Of a stretch of DNA of 64,000 nt, positions 1-64,000 are shown one piece after another. A model generated the notes under the pieces. That model saw only the letters and a program-made list of their open reading frames with translations. It was not told where the DNA came from and did not search any database. Location: contig CAJFVJ010000003.1 of assembly GCA_904420445.1 (NCBI GenBank), forward strand, positions 615,998 through 679,997, read 5' to 3'. A program made the translations under genes and the position numbers. Source of the stretch: Candidatus Adamsella avium. GTDB lineage: Bacteria; Cyanobacteriota; Vampirovibrionia; Gastranaerophilales; CAJFVJ01. The stretch's first letter is position 1; the number at the start of each line of letters is the position of its first letter.

Positions 1-86
1 CGACTAACCGAAGATATCTGAGGTGTTTTTGTTTTTAGGAACCAATTTCGCCACGACTTTGATAATTGAATACTTTGTTTTGTCAT

Positions 87-168
87 GGGTGATTGGCGAA
101 ATTGGTAGACGCACTAGACTTAGGATCTAGCGGGTACCCCCGTGAGAGTTCGAGTCTCTCATCGCCCA
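87..168 (+). tRNA. tRNA-Leu (anticodon UAG)
   Basis: Seven-pair acceptor stem (87-93 with 161-167, one G-U pair), D-arm, anticodon stem 114-118/126-130 with loop 119-125, and anticodon TAG at 121-123. A long variable arm and a T-arm with TTCGAGT loop follow. The long variable arm and the UAG anticodon identify leucine. The 3' CCA is not encoded (A73 is followed by TT). Confidence 0.96.
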
Positions 169-182
169 TTTTTTATATTTAT

Positions 183-206
183 AAGACCGCATTTGCGGTC
201 TTTTTT
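183..206 (+). terminator. Rho-independent terminator after tRNA-Leu
   Basis: A nine-pair hairpin (AAGACCGCA / TGCGGTCTT with a 2-nt loop) runs into a T-tract, 15 nt after the tRNA. It ends the tRNA transcript. Confidence 0.85.
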
Positions 207-291
207 GTTGTCGACTCGAATTGGTATTTTGATTTGAAAAAATCAAAATACGAGAACTCCCCCACTGACTCGTAATGAGCCATAGCAAAAA

Positions 292-582
292 CTATACTCT
301 GACTCGGTCTATATCTATAACCATATCCTCAGATATATCTGAGGAATTCTTCAACAATACATAAGCCTTCAGAGCATCTACCGCAGCATGCCCGCCGGGT
401 CTGTCAAAAACATATTTTCTGACCATTCCGTCTTCACTGTCTTGTTCCTTAATTGAAGAACTATCAATTCCTTTTATATTATCAACATCAAATTTTCTCT
501 CTGAAATATCGCCTTTATAAATAACTCTTGCCTGTATTTTTCCTCCTCCGAAGGAAGTGTTGCCTACCGGTAAAATATTCAT
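292..582 (-). CDS. Small orphan protein with N-terminal SFGG motif
   Basis: A 96-residue protein of unknown function. The ATG at 582-580 is preceded by a good ribosome-binding site (AGAGGAG, spacing about 7), so the start is well supported. No membrane segment or signal peptide is visible; the body is hydrophilic with acidic patches (residues 40-50, 80-90). Residues 9-13 read TSFGG. The same Ser/Asn-Phe-x-Gly signature recurs near the N-terminus of at least five other unrelated proteins in this window (2101, 11968, 12962, 33716, 46068). No family recognised. Confidence 0.75.
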   Translation of the reverse strand: MNILPVGNTSFGGGKIQARVIYKGDISERKFDVDNIKGIDSSSIKEQDSEDGMVRKYVFDRPGGHAAVDALKAYVLLKNSSDISEDMVIDIDRVRV

Positions 583-684
583 AGTTTTTTCTCCTCTTAA
601 TAATTCTGCCTACAATTTCTTTTATCACCAAAATATGTACAAGGAAAGATAATATAAAATGGATTTATGGTATTTTTTAGAATA

Positions 685-693
685 TGCTATACT
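685..693 (+). promoter_or_regulatory. Extended -10 promoter of a leaderless transcript
   Basis: TGC followed by TATACT (688-693) is an extended -10 element. Normal spacing puts the transcription start at about 700, directly on the ATG at 701. No convincing -35 is visible. This supports the internal start for the WG-repeat protein. Confidence 0.5.
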
Positions 694-700
694 TATTCCC

Positions 701-1324
701 ATGCAAAAGGTTATTTTAATATCAGTTTTAATACTCAACATATTATTGCCGGTTGCTTTTGGTGAGCCACCCCAAACAATAATGAAACAGGCAACCAGAG
801 AACACTATATTGTAAAAAATAATGATAACAACAAATACGGCATTATTGATAAGTCAAATAAAATCATTATCCAACCGGTTTATGACGAAATTAAAACAGA
901 AGGAGAAACTTCTTATCTTCCCAAAAAGTATTATGAAAAAGTTATTTTTCGCACAAAATTAAACAATAAATACGGATTGGCTGATACGAACGGAAAAATT
1001 TTATACGAACCGCAATTTGACGAAATAAGCCGCCTTGGACATAATAATGTAACCAAACCCAGATATTTAAAAGTTAAAAAAAATAGCAAATACGCCTTAT
1101 TTGATATAAAAGAAAAAGAACTCAGCGATTTTATATTTGATGAAATCTCTCTTAATTCAATAGACGAAATTCAAGTTGTCAAAGACGGAAAAAAATATCT
1201 GCTCTATCCTGCAAAAGGAATTTTGAAGGGAGTAGGCATTGTCTTATTTGCTCCTGTTGCTTTGGTTTGCGGACTAATTCTTGCTCCTTTTGCGCTTATA
1301 TCCTTATTTTTCTCATCCCCATAA
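701..1324 (+). CDS. Secreted/membrane WG-repeat-like protein
   Basis: About 207 residues. An ATG 42 nt upstream (659) is also open, with a weak AAGGAAAG site. The ATG at 701 gives an immediate signal-peptide-like N-terminus (MQKVILISVLILNILLPVAFG) and sits where an extended -10 would start the RNA, so I prefer it. Three degenerate WG-type beta repeats follow, each about 45 residues. They show YGIIDKSNKIIIQPVYDEI-, YGLADTNGKILYEPQFDEI- and YALFD...FIFDEI-like cores, typical of the WG (KWG) repeat family of exported proteins of unknown function. The C-terminus is a hydrophobic segment of about 28 residues, probably a membrane anchor. Confidence 0.75.
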   Translation: MQKVILISVLILNILLPVAFGEPPQTIMKQATREHYIVKNNDNNKYGIIDKSNKIIIQPVYDEIKTEGETSYLPKKYYEKVIFRTKLNNKYGLADTNGKILYEPQFDEISRLGHNNVTKPRYLKVKKNSKYALFDIKEKELSDFIFDEISLNSIDEIQVVKDGKKYLLYPAKGILKGVGIVLFAPVALVCGLILAPFALISLFFSSP

Positions 1325-2100
1325 GAAATGAATTTTATCAACGCATGCTCCTGCTGTCAAAGCTGCAGCTTTTTTAGAGAGCATTTTCTTCTGTATAACA
1401 TGCTTTTCTTTCCTTACATTATTTAATTTTATTCAACAAAAAGCACAATGCACAAAGTTCCTCAAATATAGCGCATGCCTTTTAAGATATTAAGTTTAAA
1501 AAACAATTATTTTTGATTTCAAGAAATAGACTAACGATAATACAAAAATTGTTATTGTCTTGTTTTATAAGAAAATTATTATTATATATTCTATATATAT
1601 TTTCTGTTTAAAGCTTTAAAAAAACAAAAATAAAATATAATAAACCGTCATTATAAAATAAAAATGTATCAATTCATATATTTTTATGCCTTATTTTTTA
1701 ATATACTTGAAAATTTTTAATTTTTAAATATAGTTTTTTGATTTTAAAAATTAAAAACAAAATACTATATTTACATTAGGAAACAGAAGAAATATTAAGA
1801 ATTATAAAAATCTTTATAAAAATTTTATATCAAAAAAAATAAATACAAATTGCAAAAACTTATCATATTTTTTCAAAAAAAATAAAACTTTTTTCTGAAC
1901 TGATTTAAAATATTATTATTTTTCTTTAAACAATCACATTCTTTTTGAAAGTCATTTTTCCCCGTTCCAAAATTACCTGGCAATATTCATCCTTGAGGCT
2001 TTTTTTTAATAATATTAGTTGGTATATTTATTCTTTGTTGGAATAAAAAAAATAAACTCAAAAATTCATCTGGCGGAAAAAAAGGAAATTTAGTCTATCT
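1325..2100. other. 775-bp very AT-rich intergenic region
   Basis: No open frame of useful length, RNA gene or clear repeat is visible. Composition falls well below the neighbours, with long A and T runs especially at 1500-1900. A 14-bp perfect palindrome AAAGCTGCAGCTTT (1359-1372) followed by T residues lies just after the WG-repeat gene and could be a weak terminator. The last 100 bases before the gene at 2101 must hold its promoter, but no element stands out. Confidence 0.6.
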
Positions 2101-3825
2101 ATGTTAGGAATTCGGACAAACTACAATCTGGATACAAAAAGTAATGTAAAAAATACTCAGCCTTCTTTCAAAGGTGCTGAGATGATTGCAACAAATGCGT
2201 TTTCTTACCTGAAAGACAACCCGATGGTAACTACAGCGCTCATTGATACTGTTCTCTGCGACGTACCAAAAGCTGTACAGGATACGAAACAACGTAATCC
2301 GTTTGCCGGTATAGAAACAGCTTTCAGAGAATTCTCAGGCACCTTCAACAACTGTTTTCTCCCGGGGATACTCGGTGCAGGATTCGGCTTCCTTGCTTCA
2401 TCAGGTATAAACAAAGCCTTTAACGTAAAAGCCAATAAAATCTGGGCTGATACTGATACAATAGATGCCTTCACTGATTTATACAAAAAAAGCAACGGTG
2501 ACCAGAATGCATTTCTGCAAAACGTTCTCTCAAAAGTATCAGCAGGACTTGATTCCTCTCATAAAATCAGCGGAGAACAAGCTGACAACATAGCTGATGC
2601 ATTCAAAGGAATAATTGCCAAAACAGGCAATATTTCAAAAAAAGATCATACAACACTGGTAGCACAAATAGGAGAAGCTTTAGGAGGACACTGCGAAGAA
2701 ATACGCTTCAACGGAATTGATACAAACGTAGATAACTTCATCAACGACACAATCAATATTTCGCGTGCTTTTGCAAGCGACAAATTGAAAGTTGTCAAAG
2801 ACGGAGTCAAACAAATTGACAACACAAAACTCGACTCATTTGCTTCCGGTCTGAAAAATGTTGCAAAGACAAAAACAGCTCTTGCCTTTGCCGTTACAAT
2901 TCCGATAGCCGTTGCTACACACTACCTAAACAGGGCTCAAACCAAGAAACGTTCAGGAAAAGACGGAGCACCCATCTACAAAGACTTTTCAGATAAAGAT
3001 TACAAAAGAGAGCTTACTCCTCAGGAAAAGAAAAAACTCGGAGCTCAAAAAGTCCTGGCATCAGGCTCTCTTGCAGGGATAGCCCTTGCTGCAATAGGTC
3101 CTAAAAAACTATCTCAATTCGGAAAGACCATGCAATTTAGAAATTTCAGAACAAGCCTTGACCAGTGCAGAGTTGTCAGCACAGCTACATTTGCCAGCAG
3201 ATTTATGGGTGCAGCCGACTCTACCGAACTCGGACAGTCTTTTATAAGAGATGTATCAAGTTTCATGTTCTTCTATGTAACAGGCGAGTTCGTAAGCAAA
3301 CTTACTGCAAAATCGATGGAAAAACCCGGTTATGACCTTTTCAGACAGGTTATGGACAAACCGCAGGAAAATGACGGCATAATGAAAAAACTTGCCTACG
3401 TTTTCAGAGGCAACGAACTGAAAACCCACAGGGAAGTTCTTATCGAAGAAGCTATCAAAGCAGGCAAAAAACTTGATATTACGGATAAGGGAGCAATTAA
3501 CACCAAAAAACTCCTCGAATCTCTCCCGCAAGAAGCGCAAGCTTTTGCAAAAAAACGTCTTGGAGTACTAAACAAAGCACAGGCTGCAAGCATGGCATTC
3601 TCTGCTCTCGCCCTTGGCGTCGCAATCCCTCAGCTTCTTATTAAACTGACTGACATCAACGAAGCAAAAAGAAAAAGCAAAATGGAAGAACAACAACACG
3701 CTCAACAACCGCAGAAACAGGAACAAAATTCAACCGTAACCTACAAAAAATTCCTCAACAACGGTAACTTCGGTTCTTCTAAACCTCAGGAAGTTTTCAA
3801 CGCTTTTGTAAAAAATAATCAGTAG
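2101..3825 (+). CDS. Large orphan protein with several hydrophobic segments and SFKG motif
   Basis: 574 residues, no recognised family. The N-terminus is hydrophilic and carries SFKG at residues 22-25. Hydrophobic, glycine/alanine-rich segments occur near residues 85-105, 262-280, 317-335, 395-410 and 486-507, suggesting a membrane-associated protein. The C-terminal 50 residues are Gln/Lys-rich and probably disordered. The gene follows the AT-rich gap and is 18 bp upstream of the deaminase, so the two may be co-transcribed. The ribosome-binding site is weak (AAGGAAA about 14 nt upstream). Possibly lineage-specific; the function is unknown. Confidence 0.8.
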   Translation: MLGIRTNYNLDTKSNVKNTQPSFKGAEMIATNAFSYLKDNPMVTTALIDTVLCDVPKAVQDTKQRNPFAGIETAFREFSGTFNNCFLPGILGAGFGFLASSGINKAFNVKANKIWADTDTIDAFTDLYKKSNGDQNAFLQNVLSKVSAGLDSSHKISGEQADNIADAFKGIIAKTGNISKKDHTTLVAQIGEALGGHCEEIRFNGIDTNVDNFINDTINISRAFASDKLKVVKDGVKQIDNTKLDSFASGLKNVAKTKTALAFAVTIPIAVATHYLNRAQTKKRSGKDGAPIYKDFSDKDYKRELTPQEKKKLGAQKVLASGSLAGIALAAIGPKKLSQFGKTMQFRNFRTSLDQCRVVSTATFASRFMGAADSTELGQSFIRDVSSFMFFYVTGEFVSKLTAKSMEKPGYDLFRQVMDKPQENDGIMKKLAYVFRGNELKTHREVLIEEAIKAGKKLDITDKGAINTKKLLESLPQEAQAFAKKRLGVLNKAQAASMAFSALALGVAIPQLLIKLTDINEAKRKSKMEEQQHAQQPQKQEQNSTVTYKKFLNNGNFGSSKPQEVFNAFVKNNQ

Positions 3826-3843
3826 TAAATAAAAAGAGGGCTT

Positions 3844-4425
3844 ATGAAAAAAATACTCAAATATATGAGTTTTCATGCTGCGAAAAAAAATAATATTATA
3901 AGCAACACCTGCTTCTCTCAAGAAGAACTGAACAACGCAAAAAATATAATACTTGAACTCCAAAGAAAAACCTCCGAACAAATCGAAAACGGCTACGGAC
4001 CGTTTCTCGCTGCAATATATGACGATAAAAACAACCTCATAGCAAGCATGCCAAACACCGTTGTCAACGACTGCAACTGCCTGCACCACGCAGAAATAAA
4101 CACAATCAGCGCAGCACAAAAAGAACTGAACTCATACGACCTCTCAAAGTTTAACCTGAGCATCTACATCACAGCGGAACCATGTATCATGTGCGCAGGC
4201 GCAATCATGTGGTCAGGAATCAAAAAAGTCTTCTATGGCGTAAGCTCTAAAGACGTCGAAGAAATAACAGGCTTCGACGAAGGATATAAACCGGAATGGA
4301 TGCAAGAATTCAAAAAAAGAAACATTCTTGTCTGCGGAAATATCGAAGAAGAAATCGGCAAAAATGTTCTGAAAAACTATGTCAACACAGGCAAAACCAT
4401 CTATAAACCGGAAAGATTTATCTAA
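3844..4425 (+). CDS. Nucleoside/guanine deaminase-like zinc enzyme (CDA fold)
   Basis: 193 residues. The cytidine-deaminase-fold zinc site is complete: HAE at 82-84 (zinc ligand plus proton-shuttle Glu84) and PCIMC at 113-117 (two Cys ligands). The segment after the second motif (VFYGVSSKDVEEITGFDEGYKP) resembles bacterial guanine deaminases of the GuaD type more than TadA, but substrate cannot be fixed from sequence. About 40 extra N-terminal residues precede the usual core. An AGAGGG site sits 4 nt before the ATG. Likely cytosolic purine salvage or base deamination. Confidence 0.8.
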   Translation: MKKILKYMSFHAAKKNNIISNTCFSQEELNNAKNIILELQRKTSEQIENGYGPFLAAIYDDKNNLIASMPNTVVNDCNCLHHAEINTISAAQKELNSYDLSKFNLSIYITAEPCIMCAGAIMWSGIKKVFYGVSSKDVEEITGFDEGYKPEWMQEFKKRNILVCGNIEEEIGKNVLKNYVNTGKTIYKPERFI

Positions 4426-4519
4426 ACTCTATATCAAAAAATTAACATATTAATTATATTTATATATTTATTTTTTTACATGCTAAAATAAATCTCATAT
4501 TCGTTTTTTGATATAGAGT
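4426..4519. repeat. 94-bp element bounded by 16-bp perfect inverted repeats
   Basis: ACTCTATATCAAAAAA at 4426-4441 is repeated exactly in inverted orientation at 4504-4519. The element begins at the base after the deaminase stop codon and ends 6 bp before the next ATG. The 62-bp interior is AT-rich. ATCT occurs directly outside both ends (4420-4423 and 4521-4524), which could be a short target duplication or chance. It could be a MITE-like insertion or a long-range RNA hairpin over the start of the next gene. Confidence 0.7.
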
Positions 4520-4525
4520 CATCTG

Positions 4526-5662
4526 ATGTCCAAAAAAGATAAAATACAAAAAAGAAAATCAGTAGCCTTCCCTATGATGGGAAATGTTTATATACCCGTC
4601 AAAACAATCCTGAAAAAACTCGGGGCAAAAGTCGTCCTCCCTCCTGAGAACAACAAGACAACCCTAGACCTCGGAGTAAAAAACAGCATCGAAGGCATCT
4701 GCTTCCCTTACAAACTTAACCTCGGAAACTACATCCAAGCGCTGAACCTCGGAGCTGATACGCTATTAATGTTTCAGGCACCAGGAACATGCCGTTTTGG
4801 AACCTACACAATCACAGCCTCCCATGTCCTTGAAAAAATGGGCTACAAATTTGAGATGGTTGTCTTTGATATGTATAAAGAACAGATGAAAGAGGTTATC
4901 AAAAAATTCTCCTACGTCGCACAAACAAAAAATCCTCTCAAAATAATCAACGCCTTCAGACTTGGTTTCAAAAAATTTTATGCCCTCGACAAAATAGAAA
5001 TTAAACTCTTCAAAACACGCCCCCGTGAACTCAACAGGGGTGACTCCGAAAAAATATACAAAAGAGCCAGAAAACTCATTGATAAAGCAGAAAACTCACG
5101 TGAACTCAGAAAAATCATGAAAAAAGTCATGGATGAGTTTGATAAAGTAGAAATTGACAGAGAAAAAGACGTCCCGATAGTCTACCTTACAGGCGAATTT
5201 TTCGTTCTCCTTGACCCGTTCACAAACATGGATATCGAAAAAACACTCGGAGAACTGGGCATCGAAGTCCAGAGGCAAATCATGCTCTCTGACTGGTTAG
5301 AGCATGTTCTCACCCCTCATTTGTTTTACAAAAAAGAATCCCATAGAGAACGCTCAACCAAGTACGCTGCAGAGTTTATGAAAAGAGCCATCGGTGGAGA
5401 GTGCATCGAATCAATAGGAGATGCCGTATTTGCCGCAAGACATAATGCTGATGGGCTGATACACCTGAGCCCGTTCACCTGTAACCCTGAAATAGTGACC
5501 CAGAACATCCTTCCTAAAGTAAGCGAGCATGAAGATATTCCCGTTATGTCACTCATACTCGACGAATTCACGGGACGTGCAGGTTATATCACAAGAATAG
5601 AAGCATTTGCAGACCTAATCAAACGGAAAAAAGCTAAAAAAAAGATGTTAATAAAAGCTTAA
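4526..5662 (+). CDS. Acyl-CoA dehydratase activase-related protein (HgdB/DUF2229-like)
   Basis: 378 residues. Features such as EGICFPYKLNLGNYIQAL, a GADTLLMFQAPGTCRFG stretch and a C-terminal HLSPFTCNPEIV segment match the COG3580/COG3581 group. Those proteins are related to 2-hydroxyacyl-CoA dehydratase components and their activators. Conserved cysteines at CFP, TCRFG and FTCNP could hold an Fe-S cluster. In known proteins the domain often follows an ASKHA ATPase domain; here it stands alone. The reaction is not predictable. It has no visible ribosome-binding site and starts just after the inverted-repeat element. A radical SAM gene follows after 69 bp. Confidence 0.7.
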   Translation: MSKKDKIQKRKSVAFPMMGNVYIPVKTILKKLGAKVVLPPENNKTTLDLGVKNSIEGICFPYKLNLGNYIQALNLGADTLLMFQAPGTCRFGTYTITASHVLEKMGYKFEMVVFDMYKEQMKEVIKKFSYVAQTKNPLKIINAFRLGFKKFYALDKIEIKLFKTRPRELNRGDSEKIYKRARKLIDKAENSRELRKIMKKVMDEFDKVEIDREKDVPIVYLTGEFFVLLDPFTNMDIEKTLGELGIEVQRQIMLSDWLEHVLTPHLFYKKESHRERSTKYAAEFMKRAIGGECIESIGDAVFAARHNADGLIHLSPFTCNPEIVTQNILPKVSEHEDIPVMSLILDEFTGRAGYITRIEAFADLIKRKKAKKKMLIKA

Positions 5663-5731
5663 CAAACTAAATTAATAATATTTTGTGTATAGTATCATAG
5701 AGAAATACAAAAGAGAGAGGGGCAAAAAACA

Positions 5732-6829
5732 ATGTCATCAACAACTCAAGAAAAAGTAACACCAATCAAAAATTCACGAAATAAAATGACTCCCGACAGA
5801 ATGAGATATTTCGGTCATCTTCTCGGCAGCATGGGAGATATTCTCCACTCGAGATTTTTGACAAAAAGACCAAGACCGTTCATCTTCTCTTTGATGGTTA
5901 CAAGCAAATGCAACTGCAACTGCGATTTTTGCTTCTGGAAATACCACAAAGACAACGACGATATGACTCTTGCAGAAATTCAAAGACTCATGAAAGAGGC
6001 AAAACAGGAAGGTTATGTCGACAGCATTCTATGGGGTGGAGAACCTCTTCTCAGACAAGACTTTGCGGAAATATGCAAACAATCGCATGACCTCGGATGG
6101 TACACAAAAATGGCAACTAACGGCTATTTTCTCGAACAAAACCCTGATTTCGGGAAATATACTGATATAGCCTTTGTTTCACTCGATGCCATAGGCGATA
6201 AACACGACGAAATCAGAAAAATGCCAGGCTTATACAACAGAGTCGTAAACGGCATCGAATACCACAAAAAACACTCACCAAAAATGAGAATATACATCTG
6301 CTGCACTGTTTCAGCAGTCAATGACTTCGAACAGCTCAAAGAAGTCGCAAAATTCTGTCAGGACACTGACATCTTGCTTTATTTCACCGTAAATAAAAGC
6401 AATCAGGACTTCCATGAATGGCAGGGCAAAGACTATCTCAAAAAACTTGAACTCGAAACAGATGCGCTTGCTGAAACCTTCATCAAAATCAAAGAACTCA
6501 AAAAAGCAGGCTATCCGATTAGAAACTCTGACTACTTCATGGATTACATAATCAATAAACAAAACTACTATGAATGCCACTGGCCTCAGGTTGCAACAGT
6601 AATCTACTCAAACGGCGACCTGCTCAAATGCACTGATAGAAAACCGTTTTTGAATGTCAGAAACAGACCTTTCGGCGAGGCTCTACGTTCAAAAGAGTTC
6701 ATCGAAGTGGCAAACGCTTGCAAAGACTGCAAACTTGCCTGCGTCGGCAACTACGCACTCGATGTTTCAGGTCTTTGGAGATTTGACTGGCCTGCCATCA
6801 AATCACTTGCACAAATTGCAATAACCTAG
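5732..6829 (+). CDS. Radical SAM enzyme with C-terminal cysteine cluster
   Basis: 365 residues. The CxxxCxxC motif binding the SAM cluster is Cys60-x3-Cys64-x2-Cys67, inside SKCNCNCDFCFW, with an additional Cys62 between. A GGEP motif (WGGEPL) follows about 40 residues later, as in the family. The C-terminal part has CTDRKPF and ACKDCKLAC, a SPASM/Twitch-like cysteine set. A good GAGGGG ribosome-binding site precedes the ATG, with TATAGT/TATCAT at 5688-5698 as probable -10. No precursor peptide is evident nearby. It sits between the dehydratase activase-like gene and the Wza-like gene, so a role in envelope or lipid modification is possible but unproven. Confidence 0.8.
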   Translation: MSSTTQEKVTPIKNSRNKMTPDRMRYFGHLLGSMGDILHSRFLTKRPRPFIFSLMVTSKCNCNCDFCFWKYHKDNDDMTLAEIQRLMKEAKQEGYVDSILWGGEPLLRQDFAEICKQSHDLGWYTKMATNGYFLEQNPDFGKYTDIAFVSLDAIGDKHDEIRKMPGLYNRVVNGIEYHKKHSPKMRIYICCTVSAVNDFEQLKEVAKFCQDTDILLYFTVNKSNQDFHEWQGKDYLKKLELETDALAETFIKIKELKKAGYPIRNSDYFMDYIINKQNYYECHWPQVATVIYSNGDLLKCTDRKPFLNVRNRPFGEALRSKEFIEVANACKDCKLACVGNYALDVSGLWRFDWPAIKSLAQIAIT

Positions 6830-6868
6830 TACGTAATATATTCAATAAAATATAATCGAGAGAGGACA

Positions 6869-9379
6869 ATGAAAAACAGACTATTATCCAACACCCTTAT
6901 CAAAACAGCCCTGTTCATCGGGCTGTTTGTGCTGCACTTATCTTATGCAAACGCAATCTCAACTACAGGCATAAGCGCCCAAACGGAAGATTCGATGTAT
7001 TTGAACAACAACATCAACAGTGCTCAGCTGATTAACCAGAAAATCGAAGAAGAAAAAATTCAACAAGTAAATGCTCTGAAAGACCAAAACCAGAGCCCCA
7101 TCGAAAAAATCTTCTCATCTGACATAAACACAATGCAGGCAGGCTCATCTGATGTGAACACGGTCATTCTCAAACAAATCGGCTATGACTTCTTCCAAAA
7201 TGTTTCAACTTCAGGCATGGGCAAATACGACGGCACTTACAAACTAAACATCGGAGAAAAAGTTAAAGTTTATCTCTGGGGTGACTCGGTCGATGTCCTC
7301 TCTCTCAACGGAAGCTCTCTTATCTCACCTGTTGCTGATGTTCAGGTTGACTCTCAAGGGAACCTCTTTGTCCCGGGAATCGGTGAAACAAAAGCAGACG
7401 GATACAGCGTTGCTGATGTTGAGAAATCTCTACAGACAATGGCAAGCAGAAAATTTTCAAACATAAAAGTCAGAATATCTGTTTCCGACCAGTCTGATTT
7501 TGCCGTATTTGTTTACGGATATGTAAATAAACCCGGAAAAGTTGCCGTAGGGCATAACTCATCAATAATAGAAGCCCTCGCAGCTGCAGGCGGCGTAAAT
7601 AAAAGCGGCTCTCTCAGAAACATTACCTACACTTCATCATCAGGTCAAAAACAAAAAGTTGACCTCTACGAAACAATTTTCAGAGGGAAAGACAGCAATA
7701 TAAGACTGCGCCCCAATGACAGAATTTTTGTCGGCAACATAGGTTCTGTCATCGCTATCAAAAACGGAGTTAAAATTCCGGGCATCTACGAACTTTCGCC
7801 ATCAGAAAATATCTGGAATATCATAAGCTACGCAGGTGGTCTGCTCCCTTCAACCGATAAGAGCGTTCTGAACGTCAGGACTTATAACTCACAAACAGGC
7901 GAAAGAACCTCAAAAGACATTCAAAAAGATGCTTTTGCTTCAACAAAACTCTCTAACGGAGATATTGTTGAATTTCGGGAACTCTACGGAAAAGCGGAAA
8001 ACTTTATAACTCTCGAAGGTAACGTTAAACAACCTGCCATATTCGAATACAAAGAAGGAATGAAACTATCTGACATCCTCAAAGATAAAAATGACCTGCA
8101 AGAGGAAACGTTCATCTATCAGGCGGTCATCAAAAGAATTGACGGCGACGGACAACAGGTCAAAGTCATACCGGTATCTCTCGAGGACTTCTTCAACGGC
8201 GGGAATAACCCTTCTCTTGAACCGAGAGATGTCATCACTGTCTATAAATCAACAAACACCAACTTCATCGAAGTCTACGGCTGCATAGACAAACCAAAAC
8301 AAATTCCTTATACGGAAAATCTTACTCTCAAAGATGTTCTCGCTGATATACAGTTCATCGTTTCAGCAAACTCTGATGCAAACATCAAAGATGTCAACAA
8401 CAACGAAGAATTACCGGCAGAAGAACCTGCTGCAGACAGCGAAAACACAAAAATGGCAATAGCTGCATCAACAAGCAGTGTACTTCTGCCATCATCAAAT
8501 GTTGCGGTTGAAATTACCGATAAAGACCAAAATACAAAAACATACTATCTCTACGACATCTTTATCCAAACAGATCAAACAAAAAGCATAAAAATTAACC
8601 CTTACGACAAAATAATGTTCAGACCTCTTCGTGAAAACGAAATAATCAAAACGGTAAAAGTATCCGGCTTTGTCAACAAACCGGGTGTCTATCGTTTTGT
8701 AGAAGGAAAAAAGCTAGCAGATATGATAGAACAAGCAGGCGGACTTGATGATGAAGCTGACCTGAGAGGGATTGTATTTACCCGTGCCTCGCTTGCAAAC
8801 AAATCAAGAAAAATGGTCGAAGAGAAAAACATGAAAGACATCAAACTTATCCAGGGGCAGATGGCAAGTAATCTTCGTCCAACACAGGATGACACCGAGG
8901 CAAGAATGCAGATGATGAAAGATATCGAAGAAGATAACCAGAATATCTCTTCTCAGCTGTTTGGGCGTATCGCTCTTGACATAAAAAACAACGACCTCTC
9001 TAAAATCAAAAAAGACCAGAATATCGAAATTCAAGACGGTGACGAAATTTTTATTCCCAAAGAATCAAACCACGTTACTGTAATAGGCGAAGTCTATAAC
9101 GAAACCTCTTTCCTCTACAAAGACGGTAAAAAAGCAGGCTATTACATCAAAATGGGCGGCGGTTACACTCCAAACGCAAGAAGAACAAAAATATACAAAA
9201 TCGGAGTGAACGGAAGGGCAAAAAGGACTCACCTGCTCACATCAAATTCAATTGAACCAGGTGATACAATTGTCATTCCACGAAAAATCAGAGGAAACGA
9301 CTGGGTAGATATGGTTACAAAATCACTCCAGACAATAGTCGGAATGCTATCATCAGTCTTTATTCTCGCAAAAATCTAA
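6869..9379 (+). CDS. Wza-like polysaccharide export protein with multiple SLBB domains
   Basis: 836 residues, roughly twice the usual Wza length. It has an N-terminal signal peptide (residues 7-29) and a Poly_export domain with YKLNIGEKVKVYLWG near 125-140. A series of SLBB-type modules follows, each with the VFVYGYVNKPGKV-, IKNGVKIPGIYEL-, VSGFVNKPGVYRF- or VTVIGEVYNETSF-like pattern. A hydrophobic C-terminus ends it (VDMVTKSLQTIVGMLSSVFILAKI). There is no lipobox. The family forms or lines the periplasmic/outer-membrane export channel for capsule or exopolysaccharide. GAGAGAGGAC lies just before the ATG. Partner functions are further along the window (WbaP-like, Wzx-like, Wzz-like). Confidence 0.88.
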   Translation: MKNRLLSNTLIKTALFIGLFVLHLSYANAISTTGISAQTEDSMYLNNNINSAQLINQKIEEEKIQQVNALKDQNQSPIEKIFSSDINTMQAGSSDVNTVILKQIGYDFFQNVSTSGMGKYDGTYKLNIGEKVKVYLWGDSVDVLSLNGSSLISPVADVQVDSQGNLFVPGIGETKADGYSVADVEKSLQTMASRKFSNIKVRISVSDQSDFAVFVYGYVNKPGKVAVGHNSSIIEALAAAGGVNKSGSLRNITYTSSSGQKQKVDLYETIFRGKDSNIRLRPNDRIFVGNIGSVIAIKNGVKIPGIYELSPSENIWNIISYAGGLLPSTDKSVLNVRTYNSQTGERTSKDIQKDAFASTKLSNGDIVEFRELYGKAENFITLEGNVKQPAIFEYKEGMKLSDILKDKNDLQEETFIYQAVIKRIDGDGQQVKVIPVSLEDFFNGGNNPSLEPRDVITVYKSTNTNFIEVYGCIDKPKQIPYTENLTLKDVLADIQFIVSANSDANIKDVNNNEELPAEEPAADSENTKMAIAASTSSVLLPSSNVAVEITDKDQNTKTYYLYDIFIQTDQTKSIKINPYDKIMFRPLRENEIIKTVKVSGFVNKPGVYRFVEGKKLADMIEQAGGLDDEADLRGIVFTRASLANKSRKMVEEKNMKDIKLIQGQMASNLRPTQDDTEARMQMMKDIEEDNQNISSQLFGRIALDIKNNDLSKIKKDQNIEIQDGDEIFIPKESNHVTVIGEVYNETSFLYKDGKKAGYYIKMGGGYTPNARRTKIYKIGVNGRAKRTHLLTSNSIEPGDTIVIPRKIRGNDWVDMVTKSLQTIVGMLSSVFILAKI

Positions 9380-9391
9380 GAAATAACAATA

Positions 9392-9507
9392 TCATTCCGA
9401 GCTTTAGCGGAGAATCTCAATAATGTTAAAGATGCTTCGCTTACGCTCAGCATGACATATCCTCAAGGTCACTCTGAGCACAGCGAAGAGTCTATGACTT
9501 CTGCATG
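9392..9507. repeat. Degenerate copy of dispersed intergenic repeat
   Basis: Between the export gene and tRNA-Thr. It contains phrases such as TTCGCTTACGCTCAG and two CATTCCGAG/CACTCTGAG starts that match the repeats at 38.4-38.9 kb and 45.8-46.1 kb. Short and eroded; non-coding. Confidence 0.6.
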
Positions 9508-9562
9508 AGTGCACATCAAAAGTTATCCGTAAAAATATTTTTGTGATATATTTAAACCATAA

Positions 9563-9635
9563 GCCGATATAGCTCAGCTGGTAGAGCATTCGATTCGTAA
9601 TCGAAAGGTCGTGGGTTCGAACCCCATTATCGGCT
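9563..9635 (+). tRNA. tRNA-Thr (anticodon CGU)
   Basis: Acceptor stem 9563-9569/9628-9634, standard D-arm (TAGCTCAGCTGGTAGAGCA), and anticodon stem 9589-9593/9601-9605 with anticodon CGT at 9596-9598. The T-loop TTCGAAC is present. The body closely resembles other bacterial tRNA-Thr(CGU) genes. The discriminator is U and CCA is not encoded. A restriction-modification cassette begins 20 bp downstream on the opposite strand. Confidence 0.96.
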
Positions 9636-9654
9636 TATTTTGAAAAGTTAAAGC

Positions 9655-10179
9655 TTAGTTATCTACAGGCAAACCAAGTCTTTGCAAGGGAATATAATTA
9701 AAATAATAATCACATCCAACGCTGTGAATATAAGCTAAAACATCTTTATATTCGGGTTTCTTGAACCAATCATTAAGAATATAAATATATTCCACTTCAA
9801 AATTCAATGAAGCAAGCAGTCTTTTATATTGTTTCTTTTTAAAGTCGCATGTTTGAAGTTTTTCATCAACAGAACCGCCAACCTGCTGGTATTTACATTC
9901 GATAATATAAAAAGTATTATTTAAAATTACGTATATAGAGTCATCCGGTAACAATTTCTTTGACAGATAATCTTTCCAATTTACCTTATTTCTTTCTAAA
10001 AACTTATAAAGATCATATTTTACAAAAATCATACCAACTAATTTATCTTTATAAAAAACATTATTATCATTGTCTACTCTATAGTTTTTAACTTCATTTA
10101 GCAAAGTTTTTAAATCTGCTTTACTTTCAAATACCAGACCTGTTGTTGTATTGCCACCGCCAATCCCATTTTTAATCAT
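9655..10179 (-). CDS. Type II restriction endonuclease, PD-(D/E)xK fold
   Basis: 174 residues. A PD-(D/E)xK nuclease core is visible: Pro78-Asp79 ... Glu94-Cys95-Lys96 within IIECKYQQV, followed by GGSVDEKLQT, a stretch common in type II restriction enzymes. The N-terminus has GIGGGNTTTGLVFE, also typical of such enzymes. It is much shorter than the DpnII/MboI nuclease (about 290 residues), so GATC specificity should not be assumed. It overlaps the upstream adenine methylase by 8 bp and is the last gene of the three-gene operon. Identification as the nuclease rests on motif plus context. Confidence 0.8.
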   Translation of the reverse strand: MIKNGIGGGNTTTGLVFESKADLKTLLNEVKNYRVDNDNNVFYKDKLVGMIFVKYDLYKFLERNKVNWKDYLSKKLLPDDSIYVILNNTFYIIECKYQQVGGSVDEKLQTCDFKKKQYKRLLASLNFEVEYIYILNDWFKKPEYKDVLAYIHSVGCDYYFNYIPLQRLGLPVDN

Positions 10180-11071
10180 AATTTTTTACTAAAACCTCTG
10201 TAATTTTTCCTCTACCATTTGCATCTGCGTTAACTGCCCGAGAAGCCCATACTTTCTTAATTGTATATTTTGTATACAGTTTGTTGATAAATTCTGTATC
10301 AGAATTTGAAAGTAAAAAACTTACACCAATATTATCAAGCTCATCGCATAGCTCTTTGAGTTTAAATTGCATATCAACATCAAATCCGTCTTTTGTATAA
10401 GATGTAAAACTCGATGTTTTGCTCAATGGGGCATAGGGTGGATCCAAATATACAAAATCGCCCTTCTCAACTTTTGTCAAAATATCTGAAAAATCAGCAC
10501 ATTTTATTTCTGTTTGTTTTAATAGTTTTGAGCAGTTTCTTAAATTTATTTCATCAACAATTCTTGGATTTTCATAATTACCAAAAGGAACATTAAATTG
10601 ACCTTTAGAGTTTACTCTATATAAACCGTTAAAACAAGTTCTGTTAAGATATATAAAACGACTTGCTTTTTTAATATTGGAGAGTTTTTCATATTTTGAC
10701 GTCCTGTCCATATTCCGAATTTTCAGAAAATATTCTTTGGTTATTTTGTGTTTATTTAAATCAATAATAAGTTCATCAACACTATCACGAACCGTAGAAT
10801 ATAAATTCATAAGCTCTTCATTCTGGTCTGAAATATAAGCGTTATCTGGATGCAACTCAAAAAATAATGCACCGCCTCCTACAAACGGCTCAAAATATCT
10901 GTTATAAGATTTTGGCATATTTTTCAACAACTCGTGCATCAACTGCCGTTTACCGCCTACCCATTTAACAATAGGGTATGTTTTCTGTTCATTCTCTTCA
11001 AATTTTTCAGAACTGCATTTTGTTTTTTTTAAAACAGATTCAATTTTTACTTTTTTTACAGCTGTAGCCAT
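10172..11071 (-). CDS. D12-class (Dam/DpnM-like) DNA adenine-N6 methyltransferase
   Basis: 299 residues. Class-alpha order: SAM-binding motifs first (VKWVGGKRQL near residue 35, FEPFVGGGALFF near 60), then catalytic DPPY (DPPYAPLSKTSSF near 210). The central region with SRFIYLNRTCFNGLYR is the D12 target-recognition region seen in Dam, DpnM and MboI.M1. It methylates adenine in double-stranded DNA to protect the host. The start codon overlaps the upstream stop by one base (TAATG), implying translational coupling with the second methyltransferase. Confidence 0.93.
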   Translation of the reverse strand: MATAVKKVKIESVLKKTKCSSEKFEENEQKTYPIVKWVGGKRQLMHELLKNMPKSYNRYFEPFVGGGALFFELHPDNAYISDQNEELMNLYSTVRDSVDELIIDLNKHKITKEYFLKIRNMDRTSKYEKLSNIKKASRFIYLNRTCFNGLYRVNSKGQFNVPFGNYENPRIVDEINLRNCSKLLKQTEIKCADFSDILTKVEKGDFVYLDPPYAPLSKTSSFTSYTKDGFDVDMQFKLKELCDELDNIGVSFLLSNSDTEFINKLYTKYTIKKVWASRAVNADANGRGKITEVLVKNYD

Positions 11072-11865
11072 TATACTTCTTTCTTTGATAAGAGTTGTTC
11101 AAATCTTTTTACAGACAGCGACAAGTATTCCTGTTCTATATCAATACCTATAAATTTTCTCCCTAACATTAATGCCATTATACCAGTAGTTGAACTTCCT
11201 GTGAATGGATCCAAAATTAAATCATCCCTGTTGGTTGATGATAGAATTATTCGTCTTAATAATTCTAAAGGCTTCTGGGTAGGATGCTTTCCAAAAACTT
11301 TTTCCGAAGTTTTTGGGGTTCCAATAGCCCATACTGAACGCATTTGTTTCTTCGGCTTTTTGAGAAAATCTTCTTCCCAACTTCCGTTTTTCATTACTTC
11401 ATAGTTAAAAATATGTTTTGAATTATTATCTTTTTTTGCCCATATAATAGTTTCATGACTCGCAGTAAAATATCTACAGCTCATATTTGGAGAAGCATTA
11501 GGCTTAAACCAGCAAATATCATTCAAAATCTTAAAACCAGATTGTTGAAGAACAAATCCACAAGCATAAATTGAATGATATGTACCTGATATCCATATTG
11601 TTCCATTTGGTTTTAATACTCTTTTGCATGCATTTATCCATTTTTTATGGAATTCAAAATCTTCATCTATTCCAAGACTTTTATCCCAACTTCCTTTATT
11701 TACTGAAACAATTTTCCCGGAATGGCAGGTTATTCCATCATTTGAAAGTTTATAAGGAGGATCTGCAAAGATCATATCTACAGATTCCTTCTCTAAATTA
11801 TCCAAAATTTCAAGGTTATTGCCACAAAATAGCTGGACATTACCTTTTTCATAATATCTTTGCAT
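11071..11865 (-). CDS. Class-beta DNA methyltransferase (DpnA-like)
   Basis: 264 residues. The catalytic motif comes first (FADPPYKLSNDG near residue 33) and the SAM-binding motif near the C-terminus (LDPFTGSSTTGIMALMLGRKF). This is the class-beta arrangement of N6-adenine/N4-cytosine methyltransferases. HPTQKPLELLRR is also conserved in that group. First gene of the R-M operon. Two methyltransferases of different class with one nuclease is the layout of DpnII-like systems and of systems for asymmetric sites; which applies here is open. Confidence 0.92.
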   Translation of the reverse strand: MQRYYEKGNVQLFCGNNLEILDNLEKESVDMIFADPPYKLSNDGITCHSGKIVSVNKGSWDKSLGIDEDFEFHKKWINACKRVLKPNGTIWISGTYHSIYACGFVLQQSGFKILNDICWFKPNASPNMSCRYFTASHETIIWAKKDNNSKHIFNYEVMKNGSWEEDFLKKPKKQMRSVWAIGTPKTSEKVFGKHPTQKPLELLRRIILSSTNRDDLILDPFTGSSTTGIMALMLGRKFIGIDIEQEYLSLSVKRFEQLLSKKEV

Positions 11866-11967
11866 AGATGAATTATATTACAAAATCTAATTTCAAACCA
11901 TAAATTTTATGCTTCAAAAAACTTTATAGACAGTTCAAAAAAAGTCTTTTGCGGCTTTATATTGAAT

Positions 11968-12903
11968 ATGAACATCTTATTTCCTCAAATAAAAATTCCC
12001 ATTTCTCAGGCGCCTCTCGCAGACAAAAGCAGGAACTCCCGTTCTTTATCTTTTGGCGGCTGGTCTGACATTTTTCTTCCAAGCAAGCGTTTGCAGAGCT
12101 GCAGAAATGTCGAAAAATTTTTGAAGACAGTCAAAAAAGTCACCCCTAATGAATACAAAAAACTTTCTGACGAACAACTCAAAGACTTTTTTTATTATAA
12201 TCTTGATGATAATCTGCAAATTGCCGTTGAAGATAATCTTGCCGTTGCTCTGCCTCTCAAAGATTTTCTGGATAGAAAATACGGAAAAGACAAATATATC
12301 TTTGTATCAATAGGTTCATCACCATCCCCAATAGGAAGAATATTCGAATTTAGCGGGGTTGAAACAAAGTATCTGCCGATATCAGACTTGATGTATGCTG
12401 ATAAATATCAAGATATAGTCAAAAGCGCCGGATTTGAGGATTATGAAAAATTTTTGAAAGAGCAGGGAATATCAAAAAAGAATCTGGAAAGACATAAAAA
12501 AACTTTTGTATTCTATGATTACACATCCTCAGGACATTCATTGAGTTTATTTAAAGATTTGATGATGTATCATTTAAACCTGCCTGAAGATAAGGTCGAT
12601 TTCCGCAGTTTGAATGAAGATCTTTATTATTGCTGTGCTAAAAAAGAAAAACCTCTCAACCGGTTTGATGAAGAAAGCTCGAATAAAGATTTCGCTGATG
12701 ATTATATAATGCAGTATCTGGCTGATTCTCATGCAGAATATTTCGGAGGAATAAGGCATCTTAGTTGCAGAATGCTGTCAAATATCGCAGAATGTAAGAT
12801 TTATTCAAATGATACATCAAAAATTTACAACCTGTACGTTATGCACAGACTCGAAGAGATGGGAATATTGAAAAACAACCCGAAGAATAGAAAATCTTTG
12901 TAG
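11968..12903 (+). CDS. Motif protein, tandem paralogue A (possible phosphoribosyltransferase-like fold)
   Basis: 311 residues from ATG 11968 (a TTG six bases earlier is also open). It is clearly paralogous to the next gene: shared blocks include VALPLKDFLD, the KYGKDKYIFVSIG region, FSGVETKYLPISDL and KKTFVFYDYTSSGHSL. The N-terminal 28 residues are Ser/Arg-rich and end in SFGG (residues 28-31). The FYDYTSSGHSL block resembles a PRPP-binding loop (hydrophobic strand, acidic residue, T/S-S-G), but has one acidic residue instead of two. A PRTase-like fold is only a suggestion. No signal peptide or membrane segment. Confidence 0.7.
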   Translation: MNILFPQIKIPISQAPLADKSRNSRSLSFGGWSDIFLPSKRLQSCRNVEKFLKTVKKVTPNEYKKLSDEQLKDFFYYNLDDNLQIAVEDNLAVALPLKDFLDRKYGKDKYIFVSIGSSPSPIGRIFEFSGVETKYLPISDLMYADKYQDIVKSAGFEDYEKFLKEQGISKKNLERHKKTFVFYDYTSSGHSLSLFKDLMMYHLNLPEDKVDFRSLNEDLYYCCAKKEKPLNRFDEESSNKDFADDYIMQYLADSHAEYFGGIRHLSCRMLSNIAECKIYSNDTSKIYNLYVMHRLEEMGILKNNPKNRKSL

Positions 12904-12961
12904 ATAGTGTTCAAAAACTTTCTTGACGGCATTACTTATATAATGTAAGGAATGGTGATGC

Positions 12962-13912
12962 ATGAAAATTTTCTTCAATTCAGCGATAAAAAGTACTTTT
13001 TATCCATATTATTCAAGCCAAAAGACGAAATTTTCCAATACCTCATTTTGCGGATTAACAACGGATAAGTTTGAACGAAGCAAAGAGGTATCGAATTATC
13101 AAAAAGCAAAAAATTTGCTGTCTTCGACAAAAAAAATTACCCCTCTTGAATATAGAAAACTTACACCTGCCCAAATTAGTGCGGTAAACAACTATGAAAC
13201 TAAAGAAGCAGTTGATGATAACATTGCAGTAGCGCTGCCGCTCAAAGATTTTTTGGATAAAAAATACGGAAAAGATAAATATGTCTTTGTCTCTATCGGG
13301 ACATCACCGGCACCTCTCGGCAGAGTGTTTGAATTCAGCGGTGTTGAAACGAAATATCTTCCTATTTCAGACTTGAGGTATTCAACAGGGTATCGGGATG
13401 TTGTTGAGGCTGAATATTTTTATGATTATGAAAAATTTTTGGAAGAGCAGGGAATATCCAAGAAGAATATTGAAGACAGCAAAAAAACTTTTGTATTCTA
13501 TGATTTTACAGCATCCGGAAAAACTCTGAGAATTTTCAGGGATTTAATGTTGAAACACCTTGGGCTGCCTGAAAAACAGACAGATTTCAGGAGTTTGAAC
13601 GAGGATATTTTAGCTTTGAGAGATGAAATAAGAAAAATTAAACCTGATGTAATAACTGACCGGAAATTGTTAAAAAAATTCAACATCAAAGATCCGAGTT
13701 TTGCAAATTCTTATATCGGAAATTATCTTGCTTTTTCCGAGGCATCTAAATACGGAGGAATTGCTCATCTTGACTATAGAAACTTTTATCAACTTAATGA
13801 TGCAAAGAATTTTGAGAGTAAATCAGCAAAAATTTATAATCTGATTTTGATTGATGAACTTTCAAAAAGAGGTCAGCTTAAGCAAGTTTCTGCAAACTCA
13901 CATTGTTTGTAG
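12962..13912 (+). CDS. Motif protein, tandem paralogue B
   Basis: 316 residues, paralogous to the preceding gene over almost the whole length. Blocks DKYVFVSIGTSPAPLGR, FEFSGVETKYLPISDL and KTFVFYDFTASGKTL align without large gaps. SFCG falls at residues 28-31, the same distance from the start as SFGG in its twin. The upstream sequences are also similar (GTTCAAAAA...CTT...GGC...TTATAT), consistent with tandem duplication including the promoter. TATAAT lies at 12939-12944. The 3' end overlaps the convergent gene by 35 bp. Function unknown. Confidence 0.72.
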   Translation: MKIFFNSAIKSTFYPYYSSQKTKFSNTSFCGLTTDKFERSKEVSNYQKAKNLLSSTKKITPLEYRKLTPAQISAVNNYETKEAVDDNIAVALPLKDFLDKKYGKDKYVFVSIGTSPAPLGRVFEFSGVETKYLPISDLRYSTGYRDVVEAEYFYDYEKFLEEQGISKKNIEDSKKTFVFYDFTASGKTLRIFRDLMLKHLGLPEKQTDFRSLNEDILALRDEIRKIKPDVITDRKLLKKFNIKDPSFANSYIGNYLAFSEASKYGGIAHLDYRNFYQLNDAKNFESKSAKIYNLILIDELSKRGQLKQVSANSHCL

Positions 13913-15485
13913 CCATATTTTGTTTTGCAGCATTTGACATACAGAGAGAACCGACTAAACCTGATGAATAAATAGCGGCTTTTGAACTTATAGAAAATAC
14001 TGTATTGAGTAAAAATCTATCTAAAAGTTTGTCACCTTTTATTCCGATAAAAAGAGGGAGGTTTAGCAGATTGAGCTTTCCCTTCTCTTCCATATATGTT
14101 TGAATAAGGTTTTCATGCATATCATTGCCATGGCTTAGAGGAAAGAAAGATTTGTCTATGAGGAATGTTTTTGTTTCTTTATCAAAAGCTCCGAAAGCAG
14201 TAAAGAGAATTCCGTTTTGCTTCCCTATAATTATCTGTTGTTTGCCGTTTTTTGATGGAAGTATCACCCCTTTTTCAAAAGCTTTTTGAGCCATCTCTTT
14301 CATTCTCTCATCAGAACAGACAAATTTGCCGCCCAGCAGATTATCAACAGGAGATGAGTTCATATCAATACGTTCAAAAAAGTCGGAAGATTTTAGAACA
14401 TCTTTGGAGAAATAACGTTTTTTCAGCAACTTTTTGAATTTTTCGAAAGATTCTTTCGAGTGAAACCTCTCAAAATCTATGTTTTTTGAGTTCAGCAAAT
14501 TTCTTGTATCATCACTCATATTTTGGATTGTTAATATACCTTTAGAATTCTTCAATAAAGAACAAATATCTTTGAATGAAAAACTTGATATACTATTTTT
14601 TCTGTTAAACAACTGTCTGAACATATCTTTTGTTTTATCATCAAGAGGAGCATTCATATAGACTGTTTTGTGAAGTATTCCGCAATCTGCATTTTTTCTG
14701 TACAAAATATCCCAGATACCATTGTTCATAGGGTCTTGTATAACTTCAAGAATTTCTCCGTTTGGTTTTATTTCATTCAATCTTCCTAAAAAACTGCCCA
14801 TCTCTTCTGCATCTTTAGGCGGAGTGATATCTATTGTCTTTGACGGGTTATTCATTATTCTTTTGAATAACTTTTTATTTGCTTTTTTGACATCTGCCGA
14901 ACATAAGTCTTTGAATATTGCAAGATTATCTCCGGATATTTCTTGTCCGATATAAACAATTTTTTCAGCTGTTTCACCGTCTTTTATATATTTTATGTTG
15001 AACATCTGATTTGAGTCGGGATGTATTGTTATGCTAAGAATAGAGTTAGAAGTTTTTTGAGGAAAAAACGCTTTGATGAATGCGCTCATTTCATGAGCCC
15101 CGTAGACTCCATCTTTGTTAAGTCCGTTTATGTTTTTTGTTTTAGCTCTGAAGTGGTCGAACGCTTCATCGCTTATTTGAACATTTATTTTGTTCAAGTT
15201 TCTGTACTCTCTGATGAGTTTTGCAGGAATACTCTGAGACTCACTTGTCCATACAGATAATTTTTGTACGCCTTTTGATAGTTTTCCCGTTCTGAATAAC
15301 ATAAGCGCACCGCCTAATAGCAAAATACTTGACGCACTAGCAATCAATGCTGTTTTAATGGTCTTTTGCCTAAATTCTTGTCTCTGTTCTTCAGATATAT
15401 TATTTAGAGCATTAATATTTTTTAAATACGGAATTTTTGAAACAGGCAAAATGGTCTGTATGTTATTAACACCGGTGATACTCAT
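13878..15485 (-). CDS. Orphan membrane-anchored protein
   Basis: 535 residues with one clear transmembrane segment near residues 46-66 (TALIASASSILLLGGALMLF) after a short N-terminal region. The large remainder is soluble, lysine-rich and of mixed alpha/beta character. A second hydrophobic stretch near the C-terminus (about 500-520, AAIYSSGLVGSLCMSNAA) could be membrane-associated. No family recognised. It ends inside the 3' end of the convergent paralogue B. Its position beside the two motif proteins suggests a lineage-specific cluster. Confidence 0.72.
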   Translation of the reverse strand: MSITGVNNIQTILPVSKIPYLKNINALNNISEEQRQEFRQKTIKTALIASASSILLLGGALMLFRTGKLSKGVQKLSVWTSESQSIPAKLIREYRNLNKINVQISDEAFDHFRAKTKNINGLNKDGVYGAHEMSAFIKAFFPQKTSNSILSITIHPDSNQMFNIKYIKDGETAEKIVYIGQEISGDNLAIFKDLCSADVKKANKKLFKRIMNNPSKTIDITPPKDAEEMGSFLGRLNEIKPNGEILEVIQDPMNNGIWDILYRKNADCGILHKTVYMNAPLDDKTKDMFRQLFNRKNSISSFSFKDICSLLKNSKGILTIQNMSDDTRNLLNSKNIDFERFHSKESFEKFKKLLKKRYFSKDVLKSSDFFERIDMNSSPVDNLLGGKFVCSDERMKEMAQKAFEKGVILPSKNGKQQIIIGKQNGILFTAFGAFDKETKTFLIDKSFFPLSHGNDMHENLIQTYMEEKGKLNLLNLPLFIGIKGDKLLDRFLLNTVFSISSKAAIYSSGLVGSLCMSNAAKQNMATNNVSLQKLA

Positions 15486-15568
15486 TTAATTTGTATATTC
15501 CTGAATAAATCGGACTATACAAATTTAAATATCACTGAAAGATAGATATTGACAGTTTATTAAGAAAA

Positions 15569-16672
15569 CTAAATTCCCAAAAACATCCTTGTATTTTTAA
15601 TATTCAACTTGAGAAGTATTGTTTTTGCTATATAAAGTATCAGCAAGCTGAGGGCGGTAACGCTCACAAGCCTCATTGACACCGTTGCAATAATACCGAG
15701 GTTTATCTCTGTCCCTGTCGGAGCATATAGCATAATATATTTTTTGAAGAAAGCTTTATCAAGCAAAATATTTATGTAATAGTGCACAAAAAATATCCCG
15801 AAGCTGTATTTTGCAAGGATATCAAAAGTTTTGTTTATGAATGCTTTGCTCTGTATAAAATTGTCATATCTCTTCAAAAGAGCCATAATTATCAAAGCAA
15901 GGACAAGTTTTGAAAATGTTGAAAGATGTATGTATGTTTCAGCCATAATGTTATATACAGACACTGCACTGAGCAGGACAAAAAGAGCACTCATTAAGAA
16001 AAGAGCTTTGTTTGATAAATCAATTTTATCCTTGTTCGCTGCAAAATACATTCCCGTCACATAAACTGATAAAAAGTGAAGAAAAGAACATGCTGCAATA
16101 TAAGGACTGTTCCCATCCGGTCGTTGAACAAGAAGAGTCATCAATAACAACAGAGGGATAGATTTGAACAGCAAACCTTTTTTCTCGAGAAACAACAATA
16201 CAGGTGCAAGAATAAAGAACACCGCCATCATCGGTATGAACCATGTCGGCAGATTGTGATAGTATCCGGTGCAGTAGAAGAGAAAGACCTGAATCCCTTT
16301 GTTAAATTCATGATAAGGGTTATCAACAGGATTGCAAAAGTACATGACATTTATTATCCCGGGGATTGATGTTATGAGATAAGGACATATTACATTATTC
16401 CATTTTTTTGAGAGATATGTCTGATACTCAAATTTATACGCAAGATGCTGGAATAAAAATCCAGAGATAAAAACAAAGAACACACTGCCGCTGCCCAAAA
16501 GCTCGGCAGAAATTGCACTCTGAAAAGATGTATTGTGCGAGAACAAAAGAGTATGTATTGCAACAATAGCAAGAATTGCAAAACCTCTGAAAACATTTAT
16601 ATAGTTCAACATTTGTTTTTTTGTCTGAGGTGTTTGCTGAAGAGTGTTTGTTTGTTCTGCTGATATACTCAT
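15569..16672 (-). CDS. Acyltransferase family 3 membrane protein (OafA/NodX type)
   Basis: 367 residues with about ten membrane segments. The N-terminal LNYINVFRGFAILAIVAIHT block matches the acyltransferase-3 signature, with the conserved Arg and His. The family transfers acyl groups (often acetyl) to surface glycans. It lies 9 bp after the sugar-phosphate transferase gene in the same operon, so O-acylation of the polysaccharide is the likely role. Start is supported by AGGGTAAG upstream. Confidence 0.87.
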   Translation of the reverse strand: MSISAEQTNTLQQTPQTKKQMLNYINVFRGFAILAIVAIHTLLFSHNTSFQSAISAELLGSGSVFFVFISGFLFQHLAYKFEYQTYLSKKWNNVICPYLITSIPGIINVMYFCNPVDNPYHEFNKGIQVFLFYCTGYYHNLPTWFIPMMAVFFILAPVLLFLEKKGLLFKSIPLLLLMTLLVQRPDGNSPYIAACSFLHFLSVYVTGMYFAANKDKIDLSNKALFLMSALFVLLSAVSVYNIMAETYIHLSTFSKLVLALIIMALLKRYDNFIQSKAFINKTFDILAKYSFGIFFVHYYINILLDKAFFKKYIMLYAPTGTEINLGIIATVSMRLVSVTALSLLILYIAKTILLKLNIKNTRMFLGI

Positions 16673-16681
16673 AATCTTACC

Positions 16682-18040
16682 CTAAGAATGTCTTCCGCTC
16701 AGAGCCAAACCGACGGCTTTGAGCAATATGCTTATTTCCCAGAAGATGTTTCTTTTCTTTATGTAATAGAAATCATATCTCAATTTTTCGGTGATGTCAT
16801 CTACCTGAACACAATGTCCCTGATTTATCTGCGCCCAGCCTGTCCACCCGGGTTTTATCCAGTGGCGTCTATTGTAGAAGGGAATTTCTTTTTCATATTT
16901 TCTTACAAAATCTTCGAACTCTGCTCTCGGACCGACAATGCTCATTTCTCCCTTGAGGATATTTATCATCTGAGGAATTTCATCGAAACGGGCTTTTCTT
17001 ACCCATTTGCAAAAAGGTATAACTCTCTCATCTTCAGTATTACCCTTATCCACCATGCCCGCTTTATCGGCATTCATACACATAGTTCTGATTTTATACA
17101 GTTTGAAAGGTTTTCCTCCCTTACCTATTCTTGGCTGGGTATAGATTATCGGTCCTCCGTCGTGGAGTTTTACGCCTATTGCAATAATCAAAAGAACAGG
17201 CATGGTTACCGTTAAAATAATTGACGCCGCTATGATATCATAGATTCTTTTGAGCACATCATAAACAGGTCTTTGAGTACTTGTAAAATTGTACATAAAC
17301 CAGTCAGGAGTAATTGATTGTACGGGAATTTTGAATGCAATTTTTTCATAAAACGAAGGCATTTTCCATATAGAAACACCCTGCGGCACGCATTCCGATA
17401 TATCCATAAGTGTCTGATAATCAGGTTCATGCCTGATAGCAACAATGATAATTTTTATATTGTATTCAGGAATTATTTTGTGCAAATCTGCTGTTTTCCC
17501 AAGAACATTTATTCCACGGTAGACAAGATTTGCCTTATTTGCATCATTATCAACAAACCCTTTAAGATTGAATTTCAGGACAGGTCTTTTGAGTATTTCA
17601 TCCGCCATCAATTTGCCGATTTCTCCGGCACCGATAATCAAAACGTTTGTATCGGGTTTGATATGCTTTCGATGCCAGTAAAATAATGTCCTGAACAATG
17701 ATATCAAAAGAAAAACAAGTGCTGTTTCACTCAACAGAAATTTGAACACCGTTCTGTTTTGAACATGAAACATAAGCAGCATAATACATACGGGCATGGC
17801 GGATAGAACAAGCCCCTCGATGAGAAGATAAGAATCTTTTAAGAAGAAGTTATATGTTCTTATTTTGTAATATCCCTTGAGAAACAGAACATACAATCCT
17901 ATCAAAGTGAGTCCAGCAACTGTCAGCCATTTGTATTCATCAGGGAGAGATATTTTCTGATACAGAAAAAGCGAAGAAAACAGAAAAATCAACATGTCTG
18001 TGAATAACAAAACATAGACAGATTTTGAGAATATTTTCAT
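16682..18040 (-). CDS. Undecaprenyl-phosphate sugar phosphotransferase (WbaP/PHPT family)
   Basis: 452 residues. Four N-terminal membrane segments come first, then a Rossmann-like CoA-binding-type domain (NVLIIGAGEIGKLMADEI near 150). A fifth membrane segment near 280 and the bacterial sugar transferase domain follow (KLYKIRTMCMNAD; DEIPQMINILKGEMSIVGPR; KPGWTGWAQIN). This is the full length and domain order of the family that loads the first sugar-1-phosphate onto undecaprenyl phosphate. The exact sugar is unknown. AAGGAAA precedes the ATG. Confidence 0.92.
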   Translation of the reverse strand: MKIFSKSVYVLLFTDMLIFLFSSLFLYQKISLPDEYKWLTVAGLTLIGLYVLFLKGYYKIRTYNFFLKDSYLLIEGLVLSAMPVCIMLLMFHVQNRTVFKFLLSETALVFLLISLFRTLFYWHRKHIKPDTNVLIIGAGEIGKLMADEILKRPVLKFNLKGFVDNDANKANLVYRGINVLGKTADLHKIIPEYNIKIIIVAIRHEPDYQTLMDISECVPQGVSIWKMPSFYEKIAFKIPVQSITPDWFMYNFTSTQRPVYDVLKRIYDIIAASIILTVTMPVLLIIAIGVKLHDGGPIIYTQPRIGKGGKPFKLYKIRTMCMNADKAGMVDKGNTEDERVIPFCKWVRKARFDEIPQMINILKGEMSIVGPRAEFEDFVRKYEKEIPFYNRRHWIKPGWTGWAQINQGHCVQVDDITEKLRYDFYYIKKRNIFWEISILLKAVGLALSGRHS

Positions 18041-18077
18041 CGCTTTTTCCTTATATCCGAATATTTATTAAATTAAC

Positions 18078-19655
18078 CTACTTTGCAGAGGAGGCAAGTT
18101 CTTTTTGCTCCTCATCTTTCAGATGGCTGATGTCTTTGCCGCAGTGGCAGCCGCCTGCTTTTTCACACCCGCCGTGGACTCCTCCCTGAGGAACCTGTCT
18201 GCTGCAGAGGATTTCTCTGTCATGATAATATTCGCCTTCGAGAGGGAAGATTGTCATATAAAAGTCATTAGCCCACTCTTCATCCATAATTTCCTTTACA
18301 TTGCAAGAGTAGCAGTCAATTTTCTTCATTATCTCAGGATTGGTCAGATAATCAGCAGCGCCCTTGTGTGTTTCATACGGTTGAAATTCTTTATAATACT
18401 GTCTCAACACTTCAGGGTGGTCAACTATCATGCATGGTCTGAGCATGTTCCCGTCATAAGGAATGTTCTTTCTGATTGCTTTCATAAAAGGAGCAGCAAG
18501 CGCTTCTGTCAGAGTGCAGTTGTTAACATTGTGAGTGGCAAGGTGAACAAAAGTGCACGGTTCAACATCACCTTTCGGGTTTACGTGGATATATTGTCTT
18601 CCGCCTGCTATGCACCCCATCATCTCCGGTCCGTCACCCCAGAAGTCTACAGTAAACATAGGCAGAGTATTCCTTGCATTGTAGACCGCTTTTTTGATTT
18701 GATTTCTCTGGTTTGCATCAGGTACAAGGTCCACATTCGGGCTTTCGCCGATTGGCACATAATGGAAGAACCAGCTCCAGAGAACACCCTTGTCGCTCAG
18801 CATCTGCATAAATTCATCGGATGTGACATCATCAGTGTTTTCTCTTGTTGCTGTAATGCTTGCGCCGAAGAAGATGCCGGCTTTTTTGAGCTTGTCCATC
18901 TTTTCCATAACCATATCAAAGCAGCCTTCGCCTCTGATTGCGTCGTTTTGTTCTTTCCATCCGCCGAGAGAGAACATCGGGTGGACGTTTCCGAGTTTTT
19001 GAAGACGTTCTATTGTCTTATCAGTCAGAAGAGAGCCGTTTGTAAATGTTATGAAAGCGCAATCGGGAAACTCTTCTGCCAGTTCAAGAAACTCCGGTCT
19101 TGCAAAAGGTTCGCCGCCGACAACCGGTATCATATGGATACCCATTTCATCTCTTGCTTCTTTGAATATCTGGCGCCATTTTTCTTTTGATAAATCTTCT
19201 CTTACGTCATATTCATGCGCCCAGCACCCTTTGCAGTGGAAGTTGCATTTCTTTGTAATGCTTGCAAGAAGCACTGTAGGAGGAAAGAAACCGTTTTTCT
19301 CATTGAACGCAGCTCTTTTCCTCTGGTTATCTCCGTAGTAGCCATGGACAAAGAAGTTCATAATCCATTTATCCCTGCAATTCGGGTGTAGTTCGTTGAT
19401 AATTTTCTCCCACCACAGAAGATGAGGATGGTCTGTTTTGAACAGCCATTGCATTCTTCTGGCATGGCGTTTTGAGCCTTCCGAGCCCGCTATTTTTTCA
19501 AATATTTTGGCAAGTTTTATCAGATTATTTTTACTGTCTTTGCCTACGTAGTTCAATATATGGTGAATTGCAATTTCCTGACATTTCAGTTTGAATTTGT
19601 CAAAACGCCCCATGGTTTTGACTTCCCACATTTTGTCCTGTTTTTGAACTCTCAA
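18078..19655 (-). CDS. Radical SAM protein with Cys-rich C-terminus, TTG start
   Basis: 525 residues from TTG 19655, chosen because AGGAG at 19667-19663 lies 7 nt before it; an earlier in-frame TTG (19673) has no such site. The core has the SAM-cluster motif in KKCNFHCKGCWA (CxxxCxxC) and VVGGEPFARPEF. Further Cys residues at GCIAGG, EPCTF, RPCMIVDH and IDCYSCNVKE suggest auxiliary clusters. The C-terminus has CEKAGGCHCGKD. About 110 extra N-terminal residues precede the radical SAM domain. The substrate is unknown. It sits directly upstream of the WbaP-like/acyltransferase pair, so polysaccharide or lipid modification is a guess. Confidence 0.82.
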   Translation of the reverse strand: MRVQKQDKMWEVKTMGRFDKFKLKCQEIAIHHILNYVGKDSKNNLIKLAKIFEKIAGSEGSKRHARRMQWLFKTDHPHLLWWEKIINELHPNCRDKWIMNFFVHGYYGDNQRKRAAFNEKNGFFPPTVLLASITKKCNFHCKGCWAHEYDVREDLSKEKWRQIFKEARDEMGIHMIPVVGGEPFARPEFLELAEEFPDCAFITFTNGSLLTDKTIERLQKLGNVHPMFSLGGWKEQNDAIRGEGCFDMVMEKMDKLKKAGIFFGASITATRENTDDVTSDEFMQMLSDKGVLWSWFFHYVPIGESPNVDLVPDANQRNQIKKAVYNARNTLPMFTVDFWGDGPEMMGCIAGGRQYIHVNPKGDVEPCTFVHLATHNVNNCTLTEALAAPFMKAIRKNIPYDGNMLRPCMIVDHPEVLRQYYKEFQPYETHKGAADYLTNPEIMKKIDCYSCNVKEIMDEEWANDFYMTIFPLEGEYYHDREILCSRQVPQGGVHGGCEKAGGCHCGKDISHLKDEEQKELASSAK

Positions 19656-19781
19656 TTTCTTTCTCCTCTGCAAATCTTTGTAAATATATAAAATCTTTTT
19701 TAATTAAACTTTAAAGGAAATCTTGCAGCAAGTTTTTTTTGTGATTTAATTAAATATTATTAAAGGAATGTGACGTCATCC

Positions 19782-20642
19782 ATGAAAAAAATTCTTGTAG
19801 TATTCAACTCCCGCTCAGGCAGGCAGAAAGCTTTTTCTTATAAGAGAATTATCTTCAAAAGATTCAAAGAAGAGGGTATTGCGTTTAAATTCATTTATAT
19901 CAGCCTGCTTCCTCTTATAAAAGATATTGAAAAATATGACACCATTGTTGCAGTAGGCGGCGATGGCACAGTGCTCGGGGTGTTGCCTTATATTGTTAAC
20001 AGCTCAAGAAAGCTCGGGATAATTCCTTGCGGCACCGCTAATTTGTTTGCGGAAGGTTTGTTGATACCTTCAAACATCAACAAAGCGCTTGATATAATTC
20101 TTTCTGACAAGACCTCAGACATCGACATCGGCAAAGCTGATAACCAGTATTTCTCTTTGAGGGTCGGTCTCGGGTATGATGCTGATATTATCAACGGTGC
20201 CAAAACAGGTTTGAAGAACAAGATTGGTTATCTGGCTTACTTTTTGCAGGGGATTATCAGCTTGTTCAAACTCAACAGAAAGACTTATAAAATAAAAATC
20301 GACGGACGGGAAATTATTGTTAATGCAAGTTCTGTGATTATTTCAAATGCAGGCAATATGTTCAAAAATTTGTTCACGGTGGCTCCAAAAGGTGCTGTTG
20401 ATGATGGTAAGTTAGATATATTTATTCTCTGCGCAAAGAATTTTCTTGATTTTGTCGAAGTGTTTATGCAGATTTTATTCGGATTTCATCATCCGAACTC
20501 CAAAGTTATGTATGCACAGGCCGCTACCGTATCGATTGTTGTTGAAGATGAGTCTTTGCACATCGATGGAGAAAATCGCAAGCTTCCGCATAATTTGAAT
20601 ATATCCGTTCTTCCTGAAGCGGTAAAAGTCTTTGTACCGTAG
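19782..20642 (+). CDS. Diacylglycerol kinase-family lipid kinase (YegS/DgkB type)
   Basis: About 286 residues. The nucleotide-binding GGDGT motif is present (VAVGGDGTVLGVL), as are GIIPCGTANLFA and a FSLRVGLGYDADII segment, as in YegS/BmrU/DgkB. The C-terminal DESLHIDGENRKLP is the usual last conserved block (IDGE). It phosphorylates lipid diacylglycerol or a related alcohol at the membrane surface. The start is ambiguous: GTG 19770 lies 2 nt after AAAGGA, while ATG 19782 fits the family N-terminus (MKKILVVFNSRSG). It is divergent from the radical SAM gene. Confidence 0.88.
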   Translation: MKKILVVFNSRSGRQKAFSYKRIIFKRFKEEGIAFKFIYISLLPLIKDIEKYDTIVAVGGDGTVLGVLPYIVNSSRKLGIIPCGTANLFAEGLLIPSNINKALDIILSDKTSDIDIGKADNQYFSLRVGLGYDADIINGAKTGLKNKIGYLAYFLQGIISLFKLNRKTYKIKIDGREIIVNASSVIISNAGNMFKNLFTVAPKGAVDDGKLDIFILCAKNFLDFVEVFMQILFGFHHPNSKVMYAQAATVSIVVEDESLHIDGENRKLPHNLNISVLPEAVKVFVP

Positions 20643-20763
20643 GATGACAGCGCTTTGTTCAGAATGACTGTATGCTTATGTCTTCTTGTGCGCAGGCGGA
20701 GGAACTCTGAAAAGTCGCACAGCGCCTCAGCGTTTCAACAAAAAAATTCCGATTTTGCAGAAG
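20643..20763. repeat. Inverted-orientation copy of the dispersed intergenic repeat
   Basis: The section GGAACTCTG ... CAGCGTTTC (20701-20736) and the following TTCCGATTTTG correspond, in reverse complement, to the module at 38546-38581 and 45943-45978. Non-coding. Confidence 0.65.
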
Positions 20764-20864
20764 GTTTGAGAAAATTATATTGTTTTAGATTTGTGCGCAG
20801 AATGATGTATAAAAATTTTGTTAAAATATTTTGATATTTTGTATAAAACACATCTTGTTAAAAG

Positions 20865-20870
20865 TATAAT
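20865..20870 (+). promoter_or_regulatory. Probable -10 element of the gmhA operon
   Basis: A perfect TATAAT 29 nt before the preferred ATG at 20899, with no good -35 at 16-18 bp. It would start the RNA at about 20877 and leave a 22-nt leader with GAGGGCAGG before the gene. Confidence 0.45.
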
Positions 20871-20898
20871 TGATACAACCGTAAACAACGAGGGCAGG

Positions 20899-21477
20899 AT
20901 GAATATTAACAGCTATATAGAAGAGTCAATCAGCTCAAAGAAGAAAATTCTTGAGAACAAAACAATCACTGCAACAATTCAAAAAATATCAGATATAATC
21001 ATAGAAGCTTATGAGCAGGGTAAAAAAGTTCTCCTCGCCGGTAATGGTGGTTCTGCCGCTGACGCACAGCATATTGCCTGCGAGCTTGTATCAAAATTCC
21101 ACTTTGATAGAGCAGCACTGAGCGCCTTTGCTCTGACGACAAACACCTCCGTTCTTACCGCGATAGCAAATGATTACGGCTACGAACATGTTTTCTCAAG
21201 ACAAATTCAGGCAAACGGACAAAGTGGGGATGTATTCATTGCCCTCTCGACCTCCGGAAATTCCAAAAACATACTCAAAGCCCTTGATGAAGCAAAGTTA
21301 AAAGGAATGATAACAGTAGGACTCTCTGGGGAAAAATGCGGTCTTATGGATGAAAAATGCGACTACCTCATCAAAATCCCCTCATCCTGCACGCCTGTAA
21401 TCCAGGAATCACATATTATGATAGGGCACATTATCTGTGCTCTTGTAGAGAAGGAAATTTTCGGCGATGAAAACTAA
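20899..21477 (+). CDS. gmhA: Phosphoheptose isomerase (SIS domain)
   Basis: 192 residues from ATG 20899; an in-frame extension of 27 codons upstream is out of line with the family length and lacks a binding site. The SIS fold motifs LLAGNGGSAADAQHIA and ALSTSGNSKNILKAL are typical of GmhA, which converts sedoheptulose 7-phosphate to D-glycero-D-manno-heptose 7-phosphate. C-terminal EIFG is near the usual end. No HldE/GmhB is in the window. It overlaps the PAP2 gene by 11 bp and probably serves the surface-glycan programme. Confidence 0.88.
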   Translation: MNINSYIEESISSKKKILENKTITATIQKISDIIIEAYEQGKKVLLAGNGGSAADAQHIACELVSKFHFDRAALSAFALTTNTSVLTAIANDYGYEHVFSRQIQANGQSGDVFIALSTSGNSKNILKALDEAKLKGMITVGLSGEKCGLMDEKCDYLIKIPSSCTPVIQESHIMIGHIICALVEKEIFGDEN

Positions 21478-22111
21478 AAAAGAATACATAATAATGATAA
21501 TATGCGCCGCTGTATTTGCTATCACTGCACTCTGTGCTTTGTTTGTACCCGCTGTCACAAGTGTTGACCTGAGTATAATCCATTTTGTGCAAAATTTTCT
21601 TTCAGCAATTCCTTCAGAAATTCCCGCAACATTTACCAAACTAGGCAGCAGCGGCAAGCTGACAACTTTTGTTATTGCAATCGGGATAATTTTGATTCTT
21701 TTCAGAAAATATCAAAACGCCGTCATCTTCCTGTGCGGGATGCCTTTTGTCTATGCGTTCTATAAGTTTTTGAAAATATGCTTTGAACGCCCCCGTCCTC
21801 CTGTAGATATGCGGCTTGTCGAGGCATCAAACTTCAGCTTCCCGTCAGGACACAGCACAATGAGCATGATGTTCTACGGATTTTTGATTTATTTTGCATA
21901 CAAGTTTATAAAAAATAAGATATTAAGAAATGTGATAATTACATTTCTATGTTTAACAATCTTATCAATAGGCTTTACCCGTATCTGGCTTGGTGTTCAC
22001 TACCCGAGTGATATTTTGGGCGGTTTTTCTCTCGGTTTGTTCTGGTTGAGTCTGTTCGTTGTTTTGGATAAGATTGATTGGAAGAAGGCAGTCAAGAAAA
22101 ATGATGGCTAA
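21467..22111 (+). CDS. PAP2-family membrane phosphatase
   Basis: 214 residues, about five to six membrane segments. All three PAP2 motifs are present: KxxxxxxRP (KICFERPRPP), PSGH (FSFPSGHSTMS) and SRxxxxxH-D-like (TRIWLGVHYPSDILGG). Such enzymes dephosphorylate undecaprenyl pyrophosphate or phosphatidic acid derivatives. Following gmhA and preceding glycosyltransferases, recycling of the undecaprenyl carrier is plausible. It starts 11 bp inside gmhA. Confidence 0.88.
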   Translation: MKTKKEYIIMIICAAVFAITALCALFVPAVTSVDLSIIHFVQNFLSAIPSEIPATFTKLGSSGKLTTFVIAIGIILILFRKYQNAVIFLCGMPFVYAFYKFLKICFERPRPPVDMRLVEASNFSFPSGHSTMSMMFYGFLIYFAYKFIKNKILRNVIITFLCLTILSIGFTRIWLGVHYPSDILGGFSLGLFWLSLFVVLDKIDWKKAVKKNDG

Positions 22112-22116
22112 GAGAG

Positions 22117-23223
22117 ATGAGTGAAAAAACAAAAGTTACCCATATTACAAGATATGCTTATCCACATATAGGCGGTATAGAAGCTGTTATCTCTCAAATA
22201 AATGAAAGTCTGCCTGATGAACTGTTTGAAAAAGAAGTTATTTGTTGTTCAAATACAGAAAAGTCTTCAATTGAAAAAGGAGTAAAATATAATCGTTGCA
22301 AATTTTTATTTGAGTTTGCAGCAAATACAATATCTCCAGAATTTATATGGAAATTATCACGAGTAAACACTGATATACTGCATTATCATATGCCATTTAT
22401 TTTTGCTGTAATTGCTCATTTTATTGCAAGACCCAAATATAAAAAACTATATATTACATATCATGGTGCAATTGTTGGCTATGATAAATATATGCGACCT
22501 TTTTGGGGAATATATAAACATTTTTATAAAATAGCAGATAAAATTCATGTATTATCTCCAACAATTATAAATAGTGACCCTATATTATCTGAGAATAAAG
22601 AAAAATGTGAAATAGTGCCTTATGGTGTTGATTTAAAATTAGATTATAATCAAGAAGAAGTTAATAAAATAAAAGAAAAATATAAAAATAAAAAAATTAT
22701 TTTGGCTATAGGAAGATTTGTTAAAGCTAAAGGTTTTTCTTATTTAATTCAAGCAATGCAAAATGTAGAAGAAGCTTTTTTATTAATTATTGGAGATGGA
22801 CCATTAAAAAAAGACTTTGAAAGTTATATTAATGAAAATAACCTAAAAGATAAAGTTATTTTGTTGGGTTCTATTTCAGATAAAAAAACAAAAAATAATT
22901 ATATACAAGCAAGTGATATTTTTGTATCTTCATCGCAACAAGAATCTTTTGGAATTGTTTTATTAGAAGCAATGCGCTTGGGCAAACCTATAATAAATAC
23001 AAATTTAGGAACTGGTGTGAATTATGTATCAATTCATAACGAAACAGGCATAACTGTTGAACCAAAAGATTCCGAGGAATTAGCTAATGCAATGAATAAA
23101 TTAATACAAGATAATAGTTTAAGCATAATTTTAGGACAAAATTCAAGAAAAAGAGTAGAGAATATATTTAGTTTTGACTTAATTAAGGACAGATATAAAA
23201 ATTTATATGATTTTAGGGAATAA
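22117..23223 (+). CDS. GT4-family glycosyltransferase (GT-B fold)
   Basis: 368 residues. HIGGIEAVI at residues 17-25 is the N-terminal glycine-rich loop. The C-terminal donor site is SSSQQESFGIVLLEAMRLGKPII (the E-x7-E motif). A NIGRF-equivalent strand (ILAIGRFVKAKGF) is also present. It acts at the inner face of the cytoplasmic membrane on a lipid-linked glycan. From this gene on, base composition drops sharply and codons shift to TTA/ATA/AAT, marking the left edge of an AT-rich cassette. ATG is 5 bp after the PAP2 stop. Confidence 0.9.
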   Translation: MSEKTKVTHITRYAYPHIGGIEAVISQINESLPDELFEKEVICCSNTEKSSIEKGVKYNRCKFLFEFAANTISPEFIWKLSRVNTDILHYHMPFIFAVIAHFIARPKYKKLYITYHGAIVGYDKYMRPFWGIYKHFYKIADKIHVLSPTIINSDPILSENKEKCEIVPYGVDLKLDYNQEEVNKIKEKYKNKKIILAIGRFVKAKGFSYLIQAMQNVEEAFLLIIGDGPLKKDFESYINENNLKDKVILLGSISDKKTKNNYIQASDIFVSSSQQESFGIVLLEAMRLGKPIINTNLGTGVNYVSIHNETGITVEPKDSEELANAMNKLIQDNSLSIILGQNSRKRVENIFSFDLIKDRYKNLYDFRE

Positions 23224-24616
23224 TAAGTTGCATCTTTTGATAAAAAATAAAAACATATTAATATATTTAAGTTTGATAACTATTTTTCTTCTTTTAACTA
23301 TTTCTTTTTTATTAGAAATTACTGATCTAGATTTAGTAGTATTACCATTTGGAATATATTTTCTAATAACTATATTTTTATTTGCAGTTCTAAACTATTT
23401 TGTAAACGATAAATTTGTTTCAAAAATATTTTTATTATCGATATTATTCCACTTTATTTTTATTTTATTTTGGCATATTTTTAAATATTACTTGTTAGGT
23501 TATAACTTACCGACAAATAACTCATTTACTCCATTTACTATTGATAACGATGGAGTTTTATACCATTCTTTAGGAAGTTATGTTGCAAAGAATTTTTCAC
23601 TGACGACATTTTCGGAACATTTAACAGGAGGAGTTTTCCCTAAAATTACAGGCATATTATATCATTTTTTTGGAACTAACCCATTTTTACCTTGTTTACT
23701 TAACTGTTTTATTTCTGGATTTACTGCAATTTTTATTTATTTAATTGGTAAAAACACTTTAGAAAATAAACAAATTGCCAAAATATATTCTGTATTATCT
23801 ATATTAACATTTGCTCATGTTATGAATACTTCTGTTTTAATACGAGATGCTTATATAACACTTTTCATGTATTCATCAATATATTTGTCATTTTTATTTT
23901 TCAAATCTAAAAATATTTTCTTCTTACCTCTAACGTTAATAAGTTTATTTTTATTATATTTGTTTAGACCTTATGCTTCTTACATTTTGATATCAGCATT
24001 TTTTGTAGCATTTATTTTATGTAGTTTAAAAGGAACCTACAAAAACAATAGAATAAAAACTTCCAAGTTTTCTTTAATATTATATATACTATTACCCATA
24101 TTAATAGTTACGTTCCTCTTTATTCTAAAATATTTTTTAAATTCAATTACTCTTTTAAAAAGTATTTCAGTTGAATCTTTAATTGAAATAAGAGAAACAG
24201 CTTATCAAACAGGAGCAGCAGAAGTATCAATTGATTTTGGGGCATTATATAGCAAATTTTTCTTATTACCCTTTATAATAGGATATATTTACTTATTCTT
24301 AGCACCATTTCCTTGGGAATGGATATATGCAACAAGAATCGTTTATGTTTTTGATATGTTAATGTTATATTTTATGTTGCCATCATTTTTTAAAAATATA
24401 AAATTGGTGTTTATTGAAAAAAAATATTTATTATTTTCTATATTATTATCAATAATCTTTATGTTTAGTATTTATTGCATTACTTTAGGAAATACTGGAG
24501 CAATTCATAGACTAAGAGGTCCATTTATTCCTATGATTTACTTAATTGCAATGTTAAAACCTAATAAACTATTAAAAAAATTTATTCTATCTATTATTAA
24601 CTACAAAATCATATAA
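23207..24616 (+). CDS. Polytopic membrane protein, candidate glycan polymerase or lipid-linked GT
   Basis: 469 residues with about eleven hydrophobic segments. The first large outside loop carries FTIDNDGVLYHSLGSYVAK, an acidic pair after early membrane segments as in GT-C (GT39/83) transferases. Another loop has RDAYITLF. In an O-antigen/capsule cassette that otherwise has Wzx- and Wzz-like genes, this is the best Wzy polymerase candidate. GT-C glycosyltransferase is the alternative. It starts 17 bp inside the upstream GT4 gene. The base composition is strongly AT-rich. Confidence 0.65.
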   Translation: MILGNNKLHLLIKNKNILIYLSLITIFLLLTISFLLEITDLDLVVLPFGIYFLITIFLFAVLNYFVNDKFVSKIFLLSILFHFIFILFWHIFKYYLLGYNLPTNNSFTPFTIDNDGVLYHSLGSYVAKNFSLTTFSEHLTGGVFPKITGILYHFFGTNPFLPCLLNCFISGFTAIFIYLIGKNTLENKQIAKIYSVLSILTFAHVMNTSVLIRDAYITLFMYSSIYLSFLFFKSKNIFFLPLTLISLFLLYLFRPYASYILISAFFVAFILCSLKGTYKNNRIKTSKFSLILYILLPILIVTFLFILKYFLNSITLLKSISVESLIEIRETAYQTGAAEVSIDFGALYSKFFLLPFIIGYIYLFLAPFPWEWIYATRIVYVFDMLMLYFMLPSFFKNIKLVFIEKKYLLFSILLSIIFMFSIYCITLGNTGAIHRLRGPFIPMIYLIAMLKPNKLLKKFILSIINYKII

Positions 24617-24663
24617 AAGCTATAAATATAAAGAATATAAATAAAAATAAAGGAAAAATAATT

Positions 24664-25524
24664 ATGGATGTATCAATAATATTTATAAATTATAAAACAA
24701 AAGATTTAACAATAAATGCCATCAAATCTGTCATCGAAAAAACAAAAGAAATAGAGTTTGAAATTTTTGTCGTCGATAATAACTCGCAAGATGGCTCAAT
24801 TGAAGCAATAGAAAAAGAATTTTCGAACATTAATATAATTAAAAATCCTGTTAATGCTGGTTTTGGAGCTGCAAATAACTTAGCAATAAAACAAGCTAAT
24901 GGAAAATATATATTATGCCTCAATACTGATACTTTATTAATAAATAATGCAATAAAAATTATGTACGATTTTATGAATAAAGAAGAAAATAAAAATGTTG
25001 CCGTATGCGGAAGTTCTTTATATGATGAAAATCTTAATTATGTAATGTCTTTTGCAAATTTCCCAAATTTTTTCAACACACTATCTATTTCTTGGCTATT
25101 AAAAAAAATTTTTCCTATTTTAAGAAATCAAAAAAAACCTGATAACATAAAAGAAGTTGATTTTATCACTGGAGCGGACATATTTTTTAGAAAATCAATT
25201 TTAGATAAAATAGGGGTATTTGATGAAAAATTTTTCATGTATGCAGAAGAAGTTGATTTATGCAAAAGAATAAAAAAAGAAGGTTATTCTATAAAAATTA
25301 TCCCTCAAGCAAAAATAATACATTTAGAAGAAAAATCTTCTAAAAATTTTTGGAAGAATTCGAAAATGAGGGTTAAAAGTAAATATATATATGCAAGAAA
25401 ACATCAATCTTTATTAGAAGTATATTCAATGAAAATATCTTATTTAATAATGCATGCAATAGGATATTTATTTGGGTTTAATAAAGAACACATAGAACTT
25501 ATAAAATTACACTTAGAAGGTTAA
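24664..25524 (+). CDS. GT2-family glycosyltransferase (rhamnosyltransferase-like)
   Basis: 286 residues. GT-A fold: DVSIIFINYKTKDL at the start, VVDNNSQDGS, NAGFGAANNLAI, then the metal-binding LNTDT (DxD variant, residues about 88-92). A GADIFFRKSILDKIG block and EEVDLCKRI (acceptor-site ED-like motif) follow. This arrangement is common in WbbL-type rhamnosyltransferases, but the sugar is uncertain. AAGGAAA lies before the ATG. Confidence 0.9.
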   Translation: MDVSIIFINYKTKDLTINAIKSVIEKTKEIEFEIFVVDNNSQDGSIEAIEKEFSNINIIKNPVNAGFGAANNLAIKQANGKYILCLNTDTLLINNAIKIMYDFMNKEENKNVAVCGSSLYDENLNYVMSFANFPNFFNTLSISWLLKKIFPILRNQKKPDNIKEVDFITGADIFFRKSILDKIGVFDEKFFMYAEEVDLCKRIKKEGYSIKIIPQAKIIHLEEKSSKNFWKNSKMRVKSKYIYARKHQSLLEVYSMKISYLIMHAIGYLFGFNKEHIELIKLHLEG

Positions 25525-25527
25525 AAA

Positions 25528-26568
25528 ATGAGAAAAAAAACAATTTGGATTGATATTACAATACTAAAAATAAATAGCAACTGTGGAATGGCTGCATTTA
25601 CTCAAACATATATTAAAATTCTAAAAAATAACTACAATATAAAATATTTCAGTAACCCTTTTTATAAAAATAAATTCTTAGGCTCTAAACTTTATTTTAT
25701 ATGGTTAAATACTTATTTTTATTTACAAACATTATTACTAAAACCAGATATAATAATATATCCTTGTTATATCATGCCGTACTTTACACGAAGAAATACA
25801 AAAAATTACGTAGTATTCCATGATCTTATGCCATATAGAGAAAATTTTTTTGGAGAAAAATGTAAAAAATCATACTTATTTAAACTTAACATTGCAAAAG
25901 AAAAGTCAACTAAAATTATTACAGTGTCTAACACTGTAAAAAAACAATTAATAAAAGAATTTAATCTCCCAGAAAATAGAATAGGTATTACATATAACTG
26001 TGTCAATGATGTAATAAAACATTCAAAAGAAGATTCAAATATTTTAAATAAACTAAACTTAAAATCGAACAATTATATATTTTCACTTGCTGGTTCATTC
26101 AAACATAAAAATATACAAGAATTAATCGCTGCAATAAATAATATAAAAGAAGATATAAAACTTGTTGTTGCCGGATATAAAGGACATTTACAATATTCTG
26201 ATTCTGAAATATCCAATAAAAAAATAATTTACGCTGGATACATAACAACAGAAGAGATTATAGCTCTTTATAAAAATGCAAAATTTTTTGTATTACCTTC
26301 TTTGGAAGAGGGGTTTGGTATACCAATTATAGAAGCACAATATTTTAAGTGTCCAGTATTATGCTCTGACATCCCTGTATTTAGAGAAATAGCAGGGAAT
26401 GGTGCAGAATTTTGCATTCCTAATTCAAATGGTATTGCTGCAAAGTTGGAATATCTCATAAATAACGGACAAAGAAGACAAGAACTAATCTCTCTCGGAA
26501 AAGAGAATGTCAAAAGATTTTCCATAGAAAAAATCGCTCGACAACTATCAGATGTCTTAGAAAATTAG
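25528..26568 (+). CDS. GT4-family glycosyltransferase
   Basis: 346 residues. The donor-binding block FVLPSLEEGFGIPIIEAQYFKCPVLCSDIPVFREI is a textbook GT4 signature (key residues E-EGFG-PxxEA, with the catalytic Glu pair). The mid-protein has ISVSNTVKKQLIKEF-like and FSLAGSFKHKNI. It begins 3 bp after the upstream GT2 stop and converges on the ferredoxin/pyruvyl-transferase gene with a 5-bp gap. Confidence 0.9.
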   Translation: MRKKTIWIDITILKINSNCGMAAFTQTYIKILKNNYNIKYFSNPFYKNKFLGSKLYFIWLNTYFYLQTLLLKPDIIIYPCYIMPYFTRRNTKNYVVFHDLMPYRENFFGEKCKKSYLFKLNIAKEKSTKIITVSNTVKKQLIKEFNLPENRIGITYNCVNDVIKHSKEDSNILNKLNLKSNNYIFSLAGSFKHKNIQELIAAINNIKEDIKLVVAGYKGHLQYSDSEISNKKIIYAGYITTEEIIALYKNAKFFVLPSLEEGFGIPIIEAQYFKCPVLCSDIPVFREIAGNGAEFCIPNSNGIAAKLEYLINNGQRRQELISLGKENVKRFSIEKIARQLSDVLEN

Positions 26569-26573
26569 TAATT

Positions 26574-28853
26574 TTATTTTAAAAAGAATGTATTTTCACT
26601 CAACATAAAAAGTTTGATTTTGATTTGTCTGAAAATCCATCTTATTATTCTTTTCGTTTTTCTCTTTGCTCTGAAAATATACGGTAACCCCTTAGGCATT
26701 TGCTTTGTTTCAATCAAAATATTTAATAATCTTGATTCAACAGATTGTTTAAATTTATTTTTTCTCAAAGCTAATGCATCACACAACCAGTTCAAAGATT
26801 TTGATGCTTCTTTATTAAGAATATTATTAACTACGTTGTAGTCAACTTCTGTATTTATAGCAGCAAATATATCTTCAAGACTTGATATATTTGAAAAAAG
26901 TCTATCTGACATTCTTAACATTGAGAATAAAGAACGAAACCTACTATTGCCTCGAGAATTACAAAAAGAAATAAACTGTTTTTCAAAGATAATAGAAAAA
27001 CAAGTGCCATGATATGAATCAGTTACTACAAATCTTGCATTTTTTATTGTATATAACCAATCTTCAACAGACTCATTTTTATTCATTTTTATTACACTAC
27101 AGCTATATTTTTCAGCTAACTTGGCTACAGTTTCTTCAATATTTTTATTATTATCTAGAACATATAGTGCAATATAATTTTTCTTTTCTAATTCTGAATT
27201 ATTTATTAATTGCTCATATTGAGTCTTATCAAGCAAAAACACAGGATCCAAAATACATTCTGCATCTGTATCAAATTCCTTTTTGCAAACATCAACACTT
27301 TCAAGTTCCCTTACTGACACAGCATCAAATTGTTTCATATAATACTCTATAGCTGTTTTTACATCATCTGATTGTTCAAATTTCTCAAAAATCATACTTG
27401 CAGAACAAGCTATTTTCTTTTTATCATTTTTTACAAAATCCAAAAAATATAAATACTGAAGATAATAATTATATGACCAAACTTGATCAGAACCCACAAT
27501 AAAAGTATCAAAAGTGTCATTTAAGTTTGATAAATCTTTTTTATTTTGACATAACTCTGTGAGACTAAAATATTTATGAACAAAATCAATTTTACCTTTA
27601 CAACAAGGAAACTCATATCTATTTGTCCATTGCTTAGCTCTGTAGTTAATAACTTTTATTGTATAGCCTAAATTTTTCAACAACTCTTGAAGAGCATAAC
27701 ATGTAAGAATTGCGCCATAGTTCCAAGTTGCCCAATAATTCATAATACCGCAGTCATATCTGTCAAACAGATACATATTAACTAGCTGTTTTAACGAATA
27801 TTTATCTAAATTTTCAAAAAATGCTTTTCTTTTTGGATGAACTCGATGAGGAGCATAAAGATTTCGATTACCTAATATTGCATATTTCAGAGGAACTTCC
27901 TTTATTACCTTAAAATTATTTTTTATATCATTCCATAAATCTCTTGATTTACAATTATTAACAAGAACTAAGGATGTTCCCTTCCCATCATTCAAACTCT
28001 TATCAAAATTCTCTATCCCCCAAAAATCGGCAATAGTAAAATCTCCCACTCTTTGAGTTGAACAGAATTTGCAACCGGTACAATTTTCTCTTAATGAAAT
28101 ATTATTCAAAAACAACTGCATATAACTGTCATCAACCTGAACAAAGCTATAAGTAGTAGTAGTAGTAGTAGTAGTATTTGTAAGAGTTGGTGACCATCCT
28201 CTTACTTTATCTCTGAAATTTACACAAACAACTTTTTCATCATCATAATGCAATAATTCTTTCAAATATTTTTTGTAAACCTTCGGAGAAGGAACCCCAT
28301 GGCATAAAATATCCACGGTCAACAGTTTTTCATAATCTTTATTCAAAAAAGAATACAATCCAGCTACCTGACATGGGGTACCTGAAAATAAAACAAAATT
28401 ATCAGCATCCAATAAATTTCTTATTTCTTTATATACAACCCCTATATCGCTTTGAACATACTTTGAGCCTCTAAGTTTGCTTAAATCACTTTTTGAATTA
28501 ATAATAATATGCCTAGCCCTTAATTCATCCGTATCAAAAGTACAACCGCAAATATATCCGTTTTGGCTTAAAATATAATTTGCAAGAATACTAAAAGCAC
28601 CACCTGAAGAACTGACTTTTCTTGTTTCATCATCTGCCATAGCTGCATAGCAGTCTGGTTTTTTGAAGTTATCATTTGTTTTATTAAGAATAGGACAAAC
28701 TTTTTTGCATAACCCGCAATCAACACATTTTTCTTCATCTATGAACGGATATAAAAATCCTTCACTATTTTCTTTCATAGAAATAGCATTTTTAGGACAT
28801 ATATTATAACATGCAGAACAACCGCAACATTCAGAATGATTAAGAATAAACAT
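26574..28853 (-). CDS. Ferredoxin-FrhB-polysaccharide pyruvyl transferase fusion
   Basis: 759 residues, three parts. Residues 1-60 hold two 4Fe-4S motifs (CCGCSACYNICPKNAI and CVDCGLCKKVCP). Residues about 70-350 are the F420 hydrogenase/dehydrogenase beta-subunit (FrhB) domain with SSSGGAFS and FSGTPCQVAGL, plus GCKFC/STQRVGDF. From about 365, CGIMNYWATWNYGAILTCYAL starts a polysaccharide pyruvyl transferase (WcaK/CsaB) domain, with VGSDQVW and SYHGTCFSI. It runs opposite to its neighbours. The protein probably adds or reduces a group on glycan; the electron-transfer partner is unknown. The AGT microsatellite (28152-28175) encodes an in-frame Thr8 run at about residues 227-234. Confidence 0.82.
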   Translation of the reverse strand: MFILNHSECCGCSACYNICPKNAISMKENSEGFLYPFIDEEKCVDCGLCKKVCPILNKTNDNFKKPDCYAAMADDETRKVSSSGGAFSILANYILSQNGYICGCTFDTDELRARHIIINSKSDLSKLRGSKYVQSDIGVVYKEIRNLLDADNFVLFSGTPCQVAGLYSFLNKDYEKLLTVDILCHGVPSPKVYKKYLKELLHYDDEKVVCVNFRDKVRGWSPTLTNTTTTTTTTYSFVQVDDSYMQLFLNNISLRENCTGCKFCSTQRVGDFTIADFWGIENFDKSLNDGKGTSLVLVNNCKSRDLWNDIKNNFKVIKEVPLKYAILGNRNLYAPHRVHPKRKAFFENLDKYSLKQLVNMYLFDRYDCGIMNYWATWNYGAILTCYALQELLKNLGYTIKVINYRAKQWTNRYEFPCCKGKIDFVHKYFSLTELCQNKKDLSNLNDTFDTFIVGSDQVWSYNYYLQYLYFLDFVKNDKKKIACSASMIFEKFEQSDDVKTAIEYYMKQFDAVSVRELESVDVCKKEFDTDAECILDPVFLLDKTQYEQLINNSELEKKNYIALYVLDNNKNIEETVAKLAEKYSCSVIKMNKNESVEDWLYTIKNARFVVTDSYHGTCFSIIFEKQFISFCNSRGNSRFRSLFSMLRMSDRLFSNISSLEDIFAAINTEVDYNVVNNILNKEASKSLNWLCDALALRKNKFKQSVESRLLNILIETKQMPKGLPYIFRAKRKTKRIIRWIFRQIKIKLFMLSENTFFLK
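28152..28175. repeat. (AGT)8 trinucleotide tract in coding frame
   Basis: Eight perfect AGT units on the plus strand, read as ACT on the minus strand, giving a run of eight Thr inside the FrhB domain. Slippage would change length by whole codons. Confidence 0.95.
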
Positions 28854-28992
28854 ATTTATACCTTTAACATTTTTTTTGATACTAAATTACTAACTATATT
28901 AACAGGTTTTGCAAATAGAAAAGTTTCATATCTTAAAATCCTAATATGTTTTATTTAAAATAACTATTGTATAAAATAATAATAAAAATTAT

Positions 28993-30195
28993 ATGATAAA
29001 AAAAATACTGATTGAACAATTATACCCATTATCTTTATACTCAAGGCAAATAGCGGGGACTTTCGTACTCTTATTCATCGCAAGATACCTGTCAGTATAT
29101 GACTACGGTTTATTTTCAAGCTACAAAACTATTGCCTCTTTTTGGCTTTTATTTGCTAATATCGGATATAATGAATACATATTGGTTTCAAGTCAAAATA
29201 TAGTAAAAGAAGTTCAACTAAAAATAGGTTTATTTATAATAAATGCTATTTTTATAACCCTGCTAATTGCTGCTGGGTCTTTGCTATCTTATGTCGAATC
29301 ACATCTTATTTTTTTATTGGTATTGCTGAGAACTTTTTTTGACAGTACTTTTTTTTCTATAGTTCTTCCATATTTTCAATCAGCAAACAAATTTACCATT
29401 ATAAGTTATATCAATATTTTTTATAGTATAGCAACAATAATAATCACAATTATATCATACATAATGAATTTATCTCTCATAACATTTTTATTATTAAGTA
29501 TAATTTTAGGTTTATTTAATTTTATACAAGTTTCTTATTATGCAAAAATAAATTATCTTCTAACAATAAAACATATAAAAAGGCTAATAAGTAGATTAGA
29601 TAAAACTATTTTTGCATATATAGGTGTCGTATTATGTTATTATTTATATACGCAAATTCCTTCTTTATACTCTTCATCTTTCATAAAAAAAGAAGAAGCT
29701 GCCCTATATTTTGCTGCATTTACTATTTCTACTATAATTTCTTTATTAATAAATGCACAAGTTCAAAAAATGGTTCCTGAAATGATTAATAATTCTATTG
29801 AAAAAATAAAAATTATAATGAAGAATAATATGAAATTTATAATGAGTATTAATGCTATAGTATTTTTATTTTTATTATTATTCGGTAAAATCATTTTAAA
29901 ATTACTCTACGAAAAAGACTATTACATCAATGCATATCCTCTTCTATTAATTTTAACAATTTCTAATATATCAATTGCCATAGCTGCAATTTATGGAACA
30001 TATATAACAGCTAGCGGAAATCAACATATTAAAATTAGAATGCAAATAGAAGCAATAATAATATCTATTCTTACATTATCTCTATTTCATAAATATGGAA
30101 TATATGCAGCTGCTATGGCGTATTTCTTATCAGCAACACACATTGCGATAAGATATGTTATAAAAACAAAAAAAATGTTAAAACAAGCAACTTAA
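28993..30195 (+). CDS. Oligosaccharide flippase (Wzx/MATE-like)
   Basis: 400 residues, about twelve membrane segments. The start (LYSRQIAGTFVLLFIARYLSVYDYGLFSSYKTIASFW) and the charged NMKFIMSIN linker fit the Wzx/PST polysaccharide transporter family. It would flip undecaprenyl-linked repeat units across the inner membrane. AT-rich like the preceding transferases; it is the last gene of the AT-rich cassette. The 139-bp gap to the divergent pyruvyl-transferase gene should hold both promoters. No ribosome-binding site is obvious. Confidence 0.85.
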   Translation: MIKKILIEQLYPLSLYSRQIAGTFVLLFIARYLSVYDYGLFSSYKTIASFWLLFANIGYNEYILVSSQNIVKEVQLKIGLFIINAIFITLLIAAGSLLSYVESHLIFLLVLLRTFFDSTFFSIVLPYFQSANKFTIISYINIFYSIATIIITIISYIMNLSLITFLLLSIILGLFNFIQVSYYAKINYLLTIKHIKRLISRLDKTIFAYIGVVLCYYLYTQIPSLYSSSFIKKEEAALYFAAFTISTIISLLINAQVQKMVPEMINNSIEKIKIIMKNNMKFIMSINAIVFLFLLLFGKIILKLLYEKDYYINAYPLLLILTISNISIAIAAIYGTYITASGNQHIKIRMQIEAIIISILTLSLFHKYGIYAAAMAYFLSATHIAIRYVIKTKKMLKQAT

Positions 30196-30214
30196 TAACA
30201 ACAAAACACCACCA

Positions 30215-31099
30215 ATGAATAAAATAGACAAAAACAAAATAAAAACCTGGTTCGTAACAGGAGCATCAAGCGGCATAGGAAAGCAAATATCAAAAGAACT
30301 CCTCAACAGAGGATACAATGTCATAGCAATCGCAAGAAACATCCCTGACATCACTCACAGAAACGTCCTGTGCCTCTCTGTCGACGTAACAAAGCCTGAT
30401 ACAATCAACGACGCTATCAAAAAAGGAATCGAAAAATTCGGAAAAATTGATGTCCTGCTCAACAATGCAGGCATAACAGCAAGCATCACACTTGAAGAAG
30501 AAACTCTCGAACATATGAAATCAGTTATGGAAACAAACTTCTTCGGATATTTCAACACCATACATGCCATCCTCCCCCACTTCCGCCAAAACAAAAACGG
30601 AACAATCATCAACAACATATCAGAATCAGGACTTACCCCGAGTGCCTACAGCTCAGCCTATTGCTCATCAAAGCATGCGCTTGAAGGGCTGACAGGAGTT
30701 TGTCTTATTGAAACACAAAAGTTCTGCAGGGTAATGTCCATTGAACCCGGCTGGTTTGAAGGAACAAATATTATAAAGAATCAAATTCGCACAAACTCAG
30801 CTTATGACGAATACAAAGACCTTTCACCGCTGCACAAACCGGTTAACGGCTCTTTCAAAAATGACCTCACCATCGCTGTCAACGGCATAATCGATACGGT
30901 TGAGCTGGAAAAACTGCCAAGAAGGCTTATTCTCGGCAAAGATGCCTTTCAAAAAATAAACTCAGAAGCAGACTCTCTGAGAAAAGACCTCAAAAACTCC
31001 AAAGCACAAGCAATGAAATGCTCTATACAAAATACAATCTTCAACAAAACAAAACTTAAACTTATAAATATCTTATCCAACAACAAAAAACTTTCATGA
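30215..31099 (+). CDS. Short-chain dehydrogenase/reductase (SDR)
   Basis: 294 residues. Nucleotide-binding TGASSGIG at residues 15-22, NNAG at about 88-91 and active-site YCSSK (Tyr and Lys) at about 148-152. It is a classical SDR that reduces or oxidises an unknown hydroxyl/carbonyl. Base composition returns to the normal level of the region here, so it probably belongs to the flank rather than to the AT-rich cassette. It starts 19 bp after the flippase. A ribosome-binding site is not visible. Confidence 0.88.
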   Translation: MNKIDKNKIKTWFVTGASSGIGKQISKELLNRGYNVIAIARNIPDITHRNVLCLSVDVTKPDTINDAIKKGIEKFGKIDVLLNNAGITASITLEEETLEHMKSVMETNFFGYFNTIHAILPHFRQNKNGTIINNISESGLTPSAYSSAYCSSKHALEGLTGVCLIETQKFCRVMSIEPGWFEGTNIIKNQIRTNSAYDEYKDLSPLHKPVNGSFKNDLTIAVNGIIDTVELEKLPRRLILGKDAFQKINSEADSLRKDLKNSKAQAMKCSIQNTIFNKTKLKLINILSNNKKLS

Positions 31100-31140
31100 T
31101 ATCATATCTCTTGTAAACAAAAATCACGGAAAGAAAAACA

Positions 31141-32466
31141 ATGGAACCGCAAGAACTCGATGAAGAACTGACGATTGATCTCAAAAAAATATTCAAAACC
31201 CTATGGAGCAGAAAAAAAGAAATCTTTTTAACTTTTGTCCTTATCACCGGATTTTTTATCGCTCTGACTTTCATTCTTCCAAAGAAATACACAGTAACAT
31301 CTGACCTGTACATAAACAAAACGGGAACGACAAACCTCTCAGACCTGAACCCTTTTGTTATCGCTGACCAGGGAGTAGGTTCCGGTTTTGCAGGCGTTTT
31401 TTCAGGAGGAAACTCTGGATTAAATGACGAACTCGAAATAATCCAATCCCCGCTTGTAATTGACAGAGTAATAAAAGAAAATGACCTGAAAATAAAAAAA
31501 GGTAAAAAAGCAGGCGAATATATATCAACAGCAGCATTCCTCAAAAAAAACATTTCCATCGAAAACAAAAAAGGAACAAACGTCATCTCAATCACATACA
31601 AAAACAAAGATCCGAAAGTTGCATACAACGTTGTAAAATCAATAATCTCCAACTACCAGCTTGTCAATGAAACGCTGAATACACAAAAAGCTTCAAGCGA
31701 TAAAAAGCTTATGGAAGAATCTCTCAAAGACGTAAACAAAGAGCTGAATTTAAAAATAGCAGAGATGAAAAAAAGCGGAGCCATGCCAAACAGCACGATG
31801 ATGGGTCAGGTCGCTGTTATGCAAGGATACAACAAAGCTATCAGCTCAGCGCTCAACACTGTAGCCAATCAGGCAATCGAAGGGCAAAAAAGACAAATAG
31901 CCGTTGATGCGGAAGTAGAAAAACTCAAGATGGTCAAATCAAAGCTGGAATGGTCAACCCTTGTCGAGCAGATGGCAAAAAATGCAACAAACGTCACCAT
32001 CCTCAAAGAGCCCGAACAAAAAAGAGATTTCGAATTTTCAGAGCCAAAACTGCTGATTAACATCATCCTCGGACTCGTTTTCTCTATCATTGCGTCCCTT
32101 GTTTTAGTAATTCTTCTAGAGAATACGGATAAAAAAATGACCTACTCAACGCTAGGAGAAAAAGTGCTCTACGATTTGAGCAAAAACACGGATGACCTGA
32201 AAATTCTTCTCCTTGCTTCACCTGAGAAAAGTTTCACAGTTCTGGCTTTCGACGGCTTCAATACCGGAGATATGCAATCTTTGAGCACATTCTCAAACCT
32301 CAAAATAATCCCTGCAGACATCTCCCCTCAAACAGTCGATAACATAAAACGCACTGACAACATCATCCTCGCAAGCAAAATAGGACGTTCTTCAAGAAAA
32401 CTTTATCTGCAGCTCAAGAACATCTGTCAGGAAATGAAAAAAGACATCTATCTGGAAATTGTCTGA
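31141..32466 (+). CDS. Wzz-type chain-length determinant with degenerate BY-kinase-like C-terminus
   Basis: 441 residues. The Wzz domain starts near residue 10; membrane segments lie at about 30-52 and 303-326. A periplasmic coiled-coil region spans about 170-270. After the second segment, about 105 cytosolic residues end in TDNIILASKIGRSSRKLYLQL, reminiscent of the last part of a BY-kinase domain. I see no Walker A (GxxGxGK[ST]) or catalytic Asp motif, so it would not be a kinase. Together with the Wza-like and WbaP-like genes it controls surface-polysaccharide length. Confidence 0.82.
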   Translation: MEPQELDEELTIDLKKIFKTLWSRKKEIFLTFVLITGFFIALTFILPKKYTVTSDLYINKTGTTNLSDLNPFVIADQGVGSGFAGVFSGGNSGLNDELEIIQSPLVIDRVIKENDLKIKKGKKAGEYISTAAFLKKNISIENKKGTNVISITYKNKDPKVAYNVVKSIISNYQLVNETLNTQKASSDKKLMEESLKDVNKELNLKIAEMKKSGAMPNSTMMGQVAVMQGYNKAISSALNTVANQAIEGQKRQIAVDAEVEKLKMVKSKLEWSTLVEQMAKNATNVTILKEPEQKRDFEFSEPKLLINIILGLVFSIIASLVLVILLENTDKKMTYSTLGEKVLYDLSKNTDDLKILLLASPEKSFTVLAFDGFNTGDMQSLSTFSNLKIIPADISPQTVDNIKRTDNIILASKIGRSSRKLYLQLKNICQEMKKDIYLEIV

Positions 32467-32468
32467 TT

Positions 32469-33068
32469 ATGAACAGGAACACAAAAATTTTATGTTCGAC
32501 AAAATATCTCGAGCTGAAAGAAGCGGTGGCTCCGAATGGAAAATCCGCATGGATTTATGCCCACAGACAAATCGCAACGGATGTTGTGGTGATTGTTCCG
32601 GTGCTCAAATCGGAAACGGAAGAAAAAATCCTGTTCCTGAAAACTCAAAGACCGCCTCTTTATGCAGAAAATAAAGCGGATATAAACATCGAACTGCCTG
32701 CCGGTCTTGTCGGCGATGAAAGAAAGGGAGAAAGCATCGAACAGGCAATCGAAGCAGAGCTGAGAGAAGAAACTGGACTGAGAGCCGACTCAATAAAAAT
32801 AGTTTCCCGTAAAATTGCAAGCTCGGCAGGCTGTACATCAGAAACATCAACTATCGCATTAGCAGAAATCACCGACACAACTGAAATATCAAAACCATTA
32901 AGCGATGGAGGCATTATTCTTGAGAGAATCTGGGTTAATGCAAATGACATCCGCAACTGGCTGCAAGAGCAGGAGAAAAACGGCTGTGCAATCAGCGCAC
33001 AGGCTCTGTGCGGCTTGTTTTACTATTTCTCAGACACAACGGCTACATCACATCTCAACACAAAATAG
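32469..33068 (+). CDS. NUDIX hydrolase
   Basis: 199 residues. A NUDIX box spans GDERKGE...AELREETGL (residues about 79-101). It fits G-x5-E-x7-[R]-E-U-x-E-E-x-G-U except that Arg is replaced by Ala. Metal-binding Glu residues remain. N-terminal DVVVIVPVL and ILFLKTQRPP resemble ADP-ribose/nucleotide-sugar pyrophosphatases (YffH/NudK-like), so a nucleotide-sugar substrate is plausible beside a glycan locus. It starts 2 bp after the wzz-like stop. Confidence 0.85.
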   Translation: MNRNTKILCSTKYLELKEAVAPNGKSAWIYAHRQIATDVVVIVPVLKSETEEKILFLKTQRPPLYAENKADINIELPAGLVGDERKGESIEQAIEAELREETGLRADSIKIVSRKIASSAGCTSETSTIALAEITDTTEISKPLSDGGIILERIWVNANDIRNWLQEQEKNGCAISAQALCGLFYYFSDTTATSHLNTK

Positions 33069-33139
33069 CCCTCATAACTAAATTACTTTTCATTCATTAA
33101 TTCTACAATTTAAATAGTATAAAGAATGAGGACACAGTT

Positions 33140-33685
33140 ATGACAAAAACAACAGACAAAATCCTGAACCTGATGCTCATGGATGGCATTGTGCTGACAG
33201 CTCTCGGAATATGCGCAATTCTTCTTCCGAATTTGATGTCATTCACAACAAGCATAATCCTTAGCATAATTCTCACAATCTTCGGCGTTTACAAATTTAT
33301 TAACACAATTATGATGAGAAAAGAAATCAAAAATCCATACCTGTCTGCAATAATCGGACTGTTAATTATTTCAGCAGGCATCTATCTGTTTTTTCATCCG
33401 ATATTTAACCTGCTCCTTTTAACAATCTTGATTGCTCTATATTTCATCCTCGAAGCAATAAACTCAATTTACCTGACTTTCGAAAACAGAGGCATAGTCA
33501 GATACTGGTGGACGGGATTTTTCATGGCGGCTGTTCAGCTCTTTTTGGGAATTTTTATCCTTCTTTCTCTACCGTTCAGCTCACTATGGCTGCTTGGGAC
33601 TCTCCTTGGCATAAGCTTTTTGATTAACGGCATCCTGACAATCGTCATGTTTACATCGTCAAAAATGATAGAATCTGAACTCTAA
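33140..33685 (+). CDS. HdeD/DUF308 small membrane protein
   Basis: 181 residues in six hydrophobic segments arranged as pairs, with two related halves, typical of the HdeD (DUF308) family. These are inner-membrane proteins linked to acid stress in Escherichia coli, with no known activity. GAATGAGGA lies before the ATG. The gene ends in a perfect bidirectional terminator. Confidence 0.85.
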   Translation: MTKTTDKILNLMLMDGIVLTALGICAILLPNLMSFTTSIILSIILTIFGVYKFINTIMMRKEIKNPYLSAIIGLLIISAGIYLFFHPIFNLLLLTILIALYFILEAINSIYLTFENRGIVRYWWTGFFMAAVQLFLGIFILLSLPFSSLWLLGTLLGISFLINGILTIVMFTSSKMIESEL

Positions 33686-33717
33686 ATAAAAGGGAACCAA
33701 ATGGTTCCCTTTTATTT
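33684..33717. terminator. Bidirectional terminator, 16-bp perfect stem
   Basis: AAATAAAAGGGAACCA, a 2-nt loop, then TGGTTCCCTTTTATTT. It serves the HdeD gene and the convergent gene ending at 33716, whose stop codon lies at its right end. Confidence 0.93.
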
Positions 33718-34210
33718 AGCTTCTTATCCAAAAATGTTCCAGCATCTCTTTTACACTCTTTGTTTGTCCCTTTGTTGTCCGGGTAATTTCACCGTCAGCA
33801 ATTTTTTGAGCAGCCTCAAGAACCGCATCGGAATTTGTTGAATACTCTGTCGTTGCAAGCTTGCTTGCAGCAGCATCTTTTTCTGTATTCAAACCATTTA
33901 AATTATTCCATGCATTAAACATTTTCCACTTGCCCATATCAAAAGTCTTGCCGGTTGTCATATAATCTTTATTTCCGATTTTATACAAATGATCATCTCT
34001 TGTGGCAAAAAGGACTTTTGCCCTGTCTTCTCTGTTTTCAGGGTCAGAAATAATCACAACATCAACACCCATATCATCCAAATCACTCACAGCAGATGAA
34101 TACTCAATTTCCTGCTCAAGTTTTTCGGCAAGTTTTGATGCAGTCTTTCCCATTCCTTCAGTAGACACCAAAACACGACCAAAATTTAAACTGTTATTCG
34201 ACACATTCAT
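33716..34210 (-). CDS. Orphan protein with N-terminal NFGR motif
   Basis: 164 residues, unknown function. The start MNVSNNSLNFGR has Phe10-Gly11 in a Ser/Asn context like the other motif proteins, and MNVSN is shared with the protein at 38879. The body is soluble, with a Lys/Glu-rich N-terminal helix (residues about 20-40) and a VDVVIISDPENREDR strand-loop. It ends on the shared terminator. AGAGG lies about 14 nt before the ATG. Confidence 0.72.
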   Translation of the reverse strand: MNVSNNSLNFGRVLVSTEGMGKTASKLAEKLEQEIEYSSAVSDLDDMGVDVVIISDPENREDRAKVLFATRDDHLYKIGNKDYMTTGKTFDMGKWKMFNAWNNLNGLNTEKDAAASKLATTEYSTNSDAVLEAAQKIADGEITRTTKGQTKSVKEMLEHFWIRS

Positions 34211-34310
34211 TGACCTAAAACCTCTTATTTTGTATTCAATACCAATCTAAGTAACCTGAATATCTTTTATTGCTAATTTCTAGAAAAATCTTTAATATTT
34301 TTTCATAAAT

Positions 34311-34341
34311 AAAAAACCTGCCTGAGAGACCTCAAACAGGT
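34311..34341 (-). terminator. Rho-independent terminator of the 34371 gene
   Basis: On the minus strand an 11-pair stem (ACCTGTTTGAG / CTCAGGCAGGT, two G-U pairs, 4-nt loop) is followed by TTTTTT. Confidence 0.85.
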
Positions 34342-34370
34342 AAAGATACTATCAGATAGAGAAGATTTAG

Positions 34371-34631
34371 TTAGTACCATCTGACTCTGTTGTCATATGC
34401 AAAATGAGAATTGTGTCTTCGATAACTGTGATAATGCTTGTGTTTTTTCCTCTCACATCCTGAATCAAGCCCGAGGAGTCTTGCAAGCAGAGAATCATTC
34501 TGACATCTGTGATATCTCACAACTCTGTTATGCTCACGGTAAATATCCTGACTTTTGCCTCTTGCCTCAGCATCAAGCGGCAAAACAATCATCATAGACA
34601 AAATCAAAAATAATATACCAAACTTCTTCAC
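34371..34631 (-). CDS. Small secreted His/Arg/Tyr-rich protein
   Basis: 86 residues from GTG 34631, with GAGGG about 8 nt upstream. A signal peptide covers residues 1-23 (KFGILFLILSMMIVLPLDAEA). The mature 63 residues are rich in His, Arg, Tyr and Lys and contain two Cys (CQND, CERK). It could bind metal or anionic glycans, but no family is known. It is followed by its own terminator. Confidence 0.7.
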   Translation of the reverse strand: MKKFGILFLILSMMIVLPLDAEARGKSQDIYREHNRVVRYHRCQNDSLLARLLGLDSGCERKKHKHYHSYRRHNSHFAYDNRVRWY

Positions 34632-34808
34632 CGGAACAACCCTCTTTCACTTCACTCACTAACTAAAACGATTCAAAACAAAAAAAGTTCATTTTCCGGA
34701 AGACTACATCAAACACTGTATTTCCATCTTTCTCAAAATAAATTTTTCAAACGATTAAAAAGAAAAAAAATTCTCCTAACATGAATACGGAAAGGAGGAG
34801 GAATAACC

Positions 34809-35303
34809 ATGGTTTCAGCAATCAACACAGACCAATCAGAACTCTGGGAGCTGTTGATGAACCAAAGCTCTCAAACAAACAGCAGCTCATCAACAACTCA
34901 AACACAGGAGAGTTCAGAAGCTGACTCAACGTCTTTTGCAAATCTGCTTCAAGAAAGCTCTGAGAACAACTCCGTTGACTCTCAGCTCTATGACATGCTG
35001 ACAGATATAACCCAAAACATGGGAGTACCTGCGGGCATGTTTATAGAAGACGCATCTGAAGAAAACTCAACAAGCGTATCATCAGCCTCAGGAAGCTCTT
35101 CAAGTTCATCTTCAGGCAGCTCTTCATCGTATGATGTCCGTGATACAAACATGGACGGAGTAGTCTCGCAGGAAGAAATTGATGCCGCTCTTGGTATAGA
35201 AGAGGATAACCAAACAGCAGACACAAAACTGAAACAACAGCTTGAAACAGCCTACGGACTGAACGATGACTCGTTTGAGTCGCTCTTGAGTCTTGTTGTC
35301 TGA
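34809..35303 (+). CDS. Ser/Gln-rich protein with single EF-hand
   Basis: 164 residues with a very strong site (AAAGGAGGAGG, spacing 7). Residues 20-45 and about 90-110 are Ser/Thr/Gln low-complexity stretches. A canonical calcium loop follows: D-x-N-x-D-G-x-x-x-x-E-E (DTNMDGVVSQEE). The C-terminus (about 132-164) is a short helical domain. There is no signal peptide. Likely an intracellular or unconventionally exported calcium-binding protein. It lies directly upstream of the structured leader of the two-component genes. Confidence 0.75.
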   Translation: MVSAINTDQSELWELLMNQSSQTNSSSSTTQTQESSEADSTSFANLLQESSENNSVDSQLYDMLTDITQNMGVPAGMFIEDASEENSTSVSSASGSSSSSSSGSSSSYDVRDTNMDGVVSQEEIDAALGIEEDNQTADTKLKQQLETAYGLNDDSFESLLSLVV

Positions 35304-35358
35304 AAAATGACTCTCAAGAGCTAATTCATATATCCTAAAAGATGATAATCTAAAAAAT

Positions 35359-35490
35359 GGAGATAAAATACATAAGATTGCACCTCTGAGAATTTTATCT
35401 CCGAATTACTCAAGGAGAGTAACTCTCGTTTATCGGGAAACGGAAGGTTTCAAACAAGCTGAAATACTCAATCCGTTTCCCGGTTCCGGG
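35359..35490 (+). promoter_or_regulatory. Structured leader of the two-component operon
   Basis: Two perfect 11-bp inverted repeats lie in tandem. The first is GGAGATAAAAT 35359-35369 with ATTTTATCTCC 35392-35402. The second is CGGGAAACGGA 35434-35444 with TCCGTTTCCCG 35472-35482. The right arm of the second is also part of a competing hairpin CCCGG-TT-CCGGG (35479-35490), so two mutually exclusive folds are possible. Neither stem is followed by a T-run. No known riboswitch consensus was recognised. The kinase ATG is at 35517. Confidence 0.55.
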
Positions 35491-35516
35491 GGTTTACAAA
35501 CGAAAGAATCTAATAA

Positions 35517-37163
35517 ATGTTCAAATACACACGTTATTTTCTCATAATCTTTGTTATCACAATGGTTATTCCTATCATCTCTATCTTCATGTGGACAAAC
35601 CACCAGCTGAGAAAGATGGAAGAAAAAGCCTCTCAACATTTTATAGAAGTTGGAGTAACACAGCTCGATGAAGCTATAAAACAATACCAGAGTATCAGAG
35701 AAGGAATTATTCTGGAAAAGATTCAAAACATGTCGCCATCACAGCTGAATGAAGCTGAATTGAAAAAAGTTTTTGACGAAGATTCTCTTGAGTTTATCTA
35801 CAAAAATACAGACAAAATAACAGCAGGATACGAGGTTATAAACGGCAAAAAAAACAAAAAACCTGAAATTCATAACGTCTTCGTCATCCCAATAAAAAGT
35901 CCTTACACAAATCTTAAAGGTATCAAAATAACAGAAAAATCAGATTTTAGTGAACTTAATATTCAAGGACCTTTTATTATAGAAGTCTATGCAAAAGATA
36001 AAATAGACAAAACATCTTTTATTGCCACCGTTAAAGACCCTTTTAGACCTCCAAGCGTCCTAAAAAAGAGTTTTCTCTCTCCTCCGATACCTGATAACGT
36101 ACGAAATACAGGCATACCGACAGACCCGTATAACCGTTACAGAATCAAAAAAATTCTTGATAAAAACGGCGATGCTGTTGCAACCTTTCTCTTGAAAACA
36201 ACCATACAAACAAAACATATAGGACCTCTCAAATTCCTTGAAAATTCTTTCGGGCTGATTATATTCTTCGGAGCAATGGCGTTGAGTTTGCTTATAGCTC
36301 TTTACATAAACAGAAACTTCATCACTCCGCTTATGGTTCTTTCAGAAGCCTCAAAAGAAGTGATGAAGGGTAATCTCGATACGCATGTGAGCACAAATAT
36401 CAAATACGCACAAATTGTAAGAACATTCGACAACTTCAACGCAATGGTCAAAGGACTCAAAGAAAAGGAAAAACTCAGAAACAGCTTCATAACAAGTCTT
36501 ACTCATGACTTGAGAACACCGCTCATTGCACAGGAGAGATGCCTCACGTTTATCTCACAAAAATTTAAACAAATGAAACTCGAAGAAGAATATGACCTCG
36601 CAAAAAGCCTAGAAAAAAACAACAAACATCTCCTGCGCATGGTTAACATAATTCTCGAATCATACAGCTTTGATTCTCAAAATCAGCAGTTGTCTTTCTC
36701 TTCAATAAATCTTTCAAAAATAGTTGACGACTGCCTCGAAAAACTAAAACCTCTTTTGATTGATAAAAACCTCGAGGTCACAAACTCAATCCCTCAAAAC
36801 CTGCCAGAAATAACGGCAGATGCAATAGCCTTGAGAAGAGTGTTCATCAATCTTATCTCAAACGCTGTAGAAAACCTCTCTCAAAATGATAAAATTAAAA
36901 TAAACGCAGTCTTATCAGACTCAAACCTTAACATAACAGTCGAAGACAACGGCCCTGGGATAGCCAAAGACGATATGGAACACATCTTTGAGCAGTACTA
37001 CACCGGCAAAAGTATTGATAGAAAACTTGGTTCAGGTTTAGGACTTTATGTCTGCAAAAAATTGATAGAACTGCACAACGGCAAAATCACCGTCGAAAGC
37101 AAAGTCGGTGAATATACAAAATTCAACATACAACTCCCCATACAAAGGAATAATACATTATGA
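35517..37163 (+). CDS. Membrane sensor histidine kinase
   Basis: 548 residues. A membrane segment at about 6-24 and a second at about 243-266 flank a roughly 215-residue sensor region. HAMP spans about 267-320. The phospho-acceptor is His330 in SLTHDLRTPL. HATPase_c has NLISNAVEN (N box), VEDNGPGIA (G1), and GSGLGLYVC (G2). It phosphorylates the response regulator encoded next, with a 4-bp (ATGA) overlap. No recognised input fold. The ATG has no clear ribosome-binding site and follows the structured leader, which may control its translation. Confidence 0.93.
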   Translation: MFKYTRYFLIIFVITMVIPIISIFMWTNHQLRKMEEKASQHFIEVGVTQLDEAIKQYQSIREGIILEKIQNMSPSQLNEAELKKVFDEDSLEFIYKNTDKITAGYEVINGKKNKKPEIHNVFVIPIKSPYTNLKGIKITEKSDFSELNIQGPFIIEVYAKDKIDKTSFIATVKDPFRPPSVLKKSFLSPPIPDNVRNTGIPTDPYNRYRIKKILDKNGDAVATFLLKTTIQTKHIGPLKFLENSFGLIIFFGAMALSLLIALYINRNFITPLMVLSEASKEVMKGNLDTHVSTNIKYAQIVRTFDNFNAMVKGLKEKEKLRNSFITSLTHDLRTPLIAQERCLTFISQKFKQMKLEEEYDLAKSLEKNNKHLLRMVNIILESYSFDSQNQQLSFSSINLSKIVDDCLEKLKPLLIDKNLEVTNSIPQNLPEITADAIALRRVFINLISNAVENLSQNDKIKINAVLSDSNLNITVEDNGPGIAKDDMEHIFEQYYTGKSIDRKLGSGLGLYVCKKLIELHNGKITVESKVGEYTKFNIQLPIQRNNTL

Positions 37164-37810
37164 GCATAAAAATACTGCTGGTCGAAGACCATGAACTGAC
37201 AAGAAAAGGAATAGCTTACAGCCTCAAAACATTTCCTGATATAGAAATCATCGGAGATGTTGACAACGGCAAAAAAGCCGTCGATTTTATCTCCTCAAAA
37301 AAACCAGATGTAATTCTCATGGACATCGCCATGCCTGTTATGAACGGTATTGACGCAACAAAAAAAATCAACGAGTCATACCCTGATATAAAAATCATTA
37401 TGCTCACATCAATCAATGAAAAACAGAGTGTTCTCTCTGCGTTCCACTCAGGAGCAAACGCTTATTGCATGAAGGATATCAAATCAGAAGAACTCATCAA
37501 TATTATCAAAGCAGTAATGACAGGCGCTGTATGGATTGACCCGAATATCGCAAGATACGTCCTAGACATCCTTCAAACAACAGGTATACCGGCTGAAAAT
37601 AAAACTCCAAATAACATATTCAATCTGACAGCAAGAGAAAAAGAAATTCTCAAACTCATAGCAGAAGGCAGAAGTAACAAAGATATAGCAGAAAAACTCG
37701 TTCTCTCTTTGCATACAGTCAAAAATCATGTCAAAAATATTATCCAGAAACTTGCCGTAGATGACCGTACTCAGGCTGCTATCCTCGCATTGAAAGAAAA
37801 TTTAATCTAA
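37160..37810 (+). CDS. NarL/FixJ-family response regulator
   Basis: 216 residues. Receiver domain with phospho-acceptor Asp55 (ILMDIAMPVMNGID), acidic pair at the N-terminus (EDHE), Thr/Ser switch (MLTSINE) and Lys (MKDIKS). The LuxR-type helix-turn-helix is at about 152-208 (LTAREKEILKLIAEG, HTVKNHVKNIIQKL). It overlaps the kinase gene by 4 bp. The small repeat protein 133 bp downstream has an 18-bp palindrome upstream that could be a target, but this is untested. Confidence 0.94.
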   Translation: MSIKILLVEDHELTRKGIAYSLKTFPDIEIIGDVDNGKKAVDFISSKKPDVILMDIAMPVMNGIDATKKINESYPDIKIIMLTSINEKQSVLSAFHSGANAYCMKDIKSEELINIIKAVMTGAVWIDPNIARYVLDILQTTGIPAENKTPNNIFNLTAREKEILKLIAEGRSNKDIAEKLVLSLHTVKNHVKNIIQKLAVDDRTQAAILALKENLI

Positions 37811-37903
37811 AAAACGACCCTAAAGAGGCATCCATATTAAGCCGATATGACTACTTTGAGCCATTAATTTTCACCGTCAATATCCGTTAATATATAAGTA
37901 CGG

Positions 37904-37921
37904 AGAATAAAATTTTATTCT
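37904..37921. promoter_or_regulatory. 18-bp perfect palindrome upstream of the repeat protein
   Basis: AGAATAAAATTTTATTCT lies 12 nt before the AAAGGAG site of the next gene and just after TATAAG (37893-37898), which would place it at the start of the transcript. It may be an operator or a 5' hairpin. Confidence 0.5.
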
Positions 37922-37943
37922 GAAAAATCGAAAGGAGTTCTTA

Positions 37944-38357
37944 ATGATTCAAGGAGTTTCTTCAAATAGTAATTCTCAATCTTACTATACGGTTCAACAA
38001 AATTATAATACAATGCTCGAATCAGCCGGTATCCCGAGTGAGGTAATCTCTCAGGGGCAAAGCGCAATAGAAGAGTATGCCAAACAAAATAATATTACAT
38101 TGCCGACTGTTCAACAACCAAAAAGCAATCAGAGGGCACAAACACAAGAGGGTAACCTGTTTGGCAAACAGAATGATGCAGGGTCTGAAGCGCCAGATAT
38201 GACCGATGAGTTGATATCTCTCGGCTTTCCGGCTGAAATTATTGCACAGGGGCAATCTGCCGTTGATAAATATGCAGAAGAAAACGGTATATCCCTTCCA
38301 ACACCTCCCGAAAAACCTAACAACGTAGATTCTCCTCAACTAAATGTTACGGCCTGA
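37944..38357 (+). CDS. Small protein with two 35-residue repeats (UBA-like look)
   Basis: 137 residues, strong AAAGGAG site 6 nt before ATG. Two copies of a motif of about 35 residues: GIPSEVISQGQSAIEEYA then NNITLPT, and GFPAEIIAQGQSAVDKYA then NGISLPT. The consensus is G-[FI]-P-[SA]-E-[VI]-I-x-QGQSA. The pattern superficially resembles UBA-like three-helix domains. No signal peptide; Gln/Asn/Ser/Pro-rich linkers. Function unknown. It follows the response regulator and ends in a terminator. Confidence 0.78.
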   Translation: MIQGVSSNSNSQSYYTVQQNYNTMLESAGIPSEVISQGQSAIEEYAKQNNITLPTVQQPKSNQRAQTQEGNLFGKQNDAGSEAPDMTDELISLGFPAEIIAQGQSAVDKYAEENGISLPTPPEKPNNVDSPQLNVTA

Positions 38358-38387
38358 CTCAGGGGCGCTCGTATACATTTAGAGTTG

Positions 38388-38423
38388 AAAGGCTGTCTTC
38401 ACCGAATGGGCAGTCTTTTTTTT
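38388..38423 (+). terminator. Rho-independent terminator of the repeat protein
   Basis: AAAGGCTGTC pairs with GGCAGTCTTT (two G-U pairs) around an 11-nt loop, then a run of eight or more T. Confidence 0.85.
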
Positions 38424-38436
38424 ATGCTTTTTCCCA

Positions 38437-38865
38437 GTCATTCTGAGGACGTTAGTCCGAAAAATCTCTCTTAGCAAGTTATCCCGTTTACCTGCTGGAT
38501 GACCCGTTAATTCCTAACTAACTACAAAATCAGAATTTTTTTATTGAAACTCTGTGGAGCATAGCGACTTTTCAGAGTTTCAGAAGAAAAATTCGAGATT
38601 TTGTTTCGGCTGCGTTTTTTCTTTCTTTGCTTGCGTTTCTTTCTTTTTGCTCGCAACAAAAAGAAAGAAATGAAGAAAAAGTCACTCTAATTTCAGACTA
38701 CGCACAGTTCCTTCGCTTACGCTCAGGATGACCACCGTCATTATGAACCCGCAGGGTGAAGAATCCATTTGTAGAAAAAGTTATTTCGCTTCGTTCAATA
38801 TGACCCGTCATTCTGAGGACGTTAGTCCTAAAAATCTCTCTCAGCAAGTTATCCCGTTTACTCTC
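38437..38865. repeat. Composite dispersed intergenic repeat, ~430 bp
   Basis: This fills the 520-bp gap after the repeat protein. A 55-nt unit at 38437-38491 (GTCATTCTGAGGACGTTAGT...) recurs at 38807-38861 with two mismatches. Between them lies a module with inverted repeat GAAACTCTG/CAGAGTTTC (38546-38581) and an A/G-rich and T/C-rich flank, shared with 45.8-46.1 kb and, inverted, with 20.7 kb. No open frame of note. Confidence 0.8.
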
Positions 38866-38878
38866 GGAATGAAACTTT

Positions 38879-39415
38879 TCAATAAGCTCTGTTCTTTACA
38901 CTCCCTGCCTGATAAACACCATTCTTTCCAAGAACAATATCCCTGTAATAAATATTCCCGCTAAGCAGATGATTTTCTGATGATACAAGCTTGCCATCCT
39001 GATAACCGTCAGCTATCACCCCTGTTGGTGACTTCAAACCGGCACGCCCGACACTGGCACCTGATACACCGACAGTTGTAAAACCTTTCCCATGTGACAT
39101 CACAATACCGTTAACTTCAGACACATTTTTTCCTGATAGAACATCAGCAGACACTATATATCCAGGAGAAGAAAAAGATAACCTTTCAACAACTCTGTCA
39201 ACATCACCCTTCTGCGGAGATAAAAGTCTTTTCAACAACTCAAAAAGATTTTTCGGCGCATCCTTCTCTTTTCTTGTACATCTGTGAAAAGAATCTTCAT
39301 TTAAAACAAGCGTTCTTGAATTATCAAGACTTCCAATCACAAGATTCTTTACCTTCGAATTATCTCTTATGCTCAAGCGTTCAAGAACAGGCGGCACAAC
39401 ATTGCTCACATTCAT
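38879..39415 (-). CDS. Orphan protein beginning MNVSN
   Basis: 178 residues, unknown family. The first five residues match those of the protein at 33716, but the Phe-Gly motif is absent. Residues 100-160 are Gly/Ser/Val-rich (GIVMSHGKGFTTVGVSGASVGRAG), suggesting a beta-rich fold. AAGGT/GGAGATAAGG lies before the ATG. Its 3' end abuts the dispersed repeat. It is transcribed divergently from the polyprenyl synthase. Confidence 0.68.
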   Translation of the reverse strand: MNVSNVVPPVLERLSIRDNSKVKNLVIGSLDNSRTLVLNEDSFHRCTRKEKDAPKNLFELLKRLLSPQKGDVDRVVERLSFSSPGYIVSADVLSGKNVSEVNGIVMSHGKGFTTVGVSGASVGRAGLKSPTGVIADGYQDGKLVSSENHLLSGNIYYRDIVLGKNGVYQAGSVKNRAY

Positions 39416-39517
39416 GATTACCTTATCTCCGTTTTTTGTATATAATTATAAAAAAATTACCCCTCAAAAAACTGCCCTATTTTCAGTCACATATTCAAAA
39501 AAAGTTACATAAAACCA

Positions 39518-40465
39518 ATGTATCAAAAAGAAAAAAAACAACTCGACGAAATTCTCTCTCCGATATCTGACCATATCATCAAAACGAATAAAAAACTTCT
39601 TGAAAATTTGTCAAAAGAAAATCAAACCATTCGAGAGATAGCAAAATACGCCGTATTTTCAAACGGCAAAAGGCTTCGTCCTGCCTTTGTCTTTCTCTTT
39701 GCAAAAATGGTAAACTCAGATATAACTTATAAACACTACCTTCTGGCTCAAGTAACAGAGCTCATTCATGTGGCAAGCACTATTCACGACGATGTAGTTG
39801 ATAACTCCCCTACACGACATCACCAACCGAGCGTATTTAAACAATGGGGCATAAAAGAAGCAATTATCTCAGGAGACTTCCTTCTGGCAAAAGCAATGAC
39901 ATTACTCTCTCAAATAGAAAATACAAACCTGATCTCAATGTTTTCAAAAATTACGGAAGAACTCTGCAGCGGGGAGCTGCAGCAGCTTATGCAAACAAAC
40001 AACACACCGGCTCTTGACGAAATTATCGAAAAATCAAAACGAAAAACAGCAATGCTCTATATAGCAGCGGCAAAAGGAAGCTTGTTTGTTTCAGGCGCAG
40101 ACAAGGAGGCTCAATCGGCAGCTGAAGAATATGCCAAAAACTTCGGCATCGCCTATCAGATTACGGATGATTTATTAGCATACAAAGATGATTATGAAGA
40201 AAAGTCACAATTTAGCGATTTTGAAAATAAAATTTTCACCCCGGTTTCTTTCTTCGCCTGCGAAGAAAATCCTAAAATTATGCTAATGACTTCATATGAA
40301 GAGTTCCAAAATGAAATAAAAAAAACAAATGCTCTCGAAAAAACTAACCTGCTGGCTAGTCAATATATCAACAGGGCTATAGACTCTTTGTCATTTTTTG
40401 AAGATAATATTGCAAAGCAAACTATCATAAATTTGACAAACTACATAAAAGAAAGAACTATCTGA
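39518..40465 (+). CDS. Trans-polyprenyl diphosphate synthase
   Basis: 315 residues. First Asp-rich motif is intact (STIHDDVVDNSPTRH) and GKRLRP is present. The second motif reads QITDDLLAYKDD, so the usual last Asp of DDxxD is Ala with D two residues on. This matches HepT/IspB-type all-trans chain elongation (quinone or carrier side chain). The product length is not predictable. It overlaps the signal peptidase start by one base (TGATG). Confidence 0.88.
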   Translation: MYQKEKKQLDEILSPISDHIIKTNKKLLENLSKENQTIREIAKYAVFSNGKRLRPAFVFLFAKMVNSDITYKHYLLAQVTELIHVASTIHDDVVDNSPTRHHQPSVFKQWGIKEAIISGDFLLAKAMTLLSQIENTNLISMFSKITEELCSGELQQLMQTNNTPALDEIIEKSKRKTAMLYIAAAKGSLFVSGADKEAQSAAEEYAKNFGIAYQITDDLLAYKDDYEEKSQFSDFENKIFTPVSFFACEENPKIMLMTSYEEFQNEIKKTNALEKTNLLASQYINRAIDSLSFFEDNIAKQTIINLTNYIKERTI

Positions 40466-41127
40466 TGTTTGAAGAATTCAAAAAAAAATACCTCACAAAA
40501 GAAAAACTCAAACCTATAATCAAAGAAACCGTTGAAACAATTGTTACGGTTCTTCTCATGGTTATCCTGATAAGATTTTTCATCGGGGAACCGCGTCTTA
40601 TTCCATCAGGCTCCATGCATCCGACAATCTTAGAAGGGGATAGAGTTTTTGTTGAGAGAATCACACACTTTTTCAAACCTCCGAAGCGTTTTGACATCGT
40701 TGTATTTTATCCGCCGCAGGCAGAACTCAAATATAATCCTATTGCACTTTTTTCAAGATACACAGGACTTTTCTGCAAAGATTTGGCATACATAAAAAGA
40801 ATCATAGGAGTCCCAGGTGACCACCTGCAAATAAAACAAAATCAAAAAACAAAACAATATGAGCTGTTTATTAACAGCAAAAAGGTTGACGAACCATATA
40901 TTCTCAACGGATATATTCCACCGTGTGATAACAAAAAAATGTACTGTGACATAATAATCCCTGAAAAATCTTATTTTATGATGGGTGATAACAGAAATAA
41001 CAGTTTTGACAGCAGATACTGGGGAGTTTTGCCCGAAAACAGAATCATCGGTCGTGCCGTTTTCAGATTCTGGCCTCCTATGCGTATCGGTCAAATGGAT
41101 GATTTTAATCACAACTTTTTTAAGTAA
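40465..41127 (+). CDS. lepB: Signal peptidase I
   Basis: 220 residues. One N-terminal membrane segment at about 23-42. The catalytic Ser50 is in IPSGSMHPTI and the general base Lys111 in YIKRIIGVPGDHL. GDNRNNSFDSRYWG is the C-terminal conserved box. The enzyme cleaves signal peptides of exported proteins at the outer face of the inner membrane. It is translationally coupled to the polyprenyl synthase gene by TGATG. Confidence 0.95.
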   Translation: MFEEFKKKYLTKEKLKPIIKETVETIVTVLLMVILIRFFIGEPRLIPSGSMHPTILEGDRVFVERITHFFKPPKRFDIVVFYPPQAELKYNPIALFSRYTGLFCKDLAYIKRIIGVPGDHLQIKQNQKTKQYELFINSKKVDEPYILNGYIPPCDNKKMYCDIIIPEKSYFMMGDNRNNSFDSRYWGVLPENRIIGRAVFRFWPPMRIGQMDDFNHNFFK

Positions 41128-41236
41128 AAATGCCCTGATTAACAAATTGTAACATTCTTAAAATACTTTACTATCAAGACTTTTGACATGCAAAGGAAAC
41201 ATAAATACTAAACAAATACATGCATTAAACAAATAT

Positions 41237-41265
41237 TTGTATAAATTTCAATTTTGAATTATAAT
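41237..41265 (+). promoter_or_regulatory. Sigma-70-type promoter of yggS-sepF
   Basis: TTGTAT (41237-41242), 17-bp spacer, perfect TATAAT (41260-41265). Expected start about 41272, leaving a leader of about 60 nt. A second candidate, TTGACA at 41183-41188 with TACTAA 17 bp on, lies upstream. Confidence 0.5.
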
Positions 41266-41330
41266 ATTAAATATGACATAATTGTACATTGAATTTTAAA
41301 TTGAGCTGGAAGAAAAAACGGTAGAAGAAA

Positions 41331-41981
41331 ATGTCTTCGGTAAGAGAAAATATTGAAAAAATCAAAAGCGAAATTAGCTCGACAAACGCAAAGTTGATTG
41401 CGGTTAGCAAATACGTTTCGATAGATAAAATTAAAGAAGCATATGAAGCTGGGATTAGAGATTTTGCAGAGAGTAAAGCCAATGACGCTCTTGAAAAAAT
41501 AGAAATTCTTCCGAAAGATATCAGATGGCACTTCATCGGTCATCTGCAAACGAACAAAGTCAAAAAAGTCACAGGCAATTTTGAACTTATTCATTCCGTT
41601 GATTCTTACAGACTGGCTTCTTCAATTTCGGCTTTTGCAAAAAATCATGACTTAGTCCAAAATGTACTGCTTCAGGTAAACTTAGCGCAGGAAGAACAAA
41701 AATCAGGTTTTTCAAAACAGGAGCTCGAAGAAGATTTCGCTCAAATCATCGCTCTAGACAACATTCATGTTGAAGGTTTGATGATGATGGCACCCTACAC
41801 GGATGACAAAGCTTATCTGAGCAGGCTGTTTGAAGATATGAGCAATCTGAGGAAGGAGCTGTCATCGAAGCATTCTTATGAACTGAAAGAACTGTCAATG
41901 GGGATGAGCAACGATTATCCGCTTGCAGTAAAAGCAGGAGCGACGATGATTAGAATTGGTAGCAAGATATTTAACAGTTGA
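41331..41981 (+). CDS. YggS-family pyridoxal phosphate-binding protein
   Basis: 216 residues. Lys of KLIAVSKYV carries PLP; RWHFIGHLQTNKVK and IHSVDSYRLA are signature blocks, with MGMSNDYPLAVKAGATMIRIGS at the end. The family keeps free PLP in check and affects amino-acid balance; it has no known enzymatic reaction. Its position directly before sepF is the classical yggS-sepF pairing of cyanobacteria and Gram-positive bacteria. Confidence 0.94.
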   Translation: MSSVRENIEKIKSEISSTNAKLIAVSKYVSIDKIKEAYEAGIRDFAESKANDALEKIEILPKDIRWHFIGHLQTNKVKKVTGNFELIHSVDSYRLASSISAFAKNHDLVQNVLLQVNLAQEEQKSGFSKQELEEDFAQIIALDNIHVEGLMMMAPYTDDKAYLSRLFEDMSNLRKELSSKHSYELKELSMGMSNDYPLAVKAGATMIRIGSKIFNS

Positions 41982-42004
41982 TAATGACAGAGGGAGGAAG
42001 AACA

Positions 42005-42511
42005 TTGTCAGGATTAGTAGATAAAATCAAGTCTTTTGTTGGTTTGGTTTCAGGGTTTGAAGAATCTGATGAAACAGAAGATAAAATGATTGAGGAGCTA
42101 TATAAAGCAGGAGGGGGATATCCTGTGAAGGATAATTTGGCTTTGGCACCTCACCATGAATATTCAAATCCTCAGGGAAATTTGAAAGTTGTACACCATC
42201 CGAATGCTCGTGCTTACGAAGTTATGGTTATTGAACCGAGATCATTCGAAGAATCACTGGAAATTGTTAACAATCTGAGAGATAAAAAGTCAGCTATTTT
42301 GAATTTGCATCTTTTGGATAGAGAACAATCTCAAAGAATCGTTGATTTCTTGTCAGGTGCTACTCATGCAATCGACGGCAATCAGCAAAAAATCGGAGAA
42401 GGTGTTTTCATCTTCACTCCGAGCAACGTATCTATTTCTGCAGAAACAGAAAAAGCTCGTGTTATCAGAGATGCTTTCTGGAACACAGGTTCTATGACTG
42501 CTACAAAATAG
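42005..42511 (+). CDS. sepF: Cell division protein SepF
   Basis: About 168 residues from TTG 42005, chosen because AGGGAGGAAG (41991-42000) sits a few bases before it. The resulting MSGLVDKIKSFVGL is the expected membrane-targeting amphipathic helix; starting at ATG 41984 or TTG 41978 would add a short tail before the helix. The SepF (DUF552) domain starts near 65: VMVIEPRSFEESLEIV, KSAILNLHLLD, QRIVDFLSGATHAIDG and FIFTPSNV. It anchors and bundles FtsZ at the septum. Followed by a terminator. Confidence 0.9.
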   Translation: MSGLVDKIKSFVGLVSGFEESDETEDKMIEELYKAGGGYPVKDNLALAPHHEYSNPQGNLKVVHHPNARAYEVMVIEPRSFEESLEIVNNLRDKKSAILNLHLLDREQSQRIVDFLSGATHAIDGNQQKIGEGVFIFTPSNVSISAETEKARVIRDAFWNTGSMTATK

Positions 42512-42544
42512 ATTTATTTTGGGATTATATAAGAAAAATTTTTG

Positions 42545-42572
42545 AAGACGGTATTCTGCCGTCTTTTTTTTA
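42545..42572 (+). terminator. Rho-independent terminator after sepF
   Basis: AGACGGTA / TGCCGTCT stem of eight pairs (one G-U) with TTC loop, then eight or more T. Confidence 0.88.
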
Positions 42573-42587
42573 TTTCAAAAAATATAG

Positions 42588-42593
42588 TATAAT
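42588..42593 (+). promoter_or_regulatory. -10 element of a near-leaderless transcript
   Basis: A perfect TATAAT ends 8 bp before the ATG at 42602, so the expected RNA start is at about 42600, giving a leader of 0-2 nt. There is no room for a Shine-Dalgarno site. The -35 position is a T-run belonging to the sepF terminator. Confidence 0.5.
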
Positions 42594-42601
42594 TTAGTAT
42601 T

Positions 42602-43426
42602 ATGAAAACACTCTTCAAAAATATATGGCTGAGAATAGAAGAACCTCTTGTATTTCATCCTCTGAGAAAAACTCTCGCAGAGCCGACAGAGAAAATCAAA
42701 CACAAAATAGAAAACCTCTACATAAAATCAGGTAATTCAACGCTGAATGCCTGGTATCTTCATCCGAAAGGAAACAATCCTGTTGTCATCTACTGCCATG
42801 GACAGGGAGAAAACATCTCGTCGATGCAGCAATCTTATGACTTCATGGAGGAAAGAGGAATAGGCTTTCTTGCAGTCGACTACACTGGACATGGCAACAG
42901 CACAGGGCATCCTACAGAAGAGAAGATTTATTCAGACATTGACACCTGCGTCGAATATCTGAAGAACGAAAAACATTTTGATATGTCAAAAATCATAATC
43001 TGGGGACGTTCAATGGGCGGAGCCATTGCTATCGAAGCATCAACAAGACATTCTTTCCTCGGAACAATTGTGGAAAGCTCTTTTACAAACATCAAAGATG
43101 CGGGCGTAAGCTTGTCTTACAGCAATCACGAAGCCATGGGACCGATTAGGCGTATCCTTTTCAGAAATGCCCATTATATGCCCGTAACTCAAAACTTTGA
43201 CTCCTATTCAAAAATAGACAGAGTAAAATCTCCCATGCTAATAATCCACTCAAAACAGGATGAGCTGATTAACTTTGAACAGGCTCAAAAAAATGCCAGG
43301 AAAGCTGATTTTGCAAAGTTTGTACTTCTTGATGAAGGAGGTCACTATTATAGCAGCTGGGCATTTGATGAAATAGAAAAATTTATCAATCAACTAAGTC
43401 GGGTCGAAGTTTCGCAGCCCCTTTGA
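42602..43426 (+). CDS. Alpha/beta hydrolase (S33/BEM46-like)
   Basis: 274 residues. YCHGQGENISS (oxyanion region), nucleophile Ser in WGRSMGGAIAI, acid MLIIHSKQDELI and the C-terminal His in DEGGHYYSSW. Serine-hydrolase fold; it may act on esters or amides, with unknown substrate. It has no ribosome-binding site and a promoter almost at the ATG. It ends 41 bp inside the convergent chorismate mutase gene. Confidence 0.87.
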   Translation: MKTLFKNIWLRIEEPLVFHPLRKTLAEPTEKIKHKIENLYIKSGNSTLNAWYLHPKGNNPVVIYCHGQGENISSMQQSYDFMEERGIGFLAVDYTGHGNSTGHPTEEKIYSDIDTCVEYLKNEKHFDMSKIIIWGRSMGGAIAIEASTRHSFLGTIVESSFTNIKDAGVSLSYSNHEAMGPIRRILFRNAHYMPVTQNFDSYSKIDRVKSPMLIIHSKQDELINFEQAQKNARKADFAKFVLLDEGGHYYSSWAFDEIEKFINQLSRVEVSQPL

Positions 43427-43763
43427 GATAAGCATGGTGAACCTCTTCCTGAGATAAAGAAGTATTGACGACCATCAAAACTCTTATGCATTTTTTCAAG
43501 CTCTCAGGAACGCCTAATTCATTTGTACAAATCATCGGAACGTGATTCCACCCGAGATTTTTGCGTGCAAATTTTGCAGGAAAAGCAGCATCAATATCTT
43601 TGGTCAGAGAAAATATAACATGAGAAATATCTTTCGCATCGATTTTGTTTTTCTCTAATAAAACCCCTAACAGCTCAACAGTTGCCGCTTCTATCTCAAC
43701 TTCAGAATTCGATTCAATGGTAATGGCACCTCTTACTCCACGAGACACAAGATTTTCAGACAT
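43386..43763 (-). CDS. aroH: Chorismate mutase, AroH type
   Basis: 125 residues, the normal length of the AroH trimer-type enzyme. RGVRGAITIESNS at the N-terminus, the ELLGVLLEKN block, FSLTKDIDAAFPAKFAR, WNHVPMICTNELGVP and IRVLMVVNT are all present; Arg7-equivalent and the Arg after the VPMI block contact chorismate. Converts chorismate to prephenate for Phe/Tyr. AAAGGGG before ATG. The 3' end overlaps the convergent hydrolase by 41 bp. Confidence 0.94.
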   Translation of the reverse strand: MSENLVSRGVRGAITIESNSEVEIEAATVELLGVLLEKNKIDAKDISHVIFSLTKDIDAAFPAKFARKNLGWNHVPMICTNELGVPESLKKCIRVLMVVNTSLSQEEVHHAYLKGAAKLRPDLVD

Positions 43764-43825
43764 ATTTCCCCTTTCGTTTTTGATGTGTAATAATACTAAT
43801 TAAATCATGGAAATAAAATAAAAAA

Positions 43826-45817
43826 ATGGCAAAAGAATTTAAAGTAGTTTCAAAATATGATCCTGCAGGCGACCAGCCAAAGGCAATCAAAGAGCTCTCA
43901 GAGGGCATAAAAAGAGGCGACGACACCCAGATTCTTCTCGGTGTAACAGGCTCAGGAAAAACCTATACCATTGCCAAGGTTATCGAACAGGTAAAGATGC
44001 CGACTCTTGTTATCGCACACAACAAAACCCTCGCCGCACAGCTATACGGTGAATTTCGAGAGCTTTTTCCAGATAACGCCGTTGAATACTTCATCTCTTA
44101 CTATGACTACTACCAGCCTGAAGCCTATATCCCGAGAACTGATACCTTCATCGAAAAATCTGCAACCATAAACGATGAAATAGACCGTCTGCGCCACAAT
44201 ACAACAAGAAGCCTCTACGAACGACGTGATGTAATTGTCGTCGCAAGCGTAAGCTGTATATACGGTTTGGGGCTGCCTGAAAATTATTTCAAAGGGGCGT
44301 TGAAAATCAAAGAAGGCGACATAATAAACAGACATGACCTGCTCTCAAAACTTGTGGAAGCACGTTATTCAAGAAATGACTTAGAACTCAAAAGAGGAAC
44401 GTTCAGAGCAAGAGGTGATGTAATAGAACTCATGCCTGCCTATGAAAACATCATCACAAGAATTTCTCTCTGGGGCGATGAAATCGAAAAAATTACCAAA
44501 ATTGATGCAGTAAGCGGCGAAGTCCTCGAAATTTGCGACGAAACAATCGTCTTCCCTGCCGTTCATTACATCTCATCAGAAAACGATAAAGAAGAAACTC
44601 TGAAAATGATACGAGAGGAACTCCAAAACCGCCTTGTTGAACTCAAAAATCAGGGCAAACTCGTTGAAGCACAACGCCTTGACCAGAGAACTCGCTACGA
44701 TATGGAAATGATTAAGGAAATGGGTTATTGCTCTGGGATAGAAAACTATTCAAGAATCCTCGAAAGAAGAGCCCCCGGAACTCCTCCCGCTACCCTGCTT
44801 GATTATTTCAAAGGTGATTTTCTTGTTGTGGTCGATGAATCACACGTTACTCTCCCTCAGCTCAAGGGGATGTACAACGGAGACAGAGCGAGAAAAAACA
44901 CACTCGTTGAATACGGATTCAGGCTTCCATGTGCCGTTGATAACAGACCGCTTACTTTTGAAGAATTTTTTGAAAAAGTAAAACAAAAAGTCTACGTTTC
45001 TGCAACGCCAGGAGAATTTGAACAAGAACACGCCCAGAATACGGTAGAACAAATCATCAGACCGACAGGTCTTCTTGACCCTGAAATATCGGTAAGACCA
45101 ATCAAAAATCAGGTCGATGACCTTCTCTCCGAAATAAAAATAAGAGAAAAACTAAAAGAAAGAGTCCTAATAACAACTCTTACAAAGAAAATGTCAGAAG
45201 ACCTGACTGAATACTTCAACCAGATGGGCGTAAGAGTCAGATATCTCCACAGCGAAATTCAATCAATAGAACGTGTGGAAATCCTGCGTGACCTGCGTCT
45301 TGGAGAATTTGATGTCCTCGTAGGCGTAAACCTTCTGAGAGAAGGGCTTGATTTGCCGGAAGTCAGTCTTGTAGCCATTATGGACGCTGATAAAGAAGGA
45401 TTCCTGCGCTCTGAAACAAGCCTTATACAAACAATCGGAAGAGCCGCAAGAAATGCCTGCGGGAAAGTTATTATGTATGCAGACAGAATAACAGACAGCA
45501 TGGATAAAGCCATCACAGAAACGAACAGAAGGCGGGAACTCCAGATGGCATTCAATAAAGAACACAACATAACCCCCAAAACAATCATAAAACCGGTCAC
45601 AGAAAATCTTCTCGAACTCGTCAACAGCTATCGAAACATCGAAGATATTGTGGCTCACCAAATGGCAGATATGAATGTCGAAATGAAAGACCTTCCGAAA
45701 GTTATAGACAAACTCGAAAAAGAAATGCATAAAGCTGCCAAACTGCTAGACTTTGAGCAAGCAGCCGAAATAAGGGATAAACTCAAAAAACTGCGTGAAC
45801 TGAATAAAATGAGATAA
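43826..45817 (+). CDS. uvrB: UvrABC excinuclease subunit B
   Basis: 663 residues, full length. Walker [15 protein letters not shown] at about 39, beta-hairpin region [16 protein letters not shown]-like [10 protein letters not shown], helicase motifs VSATPGEFE and QTIGRAARN, and a UVR domain at the C-terminus ([21 protein letters not shown]). It scans DNA with UvrA and recruits UvrC in nucleotide excision repair. No good ribosome-binding site is seen before the ATG. Stands alone. Confidence 0.97.
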
Positions 45818-45833
45818 ATCTCATTTATCTTCC

Positions 45834-46075
45834 GTCATTCTGAGCCCGCAGGGCGAAGAATCCCTTTGTACGAAAAGATATTTCGCTTATGCTCAATATG
45901 ACTCGTTAATTCATAACTAACTACAAAATCAGATTTTTTCTTGAAACTCTGTGGAGCATAGCAACTTTTCAGCGTTTCAGAATAAAATTTCGAAATTTTA
46001 TTTCTGTTGCATTTTTTCTTTTTGCCCGCAACCAGAAGAAAGAAATAAAGAAAATTTCAAACTGCGTTCAGAGTG
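45834..46075. repeat. Copy of the dispersed intergenic repeat
   Basis: Starts GTCATTCTGAGCCCGCAGGG and contains the GAAACTCTG...CAGCGTTTC module (45943-45978) and the CTAACTACAAAATCAG phrase of the 38.4-kb repeat. The strip is non-coding and ends at the small convergent gene. Confidence 0.8.
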
Positions 46076-46337
46076 ACTTTTCCACCTTGCGGACGTCTAT
46101 ACCTCTGTTTGCAAGGAAAGACTTTAGAACTTCATCATATTCATCAGGAGTTTTATAAGTAATGGTAATATCCTTCCCTTCAATCAAATCTTCATCAGAG
46201 CCTATATTATCCGATTGCTCAACAGGTATACCTATTTCCGATAAAGCATATCCAGTATTCATCGCAACAGAAAACTTCTCAACAGAAAGCATCTTGGCAT
46301 TTCTTATTTCAAAAGCAGAACCAAAAGATATTGTCAT
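46068..46337 (-). CDS. Small orphan protein starting MTISFGS
   Basis: About 89 residues from the ATG at 46337, 13 codons inside the longest frame. GGAG lies 10 nt before it, and the start then gives MTISFGSAFE, matching the N-terminal Ser-Phe-Gly motif of other proteins here. The longer frame (from 46376) would bury this motif. It is soluble and acidic with a VEKSL tail. No family recognised. Confidence 0.6.
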   Translation of the reverse strand: MTISFGSAFEIRNAKMLSVEKFSVAMNTGYALSEIGIPVEQSDNIGSDEDLIEGKDITITYKTPDEYDEVLKSFLANRGIDVRKVEKSL

Positions 46338-46510
46338 AGCCGTGTTTCTCCATATCCATTCCGACATAAAGTCCATTTATGTTATTGATAAAAAATCAAA
46401 AAAACTCTTTTTGAATAATATGTTAACTTTTGTAATTTTTTCGAGAAAACTTTCAATTTAATAGAGTATATATTTTTTATATATATAAGGAAATATATAG
46501 GCACAAGAAA

Positions 46511-46843
46511 ATGTTAGACGCATACCAACTAAACTACATGCAGCAGCTCGGACTGCAGAAAAAAGACAACACCAAGCAGCCTCCTCCGCCTCCAACCCCG
46601 ATGGCGCAGATGATGACGCAGTTCAACTTCATCGCCTCACAGCAAAACTACAACATGTTGTATCAGGAGTATGAAGGGCTGAAGAAAAGAAAAAGCGACC
46701 TGCTGAGGGATTACAACCAGAAACTTGCCCAGAATGCTGCGTTGAACAACATCCCGAGTTATCAAATTCAGGGGCTTATTGATGAAATCAATCAGGTAAA
46801 CGCTCGCCTCAGAACTCTTGATAATCAACTAGCTCAATACTAA
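46511..46843 (+). CDS. Small Gln/Asn-rich coiled-coil protein
   Basis: 110 residues. Residues 1-45 are Gln/Met/Pro-rich, with a run of five Pro at about 24-28. Residues 52-108 form a predicted coiled coil with heptad Leu/Tyr/Asn (YEGLKKRKSDLLRDY, LIDEINQVNARLRTLDNQL). No signal peptide or known domain. The 3' end overlaps tmk by 15 bp in convergent orientation. Confidence 0.7.
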   Translation: MLDAYQLNYMQQLGLQKKDNTKQPPPPPTPMAQMMTQFNFIASQQNYNMLYQEYEGLKKRKSDLLRDYNQKLAQNAALNNIPSYQIQGLIDEINQVNARLRTLDNQLAQY

Positions 46844-47446
46844 TGAATCAAGCACGTCTTTAACCTGCTCAAAGACTTCATCGATTGACTTGTTTGCATC
46901 AAGAACCCTGAATCTCTCAGGCTCTGCTTTTGCCAATTCAAGATAACCCATGCGGACTTTCTTGTGAAATTCTTTTGATAAAGACTCAAGTCTGTCTTTG
47001 TTTTCGCCGACTCTTTTCGAGGCGGTGTCAGTGTCTACATCAAACAGCAGGGTCAAATCAGGCTTTCTTGAGTGAGTAACTATGTTGTTTAAAAGATTTA
47101 TTTTCTCTATATCAAGCCCCCGTCCATATCCCTGATAGGCAACCGTTGAATCGATATGACGGTCGCATACAACGACAACACCCTGATTTATCGCAGGGAA
47201 AATCTTTGTGTCTATATGCTGCGCTCTATCAGCGAGGTATAGAAGAAGTTCGCAGTTATCACTCACTTCTCCCTCATAATTAAGCAAAATATCACGAAGT
47301 TTCAAGCCCAAATCTGTTCCTCCCGGATCTCTTGTGATGAGGTAGTTGATATTATGCTCATCAAAGTATTCAGCTATTTTCTTCAGCTGGGTAGTCTTGC
47401 CTGACCCATCAGCACCCTCGAGGGTTATAAATAAACCTTTTTTCAT
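46829..47446 (-). CDS. tmk: Thymidylate kinase
   Basis: 205 residues. P-loop GADGSGKTTQ at about 11-20, DRH (CDRHIDSTVAYQGYGRG) and RDPGGT. Phosphorylates dTMP to dTDP. It is 10 bp downstream of purH in the same direction with AGGACAGGA before the ATG, so it is co-transcribed with purine synthesis. Confidence 0.96.
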   Translation of the reverse strand: MKKGLFITLEGADGSGKTTQLKKIAEYFDEHNINYLITRDPGGTDLGLKLRDILLNYEGEVSDNCELLLYLADRAQHIDTKIFPAINQGVVVVCDRHIDSTVAYQGYGRGLDIEKINLLNNIVTHSRKPDLTLLFDVDTDTASKRVGENKDRLESLSKEFHKKVRMGYLELAKAEPERFRVLDANKSIDEVFEQVKDVLDSLVLS

Positions 47447-47456
47447 TATCCTGTCC

Positions 47457-48986
47457 TTAGTGTTTAAAATGCCTGATAGAAGTCGTAATCATCGAAATTT
47501 TGTATTTGTTTGCTTCGTCTATCACGTCTTTATCTTTTATGCTGCCGCCCGGTTGAATAATAGCAGTAATACCTGCTGATGCTGCGGCTTTTATGTTATC
47601 AATCGCAGGGAAGAAACCGTCGCTTGCAACTACGGCATCTTTCAAATCATCACAGACTTTTGAGAGAGCTATCTCCATTGCTCCGATACGGCTTGTCTGT
47701 CCCGCTCCGATGCCGATAGCTTTCTTATCTTTCGCAACGACTATAGCATTTGATTTTGCATGTTTTGCAACTTTCCATGCAAAGACCATATCTTCAACCT
47801 GTTCTGCAGTCGGTTTTTTCTCCGTTACAACCTTAAATGTATCCTTATTCAGCTCTGCTCTGTCCTCGCTTTGAATAAGAGTACCGAAAGATAACTCTTT
47901 TATGTCAAACTTCTTAAGTTGTCTATACTGTATGAGATTGTTGTTGAGTTTGATAAGACGAAGATTTTTCTTCTTCTTCAACAACTCGAGAGCTTCAGGA
48001 GAAAAATCAGGAGCAACAAGAACTTCAAGAAAAACAGAAGACGCATGTTTTGCAATTTTCTCGGTTACCGGCTGATTAAACGCTATTATCCCGCCGAATG
48101 CGCTCAGAGAATCACAGTCAAATGCTTTCATATAAGCATCATCAATGTCATTGCCAATAGCAACACCGCAGGGAGTTGAATGCTTAATTACCGCTACAGC
48201 GGGGACATCAGGGAACTCGCTGATAATATCAACGGCAGCAGACATATCACTGATGTTGTTGAAAGAAAGCTCTTTTCCGTTGAGAATTTCAAAACTTGTT
48301 TTGTTTGAATAAAACGCTGCCATCTGATGAGGATTTTCGCCGTATCTGAGGTCATATTCTTTTTTCAGAGAAATATTAAACACCTCAGGCAGCTTATCAG
48401 ATGAAGGAAGCAAGACTTCTGATAAAGAGTTTGAAATCATCGTATCATAAGCTGCTGTATGAGCAAACGCCTCAACAGCAAGTTTCTTTCTGAAATCAAT
48501 TGATGTAACTCCATCATTCTGCTCAAGATTTTCAACAAGTTCTTCATACTGAGAAACGGAGCATACTGACGCTACATAATCAAAATTCTTCGCCGCTGCA
48601 CGAATAAGCGACACCCCGCCTATGTCAATAAGTTCTATCATCTCATCGATATTCAAATTATTCTTGAAAGGATAAAGATTGACTATCACAATATCAACAG
48701 GAGAGATAGAAAACTTCTCAAGCTGGTTAAGATGCTCTGAGTTATCCTGCTGTGCTAGAATTCCTGCAAAAACACGGGGATGAAGAGTTTTCACTCTTCC
48801 GTTGAGCAGCTCGCCAAATTCGTTCAAATCGGAAATCTCCTGACAGTTGATACCGTTTTCGGCAAGTTTCTTGAAAGTTCCGCCTGTTGATATAATCTCA
48901 TATCCGAATTTTTCAGATAAAACCTTTGCGAGTTCAACAACTCCTTCTTTATTATAGACGCTTATCAGCGCTTTTTTCGCTCTCAT
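47457..48986 (-). CDS. purH: Bifunctional AICAR transformylase / IMP cyclohydrolase
   Basis: 509 residues. IMP cyclohydrolase domain (VYNKEGVVELAKVL, STGGTFKKL, VNLYPF) up to about 185. The AICAR transformylase domain follows (LRYGENPHQMAAFY, KHSTPCGVAIG, SAFGGIIAFN, GQTSRIGAMEIA, DGFFPAIDN, IQPGGSIKD). Catalyses the last two steps to IMP. AGGAG before ATG. Divergent from the purD-like gene. Confidence 0.97.
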   Translation of the reverse strand: MRAKKALISVYNKEGVVELAKVLSEKFGYEIISTGGTFKKLAENGINCQEISDLNEFGELLNGRVKTLHPRVFAGILAQQDNSEHLNQLEKFSISPVDIVIVNLYPFKNNLNIDEMIELIDIGGVSLIRAAAKNFDYVASVCSVSQYEELVENLEQNDGVTSIDFRKKLAVEAFAHTAAYDTMISNSLSEVLLPSSDKLPEVFNISLKKEYDLRYGENPHQMAAFYSNKTSFEILNGKELSFNNISDMSAAVDIISEFPDVPAVAVIKHSTPCGVAIGNDIDDAYMKAFDCDSLSAFGGIIAFNQPVTEKIAKHASSVFLEVLVAPDFSPEALELLKKKKNLRLIKLNNNLIQYRQLKKFDIKELSFGTLIQSEDRAELNKDTFKVVTEKKPTAEQVEDMVFAWKVAKHAKSNAIVVAKDKKAIGIGAGQTSRIGAMEIALSKVCDDLKDAVVASDGFFPAIDNIKAAASAGITAIIQPGGSIKDKDVIDEANKYKISMITTSIRHFKH

Positions 48987-49105
48987 ATCTTTCTCCTGTT
49001 TTAAACTCTATCCTCAGTTTATGCTAAAGATAAAAAAATTTAAATGAAAATTTTTTGGTTTTTTAGTGTAAAATTAAAGAGCAGCAGAATTATTTGGAAC
49101 CTTAC

Positions 49106-50371
49106 ATGAGAGTTTTAATAATAGGATCAAGCGGTGTAGAACATGCCATTGCAAACAAGCTTGCAGCTGATAACTCGGCTGAGATGATTTTTGTCACCCC
49201 GGGCAACCCCGGTATAGAAAAAGTTGCAAACTGCATTAACATCCCTGAGAGTCAGACAAATGAACTGTTAGAATTTGCGATGGAAAATATGATTGATTTT
49301 ACCATAGCAACTTCAAAAACAGCGCTCGAAGACGGTATTGTTGACAAATTCAGAGCAAATAACCTCTTAATCTTCGGTCCTGATTTGAACTCGCAAAAAA
49401 TAACCTCTCAACGCAGCTATGCAAAAAAACTCTGCTACAAATACAAAGTGCCGATTACAAAATTCGGCGTGTTCGAAAAAGAAGCAGCTGCAGTTGAGTT
49501 TCTCAAAACAGTAAAATATCCGGTTGCCATCAAACTCGACTCGCAAACCCCGGCAGTAAACACCTATATCTGCGAAACTCCTGTATTTGCACAGCAGATG
49601 ATTGAACCTATTTTATCAAACGACAACAAAAAAGTAATCATCGAAGAATATCTCGAAGGAAAAGATATCACCCTTTCTGTTATAACAGACGGTTATAATG
49701 CTGTTCCGCTGCCTGCATGTGTGTCATATTTTCATGCTCAGGACTGCGGCGGGGGACCGATAACAAAAGGAACGGGTGCTTATGCTCCTGCAAGCGCCAT
49801 AAGTTATGAAACAGAAGGTTTTATCGCAGGAAACATAGTCTTCCCGATTATAGACGCTCTGAACAATGAGAAAACTCCCTACAGCGGGATACTTACCTTC
49901 AGAATGAAGCTGACACCGCAGGGGCAAATTTTTCTGACTGATATAGACTCTGTTCTCGGCAACCCTGAAGCTCAAACAATTCTTCCTTTACTCGAAGAAG
50001 ACCTGCTCAGGATTTTCTATTCAACAGCTATCGGCGCACTTGGAGATGACTACGAATCATTTATTACAAATGACAAATTTTCTGCAACTGCAATGTTATT
50101 ATCAGGAGCTTACCCGTTTGATTTCAAACAAAATTTCACGATAGAAATTGAACCTGAGCTTGATGAAGATATCATTGTTTGTCAAAATCAAACAATCAGA
50201 AATAAATATTATGAAACAGTCACAAAAGGAGGACGTCCTGTTTCTGTTACAGCGTTAGGCTCAACGTTGAACATTGCCAGAGAAAAACTTTATTCGGCTA
50301 TAGAGTGCATAAACTTTGAAAATAAAAGATATCGTAAAGATATTGCACAAAATAAGGTGATAGAACTTTAA
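49106..50371 (+). CDS. purD: Divergent PurD-like ATP-grasp protein
   Basis: 421 residues from ATG 49106. Overall order is that of glycinamide ribonucleotide synthetase, but many conserved residues differ. GGREHA is SGVEHA and GPEAPL is TSKTAL. The K-A-D-G-x-A-A-G-K-G strand is KLDSQTPAVNT. The QDHKR block is SYFHA. NTGGMGAYSP is ITKGTGAYAP, and the metal-binding EFNxRFGDPE is DIDSVLGNPE. These lie in the ATP and metal sites, so activity is doubtful or altered. Next to purH, a purine role is the default. Confidence 0.8.
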   Translation: MRVLIIGSSGVEHAIANKLAADNSAEMIFVTPGNPGIEKVANCINIPESQTNELLEFAMENMIDFTIATSKTALEDGIVDKFRANNLLIFGPDLNSQKITSQRSYAKKLCYKYKVPITKFGVFEKEAAAVEFLKTVKYPVAIKLDSQTPAVNTYICETPVFAQQMIEPILSNDNKKVIIEEYLEGKDITLSVITDGYNAVPLPACVSYFHAQDCGGGPITKGTGAYAPASAISYETEGFIAGNIVFPIIDALNNEKTPYSGILTFRMKLTPQGQIFLTDIDSVLGNPEAQTILPLLEEDLLRIFYSTAIGALGDDYESFITNDKFSATAMLLSGAYPFDFKQNFTIEIEPELDEDIIVCQNQTIRNKYYETVTKGGRPVSVTALGSTLNIAREKLYSAIECINFENKRYRKDIAQNKVIEL

Positions 50372-50418
50372 ATTTATTTGTTTTTTATATAAAATATTTT
50401 CTTGTAAGGGTCGTGGAA

Positions 50419-51837
50419 ATGGATAATATTAACAACTTAAGAGCCGTTATTCTTGCAGCAGGAAAGGGAACGAGGATGAAATCCTCCACACCTAAAGTCC
50501 TGCACAAAATTTTCGGACTTACCCTCATCGAAAGAGTTATCAATCAAGTTCTGAGAGTTGAAGGCATAGAAAAAATCTTTGTTGTTATCGGGCATGGTGC
50601 TGATATGGTTCAGGAATGCCTTGATAAATCTTATGACAAAGAAACAATAAAAACCGTCCTCCAAACAGAACAAAAAGGAACAGCGGACGCAGTATTCAGA
50701 GCTTATAACGACCTTGAAAACTTTGATGGAAACGTCCTTATCCTCTGCGGAGATACCCCCCTGCTTGATGAAAAAACTCTCTCAGATTTTCTTGAATACC
50801 ACAACAGCAAACAGGCTGACCTGACTGTTATGTCTGCACTTCTCGATAATCCGGCCGGATACGGCAGAATCATCAGAAAACAAGATAAAAGCCTTGAAAA
50901 AATTGTCGAACAAAAAGACGCCTCAGATGAACAAAAAACAGTCAACGAAGTAAATGCAGGCGTATATTGTTTCAGATGGAAGAAAATAAAACAAGCCTTC
51001 TTTGAAATAAGCACAAATAACTCTCAGGGCGAATACTATCTGACTGACGTAATTGAATGGGCGGTAAAACAAGGCCTTAACACACAGGCATATATTCTCG
51101 AAAACAGCCAAAAAATGCTCGGAATAAACTCAAAAGAGCAGCTATCAGAAGCTTTCAAAATTTTGAACGAAGAAAAACTCAATGAACTTCACGAAAAAGG
51201 TATAACAATCTATGATGATAAAAGCACGTTCATCTCTCCTGAAACAGAAATAGAAGAAGATACTATCATCTACCCGAATGTTTATATTGAAGGAACGAAT
51301 CATTTTGGAAAATATAATATAATCGGTCCAAATACAACCATCTACGGAAATGTTACAACAGATGACAACGTAAAAATCACCCAGTCACAGGTATCAGACC
51401 TCCATGCCGGCAAAAATACAACCATAGGACCTTTCTCTCACATAAGAGACGGCGTAAAACTTGCTGAGAAAGTAAGAGTAGGCAACTTCGTCGAAGTCAA
51501 AAAATCGACGATAGAAAGCCATACAAACTGTGCGCATCTTAGTTATATCGGAGATGCCGCAATCGGAAGCGATGTAAATATCGGAGCTGGAACCATCACA
51601 GCCAACTACAATGCCATAACAAAAGAAAAAAGCAAAACTATTCTGAAAAACGGAGTCAAGGTCGGCTCAAACAGCGTTCTTGTAGCCCCTGTTACCGTCG
51701 AAGAAAACGCAAATATCGCCGCAGGCACCATCGTCACCGAAAACATTCCATCTGAAGCACTCGCAATAACCCGCTCGCATCTGAGAATTATCGCTGATTG
51801 GGTTATTGAGAAAAAAAGACTTTTTTTAAAAAAATAG
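50419..51837 (+). CDS. glmU: Bifunctional UDP-GlcNAc pyrophosphorylase/GlcN-1-P acetyltransferase
   Basis: About 472 residues from ATG 50419 (AAGGG 8 nt before it; a GTG at 50413 is also open). N-terminal nucleotidyltransferase: LAAGKGTRMKS, GDTPLL. The C-terminal left-handed beta-helix hexapeptide domain starts at about 265 and has FVEVKKSTI, AHLSYIGDA, NIGAGTI, and NGVKVGSN. Makes UDP-GlcNAc for peptidoglycan and glycans. Full length. Confidence 0.96.
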   Translation: MDNINNLRAVILAAGKGTRMKSSTPKVLHKIFGLTLIERVINQVLRVEGIEKIFVVIGHGADMVQECLDKSYDKETIKTVLQTEQKGTADAVFRAYNDLENFDGNVLILCGDTPLLDEKTLSDFLEYHNSKQADLTVMSALLDNPAGYGRIIRKQDKSLEKIVEQKDASDEQKTVNEVNAGVYCFRWKKIKQAFFEISTNNSQGEYYLTDVIEWAVKQGLNTQAYILENSQKMLGINSKEQLSEAFKILNEEKLNELHEKGITIYDDKSTFISPETEIEEDTIIYPNVYIEGTNHFGKYNIIGPNTTIYGNVTTDDNVKITQSQVSDLHAGKNTTIGPFSHIRDGVKLAEKVRVGNFVEVKKSTIESHTNCAHLSYIGDAAIGSDVNIGAGTITANYNAITKEKSKTILKNGVKVGSNSVLVAPVTVEENANIAAGTIVTENIPSEALAITRSHLRIIADWVIEKKRLFLKK

Positions 51838-51867
51838 GAGACCCCAAAATTGTTACAGGAAATGAAC

Positions 51868-52842
51868 ATGCTACAAAATGACAACATCGTAAAACCGACC
51901 CACGCCATCAAACTTTTTACGGGCAGAGCAAACCCGAAACTTGTTGAAGAAATTGCAAATTATCTCGGAACAACAGTCGGTCCGATGATAATCAAAAACT
52001 TCAGCGACGGTGAAATCTACGTCAAAGTTCAGGAAAGCGTCAGAGGCGACGATGTTTTCGTCGTTCAGCCACTTTGCAACCCTGTAAATGACAACCTCAT
52101 GGAATTGTTAATAATCATCGATGCATTCAAAAGAGCAAGCGCAAAAACAATCACTGCGGTAATCCCTTACTACGGCTACGCAAGACAGGATAGAAAAGCT
52201 TCTGGACGTGAAGCTATCACAGCAAAACTGGTTGCTGATTTGATTACAACTGCAGGTGCAAACAGAGTGCTTGCAATGGACTTGCATACAGGTCAAATCC
52301 AAGGATTTTTCAATATTTTGGTAGACCATATCTATTCAAATCCCGTAATGATTAAATATCTGAAAGATAAAAACTTTAAACACGAAGATATCGTTGCAGT
52401 AAGCCCTGATGCAGGCGGCGTTGAAAGAACAAGACACCTTGCAAAACAACTCGACTGCCCTCTTGCAATCATCGATAAACGCAGAGAAGCACACAACGTC
52501 GCAAAAGTCGGGCATGTTATCGGAAACGTTCAGGGAAAAACTGCCATCATCTTTGATGACATCATCGATACCGCAGGCACAATCACCGAAGGTGCAAAAC
52601 TCTTAAAAAGAGAAGGCGCTGCAAAGATTTATATCTGCGCCGCTCACGCAGTCTTCAGCGGGCCGGCTATCCAGCGTCTTGAAGAAGCCCCGGTCGAAGA
52701 AGTTGTTGTTTCAAACACAATCCCTCTCAAACAACAAAATCTTCCATCAAAAATCAAACAACTCAGCATCGCTCCTCTTCTTGGCGAAGCAATCGCAAGA
52801 ATACACGATGATGAGTCAGTAAGTTCTTTATTTGAAGACTAA
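51868..52842 (+). CDS. prs: Ribose-phosphate pyrophosphokinase
   Basis: About 324 residues from ATG 51868, which has AGGA 8 nt before it; ATG 51862 and TTG 51850 are also open. KLFTGRANPKL, FSDGEIYVKVQESVRG, YYGYARQDRK, and the PRPP loop IFDDIIDTAGT are conserved. Makes PRPP from ribose-5-phosphate and ATP. Lies 30 bp after glmU. Its stop codon falls in a palindrome shared with ruvA. Confidence 0.96.
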   Translation: MLQNDNIVKPTHAIKLFTGRANPKLVEEIANYLGTTVGPMIIKNFSDGEIYVKVQESVRGDDVFVVQPLCNPVNDNLMELLIIIDAFKRASAKTITAVIPYYGYARQDRKASGREAITAKLVADLITTAGANRVLAMDLHTGQIQGFFNILVDHIYSNPVMIKYLKDKNFKHEDIVAVSPDAGGVERTRHLAKQLDCPLAIIDKRREAHNVAKVGHVIGNVQGKTAIIFDDIIDTAGTITEGAKLLKREGAAKIYICAAHAVFSGPAIQRLEEAPVEEVVVSNTIPLKQQNLPSKIKQLSIAPLLGEAIARIHDDESVSSLFED

Positions 52843-52854
52843 GTTTTAGTCTTC
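52834..52854. repeat. Palindrome encoding both Glu-Asp-stop ends (prs and ruvA)
   Basis: GAAGACTAA, GTT, TTAGTCTTC. Read either way it gives the last codons Glu-Asp-stop: Prs ends FED and RuvA ends AED. No T-run follows. A short bidirectional hairpin. Confidence 0.85.
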
Positions 52855-53481
52855 TGCCATGGTTTGCAGTGCGAGCTTGATTAATTCTTCGAAATTATCA
52901 GGCTCGTTTGCTTTTGCTATAGCGTTTTGCAAACCTGCTTTTATCTCTTCAGATGAGTACCCTAATGATAACAATATAGACTGCGCCTCTTCTATTGCAG
53001 AAGAGTCAACTGCTCTATCCGTATCTATCTTCATATCAATAGTATCGTCAATCTGCGCTTTAAAGTTCGTCATCTTATCTTTCAGCTCAAGAACAATACG
53101 CTGCGCAAGCTTGGGTCCAATACCTTTTGTCTTCGAAATTTTCTTTGCATCACCTGAAACAAGAGCCTCAACAAGCTCATGATAAGTCATATTCTCCAAC
53201 AACAGCATAGCAACTTTGACACCTATGCCCGATACAGACTGTAAAATATTAAACAAATCCCTGTCTTCATGGTCGAGAAAACCGCATAAAGTCATCGAAT
53301 CCTCACGATGAATAAGGCTCGTAAAAATCTTAACAGGCTCATCAATTGCACCGAGAGCCGAAACAACACGTCTGTTTGTAACAACCTGATACCCTATACC
53401 TGCAACATCTACCACAATATAACACCCCTGAGGGCTGTTCATAGTCTTTGAAACAAGAATACCGTTTAAATAATTAATCAT
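52846..53481 (-). CDS. ruvA: Holliday junction helicase subunit RuvA
   Basis: 211 residues. N-terminal OB domain (MINYLNGILVSK, VVDVAGIGYQV), two helix-hairpin-helix motifs (LQSVSGIGVKVAMLLL and ISKTKGIGPKLAQRIVLEL) and the C-terminal domain with LGYSSEEIKAGLQ. Tetramer that holds the junction for RuvB. Start overlaps the bioB stop by 4 bp (ATGA), so ruvA is translationally coupled to bioB. Confidence 0.95.
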   Translation of the reverse strand: MINYLNGILVSKTMNSPQGCYIVVDVAGIGYQVVTNRRVVSALGAIDEPVKIFTSLIHREDSMTLCGFLDHEDRDLFNILQSVSGIGVKVAMLLLENMTYHELVEALVSGDAKKISKTKGIGPKLAQRIVLELKDKMTNFKAQIDDTIDMKIDTDRAVDSSAIEEAQSILLSLGYSSEEIKAGLQNAIAKANEPDNFEELIKLALQTMAED

Positions 53482-54401
53482 AATACAAGCTCTCTACCCG
53501 TTTCTTTCAACATCTCCCTGTCTTCTTCAGGAGAAATTCCTATTGTCGTAAGCATATTCCCTATCAACACAGCATCAACACCAGCATCAAGACCTTTTTT
53601 CATAGCAGCCTTCGATAAACGTAAAAGCCTCCCGCCTGTGTACCGGAGACTTATATCAGGCATCATTATCCTGAATATCGCTATTGTCTTGAGAATTTCT
53701 TCCTCATCAATTTTATCAATATAACTTTCAAACGGCGTGCCTTTTATCGGATACAAAAAGTTCAGAGGTATCGAATTCGGAGAAATCTCTGCAAGTTCCA
53801 TACCCATCTCAATGCGCTGTTCCCTGCTTTCCCCCATCCCGAGAATAACACCGCAGCAAAGTTCAAGCCCATGTTCTTTAACCAGTTCTATTGTCTTAAT
53901 ACGGTCTTTGTATGTATGAGTAGTACATATCGATGGATAATAAGACCTGCATGTGTTGATGTTATGATGAAACCTTCTCAATCCTGCATCTTTCAGTGCG
54001 GCAGCTTCATGCTCATCAAGAAGCCCTATCGAAGCACAACTCTTTAAGCCTTCTACTGCATTCACTTCTTCCACCATCTTGAGTATAGAATCAAAGTCAC
54101 TCTCATCAGGATTTTTTCCTGATGTAACTATCGCAAATCTCGACGCACCGTTTTTTCTCGCATCTTCTGCCGTCTTTCGCACCTCTTCTTTACTGACAAG
54201 AGGGTGTGTTTCAATATCAGTTCTATAGTGAGAACTCTGAGCACAATATTTACAATCCTGAGAACACTTTCCTGTTCTTGCGCTGATTAAAGAACAAAAT
54301 TCAACCTTATTACCAAAATTTGTTCCGGTTAAAACAGAAGAAATTTTGATTAACTCTTCAAGCGGCTCTTCGTATAATTCAATAAATTCTTTCTTAGACA
54401 T
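53478..54401 (-). CDS. bioB: Biotin synthase (radical SAM)
   Basis: 307 residues. SAM-cluster motif CSQDCKYCAQS (C-x3-C-x2-C). Further conserved parts: YYPSICTTHTYKDRIKT, GVILGMGES, LNFLYPIKGTP and ISLRYTGGR. Inserts sulfur into dethiobiotin. The N-terminus includes FCSLISARTGKC as in BioB. Followed by ruvA with a 4-bp overlap. No other biotin gene in the window. Confidence 0.94.
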   Translation of the reverse strand: MSKKEFIELYEEPLEELIKISSVLTGTNFGNKVEFCSLISARTGKCSQDCKYCAQSSHYRTDIETHPLVSKEEVRKTAEDARKNGASRFAIVTSGKNPDESDFDSILKMVEEVNAVEGLKSCASIGLLDEHEAAALKDAGLRRFHHNINTCRSYYPSICTTHTYKDRIKTIELVKEHGLELCCGVILGMGESREQRIEMGMELAEISPNSIPLNFLYPIKGTPFESYIDKIDEEEILKTIAIFRIMMPDISLRYTGGRLLRLSKAAMKKGLDAGVDAVLIGNMLTTIGISPEEDREMLKETGRELVL

Positions 54402-54516
54402 GCTTCAATCCAAATTCCCTACTCAATTAATAGCACTAAAAATAAATAAATTGTAGACTTTTCTCAAAATATTTAATAATATTGTATATATAAAGTTACA
54501 AAGGCATTTCTAATAC

Positions 54517-55503
54517 ATGATTATCTATATAGCTCTGATAATAATCATACTGTGTATTTTATTCTTAGCAGGTTATTTCCTGTTTAAATATCTCAAAAAT
54601 ATGTCTTATGAAGCTGACTATGAACAGGGCGTAGAATTTTTTAATAAAAAAAATTACCCCGAAGCAGAAGAAGCTTTCGATAAAGTACTGGCTGTCAAAG
54701 AAGACCACTATCAAGCTCTCTACAACCTCGGGCTTACATGTTTGTATCTGAAAAAATTTGACAAAGCAAAAGATGTTTTCAAAAAAGCAATGCAAATAAA
54801 TCAAACTGACAGCGATCTTTTCTACAACCTCGGCCTTGTTTTTCATCAGGAAAATGAGTTTGCAAAAGCAATTGAAAACTACAAAAAAGCACTCAGTCTG
54901 AATGAAAAAGACCAGTCAGCCATGTATAATCTTTCCCTTGCTTATAAACAAAATAAAAAATTTGATAAAGCTATAAACTTCATCTCAAAAGTAATCGCCC
55001 TTGACCCTGCAAACAAGGACTATCATCTTAGCAAAGGGATTATATACCATGAGATGAGAAACGAAGAAGGGAAAAATGAATATCTTGACTTTGCAATAGA
55101 AGCCTTCGACGATGTAATCAAACTTGATGCAGAAAACGAAGTTGCCCTCAAAGAGCTTGTCTTCTGCCACTCTAGAAGAGGTCATATTGATGGCACCATA
55201 GAAAACTGTGAAAAGCTCCTTGCAAAAGACAACGAAAATTGTGATTTGAGAACTCTTTTAGCTTTTGCATATTTCAGCAACAAAGAGTATAAAAAAGCCA
55301 TCAGCGAATTTCTCAAAATAAAAAGCTCCAAAAATCCGCCGGAAGACATAGACCTGAACCTTGCGTTTGCCTATGATAAAAACGGCGAAAAAGTCGAAGC
55401 AAAAAAATATTATAAACAGTTTATAGAAAACAAACCGAATCATTTTGCCGCTCAACAACTGAAAGTCTATTTTGAAGACAGTACTGACGAAAAAACGGCT
55501 TAA
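54517..55503 (+). CDS. Membrane-anchored TPR protein
   Basis: 328 residues. N-terminal membrane segment at about 3-24. Then about eight tetratricopeptide repeats from residue 36, e.g. YEQGVEFFNKKNYPEAEEAF, ALYNLGLTCLYLKKFDKAKDVF, and LFYNLGLVFHQENEFAKAIENY. Probable protein-interaction scaffold at the inner membrane; the partner is unknown. Weak AAAGG site. Located before rplS but about 115 bp from it, so not clearly in that operon. Confidence 0.88.
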   Translation: MIIYIALIIIILCILFLAGYFLFKYLKNMSYEADYEQGVEFFNKKNYPEAEEAFDKVLAVKEDHYQALYNLGLTCLYLKKFDKAKDVFKKAMQINQTDSDLFYNLGLVFHQENEFAKAIENYKKALSLNEKDQSAMYNLSLAYKQNKKFDKAINFISKVIALDPANKDYHLSKGIIYHEMRNEEGKNEYLDFAIEAFDDVIKLDAENEVALKELVFCHSRRGHIDGTIENCEKLLAKDNENCDLRTLLAFAYFSNKEYKKAISEFLKIKSSKNPPEDIDLNLAFAYDKNGEKVEAKKYYKQFIENKPNHFAAQQLKVYFEDSTDEKTA

Positions 55504-55617
55504 AAATCCTAATTTTTCGTAACATATGGATTTTTTACTTGAATTTAGAATGTTTTTCTTTTACCATAGACTGTACATCTGAAAGAATATAATCAAAAAA
55601 TTAAAAGGATAAGAAAA

Positions 55618-55977
55618 ATGAACCAAATTATTAGCGAATTGGAAAAAGAATATCTCAAAAGCGATTTGCCTCAACTTAACCCCGGAGATACGGTAAAAGT
55701 ATTCGTCAGAATTAAAGAAGGCAACAAAGAAAGAACTCAGGCTTTTGAAGGCGTTATCATCAAAAAACGCGGAGCAGGAAACAACATCAACGATACTATT
55801 ACAGTAAGAAGAGTCTTCCAGGGTGTAGGTCTTGAAAGAGTTTTCTCTGTTCACTCTCCTCGTATTGAATCAATCAAAGTTCTCAGACGTGGTGATGTCA
55901 GAAGAGCAAAACTTTACTACCTCAGAGATAGAGCCGGTAAAGCTACCCGTATTAAGGAAAAAATCGGCAACAAATAA
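55618..55977 (+). CDS. rplS: 50S ribosomal protein L19
   Basis: 119 residues. [45 protein letters not shown] and [16 protein letters not shown] are L19 signatures. AAAGGA before ATG. The last base of its stop overlaps the start of rbgA (TAATG), giving an rplS-rbgA-rnhB order. Confidence 0.97.
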
Positions 55978-56825
55978 TGGCTCATATACACTGGTATCCG
56001 GGGCATATTGCTAAAGCCGAAAGAAAACTCAAAGAACAACTCAACCTCGTTGATGTCATCTTTGAAGTAGTGGACGCAAGAATCCCACTAAGCAGTAAAT
56101 ATTTCGAAATTCAAAAGCTCGTGGCTGACAAGCCGCGGCTTTTGATTATGAACAAATCTGATGTTGCTGACCCTATCAAAACCATAAAATTCAAAGAATT
56201 TTATCAAAAAAACTACAGCCTGCCAACAGTAGCAACAAGTACCCAGACAAACAAAGACCTCTCATCTGTTATCAGCATGGGGGTTGAACTTGGGAATGCA
56301 AAAATACAAAAACTTGTCGAAAAAGGACTCCTTCCAAGGCCCGTAAGAGCTATGGTCATCGGCATGCCAAACGTCGGCAAATCAAGCATAATCAACAAAC
56401 TGATTAAAAAATCAAAAACAAAAACAGGCGCAAAAGCAGGCGTTACACGCTCCTCTCAATGGGTAAGAATAAACCCTAAACTTGAACTTCTTGACACCCC
56501 AGGCATTATCCCGATGAAGATGGATAACCAGCAAATCGCAACAAAACTCGCTTTTGTAAACTCGGTTGGAGAAAATGCCTATGATGAGGTAGAAGTCGCT
56601 CAGGAACTCCTTGAATGTATAAGCAAAATTTACCCTGAAGCACTCAACACTTATTATAAACAACAGGGTGCTCCAACACTCGAAAATATTGCCATCGCAA
56701 GAAACTGGCTTATTTCAGGGGGAAAACCTGATATAAAAAGAACTGCTTCTTTAATCCTCTCTGATTTCAGGCATGGAAGAATTGGGAAACTCACACTGGA
56801 TGACACCGAAAACCTCAAAAATTAA
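55977..56825 (+). CDS. rbgA: Ribosome biogenesis GTPase RbgA/YlqF
   Basis: 282 residues. Circularly permuted GTPase: G4 NKSD (about 55-58), G1 GMPNVGKSS (about 127) and G3 DTPG (about 174), in that order. N-terminal HWYPGHIAKAERKL matches YlqF. Helps late assembly of the 50S subunit. It overlaps rplS by one base and rnhB by 53 bp. Confidence 0.95.
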   Translation: MAHIHWYPGHIAKAERKLKEQLNLVDVIFEVVDARIPLSSKYFEIQKLVADKPRLLIMNKSDVADPIKTIKFKEFYQKNYSLPTVATSTQTNKDLSSVISMGVELGNAKIQKLVEKGLLPRPVRAMVIGMPNVGKSSIINKLIKKSKTKTGAKAGVTRSSQWVRINPKLELLDTPGIIPMKMDNQQIATKLAFVNSVGENAYDEVEVAQELLECISKIYPEALNTYYKQQGAPTLENIAIARNWLISGGKPDIKRTASLILSDFRHGRIGKLTLDDTENLKN

Positions 56826-57483
56826 AGACCTTCTCTCTTTTGATAGAGAGCTTTCAAAAACAAATCTAATCATCGGCACTGATGAAGCAGGCAGAGGTCC
56901 CGGTGCAGGTCCTGTTTATGCAGCTGCCGTATATTTCCCGAATTACAATAAAGAACTCGAAGCCTCCCTTGAAGAACTCAACGACTCAAAAAAGCTCACC
57001 CCGAACAAAAGAGAAAAACTCTTCGACATAATAAAATCAAACTCAATATACTCTATCAACTCAATAAGCGCAGAAGAAATTGATAAAATAAACATACTTC
57101 AAGCCTCCCTTACCGCCATGAAAAAATCCTGCGAAGATGTCCTCTCTAAAATAAAAAATCCTCAAAATCCCAAAATTCTTGTCGACGGAAAAATAAAAAT
57201 CAGAAACATAAACATAGAACAGCAAACTATCGTGAAAGGTGACTCAACCTCTGCCTCGATAGCAGCAGCAAGCATACTTGCCAAAGTGGCAAGAGATACT
57301 TTTATGATTGTTCTTGCAAAAGACTTCCCGCAATACGGATGGGCACAAAACAAAGGTTACCTCACAAAAGCCCACCTCGAAGCAATCAAAGAGCATGGTA
57401 TTACAAAATGGCATCGAAAAAGCTTTCTGAAAAATTATATACAAGGTTGTTCATTTTCCCAGAAAAAGCTAAAATTAGATTAA
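56773..57483 (+). CDS. rnhB: Ribonuclease HII
   Basis: 236 residues, or 227 if ATG 56800 is the start. DEAGRGPGAGPVYAAAVYF (catalytic Asp/Glu), NDSKKLTPNKRE, VDGK and ASILAKVARDTFM are typical. Removes ribonucleotides from DNA-RNA hybrids. Starts inside the rbgA gene, a close-packed arrangement common for this pair. Confidence 0.94.
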   Translation: MEELGNSHWMTPKTSKIKDLLSFDRELSKTNLIIGTDEAGRGPGAGPVYAAAVYFPNYNKELEASLEELNDSKKLTPNKREKLFDIIKSNSIYSINSISAEEIDKINILQASLTAMKKSCEDVLSKIKNPQNPKILVDGKIKIRNINIEQQTIVKGDSTSASIAAASILAKVARDTFMIVLAKDFPQYGWAQNKGYLTKAHLEAIKEHGITKWHRKSFLKNYIQGCSFSQKKLKLD

Positions 57484-57496
57484 GGCTGAAGGGGAT

Positions 57497-59206
57497 ATGA
57501 AAAATACAATCGAAATCTTAGCACCCATAAAAGAACCCTATGACATCTCCGTTGCAAAAGATACGGAATGCCATGGTTTCTATGTCGACCATGATTACTT
57601 TATCCACAACGGATTTGAGTGTATCAAAGAATTCAAATACCACGCAAAAAAATACGGCGTGAAATTTTATATCAACTTCAAACATACAATCGATGAATGG
57701 GAAGTCAATAATATCAGAAAAATCATAACCTATCTGAGCCTCTCACCCATCGACGGTATACTCGTTAACAGCTTTGCGCTGCTCGAGATGCTGACAGAAT
57801 ACCCGACTCTGCCGTTCAAAATCATAATCGACTCGGCTTTAAACATCCACAACCTTGCAGCTATGGACTTCATCAAATCCTTCAAACTTGTCGAGGGGAT
57901 AAATATCACCGAAGAAATCTATACAAAAAACATATCAACTCTCAAAAAATATACCCACCAAAAATTCGCCATAAACAGCGACAACATCCCATGGTGTATA
58001 GGTGACATAAAGAAAACCAAAGCAGTCAATTTGATTATCATCAAAGCCGACTTCGATACCAAAGAAGAGCTCAAAGAAGGCATCGAACTCGTGAGAAATA
58101 TCATCGATAAACCAAAGTTCCACAGAAACCAAAAACTCCCCTTCAAACAGCCGAAAGTCACCGCATATGAAACAAATCATTTTACGGGAAGGTTTATCAA
58201 CGAGAAAGGGAACGAATTTTCTTTCAGCGGTAATATTAAAAAATACGACCGTTCTTACTCTTTAGTCAAAATATCAAAGGATATAGATATATCGAACCTT
58301 AAATTGCCCAGGCTGAACCTCAGACTTACAGGACTCGAACAAATTAAAAGCCTCAAAAGCTTCATATCAAAATACAACTTCAACCCTGTATATTCAATAG
58401 AATACGGAGAAATTGTCAGCACGGCAGACCTTTCAAAAAACAGCTTTAACGAAATACTTGAAAAAATTAAACTCTTCTGCCTCGAATATGGTATAAAATT
58501 ACAGATAAGCACACCGAGAGTTCTGATTGAAAGAGATTTTGAACGTGTTTATGAATACGTAAAAATGTTGTGTCTGCAAGACCCGGTCCCCTCGGCACTC
58601 GTTGCAAACAACATAGGTTTCTGGTGGACGGTCATCAATGACCCTGACTATGAAAATATACCGATAGAAATCGGCAACGGCATAAGCCTGCTATCAAGTC
58701 TGTCAATAAAATGCCTCGCAAGAAAACATCCGATAGAAGCAGTTGACCTGAGCGCTTTCAAAAAATTTTCAGCAATAAAATCCTGCGCTGACCACATAAA
58801 AGAAATCATCCCGACTAGAAAACTTACGGTAGGAGGGAGCATTAGAATTCCCGCCTCGGGTCTTTGCCCGCTCAACAGCAACCCGGCTATCCTATCAAGA
58901 CTCTCATGCCCTGCACCATGCCATCATGGGAATTATGCAGTCTTTGACCCTGATTTGCAAAAGCCATTCCCGCTGTGTGTCGATGGATTTTGCAGAATGC
59001 ATCTTTTTGATACACAAATTCTTGATGTATTCAGATTTGTTCCGCTGCTTGAAGAAGCAGGAGTCAACGAATTTGTCATAGACTTCACGGCTCTTGATGC
59101 AAAACTTGTTACCGTCCTGCTAACAAGATTTATCAACGCTCTTGCTCAAAATTCTGCATACAAAACAGATATAAACTTCAAAAATTCTTATTACAACCTG
59201 AAATAA
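57497..59206 (+). CDS. U32 peptidase-like protein
   Basis: 569 residues. The N-terminus has EILAPIKEPYDISVAKDTECHGFYV, the U32 (collagenase-like) start. The C-terminus has CPLNSNPAILSRLSCPAPC, FPLCVDGFCRMHL and LLEEAGVNEFVIDF, like the U32 C-terminal region. The middle about 200 residues differ from standard U32. Known members modify or degrade small molecules or rRNA/tRNA (e.g. ubiquinone, 23S rRNA hydroxylation), so peptidase function is not implied. AAGGGG before ATG. Follows rnhB. Confidence 0.72.
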   Translation: MKNTIEILAPIKEPYDISVAKDTECHGFYVDHDYFIHNGFECIKEFKYHAKKYGVKFYINFKHTIDEWEVNNIRKIITYLSLSPIDGILVNSFALLEMLTEYPTLPFKIIIDSALNIHNLAAMDFIKSFKLVEGINITEEIYTKNISTLKKYTHQKFAINSDNIPWCIGDIKKTKAVNLIIIKADFDTKEELKEGIELVRNIIDKPKFHRNQKLPFKQPKVTAYETNHFTGRFINEKGNEFSFSGNIKKYDRSYSLVKISKDIDISNLKLPRLNLRLTGLEQIKSLKSFISKYNFNPVYSIEYGEIVSTADLSKNSFNEILEKIKLFCLEYGIKLQISTPRVLIERDFERVYEYVKMLCLQDPVPSALVANNIGFWWTVINDPDYENIPIEIGNGISLLSSLSIKCLARKHPIEAVDLSAFKKFSAIKSCADHIKEIIPTRKLTVGGSIRIPASGLCPLNSNPAILSRLSCPAPCHHGNYAVFDPDLQKPFPLCVDGFCRMHLFDTQILDVFRFVPLLEEAGVNEFVIDFTALDAKLVTVLLTRFINALAQNSAYKTDINFKNSYYNLK

Positions 59207-59551
59207 CTAAGCAAGACAATATAAATCAGAACTCAAATCTTCAAAAACAACATCTGCGTTATTTAAATACCCCTTATCTTTCATATGACGCATTGTTTCT
59301 TCATCATCAACAACAACACGAAAAGACCCGTCATCATAATACTTTGAATAATGTGCGGAAGAAACAAGCATTGCCACACTGATTGAGTCAACGAGATTCA
59401 AACCGCGCAAATTCAAAATTAGTTTTTTGCAGTTGTTTTGAGTAATAAATTTAATAATTTCATCCGAATTGTTTTTAAAATCCAACATCTTTGAAACATC
59501 AGGAATAATGCTGCAAGTATCCCTAGTTACCTGAAACTTCTTAAAAGGCAT
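59207..59551 (-). CDS. STAS-like anti-sigma antagonist domain protein
   Basis: 114 residues. Beta strand LILNLRGLNLVDSISVAMLVSSAHY resembles the STAS core strand followed by a conserved Ser (Ser in DSIS) used for phosphorylation in SpoIIAA-type proteins. C-terminal LSSDLYCLA. No partner kinase in the window. Similarity is weak and a plain STAS protein is only likely. AAAGGGG before ATG. Confidence 0.6.
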   Translation of the reverse strand: MPFKKFQVTRDTCSIIPDVSKMLDFKNNSDEIIKFITQNNCKKLILNLRGLNLVDSISVAMLVSSAHYSKYYDDGSFRVVVDDEETMRHMKDKGYLNNADVVFEDLSSDLYCLA

Positions 59552-59663
59552 GTAAGGTTAGCCCCTTTCTTTATTTTTTAGAGAGTATAGTTGATATATT
59601 TATTACATCGTACAAAATCTCAAAAAATTCAGCTCTCAAGTCATTTATCACCCGTTTGCAGTA

Positions 59664-59698
59664 GAAAAAAACCGGACGTGGTTGCGCCCGGTAAAAAA
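59664..59698 (-). terminator. Rho-independent terminator of the 59720 gene
   Basis: On the minus strand, ACCGGGCG / CGTCCGGT stem with one mismatch and 6-nt loop, followed by seven T. Confidence 0.82.
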
Positions 59699-59719
59699 TG
59701 ATAACAGAGAAAATTGGCT

Positions 59720-60052
59720 CTATTTCACAAAAGAAAAAGCTATAATCTGATCTTCAAAGATATTCATCCATTCAAAGAGCTTTCCCCCTGGCTGACATTC
59801 ACATGATACCGCTTCTGCTAGCCCCTCCGCTGTTTCTACACTCTGTGTTGTACATCCGCATGTTTCATCATCCAGATCATAATCGCTGAAGTATTCTGAT
59901 ACAAAAACATTTGTGAGTGTCAGAAGACCGTCAATTTTCTTCTCCGTATATAACTTTCCCTGTGCCTTAAAAGTATGTGTCCAGAGAATTATCTCGCTAT
60001 AATCAGGCATGGACTTTGATATTTCAAAAATTTCTTTTATTCTGTTTGTCAT
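59720..60052 (-). CDS. Orphan small protein with paired Cys-x-Cys motifs
   Basis: About 110 residues from ATG 60052 (GGAG 6 nt before it; a longer frame starts at 60076). Two pairs of cysteines: CGC at about 71-73 and CEC at about 90-92, 17 residues apart, could hold a metal. Otherwise soluble. Family not recognised. Followed by a good terminator. Confidence 0.7.
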   Translation of the reverse strand: MTNRIKEIFEISKSMPDYSEIILWTHTFKAQGKLYTEKKIDGLLTLTNVFVSEYFSDYDLDDETCGCTTQSVETAEGLAEAVSCECQPGGKLFEWMNIFEDQIIAFSFVK

Positions 60053-60104
60053 CTTTTTCTCCTTATATATCAACAATCAAATAGTAAGAAGAAAAAACAA
60101 AAAA

Positions 60105-60130
60105 ATAACCTGCCCGAACAGGCAGGTTAT
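60105..60130 (-). terminator. Rho-independent terminator of the ROK kinase gene
   Basis: Ten-pair stem (ATAACCTGCC / GGCAGGTTAT, six-nt loop); on the minus strand it is followed by a T-tract. Confidence 0.9.
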
Positions 60131-60151
60131 CAGCATAAAATTTCAAACGAA

Positions 60152-61108
60152 TTATAACAAAGCAGCGCCTACAACACCTGAGAAATCTCCGAGTTTTGCT
60201 TTTGTAATCTTCAGTGAGCTTACTGCTGTCGGCAGAGCTTTTTTCTTTGTTTTCTTAACAATGATATCGTAGAAGTAGTCAATTGAGTCAACAAGTCCTC
60301 CGCCAAGAACAATCGCCTCAGGGTTCAAGAAGTTGATTACACTGCACAACCCGCTGCTGAGATAATCTGAAGCTTCATTAATACATGCAAGAACAAGTTC
60401 ATCGCCCTGTTCAAGAGCCTTTTTCATATGGCTTGAACGGATAGTTCCGTTTGCATAATCATCTTCTTTCAAGATGCTTGTGATAAGAGAGCTTTCTCCT
60501 CTTCTCAACTCGGCTTTAATTCTCTTTTCAATTGCCGTTCTTGAGGCATAAGCTTCCAAACAACCGTAAGCACCGCATTCGCAAGGACGTCCGCCGCCAT
60601 CTACAGTCATATGACCTATCTCGCCGGCTGTACCGTTTGCACCACGCATAAGCTGACCGTTGATAACAATGCCTGAACCAATACCTGTACCGACAAATAC
60701 GCACAAGAAATTATTGTAACCTACACCGTTTCCGAATCTCATTTCTCCTAGTGTAGCAACTTCTACATCATTACCGACTTTCACCGGCATGTTGAAGTGT
60801 TCTTCCAATATTCTTTTCAACTCCAAATCAAAACAATTCAAATTCGGAGAAGCAATCAGAACACCGTTTTCACGGTCAACCTGACCTGCAGCTCCGATAC
60901 CGATTGAGTCAATCTGGTTGATTGGAACACCTGCTATACAGATAGCTTTCTCAACAGTTTCAAAGACTCTTTGAATAACAATATCAGAGCCTTTTTCTTT
61001 TTTAGTATGTTTTTTGGCATGCCCTACAACTTCTCCGGTTTCTTTATTTACTACTCCGGCAATAATTTTAGTGCCGCCAAGATCAATTCCTATAGAATAT
61101 TTACCCAT
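60152..61108 (-). CDS. ROK-family sugar kinase (glucokinase-like)
   Basis: 318 residues from ATG 61108 (AGGAG before it; a longer frame starts at 61144). IGIDLGGTKIIAGVV (phosphate 1), zinc site CECGAYGCLEAYAS, GTGIGSGIVI (phosphate 2), and ALVLGGGLVDS-like end. Phosphorylates glucose or a related hexose. Next to its own terminators on both sides, so it is monocistronic. Confidence 0.93.
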   Translation of the reverse strand: MGKYSIGIDLGGTKIIAGVVNKETGEVVGHAKKHTKKEKGSDIVIQRVFETVEKAICIAGVPINQIDSIGIGAAGQVDRENGVLIASPNLNCFDLELKRILEEHFNMPVKVGNDVEVATLGEMRFGNGVGYNNFLCVFVGTGIGSGIVINGQLMRGANGTAGEIGHMTVDGGGRPCECGAYGCLEAYASRTAIEKRIKAELRRGESSLITSILKEDDYANGTIRSSHMKKALEQGDELVLACINEASDYLSSGLCSVINFLNPEAIVLGGGLVDSIDYFYDIIVKKTKKKALPTAVSSLKITKAKLGDFSGVVGAALL

Positions 61109-61164
61109 TATAATTTTTTCTCCTGAATAATCTCTTACCTTCATATTTGATTATACAACAAAAT

Positions 61165-61199
61165 AAAAAACCGTCATTTCATTTCTTTGACGGTTTTTA
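61165..61199 (-). terminator. Rho-independent terminator of the zinc-ribbon gene
   Basis: AAAAACCGTCA stem with TGACGGTTTTT and an 11-nt loop; on the minus strand followed by six T. Ends the gene stopping at 61204. Confidence 0.9.
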
Positions 61200-61203
61200 A
61201 AAT

Positions 61204-62295
61204 TTATTCAGCTTGTTTTTTTTCTTTTTTGGCTCTTGTTTTCTTTGGTTTTTCCTCTGAAACAGCAGCTTCAGGGGTTTCTTCCGTTTTAATTTCTTCT
61301 GCTGGAGTTTCTTTTTGCAAATCAACTTTGGCTTCTTCTGATGCAGCTTGAGCCTGATTTTTGAATTCCTCTGGAGCATCTTCCCTGTCAGGATTCCATC
61401 TCGGAAGGTTCAACTGTTTTCTAACAAGCCCTATACCAACGTGAACACGCCATTCATCCATCTTCAATTGAGCTGCAATAATCTTGTGACAGCCTATCGG
61501 AGGCAGCGGCAACAACGGTTTGTAAAGATTTTGTATTGCCATAAGCTGCTCTGGAGAAACTGCAAGTTTTCTCTTCGGATAAGGAAGTTTTGGAAGATTC
61601 AGTTTTTGTCTTACCAGATTAATTCCAAAGAAAGTCTTTTGCGGTTCAAGCCCGATTTCAGCACCGATAACCTCATGTGCATCATAGTTTGGAAGAGGAA
61701 GCATTCTCTTATATAAAACTTCTATTTGAGCTACCTGTTCTTTGCTTATCAGCAAGCTTTTTTTCTGTTTCGGAGATGGTCTGTTTCCATATGGTCTTCT
61801 AAATCCTCCGCCGTAGTTATTCGGTCTGCGATTTTGATATCCGCCTTCAGGTCTTCTGAACCCGCCTCCATAATTGTTATTCGGGCGTCTGTCCTGATAT
61901 CCCCCGCCGTAATTATTTGGTCTGCGGTCTTGATATCCGCCTTCAGGTCTTCTGAACCCGCCGCCATAGTTGTTGTTCGGGCGTCTGTCCTGATATCCCC
62001 CGCCGTAATTATTTGGTCTGCGATCTTGATACCCGCCGTAGTTGTTCGGACGTCTATCCTGATAATTGTTGTAACCTCTGTTTTGTCTTTCTTGATAAGG
62101 TGGTCTTTCTCCCATATCTCCTGATGGCATATCGCCCGTCGGTTGTTGATTTTGAGGAGAAACATCTCCTTCTTGAGGCATAACATCATTTAACAACGGT
62201 TTTCTATCCGGATAAAGACAATCCGGACAGATTACTCTTTTTGGATTTTTTGTTTCAAATTCTTTGCCGCATTTGGTACATTTATTTACATACAT
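61204..62295 (-). CDS. Zinc-ribbon protein with Arg/Asn/Tyr/Gly repeats and twin C-terminal domain
   Basis: 363 residues, four parts. Residues 1-30: zinc ribbon with Cys6, Cys9, Cys23, Cys26. Residues about 60-175: low-complexity repeats YQDRRPNNYGGG and GFRRPEGG, with a 32-residue (96-bp) unit repeated. Residues about 180-300: two homologous 55-residue segments (ISKEQVAQIEVLYKRMLPLP..., VSPEQLMAIQNLYKPLLPLP...) each ending LVRxxLNLP. C-terminus: Lys/Glu/Ala-rich tail. The repeat type resembles RGG/prion-like tracts of RNA-binding proteins that condense. Function unknown. AAGGGG lies about 14 nt before ATG. Confidence 0.82.
   Translation of the reverse strand: MYVNKCTKCGKEFETKNPKRVICPDCLYPDRKPLLNDVMPQEGDVSPQNQQPTGDMPSGDMGERPPYQERQNRGYNNYQDRRPNNYGGYQDRRPNNYGGGYQDRRPNNNYGGGFRRPEGGYQDRRPNNYGGGYQDRRPNNNYGGGFRRPEGGYQNRRPNNYGGGFRRPYGNRPSPKQKKSLLISKEQVAQIEVLYKRMLPLPNYDAHEVIGAEIGLEPQKTFFGINLVRQKLNLPKLPYPKRKLAVSPEQLMAIQNLYKPLLPLPPIGCHKIIAAQLKMDEWRVHVGIGLVRKQLNLPRWNPDREDAPEEFKNQAQAASEEAKVDLQKETPAEEIKTEETPEAAVSEEKPKKTRAKKEKKQAE
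61798..62085. repeat. In-gene tandem repeat, 96-bp unit
   Basis: Near-identical blocks at 61855 and 61951 (TCTGAACCCGCC...) are 96 bp apart. It encodes the YQDRRPNNYGGG tract. High identity at DNA level points to recent unit expansion. Confidence 0.85.
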
Positions 62296-62542
62296 CCTCT
62301 TTAAGCCCCTTGCAAATAATTTTCTTTCTTTGCATTTCTCTTTCTAATTTAATAACAAGCTGAAATATTTTTTCAATATTCTAATACTATCATAAAATGT
62401 AAAAAATTCATAATTTTTAACATTTATTTTTCAATCAAATAATGTAGTTTTTACTGCCTGTTCAGGTATTTATTAAGACAATTAACTTTTCATCAGTTGT
62501 ATCAATTCAATTTTGCACAACCGCCATGCCCGATTGAAAAAA

Positions 62543-62995
62543 CTATTTCTCACTGCTGTCTTTTGAGAGCATAAATGTAACAGGTCCGTCGTTGACAAGG
62601 CTTATTTCCATCATTGCCTGGAAGCATCCTGTTTCAACCCTCAAGCCTGATTTCTTAAGCTCTTCAACAAATTTTTCATAAAATAACTTTGCTTCAAGCG
62701 GATTCTTTGCATTATCAAAACTCGGACGATTCCCTTTTCTGCAGTTTGCTGCAAGAGTAAACTGAGAAACAACAAGTATCTCTCCTCCTATATCTTTCAG
62801 AGAGAAATTCATCTTATCCTGTTCATCCTCAAAAATTCGAAGATTTAATACCTTATTCGCCAAAAATTCTATCTCTGAGCCGTTATCATTTTTCTCAACT
62901 CCGAGAAATATCAATATTCCTTTTTTTATCTCAGAATAAACCTTTCCGTCTATACTAACAGATGCACTATTTACACGTTGAAGAAGAGCTTTCAT
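62543..62995 (-). CDS. dtd: D-aminoacyl-tRNA deacylase
   Basis: 150 residues from ATG 62995 (GGAG 7 nt before it). [30 protein letters not shown], the [18 protein letters not shown] block (SQ motif) and [11 protein letters not shown] (GP motif) are complete. Removes D-amino acids or glycine from mischarged tRNA. Overlaps the Maf-like gene end by about 29 bp. Confidence 0.96.
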
Positions 62996-64000
62996 CAAAT
63001 AACTCCTTTTGTTTTTTCAAAAAATCAATTCCCAACCCAAGCCACATTTTGCCTGAAGAAAAGAAGTCCTGCAAAATTTCAAGAAGCGCATCCATCTTCG
63101 ATTTATCAGTATAGTCATTTGGCTCCTTGAGAAATTCGTTCATCATATAATATTCTCTAATCAGCAAGGAAAAGAATACCTTATCTTTTGCGACATATTC
63201 TCTGATTATATCACCGTAGATGTCTGAAATTTTTTCTATTCTATCTCTTATCTCGCCTGTCAAAATTTTTGCTCTCTGATAAGAATTTTTCAGTTTCTTA
63301 AATTCTCCCTCTCCTTTATCAAACAAATTCAGGCATTTTTCAAAAGATGCAAGCAGTGAATTTACTGTTGTTTTGAATTTTGAAAACTCTTTTGGAGAAA
63401 CATAGTCTCTCAAAGATGAATCTATCACTTTTTCTACATCAATTTTCTCAACTGCGTATTTTTCGAGAAAATCTTTCATCGGAATATTTTCAAATCCGTT
63501 TATCTGTGCTCCCCCGCTTCTGGTATTAAACAGCTTTGTACAGGGAGCAATCTCAAGAGCTATGTTCTCAAAATGCTCTACAAACATTGCATAAGCAGGT
63601 GACGTCAGAAGTTTTTCACCATTTTGCCCTATGACAAAACAAAGATTTTTTGAATTTTCTTCGAGTGTTTCTTGTATTTTTTTCATGCTGTCATTTTTAT
63701 CTTTGAGTTTTGCAGCACCAAAATATTTATCATAATCATCAACAAACAGCTCGAATTTCCCTGCCGAAACTTCTCTGTATTTAATATTATACGCACTGTT
63801 TGAAGCATAACACTGACCGTTTCTATATGCCAAATCCTGACCTGTGAGAATAATCGGATTACACCCGAGCAAATATGCACTCTCAAGAGCGCAAATTGAC
63901 ACAGTCCCTCTGCTTTTGTACTTATCAGCTTTTATGCCGCTCAGATTCTCAAGCCATTCCGTAGTAATCATATTATCAGGATAGTAGTTGAATACACGAT
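62967..64000 (-). CDS. Maf/DUF115-like motility accessory glycosyltransferase, 5' truncated
   Basis: The frame is open to the window edge at 64000, with codons upstream of the first ATG (63971) giving RVFNYYPDN, so the gene continues beyond. [28 protein letters not shown] is the conserved DUF115 block of Maf flagellin glycosyltransferases (6-hydroxymethylpterin pyrophosphokinase MptE-like fold). Later C-terminal regions are helical. If Maf, it would glycosylate flagellin or another surface protein. Confidence 0.8.

Follow-up and report, generated by a model that had tools for sequence, protein, structure and literature searches.

A conserved N-terminal F-x-G tag on unrelated proteins of the Gastranaerophilales, a candidate export signal of a second flagellar-type secretion apparatus

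The Gastranaerophilales are common in the guts of humans and animals and are regarded as simple fermenters. Substrates of the type III export gate dock at the cytoplasmic domain of FlhA/SctV, and the signals of type III secretion systems (T3SS) are, to our knowledge, notoriously without a recognisable motif. In type VI secretion, MIX is a short conserved marker motif on otherwise unlike proteins. The T3SS signals of Pseudomonas syringae follow start rules (position 3 or 4 is aliphatic, and the first 12 residues include none that is acidic), which are predictive only and are not strictly required even in that species (PMC3338616). Chlamydia GlgA, GlgB, GlgX, GlgP and MalQ have T3SS signals (PMC4829429), and GlgA of Chlamydia trachomatis is secreted (PMC3722199). 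Within the Gastranaerophilales, the flagellar genes of non-flagellated members have been described as an incomplete subset (PMC4040986).

The window analysed here is a stretch of 64,000 nucleotides from Candidatus Adamsella avium. A first-pass annotation of this DNA had pointed to a short motif, [SN]F[GKC][GRS], near the N-terminus of six encoded proteins, and each of the six motifs was found at the residues given for it (positions are those of the window):

292–582, minus strand: tagged protein of 96 aa, MNILPVGNT-SFGG; SFGG at residues 10–13, codons 544–555
2101–3825, plus strand: tagged protein of 574 aa; SFKG at residues 22–25 (2164–2175)
11968–12903, plus strand: tagged protein of 311 aa, paralogue of the 12962 protein; SFGG at residues 28–31 (12049–12060)
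12962–13912, plus strand: tagged protein of 316 aa; SFCG at residues 28–31 (13043–13054)
33716–34210, minus strand: tagged protein of 164 aa; NFGR at residues 9–12 (34175–34186)
46068–46337, minus strand: tagged protein of 89 aa from the inner ATG; SFGS at residues 4–7 (46317–46328)

Read from the outer ATG at 46376, the last protein has 102 aa. The proteins at 292, 11968, 12962, 33716 and 46068 gave no match in Pfam or NCBIfam, and a guess that the 11968/12962 pair are phosphoribosyltransferases found no support in Pfam, NCBIfam or PDB folds. In the AF2 model of the 12962 protein, residues 1–36 lie below pLDDT 50 and most of the domain lies at 80–98; an alpha/beta fold is predicted from about residue 39 on, with no significant match in the PDB. 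M1 and I3 are invariant in the family of this protein. The family of the 2101 protein is present in 59 of 60 relatives, and [STNAQ]F-x-G occurs within residues 2–60 in 25 of 35 homologous frames (mean in shuffles 2.2, maximum 7), nearly all of the remainder having a near variant of the motif.

The window and forty stretches of 20 kb made up our sample, which covers about 41% of the genome, with genes called by a simple script. At N-termini the motif exceeded chance: among 468 genes, [SN]F[GKC][GRS] matched 17 times within residues 3–40, as against 3.1 times in shuffles, with a maximum of 11, and 2.6 times in the interiors of those 360 proteins whose length sufficed. With the window left out, 775 genes yielded 17 matches versus 4.7 (maximum 13 in 500 shuffles); the held-out 400 kb by itself yielded 6 versus 2.1 (maximum 8), a suggestive enrichment. 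The original pattern is real but too narrow, the core loosening to F-x-[G/R/A/S]. A refined pattern, [STN]F[GKRSTAQ][GRAS] within residues 3–60, was applied to soluble proteins with a polar start whose third or fourth residue is aliphatic, the tagged set being chosen with a filter against hydrophobic N-termini. This pattern was found in 7 of 59 proteins of the held-out batch versus 3.9% of interiors (p=0.01). In the genome sample minus the window it was found in 21 of 126, versus 3.3% of interior stretches (p=8e-9) and an average of 7.0 (maximum 15) in shuffled N-termini, a pooled figure that takes in the first batch, on which the pattern was refined. Chance resemblance combined with paralogy could be argued from the shortness of the motif, from the fact that some listed matches are due to chance and from the modest result of the held-out batch with the original pattern, but it is already contradicted by the enrichment outside the window and by the conservation described below, and we consider it highly improbable. 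Family f2, with its variable core (F-x-R, KFTG, AFQG), showed no enrichment of the strict pattern, and tag enrichment was absent from the sampled outgroups.

In its full form the tag opens with M-x-[I/V/L], or more specifically M-[K/R/N/x]-[I/V/L], is scarce in acidic residues and continues as a polar tail of very variable length that ends in hydrophobic-[STN]-F-x-[G/R/A/S] immediately ahead of the folded domain; the disordered polar linker between the extreme N-terminus and the motif spans 0 to about 60 residues. The motif is encoded at the protein level, Ser being specified by TCN as well as AGY codons, and a DNA-level search for the exact motif with fixed spacing had zero matches, the spacing being variable. 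An unbiased scan of gapped triplets, dominated by signal-peptide and membrane patterns, showed SF.G and V.F.G to be enriched. DT[VI]SF was weakly enriched, a recurrent string spotted by eye (D-x-F-E-K/R-S) showed no enrichment, and the motif lists include chance matches in the ClpX zinc finger, ribosomal L20 and type IV pilins. The hydrophobic core that a Sec signal peptide has near its N-terminus was absent both from the tagged set, which had been filtered against it, and from the GT5 and GH77 tails, which are polar even without a filter; the tag is therefore not a standard signal peptide, as the first-pass annotation had held. The tail might instead be a leader, removed by a lineage-specific peptidase that cuts at or near S-F-x-G and frees the downstream domain. 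Its transit-peptide-like composition (polar and acid-poor) and the way in which the motif abuts the fold at a very variable distance from Met1 would fit such processing; however, a candidate peptidase is lacking, the motif occurs twice in some proteins (e.g. L107 and L128), and in GH77 the motif is predicted to be partly packed, which together make cleavage improbable.

The strongest proof of the tag is the conservation of the motif across divergent homologues, where it is almost the only conserved thing in N-termini that cannot be aligned. All 26 of the 26 starch-synthase-like GT5 paralogues carry it (shuffled mean 2.0, maximum 7), and M1 and F66 are invariant in 12 aligned sequences; the GT5 alignment was too divergent for a collection scan. 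In 14 tagged GH77 paralogues with 25–45% identity to the first sequence, M1, F12 and R14 are invariant. Untagged GH77 paralogues have no F-x-R, and the two kinds coexist in the order, in some cases in one genome. F12 of GH77 is predicted to belong to a beta bridge on the fold's edge, and the motif may therefore have a partly structural role in this family. This position and the invariance of R14 would suit an ordinary N-terminal cap, a local structural element with a separate origin in each fold, but the same core stands ahead of membrane-type proteins and of folds unrelated to one another, is modelled as disordered in the 12962 protein, is accompanied by a common extreme N-terminus and is missing from untagged GH77, and we give this explanation little credence. 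The matches outside the window, together with the GT5, GH77 and 2101 families, place the tag on unlike proteins beyond the two paralogues of the window, as had been claimed, and the suspicion that it is lineage-wide proved sound. Judged by these comparisons, the tag is order-wide in the Gastranaerophilales, which are non-photosynthetic gut cyanobacteria, and is carried by many unrelated proteins. We found no description of it in the literature searched; a search for Melainabacteria with 'N-terminal motif' gave no match.

Glucan enzymes (GT5, GH77 and GH13/CBM48) form part of the tagged set, as do DSHCT helicase, RelA/SpoT-like and AAA+M41 protease-like proteins; these last three look like intracellular enzymes, which weighs against export. 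Guesses at a kinase-like (L011:14534) and a cysteine-protease-like protein (L016:5447) had no family or PDB support and are not claimed, and the PARP-like similarity of L011:11207/12040 fell below the cut-off. A tag on unlike proteins is naturally read, as proposed earlier, as the sign of a shared handling step, although the nature of that step is only proposed. It might be a cytosolic docking motif that recruits its carriers to one scaffold, compartment or complex with no export, possibly with the soluble FlhA-C protein described below as partner, away from any secretion channel. The presence of glucan, RNA-helicase-like and RelA/SpoT-like enzymes in the tagged set points in this direction, as do the form of the tag (a short linear motif that precedes a folded domain and is disordered in the AF2 model of the 12962 protein) and the coexistence of tagged and untagged GH77. 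A glycogen-storage body is nevertheless unlikely in family f1, where GlgC above the cut-off is missing and simple glycogen-granule targeting is disfavoured for that reason. No GlgC above the cut-off was present in G000, G001 or G002, which leaves their GT5 without an obvious ADP-glucose supply of its own, and G000 and G001 have no GT5 besides the tagged copy. The proteins identified include no shell or scaffold protein. Docking alone would also leave the T3SS-like extreme N-terminus unexplained, and we regard it as the main alternative, though a somewhat unlikely one.

An aliphatic residue occupies position 3 in 96% of GT5 and 93% of tagged GH77 sequences, compared with 10% of untagged GH77 and 24% of the background, in agreement with the start rules, which also allow Pro. 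The first 12 residues are free of D/E in 77% of GT5 and 79% of tagged GH77, a common though not universal feature, compared with 14% of untagged GH77 and 28% of the background; S, T, N and Q together make up 40% of residues 2–30 in GT5, 29% in tagged GH77 and 25% in the background. A T3SS export gate is present in the same genomes, FlhA and FliP being found in 60 of 60. The tag is missing from the canonical flagellar axial proteins that this genome encodes (FlgD, FlgE, FlgB/C and FliE) and is therefore no general T3SS signal. An SFKA in FliK of this genome was taken as chance, the FliK-like protein of a relative being without it.

Genes of the FlhA-2 and FliP-2 type occur throughout all 60 genomes searched, and flagellated families mostly have additional FlhA-1/FliP-1 genes. 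Flagellin is absent from all 38 f2 genomes and from G016, which retain the second set alone with few rod-type proteins. FlhA-2 scores 677 bits (own genome) and 701 bits (f2) against the FlhA equivalog TIGR01398, below its cut-off of 772 bits, which FlhA-1 passes with 857 bits; against the injectisome SctV equivalog TIGR01399 (cut-off 692 bits) it also falls short, at 580–586 bits. FliE, FliF and FliH genes adjoin FlhA-2. The second set probably represents a divergent, flagellum-derived, non-flagellar type III apparatus, on which we found no literature in titles and abstracts. No known T3SS chaperone, needle or translocon was identified, which counts against the export reading.

A soluble FlhA-C protein of 493 aa (L019:3538-5019) matches FHIPEP positions 321–655 (4e-52) and solved FlhA C-domains (3mix, 3e-26). 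Unlike FlhA/SctV, it has no membrane half and carries an extra N-terminal domain. It is present throughout the order; the class outgroup f8 and the sampled phylum members have full-length FlhA only, and its best 80 named matches are from Gastranaerophilales or loosely labelled gut/environmental genomes. In 23 of 30 loci a GH77 gene lies directly downstream, and this GH77 is tagged in the cases in which a start could be assigned. One and the same clade has the tag, the second T3SS and the soluble FlhA-C, so that their co-occurrence may be a single event.

Our best explanation, ahead of cytosolic docking but held at a little under even confidence, is that the tag may be an export signal of the second T3SS. 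The motif would then be the distal part of a two-part N-terminal targeting tag used across the Gastranaerophilales. Its extreme N-terminus, aliphatic and acid-poor, would make contact with the export gate, and a dedicated receptor or chaperone would hold the F-x-G element; a candidate for the latter role is the soluble FlhA C-domain protein specific to the order. We infer alike the export of tagged proteins, its route through the second T3SS and the binding of the tag by FlhA-C. More speculatively, and doubtful as a whole, the order may possess an undescribed targeting pathway, a flagellum-derived, non-flagellar T3SS with its own substrate code (an aliphatic start and an F-x-G at the tail end) and a detached FlhA-C reader. 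In each cell it would send out dozens of proteins, among them enzymes that build glucans and possible effectors, either into the surroundings or into a host cell.

Should the tag prove to be an export signal, these common gut bacteria would possess a secretion machine whose substrate code can be read, a list of secreted proteins could be drawn up by sequence alone, and the incomplete flagellar gene subset kept by non-flagellated members (PMC4040986) would be explained. Since T3SS signals otherwise lack a recognisable motif, a lineage with a visible one would make the recognition step testable. If it is a cytosolic docking code, it would be an undescribed organising principle in the cell, and on either reading the tag offers a way into the study of many functionally uncharacterised proteins.

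The tag shares with the T3SS signals of P. syringae an aliphatic third or fourth residue, an acid-poor polar start, the lack of a Sec signal and unrelated carriers; it differs in adding a recognisable F-x-[G/R/A/S] at the tail end, and the putative machine is a divergent flagellar-type set and not an identified injectisome. The likeness to MIX, a short marker on unlike proteins, is one of description only. As in C. trachomatis, enzymes of GlgA, GlgB and MalQ type have N-terminal tails compatible with type III export. Unlike those of C. trachomatis, the enzymes of the Gastranaerophilales belong to another phylum and are divergent paralogues whose export, and any host cell as its target, is only proposed, and many of the genomes retain untagged canonical copies as well.

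Six proteins of the window, encoded at 292, 2101, 11968, 12962, 33716 and 46068, had been proposed to share the N-terminal signature [SN]F[GKC][GRS], and all six motifs lie exactly where the first-pass annotation placed them. The window corresponds to G000:C3:615998-679997 of the source genome (2.1 Mb), which was sampled as 40 stretches of 20 kb, covering 41% of it together with the window, with genes called by our own simple script from codons and ribosome sites. The motif is commoner than chance would give: within residues 3–40 the pattern occurs in 17 of 468 genes (3.1 in shuffles, 2.6 in interiors) and, with the window left out, in 17 of 775 genes against 4.7 in shuffles (maximum 13 in 500); the held-out batch alone gave a weaker signal (6 against 2.1). 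We used the first batch of stretches to define a fuller tag, comprising a non-hydrophobic start with I, V or L at position 3 or 4 and no D or E in the first eight residues, together with [STN]F[GKRSTAQ][GRAS] within residues 3–60. Among start-positive proteins this tag was found in 14/67 (first batch), 7/59 (held-out batch) and 5/17 (window) in the source genome, in 5/32, 4/13, 1/19 and 1/64 in the related families f7, f3 plus f5, f4 and f2 of the Gastranaerophilales, and in 1/47 and 0/14 in the class (f8) and phylum outgroups, respectively, the interior backgrounds for the per-family frequencies being 2.3–4.9%. In the source genome without the window, 21 of 126 start-positive proteins carry it versus 75 of 2265 interiors (p=8e-9), in a pooled test that takes in the batch on which the pattern was refined; shuffles gave a mean of 7.0 for the same count (maximum 15 of 1000). 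Extrapolating from the 41% sample, we infer several tens of strict-tag proteins in this genome. The strict pattern shows no enrichment in f2 proteins, in which the core varies.

It is families, not counts, that provide the decisive evidence for the tag. Starch-synthase-like (GT5) paralogues of 640–1060 aa have unalignable N-termini of about 37–65 residues, yet [STN]F-x-[G/H] stands at the domain start in 26 of 26 (for example ISFAG, LSFTG, ITFTG and ISFGH), and in the alignment its F is one of the small number of positions that are invariant over the entire protein. GH77 paralogues keep F-x-R (as SFGR, SFER, TFRR or VFQR), with M1, F12 and R14 invariant across 14 sequences; untagged copies have no tail and begin straight at the domain. 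The family of the protein at 2101 is present in 59 of 60 relatives and has [STNAQ]F-x-G in 25 of 35 homologous frames, with a near variant (KFTG, RFRG, YFSG) in nearly all the others. For the 11968/12962 pair, homologues retain both M1 and I3, and most of them show an element resembling F-x-G (TFGG, AFEG, NFGQ, SFRG, SFGS). The motif Ser is encoded by both codon types, and conservation is therefore at the protein, not the DNA, level. Other named Gastranaerophilales genomes, from gut and environment alike, contain further tagged families. That the motif recurs by coincidence seems to us very improbable.

In the AF2 model of the 12962 protein, residues 1–36, including the motif, fall below pLDDT 50 and the confident domain follows residue 39. 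In the GH77 model residues 1–11 are disordered and F belongs to a beta bridge on the edge of the fold, so that in this family the distal part of the tag may have a partly structural role. A local structural cap as the general role of the tag is unlikely, and a cleaved leader equally so. Domains assignable among the carriers are GH77 (twice), GT5, AAA+M41, GH13/CBM48, DEAD+DSHCT helicase, RelA/SpoT and TPR; PARP-like similarity was below cut-off, a FliK match is probably due to chance, and Pfam and NCBIfam searches assigned no family to most remaining carriers, including all six window proteins. About nine tagged genes, among them those for PARP-like proteins and for the tagged GT5, cluster at L011:4026-17924 (G000:C3:504026-517924, in the source genome) and appear to form a tagged-gene island. 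In the protein at L002:2472 (+), on another sampled stretch, the tag is followed by a hydrophobic, lipoprotein-like LSLTACNGG segment, and the tag can therefore precede a membrane segment.

Other genes of the window include the following.
9562-9636: tRNA-Thr, adjoining the next three genes
9655-11865 (-): adjacent PD-(D/E)XK-like, D12-class adenine methyltransferase and N4/N6 DNA methylase genes, probably a restriction-modification cassette
26574-28853 (-): a ferredoxin/FrhB-like domain fused to a polysaccharide pyruvyl transferase domain, with an eight-threonine run (TNTTTTTTTTYS) that is possibly a repeat tract inside the gene

Flagellar-type export components were noted at the following loci.
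G000:C1:36844-38817 and C3:593842-594417: second, divergent flagellar-type T3SS set, kept in non-flagellated members of the order too
L139:5158-11136: the second set in a non-flagellated f2 member
L019:3538-5019 (G000:C1:53538-55019): soluble FlhA-C, which lacks the membrane half and joins an extra N-terminal domain to the FlhA/SctV cytoplasmic domain

FlhA (PF00771 profile) was found in 60 of 60 relatives, mostly as two full-length copies in f1 (the family of the source genome) and f3–f7 and as one in f2 and the relative G016; FliP is distributed likewise. The two-gate families have flagellin, whereas it is absent from 38 of 38 f2 genomes and from G016, where rod-type matches number only 1–4. 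The flagellar copy, FlhA-1, passes the FlhA cut-off; the divergent FlhA-2 is below both the FlhA and SctV cut-offs, its neighbours being FliE, FliF, a protein of no known identity and FliH in f2, and rod genes and FliI in flagellated families. Most genomes of the order have been described as holding a mere subset of flagellar genes, insufficient for a flagellum (Soo et al., 2014; PMC4040986), and we infer that this subset is the second T3SS, retained for another use. Soluble FlhA-C, a frame of about 500 aa, occurs in 60 of 60 genomes and is absent from the class outgroup and sampled phylum members, which have full-length FlhA alone; its best 80 matches in the GTDB collection come from Gastranaerophilales or from gut or environmental genomes with loose labels, and on these comparisons the protein is apparently confined to the order. 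The closest named genome by this protein is Candidatus Gastranaerophilales bacterium BRZ_CV__bin38 (97% identical), which places the source genome in the Gastranaerophilales, an order of non-photosynthetic gut cyanobacteria. Of 30 soluble FlhA-C loci inspected (29 in f2 genomes), 23 have a GH77 gene directly downstream, of the tagged form wherever its start could be placed.

Our current working hypothesis is that tagged proteins would be exported through the second T3SS, a reading that we place first, if tentatively; docking in the cytosol comes second, as a possible but less likely role. The co-occurrence of tag, second T3SS and soluble FlhA-C is confined to one clade. GlgC above cut-off was found in none of G000, G001 (own genus) and G002, all of f1, and in the own genus the tagged GT5 is the only one, an untagged glycogen synthase being absent; most other families of the order differ in this respect. 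With GlgC missing and the sole GT5 tagged, work on someone else's sugar nucleotide fits better than a storage body, without amounting to proof. Export is ranked first because of this absence, because the tails fit the T3SS N-terminal rules (PMC3338616) much more closely than do the background or the paralogues lacking a tag, and because of the precedent of Chlamydia, in which GlgA, GlgB, GlgX, GlgP and MalQ carry T3SS signals and undergo T3SS export (PMC4829429).

Follow-up and report, generated by a model that had tools for sequence, protein, structure and literature searches.

The window, a 64,000-nucleotide stretch of DNA, comes from the genome of a Gastranaerophilales bacterium of the class Vampirovibrionia, the GTDB name of the former Melainabacteria; NCBI places the order under Melainabacteria. 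Gastranaerophilales are non-photosynthetic gut relatives of cyanobacteria. Our analysis concerns one protein-coding gene of this window, called X here, with the following features in and around it.

62543 to 62998, minus strand: dtd (D-aminoacyl-tRNA deacylase), the upstream neighbor of X on the same strand, as in many relatives
61204 to 62295, minus strand: gene X, 363 amino acids from an ATG start, one copy in its own genome
62206 to 62295, minus strand: Cys4 zinc ribbon, residues 1-30 (MYVNKCxKCGxEFETKNPKRVICPxCLYP; pLDDT >90)
61765 to 62049, minus strand: Arg/Asn/Tyr/Gly-rich low-complexity tract, residues 83-177, net charge +12
61803 to 62037, minus strand: 96-bp tandem repeat, 2.4 copies of a 32-amino-acid unit, YQDRRPNNYGGGYQDRRPNNNYGGGFRRPEGG
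61567 to 61755, minus strand: first predicted homeodomain-like three-helix domain with a basic linker, PKRK, residues 181-243
61366 to 61566, minus strand: second predicted homeodomain-like three-helix domain, residues 244-310, with invariant EWRxHV and WN
61207 to 61365, minus strand: Glu/Lys-rich tail, residues 311-363
61166 to 61198, minus strand: hairpin followed by a U-run just 3′ of the X stop codon (-11.9 kcal/mol, z = -2.8), a probable intrinsic terminator

We compared the gene with that of a congener (G001; same genus, ∼93% DNA identity to the window around X) and observed 20 synonymous and no non-synonymous changes in the twin-domain region, which shows that the 61204-62295 frame is coding, that the gene is real and that its twin domain is under purifying selection. 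Two other open frames overlap the repeat tract, one of 132 amino acids (61726-62124, plus strand) and one of 146 (61749-62189, minus strand); both are probably by-products of the repeats. A promoter scan gave no excess above shuffled sequences. A leader RNA was considered and rejected, the Rfam matches in the window being two tRNAs only. Elsewhere in the window, an (AGT)8 run occupies 28152-28176.

Occurrence of protein X and its zinc ribbon

In a sample of the class, the twin domain was found in 115 of 194 genomes and the ribbon also in 115 of 194; because the same genomes carry both among the matches listed, ribbon and twin domain travel together. The two lie in one frame in 79 of 80 loci from GTDB contigs, the remaining locus being cut by a contig end. 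Each of 30 high-quality genomes (out of 40 relatives sampled) has one copy, and the 194 class genomes hold no paralogue or ribbon-only version save one weak 17-residue match. In a sample of the phylum (292 genomes), all 131 matches fell within the window's own order and none in the rest of that sample. Near-identical domains occur in loci named Candidatus Gastranaerophilales, the closest being L021. Sequence searches of Pfam, NCBIfam, PHROGs and the PDB returned no family that covers the window's protein, and no paper on it was among those listed by literature searches. A phage origin was also considered and set aside, a scan of viral_contigs with the twin-domain profile having given no relative. 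Protein X is conserved, lineage-specific and single-copy, is retained by almost all Gastranaerophilales, and is undescribed in the sources searched.

An earlier note on this DNA had recognized a Cys4 ribbon in X, and we find it as described, with the spacing C6-x2-C9-x13-C23-x2-C26. Zn_ribbon_8, HypA and RpoP were tried as a named family for the ribbon and rejected, their weak matches being generic Cys4 matches. In a genome of family f4, a second Cys4 ribbon protein (CADCGCEFDF...RCASCR, then a GGGG stretch) is encoded convergent to X (L156:6931-7236, plus strand).

Predicted fold of the twin domain

A domain of ∼60 residues is present twice in X, and its copies align at z = 12.6 over shuffles, which bears out the proposed duplication of a domain without a known family. 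AlphaFold2 modeled the pair as six helices forming two helix-turn-helix (HTH) units (mean pLDDT 82.7), with helices at 11-23, 32-40 and 44-57 and at 74-87, 95-103 and 107-120 in twin-domain numbering. In a Foldseek comparison of this model with the PDB, the top seven matches were all DNA-bound tandem homeodomains (DUX4 and tandem engrailed), and tandem homeodomains led again when the full-length model was used. Since the best E-values are weak (0.036-0.18, with a probability of up to 0.94) and the whole-chain TM-score is ∼0.3, the result suggests only how a single domain folds and that two of them stand in tandem, and is no proof of homology. Likewise, the window's domain scored 13.3 bits with the Pfam Homeodomain model (PF00046), under the gathering cut-off of 22.9; one relative (L124) rose above that cut-off with 25.5 bits, and the others were weak and below it.

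Trp48-Phe49 is a core signature of homeodomains (PMC4901127). These two residues are absent from the twin domain of X, where the first copy has Gly-Ile and the second Gly/Ala-Ile at the aligned positions, and the position of Asn51, a base contact in homeodomains, is taken by Leu in copy 1 and by Leu or Ile in copy 2. The equivalents of Arg53, a phosphate contact, are invariant, one per domain copy (R229 and R292). Because Trp48-Phe49 and Asn51 are replaced and Arg53 is kept, we regard the twin domain as homeodomain-like rather than as a homeodomain, and predict a tandem homeodomain-like HTH. Its near-invariant residues include twelve basic versus four acidic ones, and R229, K231, R283, H285 and R292 lie in the third helices. 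The earlier note had offered remote homology and structure prediction as a check, with a known structure of a different role as the outcome that would speak against it. The first half of that outcome is what the models suggest, a fold resembling a known one, the homeodomain; the usual role of that fold is DNA binding.

Trihelical HTH-like domains may also act as protein-binding modules. The twin domain of X could be such a contact module, for example for RNA polymerase or a ribosomal protein, with no nucleic-acid binding of its own; DNA contact alone may not account for all of its invariant Trp, Pro and aromatic residues (LPLP, EWRxHV, WN). However, the surplus of invariant basic residues, the basic tails and the nearest structures, which are DNA complexes, make this the least probable of the readings we weighed.

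The low-complexity tract and the C-terminal tail

In the AlphaFold2 model of full-length X, the ribbon (residues 1-30) and the twin domain come out as ordered, and disorder is predicted for residues 36-176 (pLDDT <50). The Arg/Asn/Tyr/Gly tract with its 96-bp unit, reported before from the letters of the DNA, was recovered by Tandem Repeats Finder at 61803-62037 (period 96, 2.4 copies, 92% matches, score 407). Gly, Asn, Arg, Tyr, Pro and Gln together make up 88% of the tract, compared with a mean of 25.5% and a maximum of 47% in 2,657 equal stretches from the other open reading frames of the window.

Across 106 distinct relatives (27-57% GC), the tract varies from 74 to 240 residues in length and its sequence is highly divergent. 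These relatives are not independent of each other, so p-values calculated over them should be read with caution. Arg accounts for 12.8% (CV 0.16) with a slight GC trend and Tyr+Phe for 10.1%, the aromatics having no GC trend; the content of Gly, Asn, Pro and Ser tracks GC, and the net charge is positive in all 106. The median number of RGG tripeptides in these tracts is 0; Arg, Tyr and Gly are enriched, though not in the form of RGG boxes. We observed tandem arrays in 58 of the 106 tracts, every period being divisible by three, and in the twin-domain DNA of 5 of 106; repeated reinvention of the tract across the relatives is supported. The near-identical repeats had been taken to imply a changing length. 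This is so for the window species and its congener, whose tracts differ in frame by 36 nt and 3 nt, but most other close species pairs have tracts of equal length, and fast length change is only weakly supported. From its composition and predicted disorder, the tract may serve as a condensate scaffold.

The tails of 58 of the 106 relatives carry an AT-hook-like motif (RGRK, RGRP or GRP), in a few of them as the canonical KKRGRPKK. The AT-hook core R-G-R-P with basic flanks is absent from the tail of the window copy (KKTRAKKEKK).

A tract that varies in sequence and length might be a flexible spacer between the ribbon and the HTH pair, with no condensate role, and X a transcription regulator of the ordinary, sequence-specific kind; tandem homeodomains recognize specific sequences, and the near-invariance of the third helices suggests that the target site is conserved. 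However, a mere spacer need not hold Arg and Tyr/Phe constant over 27-57% GC, nor positive charge in 106 of 106 relatives, and X has neither an effector domain nor a conserved adjacent target gene. We consider a plain regulator of this kind unlikely.

Gene neighborhood, candidate roles and known systems

The gene order in many Gastranaerophilales is rlmN, dtd, X, rimM and trmD. Among 94 loci, rimM is the next gene after X in 61, with a gap of mostly -1 to +5 nt, and trmD lies downstream in 62; X is preceded by dtd in 35 and by rlmN in 13. We found rimM beside X in genomes of family f2 and not in those of families f1, f4, f5 and f7 or of the other orders inspected, and the contigs of f3 and f6 end too soon to show this neighborhood. 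In the window's genome, a ylqD-like gene, rimM and trmD are grouped on contig C1, a different contig from that of X (L150:7024-8709, plus strand). A conserved operon was rejected as a guide to function, given that the rimM-trmD adjacency is not class-wide. In one genome of family f4, X has a gene for a YebC-like protein immediately upstream (L155:5192-5965, plus strand).

In the rimM operon of B. subtilis, ylqC and ylqD precede rimM-trmD (PMC10100781); the YlqC protein is the putative RNA chaperone KhpA (PMC12456014). KhpA was found above the cut-off in 49 of the 194 class genomes, all of families f8 and f13, where X was not found; in the f8 and f13 loci read (L145-L148) it directly follows rpsP. 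Families f10-f12 seem to be without both KhpA and X. The KH domain PF13083 gave no match in X and none in the window's genome at E 1e-4. RRM proteins (PF00076) are present in 86 of the 194 class genomes and in none of the window's order. Since X and RRM proteins occur together in some families and others have neither X nor KhpA, replacement of KhpA or RRM by X is not strict; the presence and absence of the three follow a few clades and do not count as independent events.

The neighborhood and the KhpA and RRM patterns therefore make an RNA role for X attractive. X could act in the maturation of ribosomes or tRNA as an RNA-binding protein, or more generally as an RNA chaperone. Its HTH pair and its ribbon would then bind to structured RNA, its tract would anneal RNA, and in Gastranaerophilales it would partly replace RRM proteins and KhpA. 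Its neighbors rimM, trmD, dtd and rlmN all act on rRNA or tRNA, and its slot before rimM-trmD resembles that of KhpA in B. subtilis. Set against this, the rimM adjacency is limited to f2 among the families inspected, the window's own rimM is on another contig, the replacement is loose, and the predicted fold is mainly DNA-binding; we hold an RNA-maturation role to be possible, if doubtful.

Over the RNA-maturation, regulator and protein-contact readings we favor, tentatively, a lineage-specific, self-associating nucleic-acid-binding scaffold of the nucleoid-associated or global transcription type, with DNA as its main ligand. The predicted DNA-type fold, the basic third helices, the RGRK/RGRP/GRP tails, the kept Arg/aromatic tract and the single copy support such a scaffold. 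Against it stand the weak fold match, the replaced Trp48, Phe49 and Asn51, the tail of the window copy, and the gene order in many relatives, which points to RNA or ribosome maturation and not to chromosome organization. DNA as the main ligand, condensation, a partner for the ribbon and the cellular role are what we infer: the DNA step rests on the fold and the basic residues, and the self-association step on the conserved sticker content, while the ribbon partner is a guess.

In the scaffold we propose, the tandem HTH pair would grip duplex DNA with both third helices and with the basic linker PKRK, and those basic tails that have an AT-hook-like motif would contact the minor groove as well. 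Through its Arg/Tyr "sticker" tract, each X molecule would associate with others and with nascent RNA, and these links could concentrate X locally in condensate-like clusters. For the zinc ribbon, we suppose that it might dock a partner that is conserved, perhaps RNA polymerase or a component of the ribosome. Of the RNA-granule or nucleoid protein suggested by the earlier note, nucleic-acid binding is supported by the predicted HTH, the basic third helices, the positive tract and 58 of 106 tails, but a DNA-type fold suits the nucleoid better than an RNA granule. Judged by sequence, a link of X to nucleoid or RNA organization is plausible. A bolder idea is that much of the class follows a eukaryote-like logic, in which a double-homeodomain-like module, a FET-like Arg/Tyr tract and a ribbon form a condensate as a link between nucleoid and RNA maturation and take the place of the RRM proteins and KhpA missing from Gastranaerophilales; this we regard as a long shot.

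X, a protein without a name, is highly conserved and occurs as a single copy throughout an order of animal gut bacteria that are mostly uncultured, as well as in some related orders; it could serve as a marker protein for part of the Vampirovibrionia. Should X assemble on DNA or RNA through its Arg and Tyr residues, bacteria would offer an instance of a sticker-tract and nucleic-acid-binding design best known from eukaryotes, and the more than 100 natural variants of X would be material for testing which tract features selection keeps.

FET-type proteins (FUS, EWS and TAF15) combine three elements, namely an Arg/Tyr sticker tract, a folded domain that binds nucleic acid, and a zinc module of the Cys4 type. 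X has a similar layout, with its sticker-rich tract, predicted to be disordered, beside such a predicted domain and a Cys4 ribbon, but has no RRM and no RanBP2-type zinc finger, and the resemblance is one of composition only. With the double homeodomains of DUX4 (PDB 5zfy, 6e8c and 7dw5) it shares, by prediction, two successive ∼60-residue three-helix HTH domains, a short linker and the Arg53 equivalents; unlike DUX4, it is bacterial, does not have Trp48-Phe49 or Asn51, and carries a ribbon and an Arg/Tyr tract, and the likeness is one of fold, not of shown ancestry. X resembles KhpA in lying a short way ahead of rimM-trmD in many Gastranaerophilales, a position not shared by other families, but is larger, with a different fold and no KH domain. 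Although its fold is unrelated to those of SSB and RNase E, its tract is Arg/Tyr-rich and it has no nuclease or OB domain, X is like these bacterial condensate-formers in joining a folded (in X, predicted) nucleic-acid-binding part to a disordered tract, and it is this tract, the glycine-rich linker of SSB and the tail of RNase E, that drives their assembly (PMC9312465).
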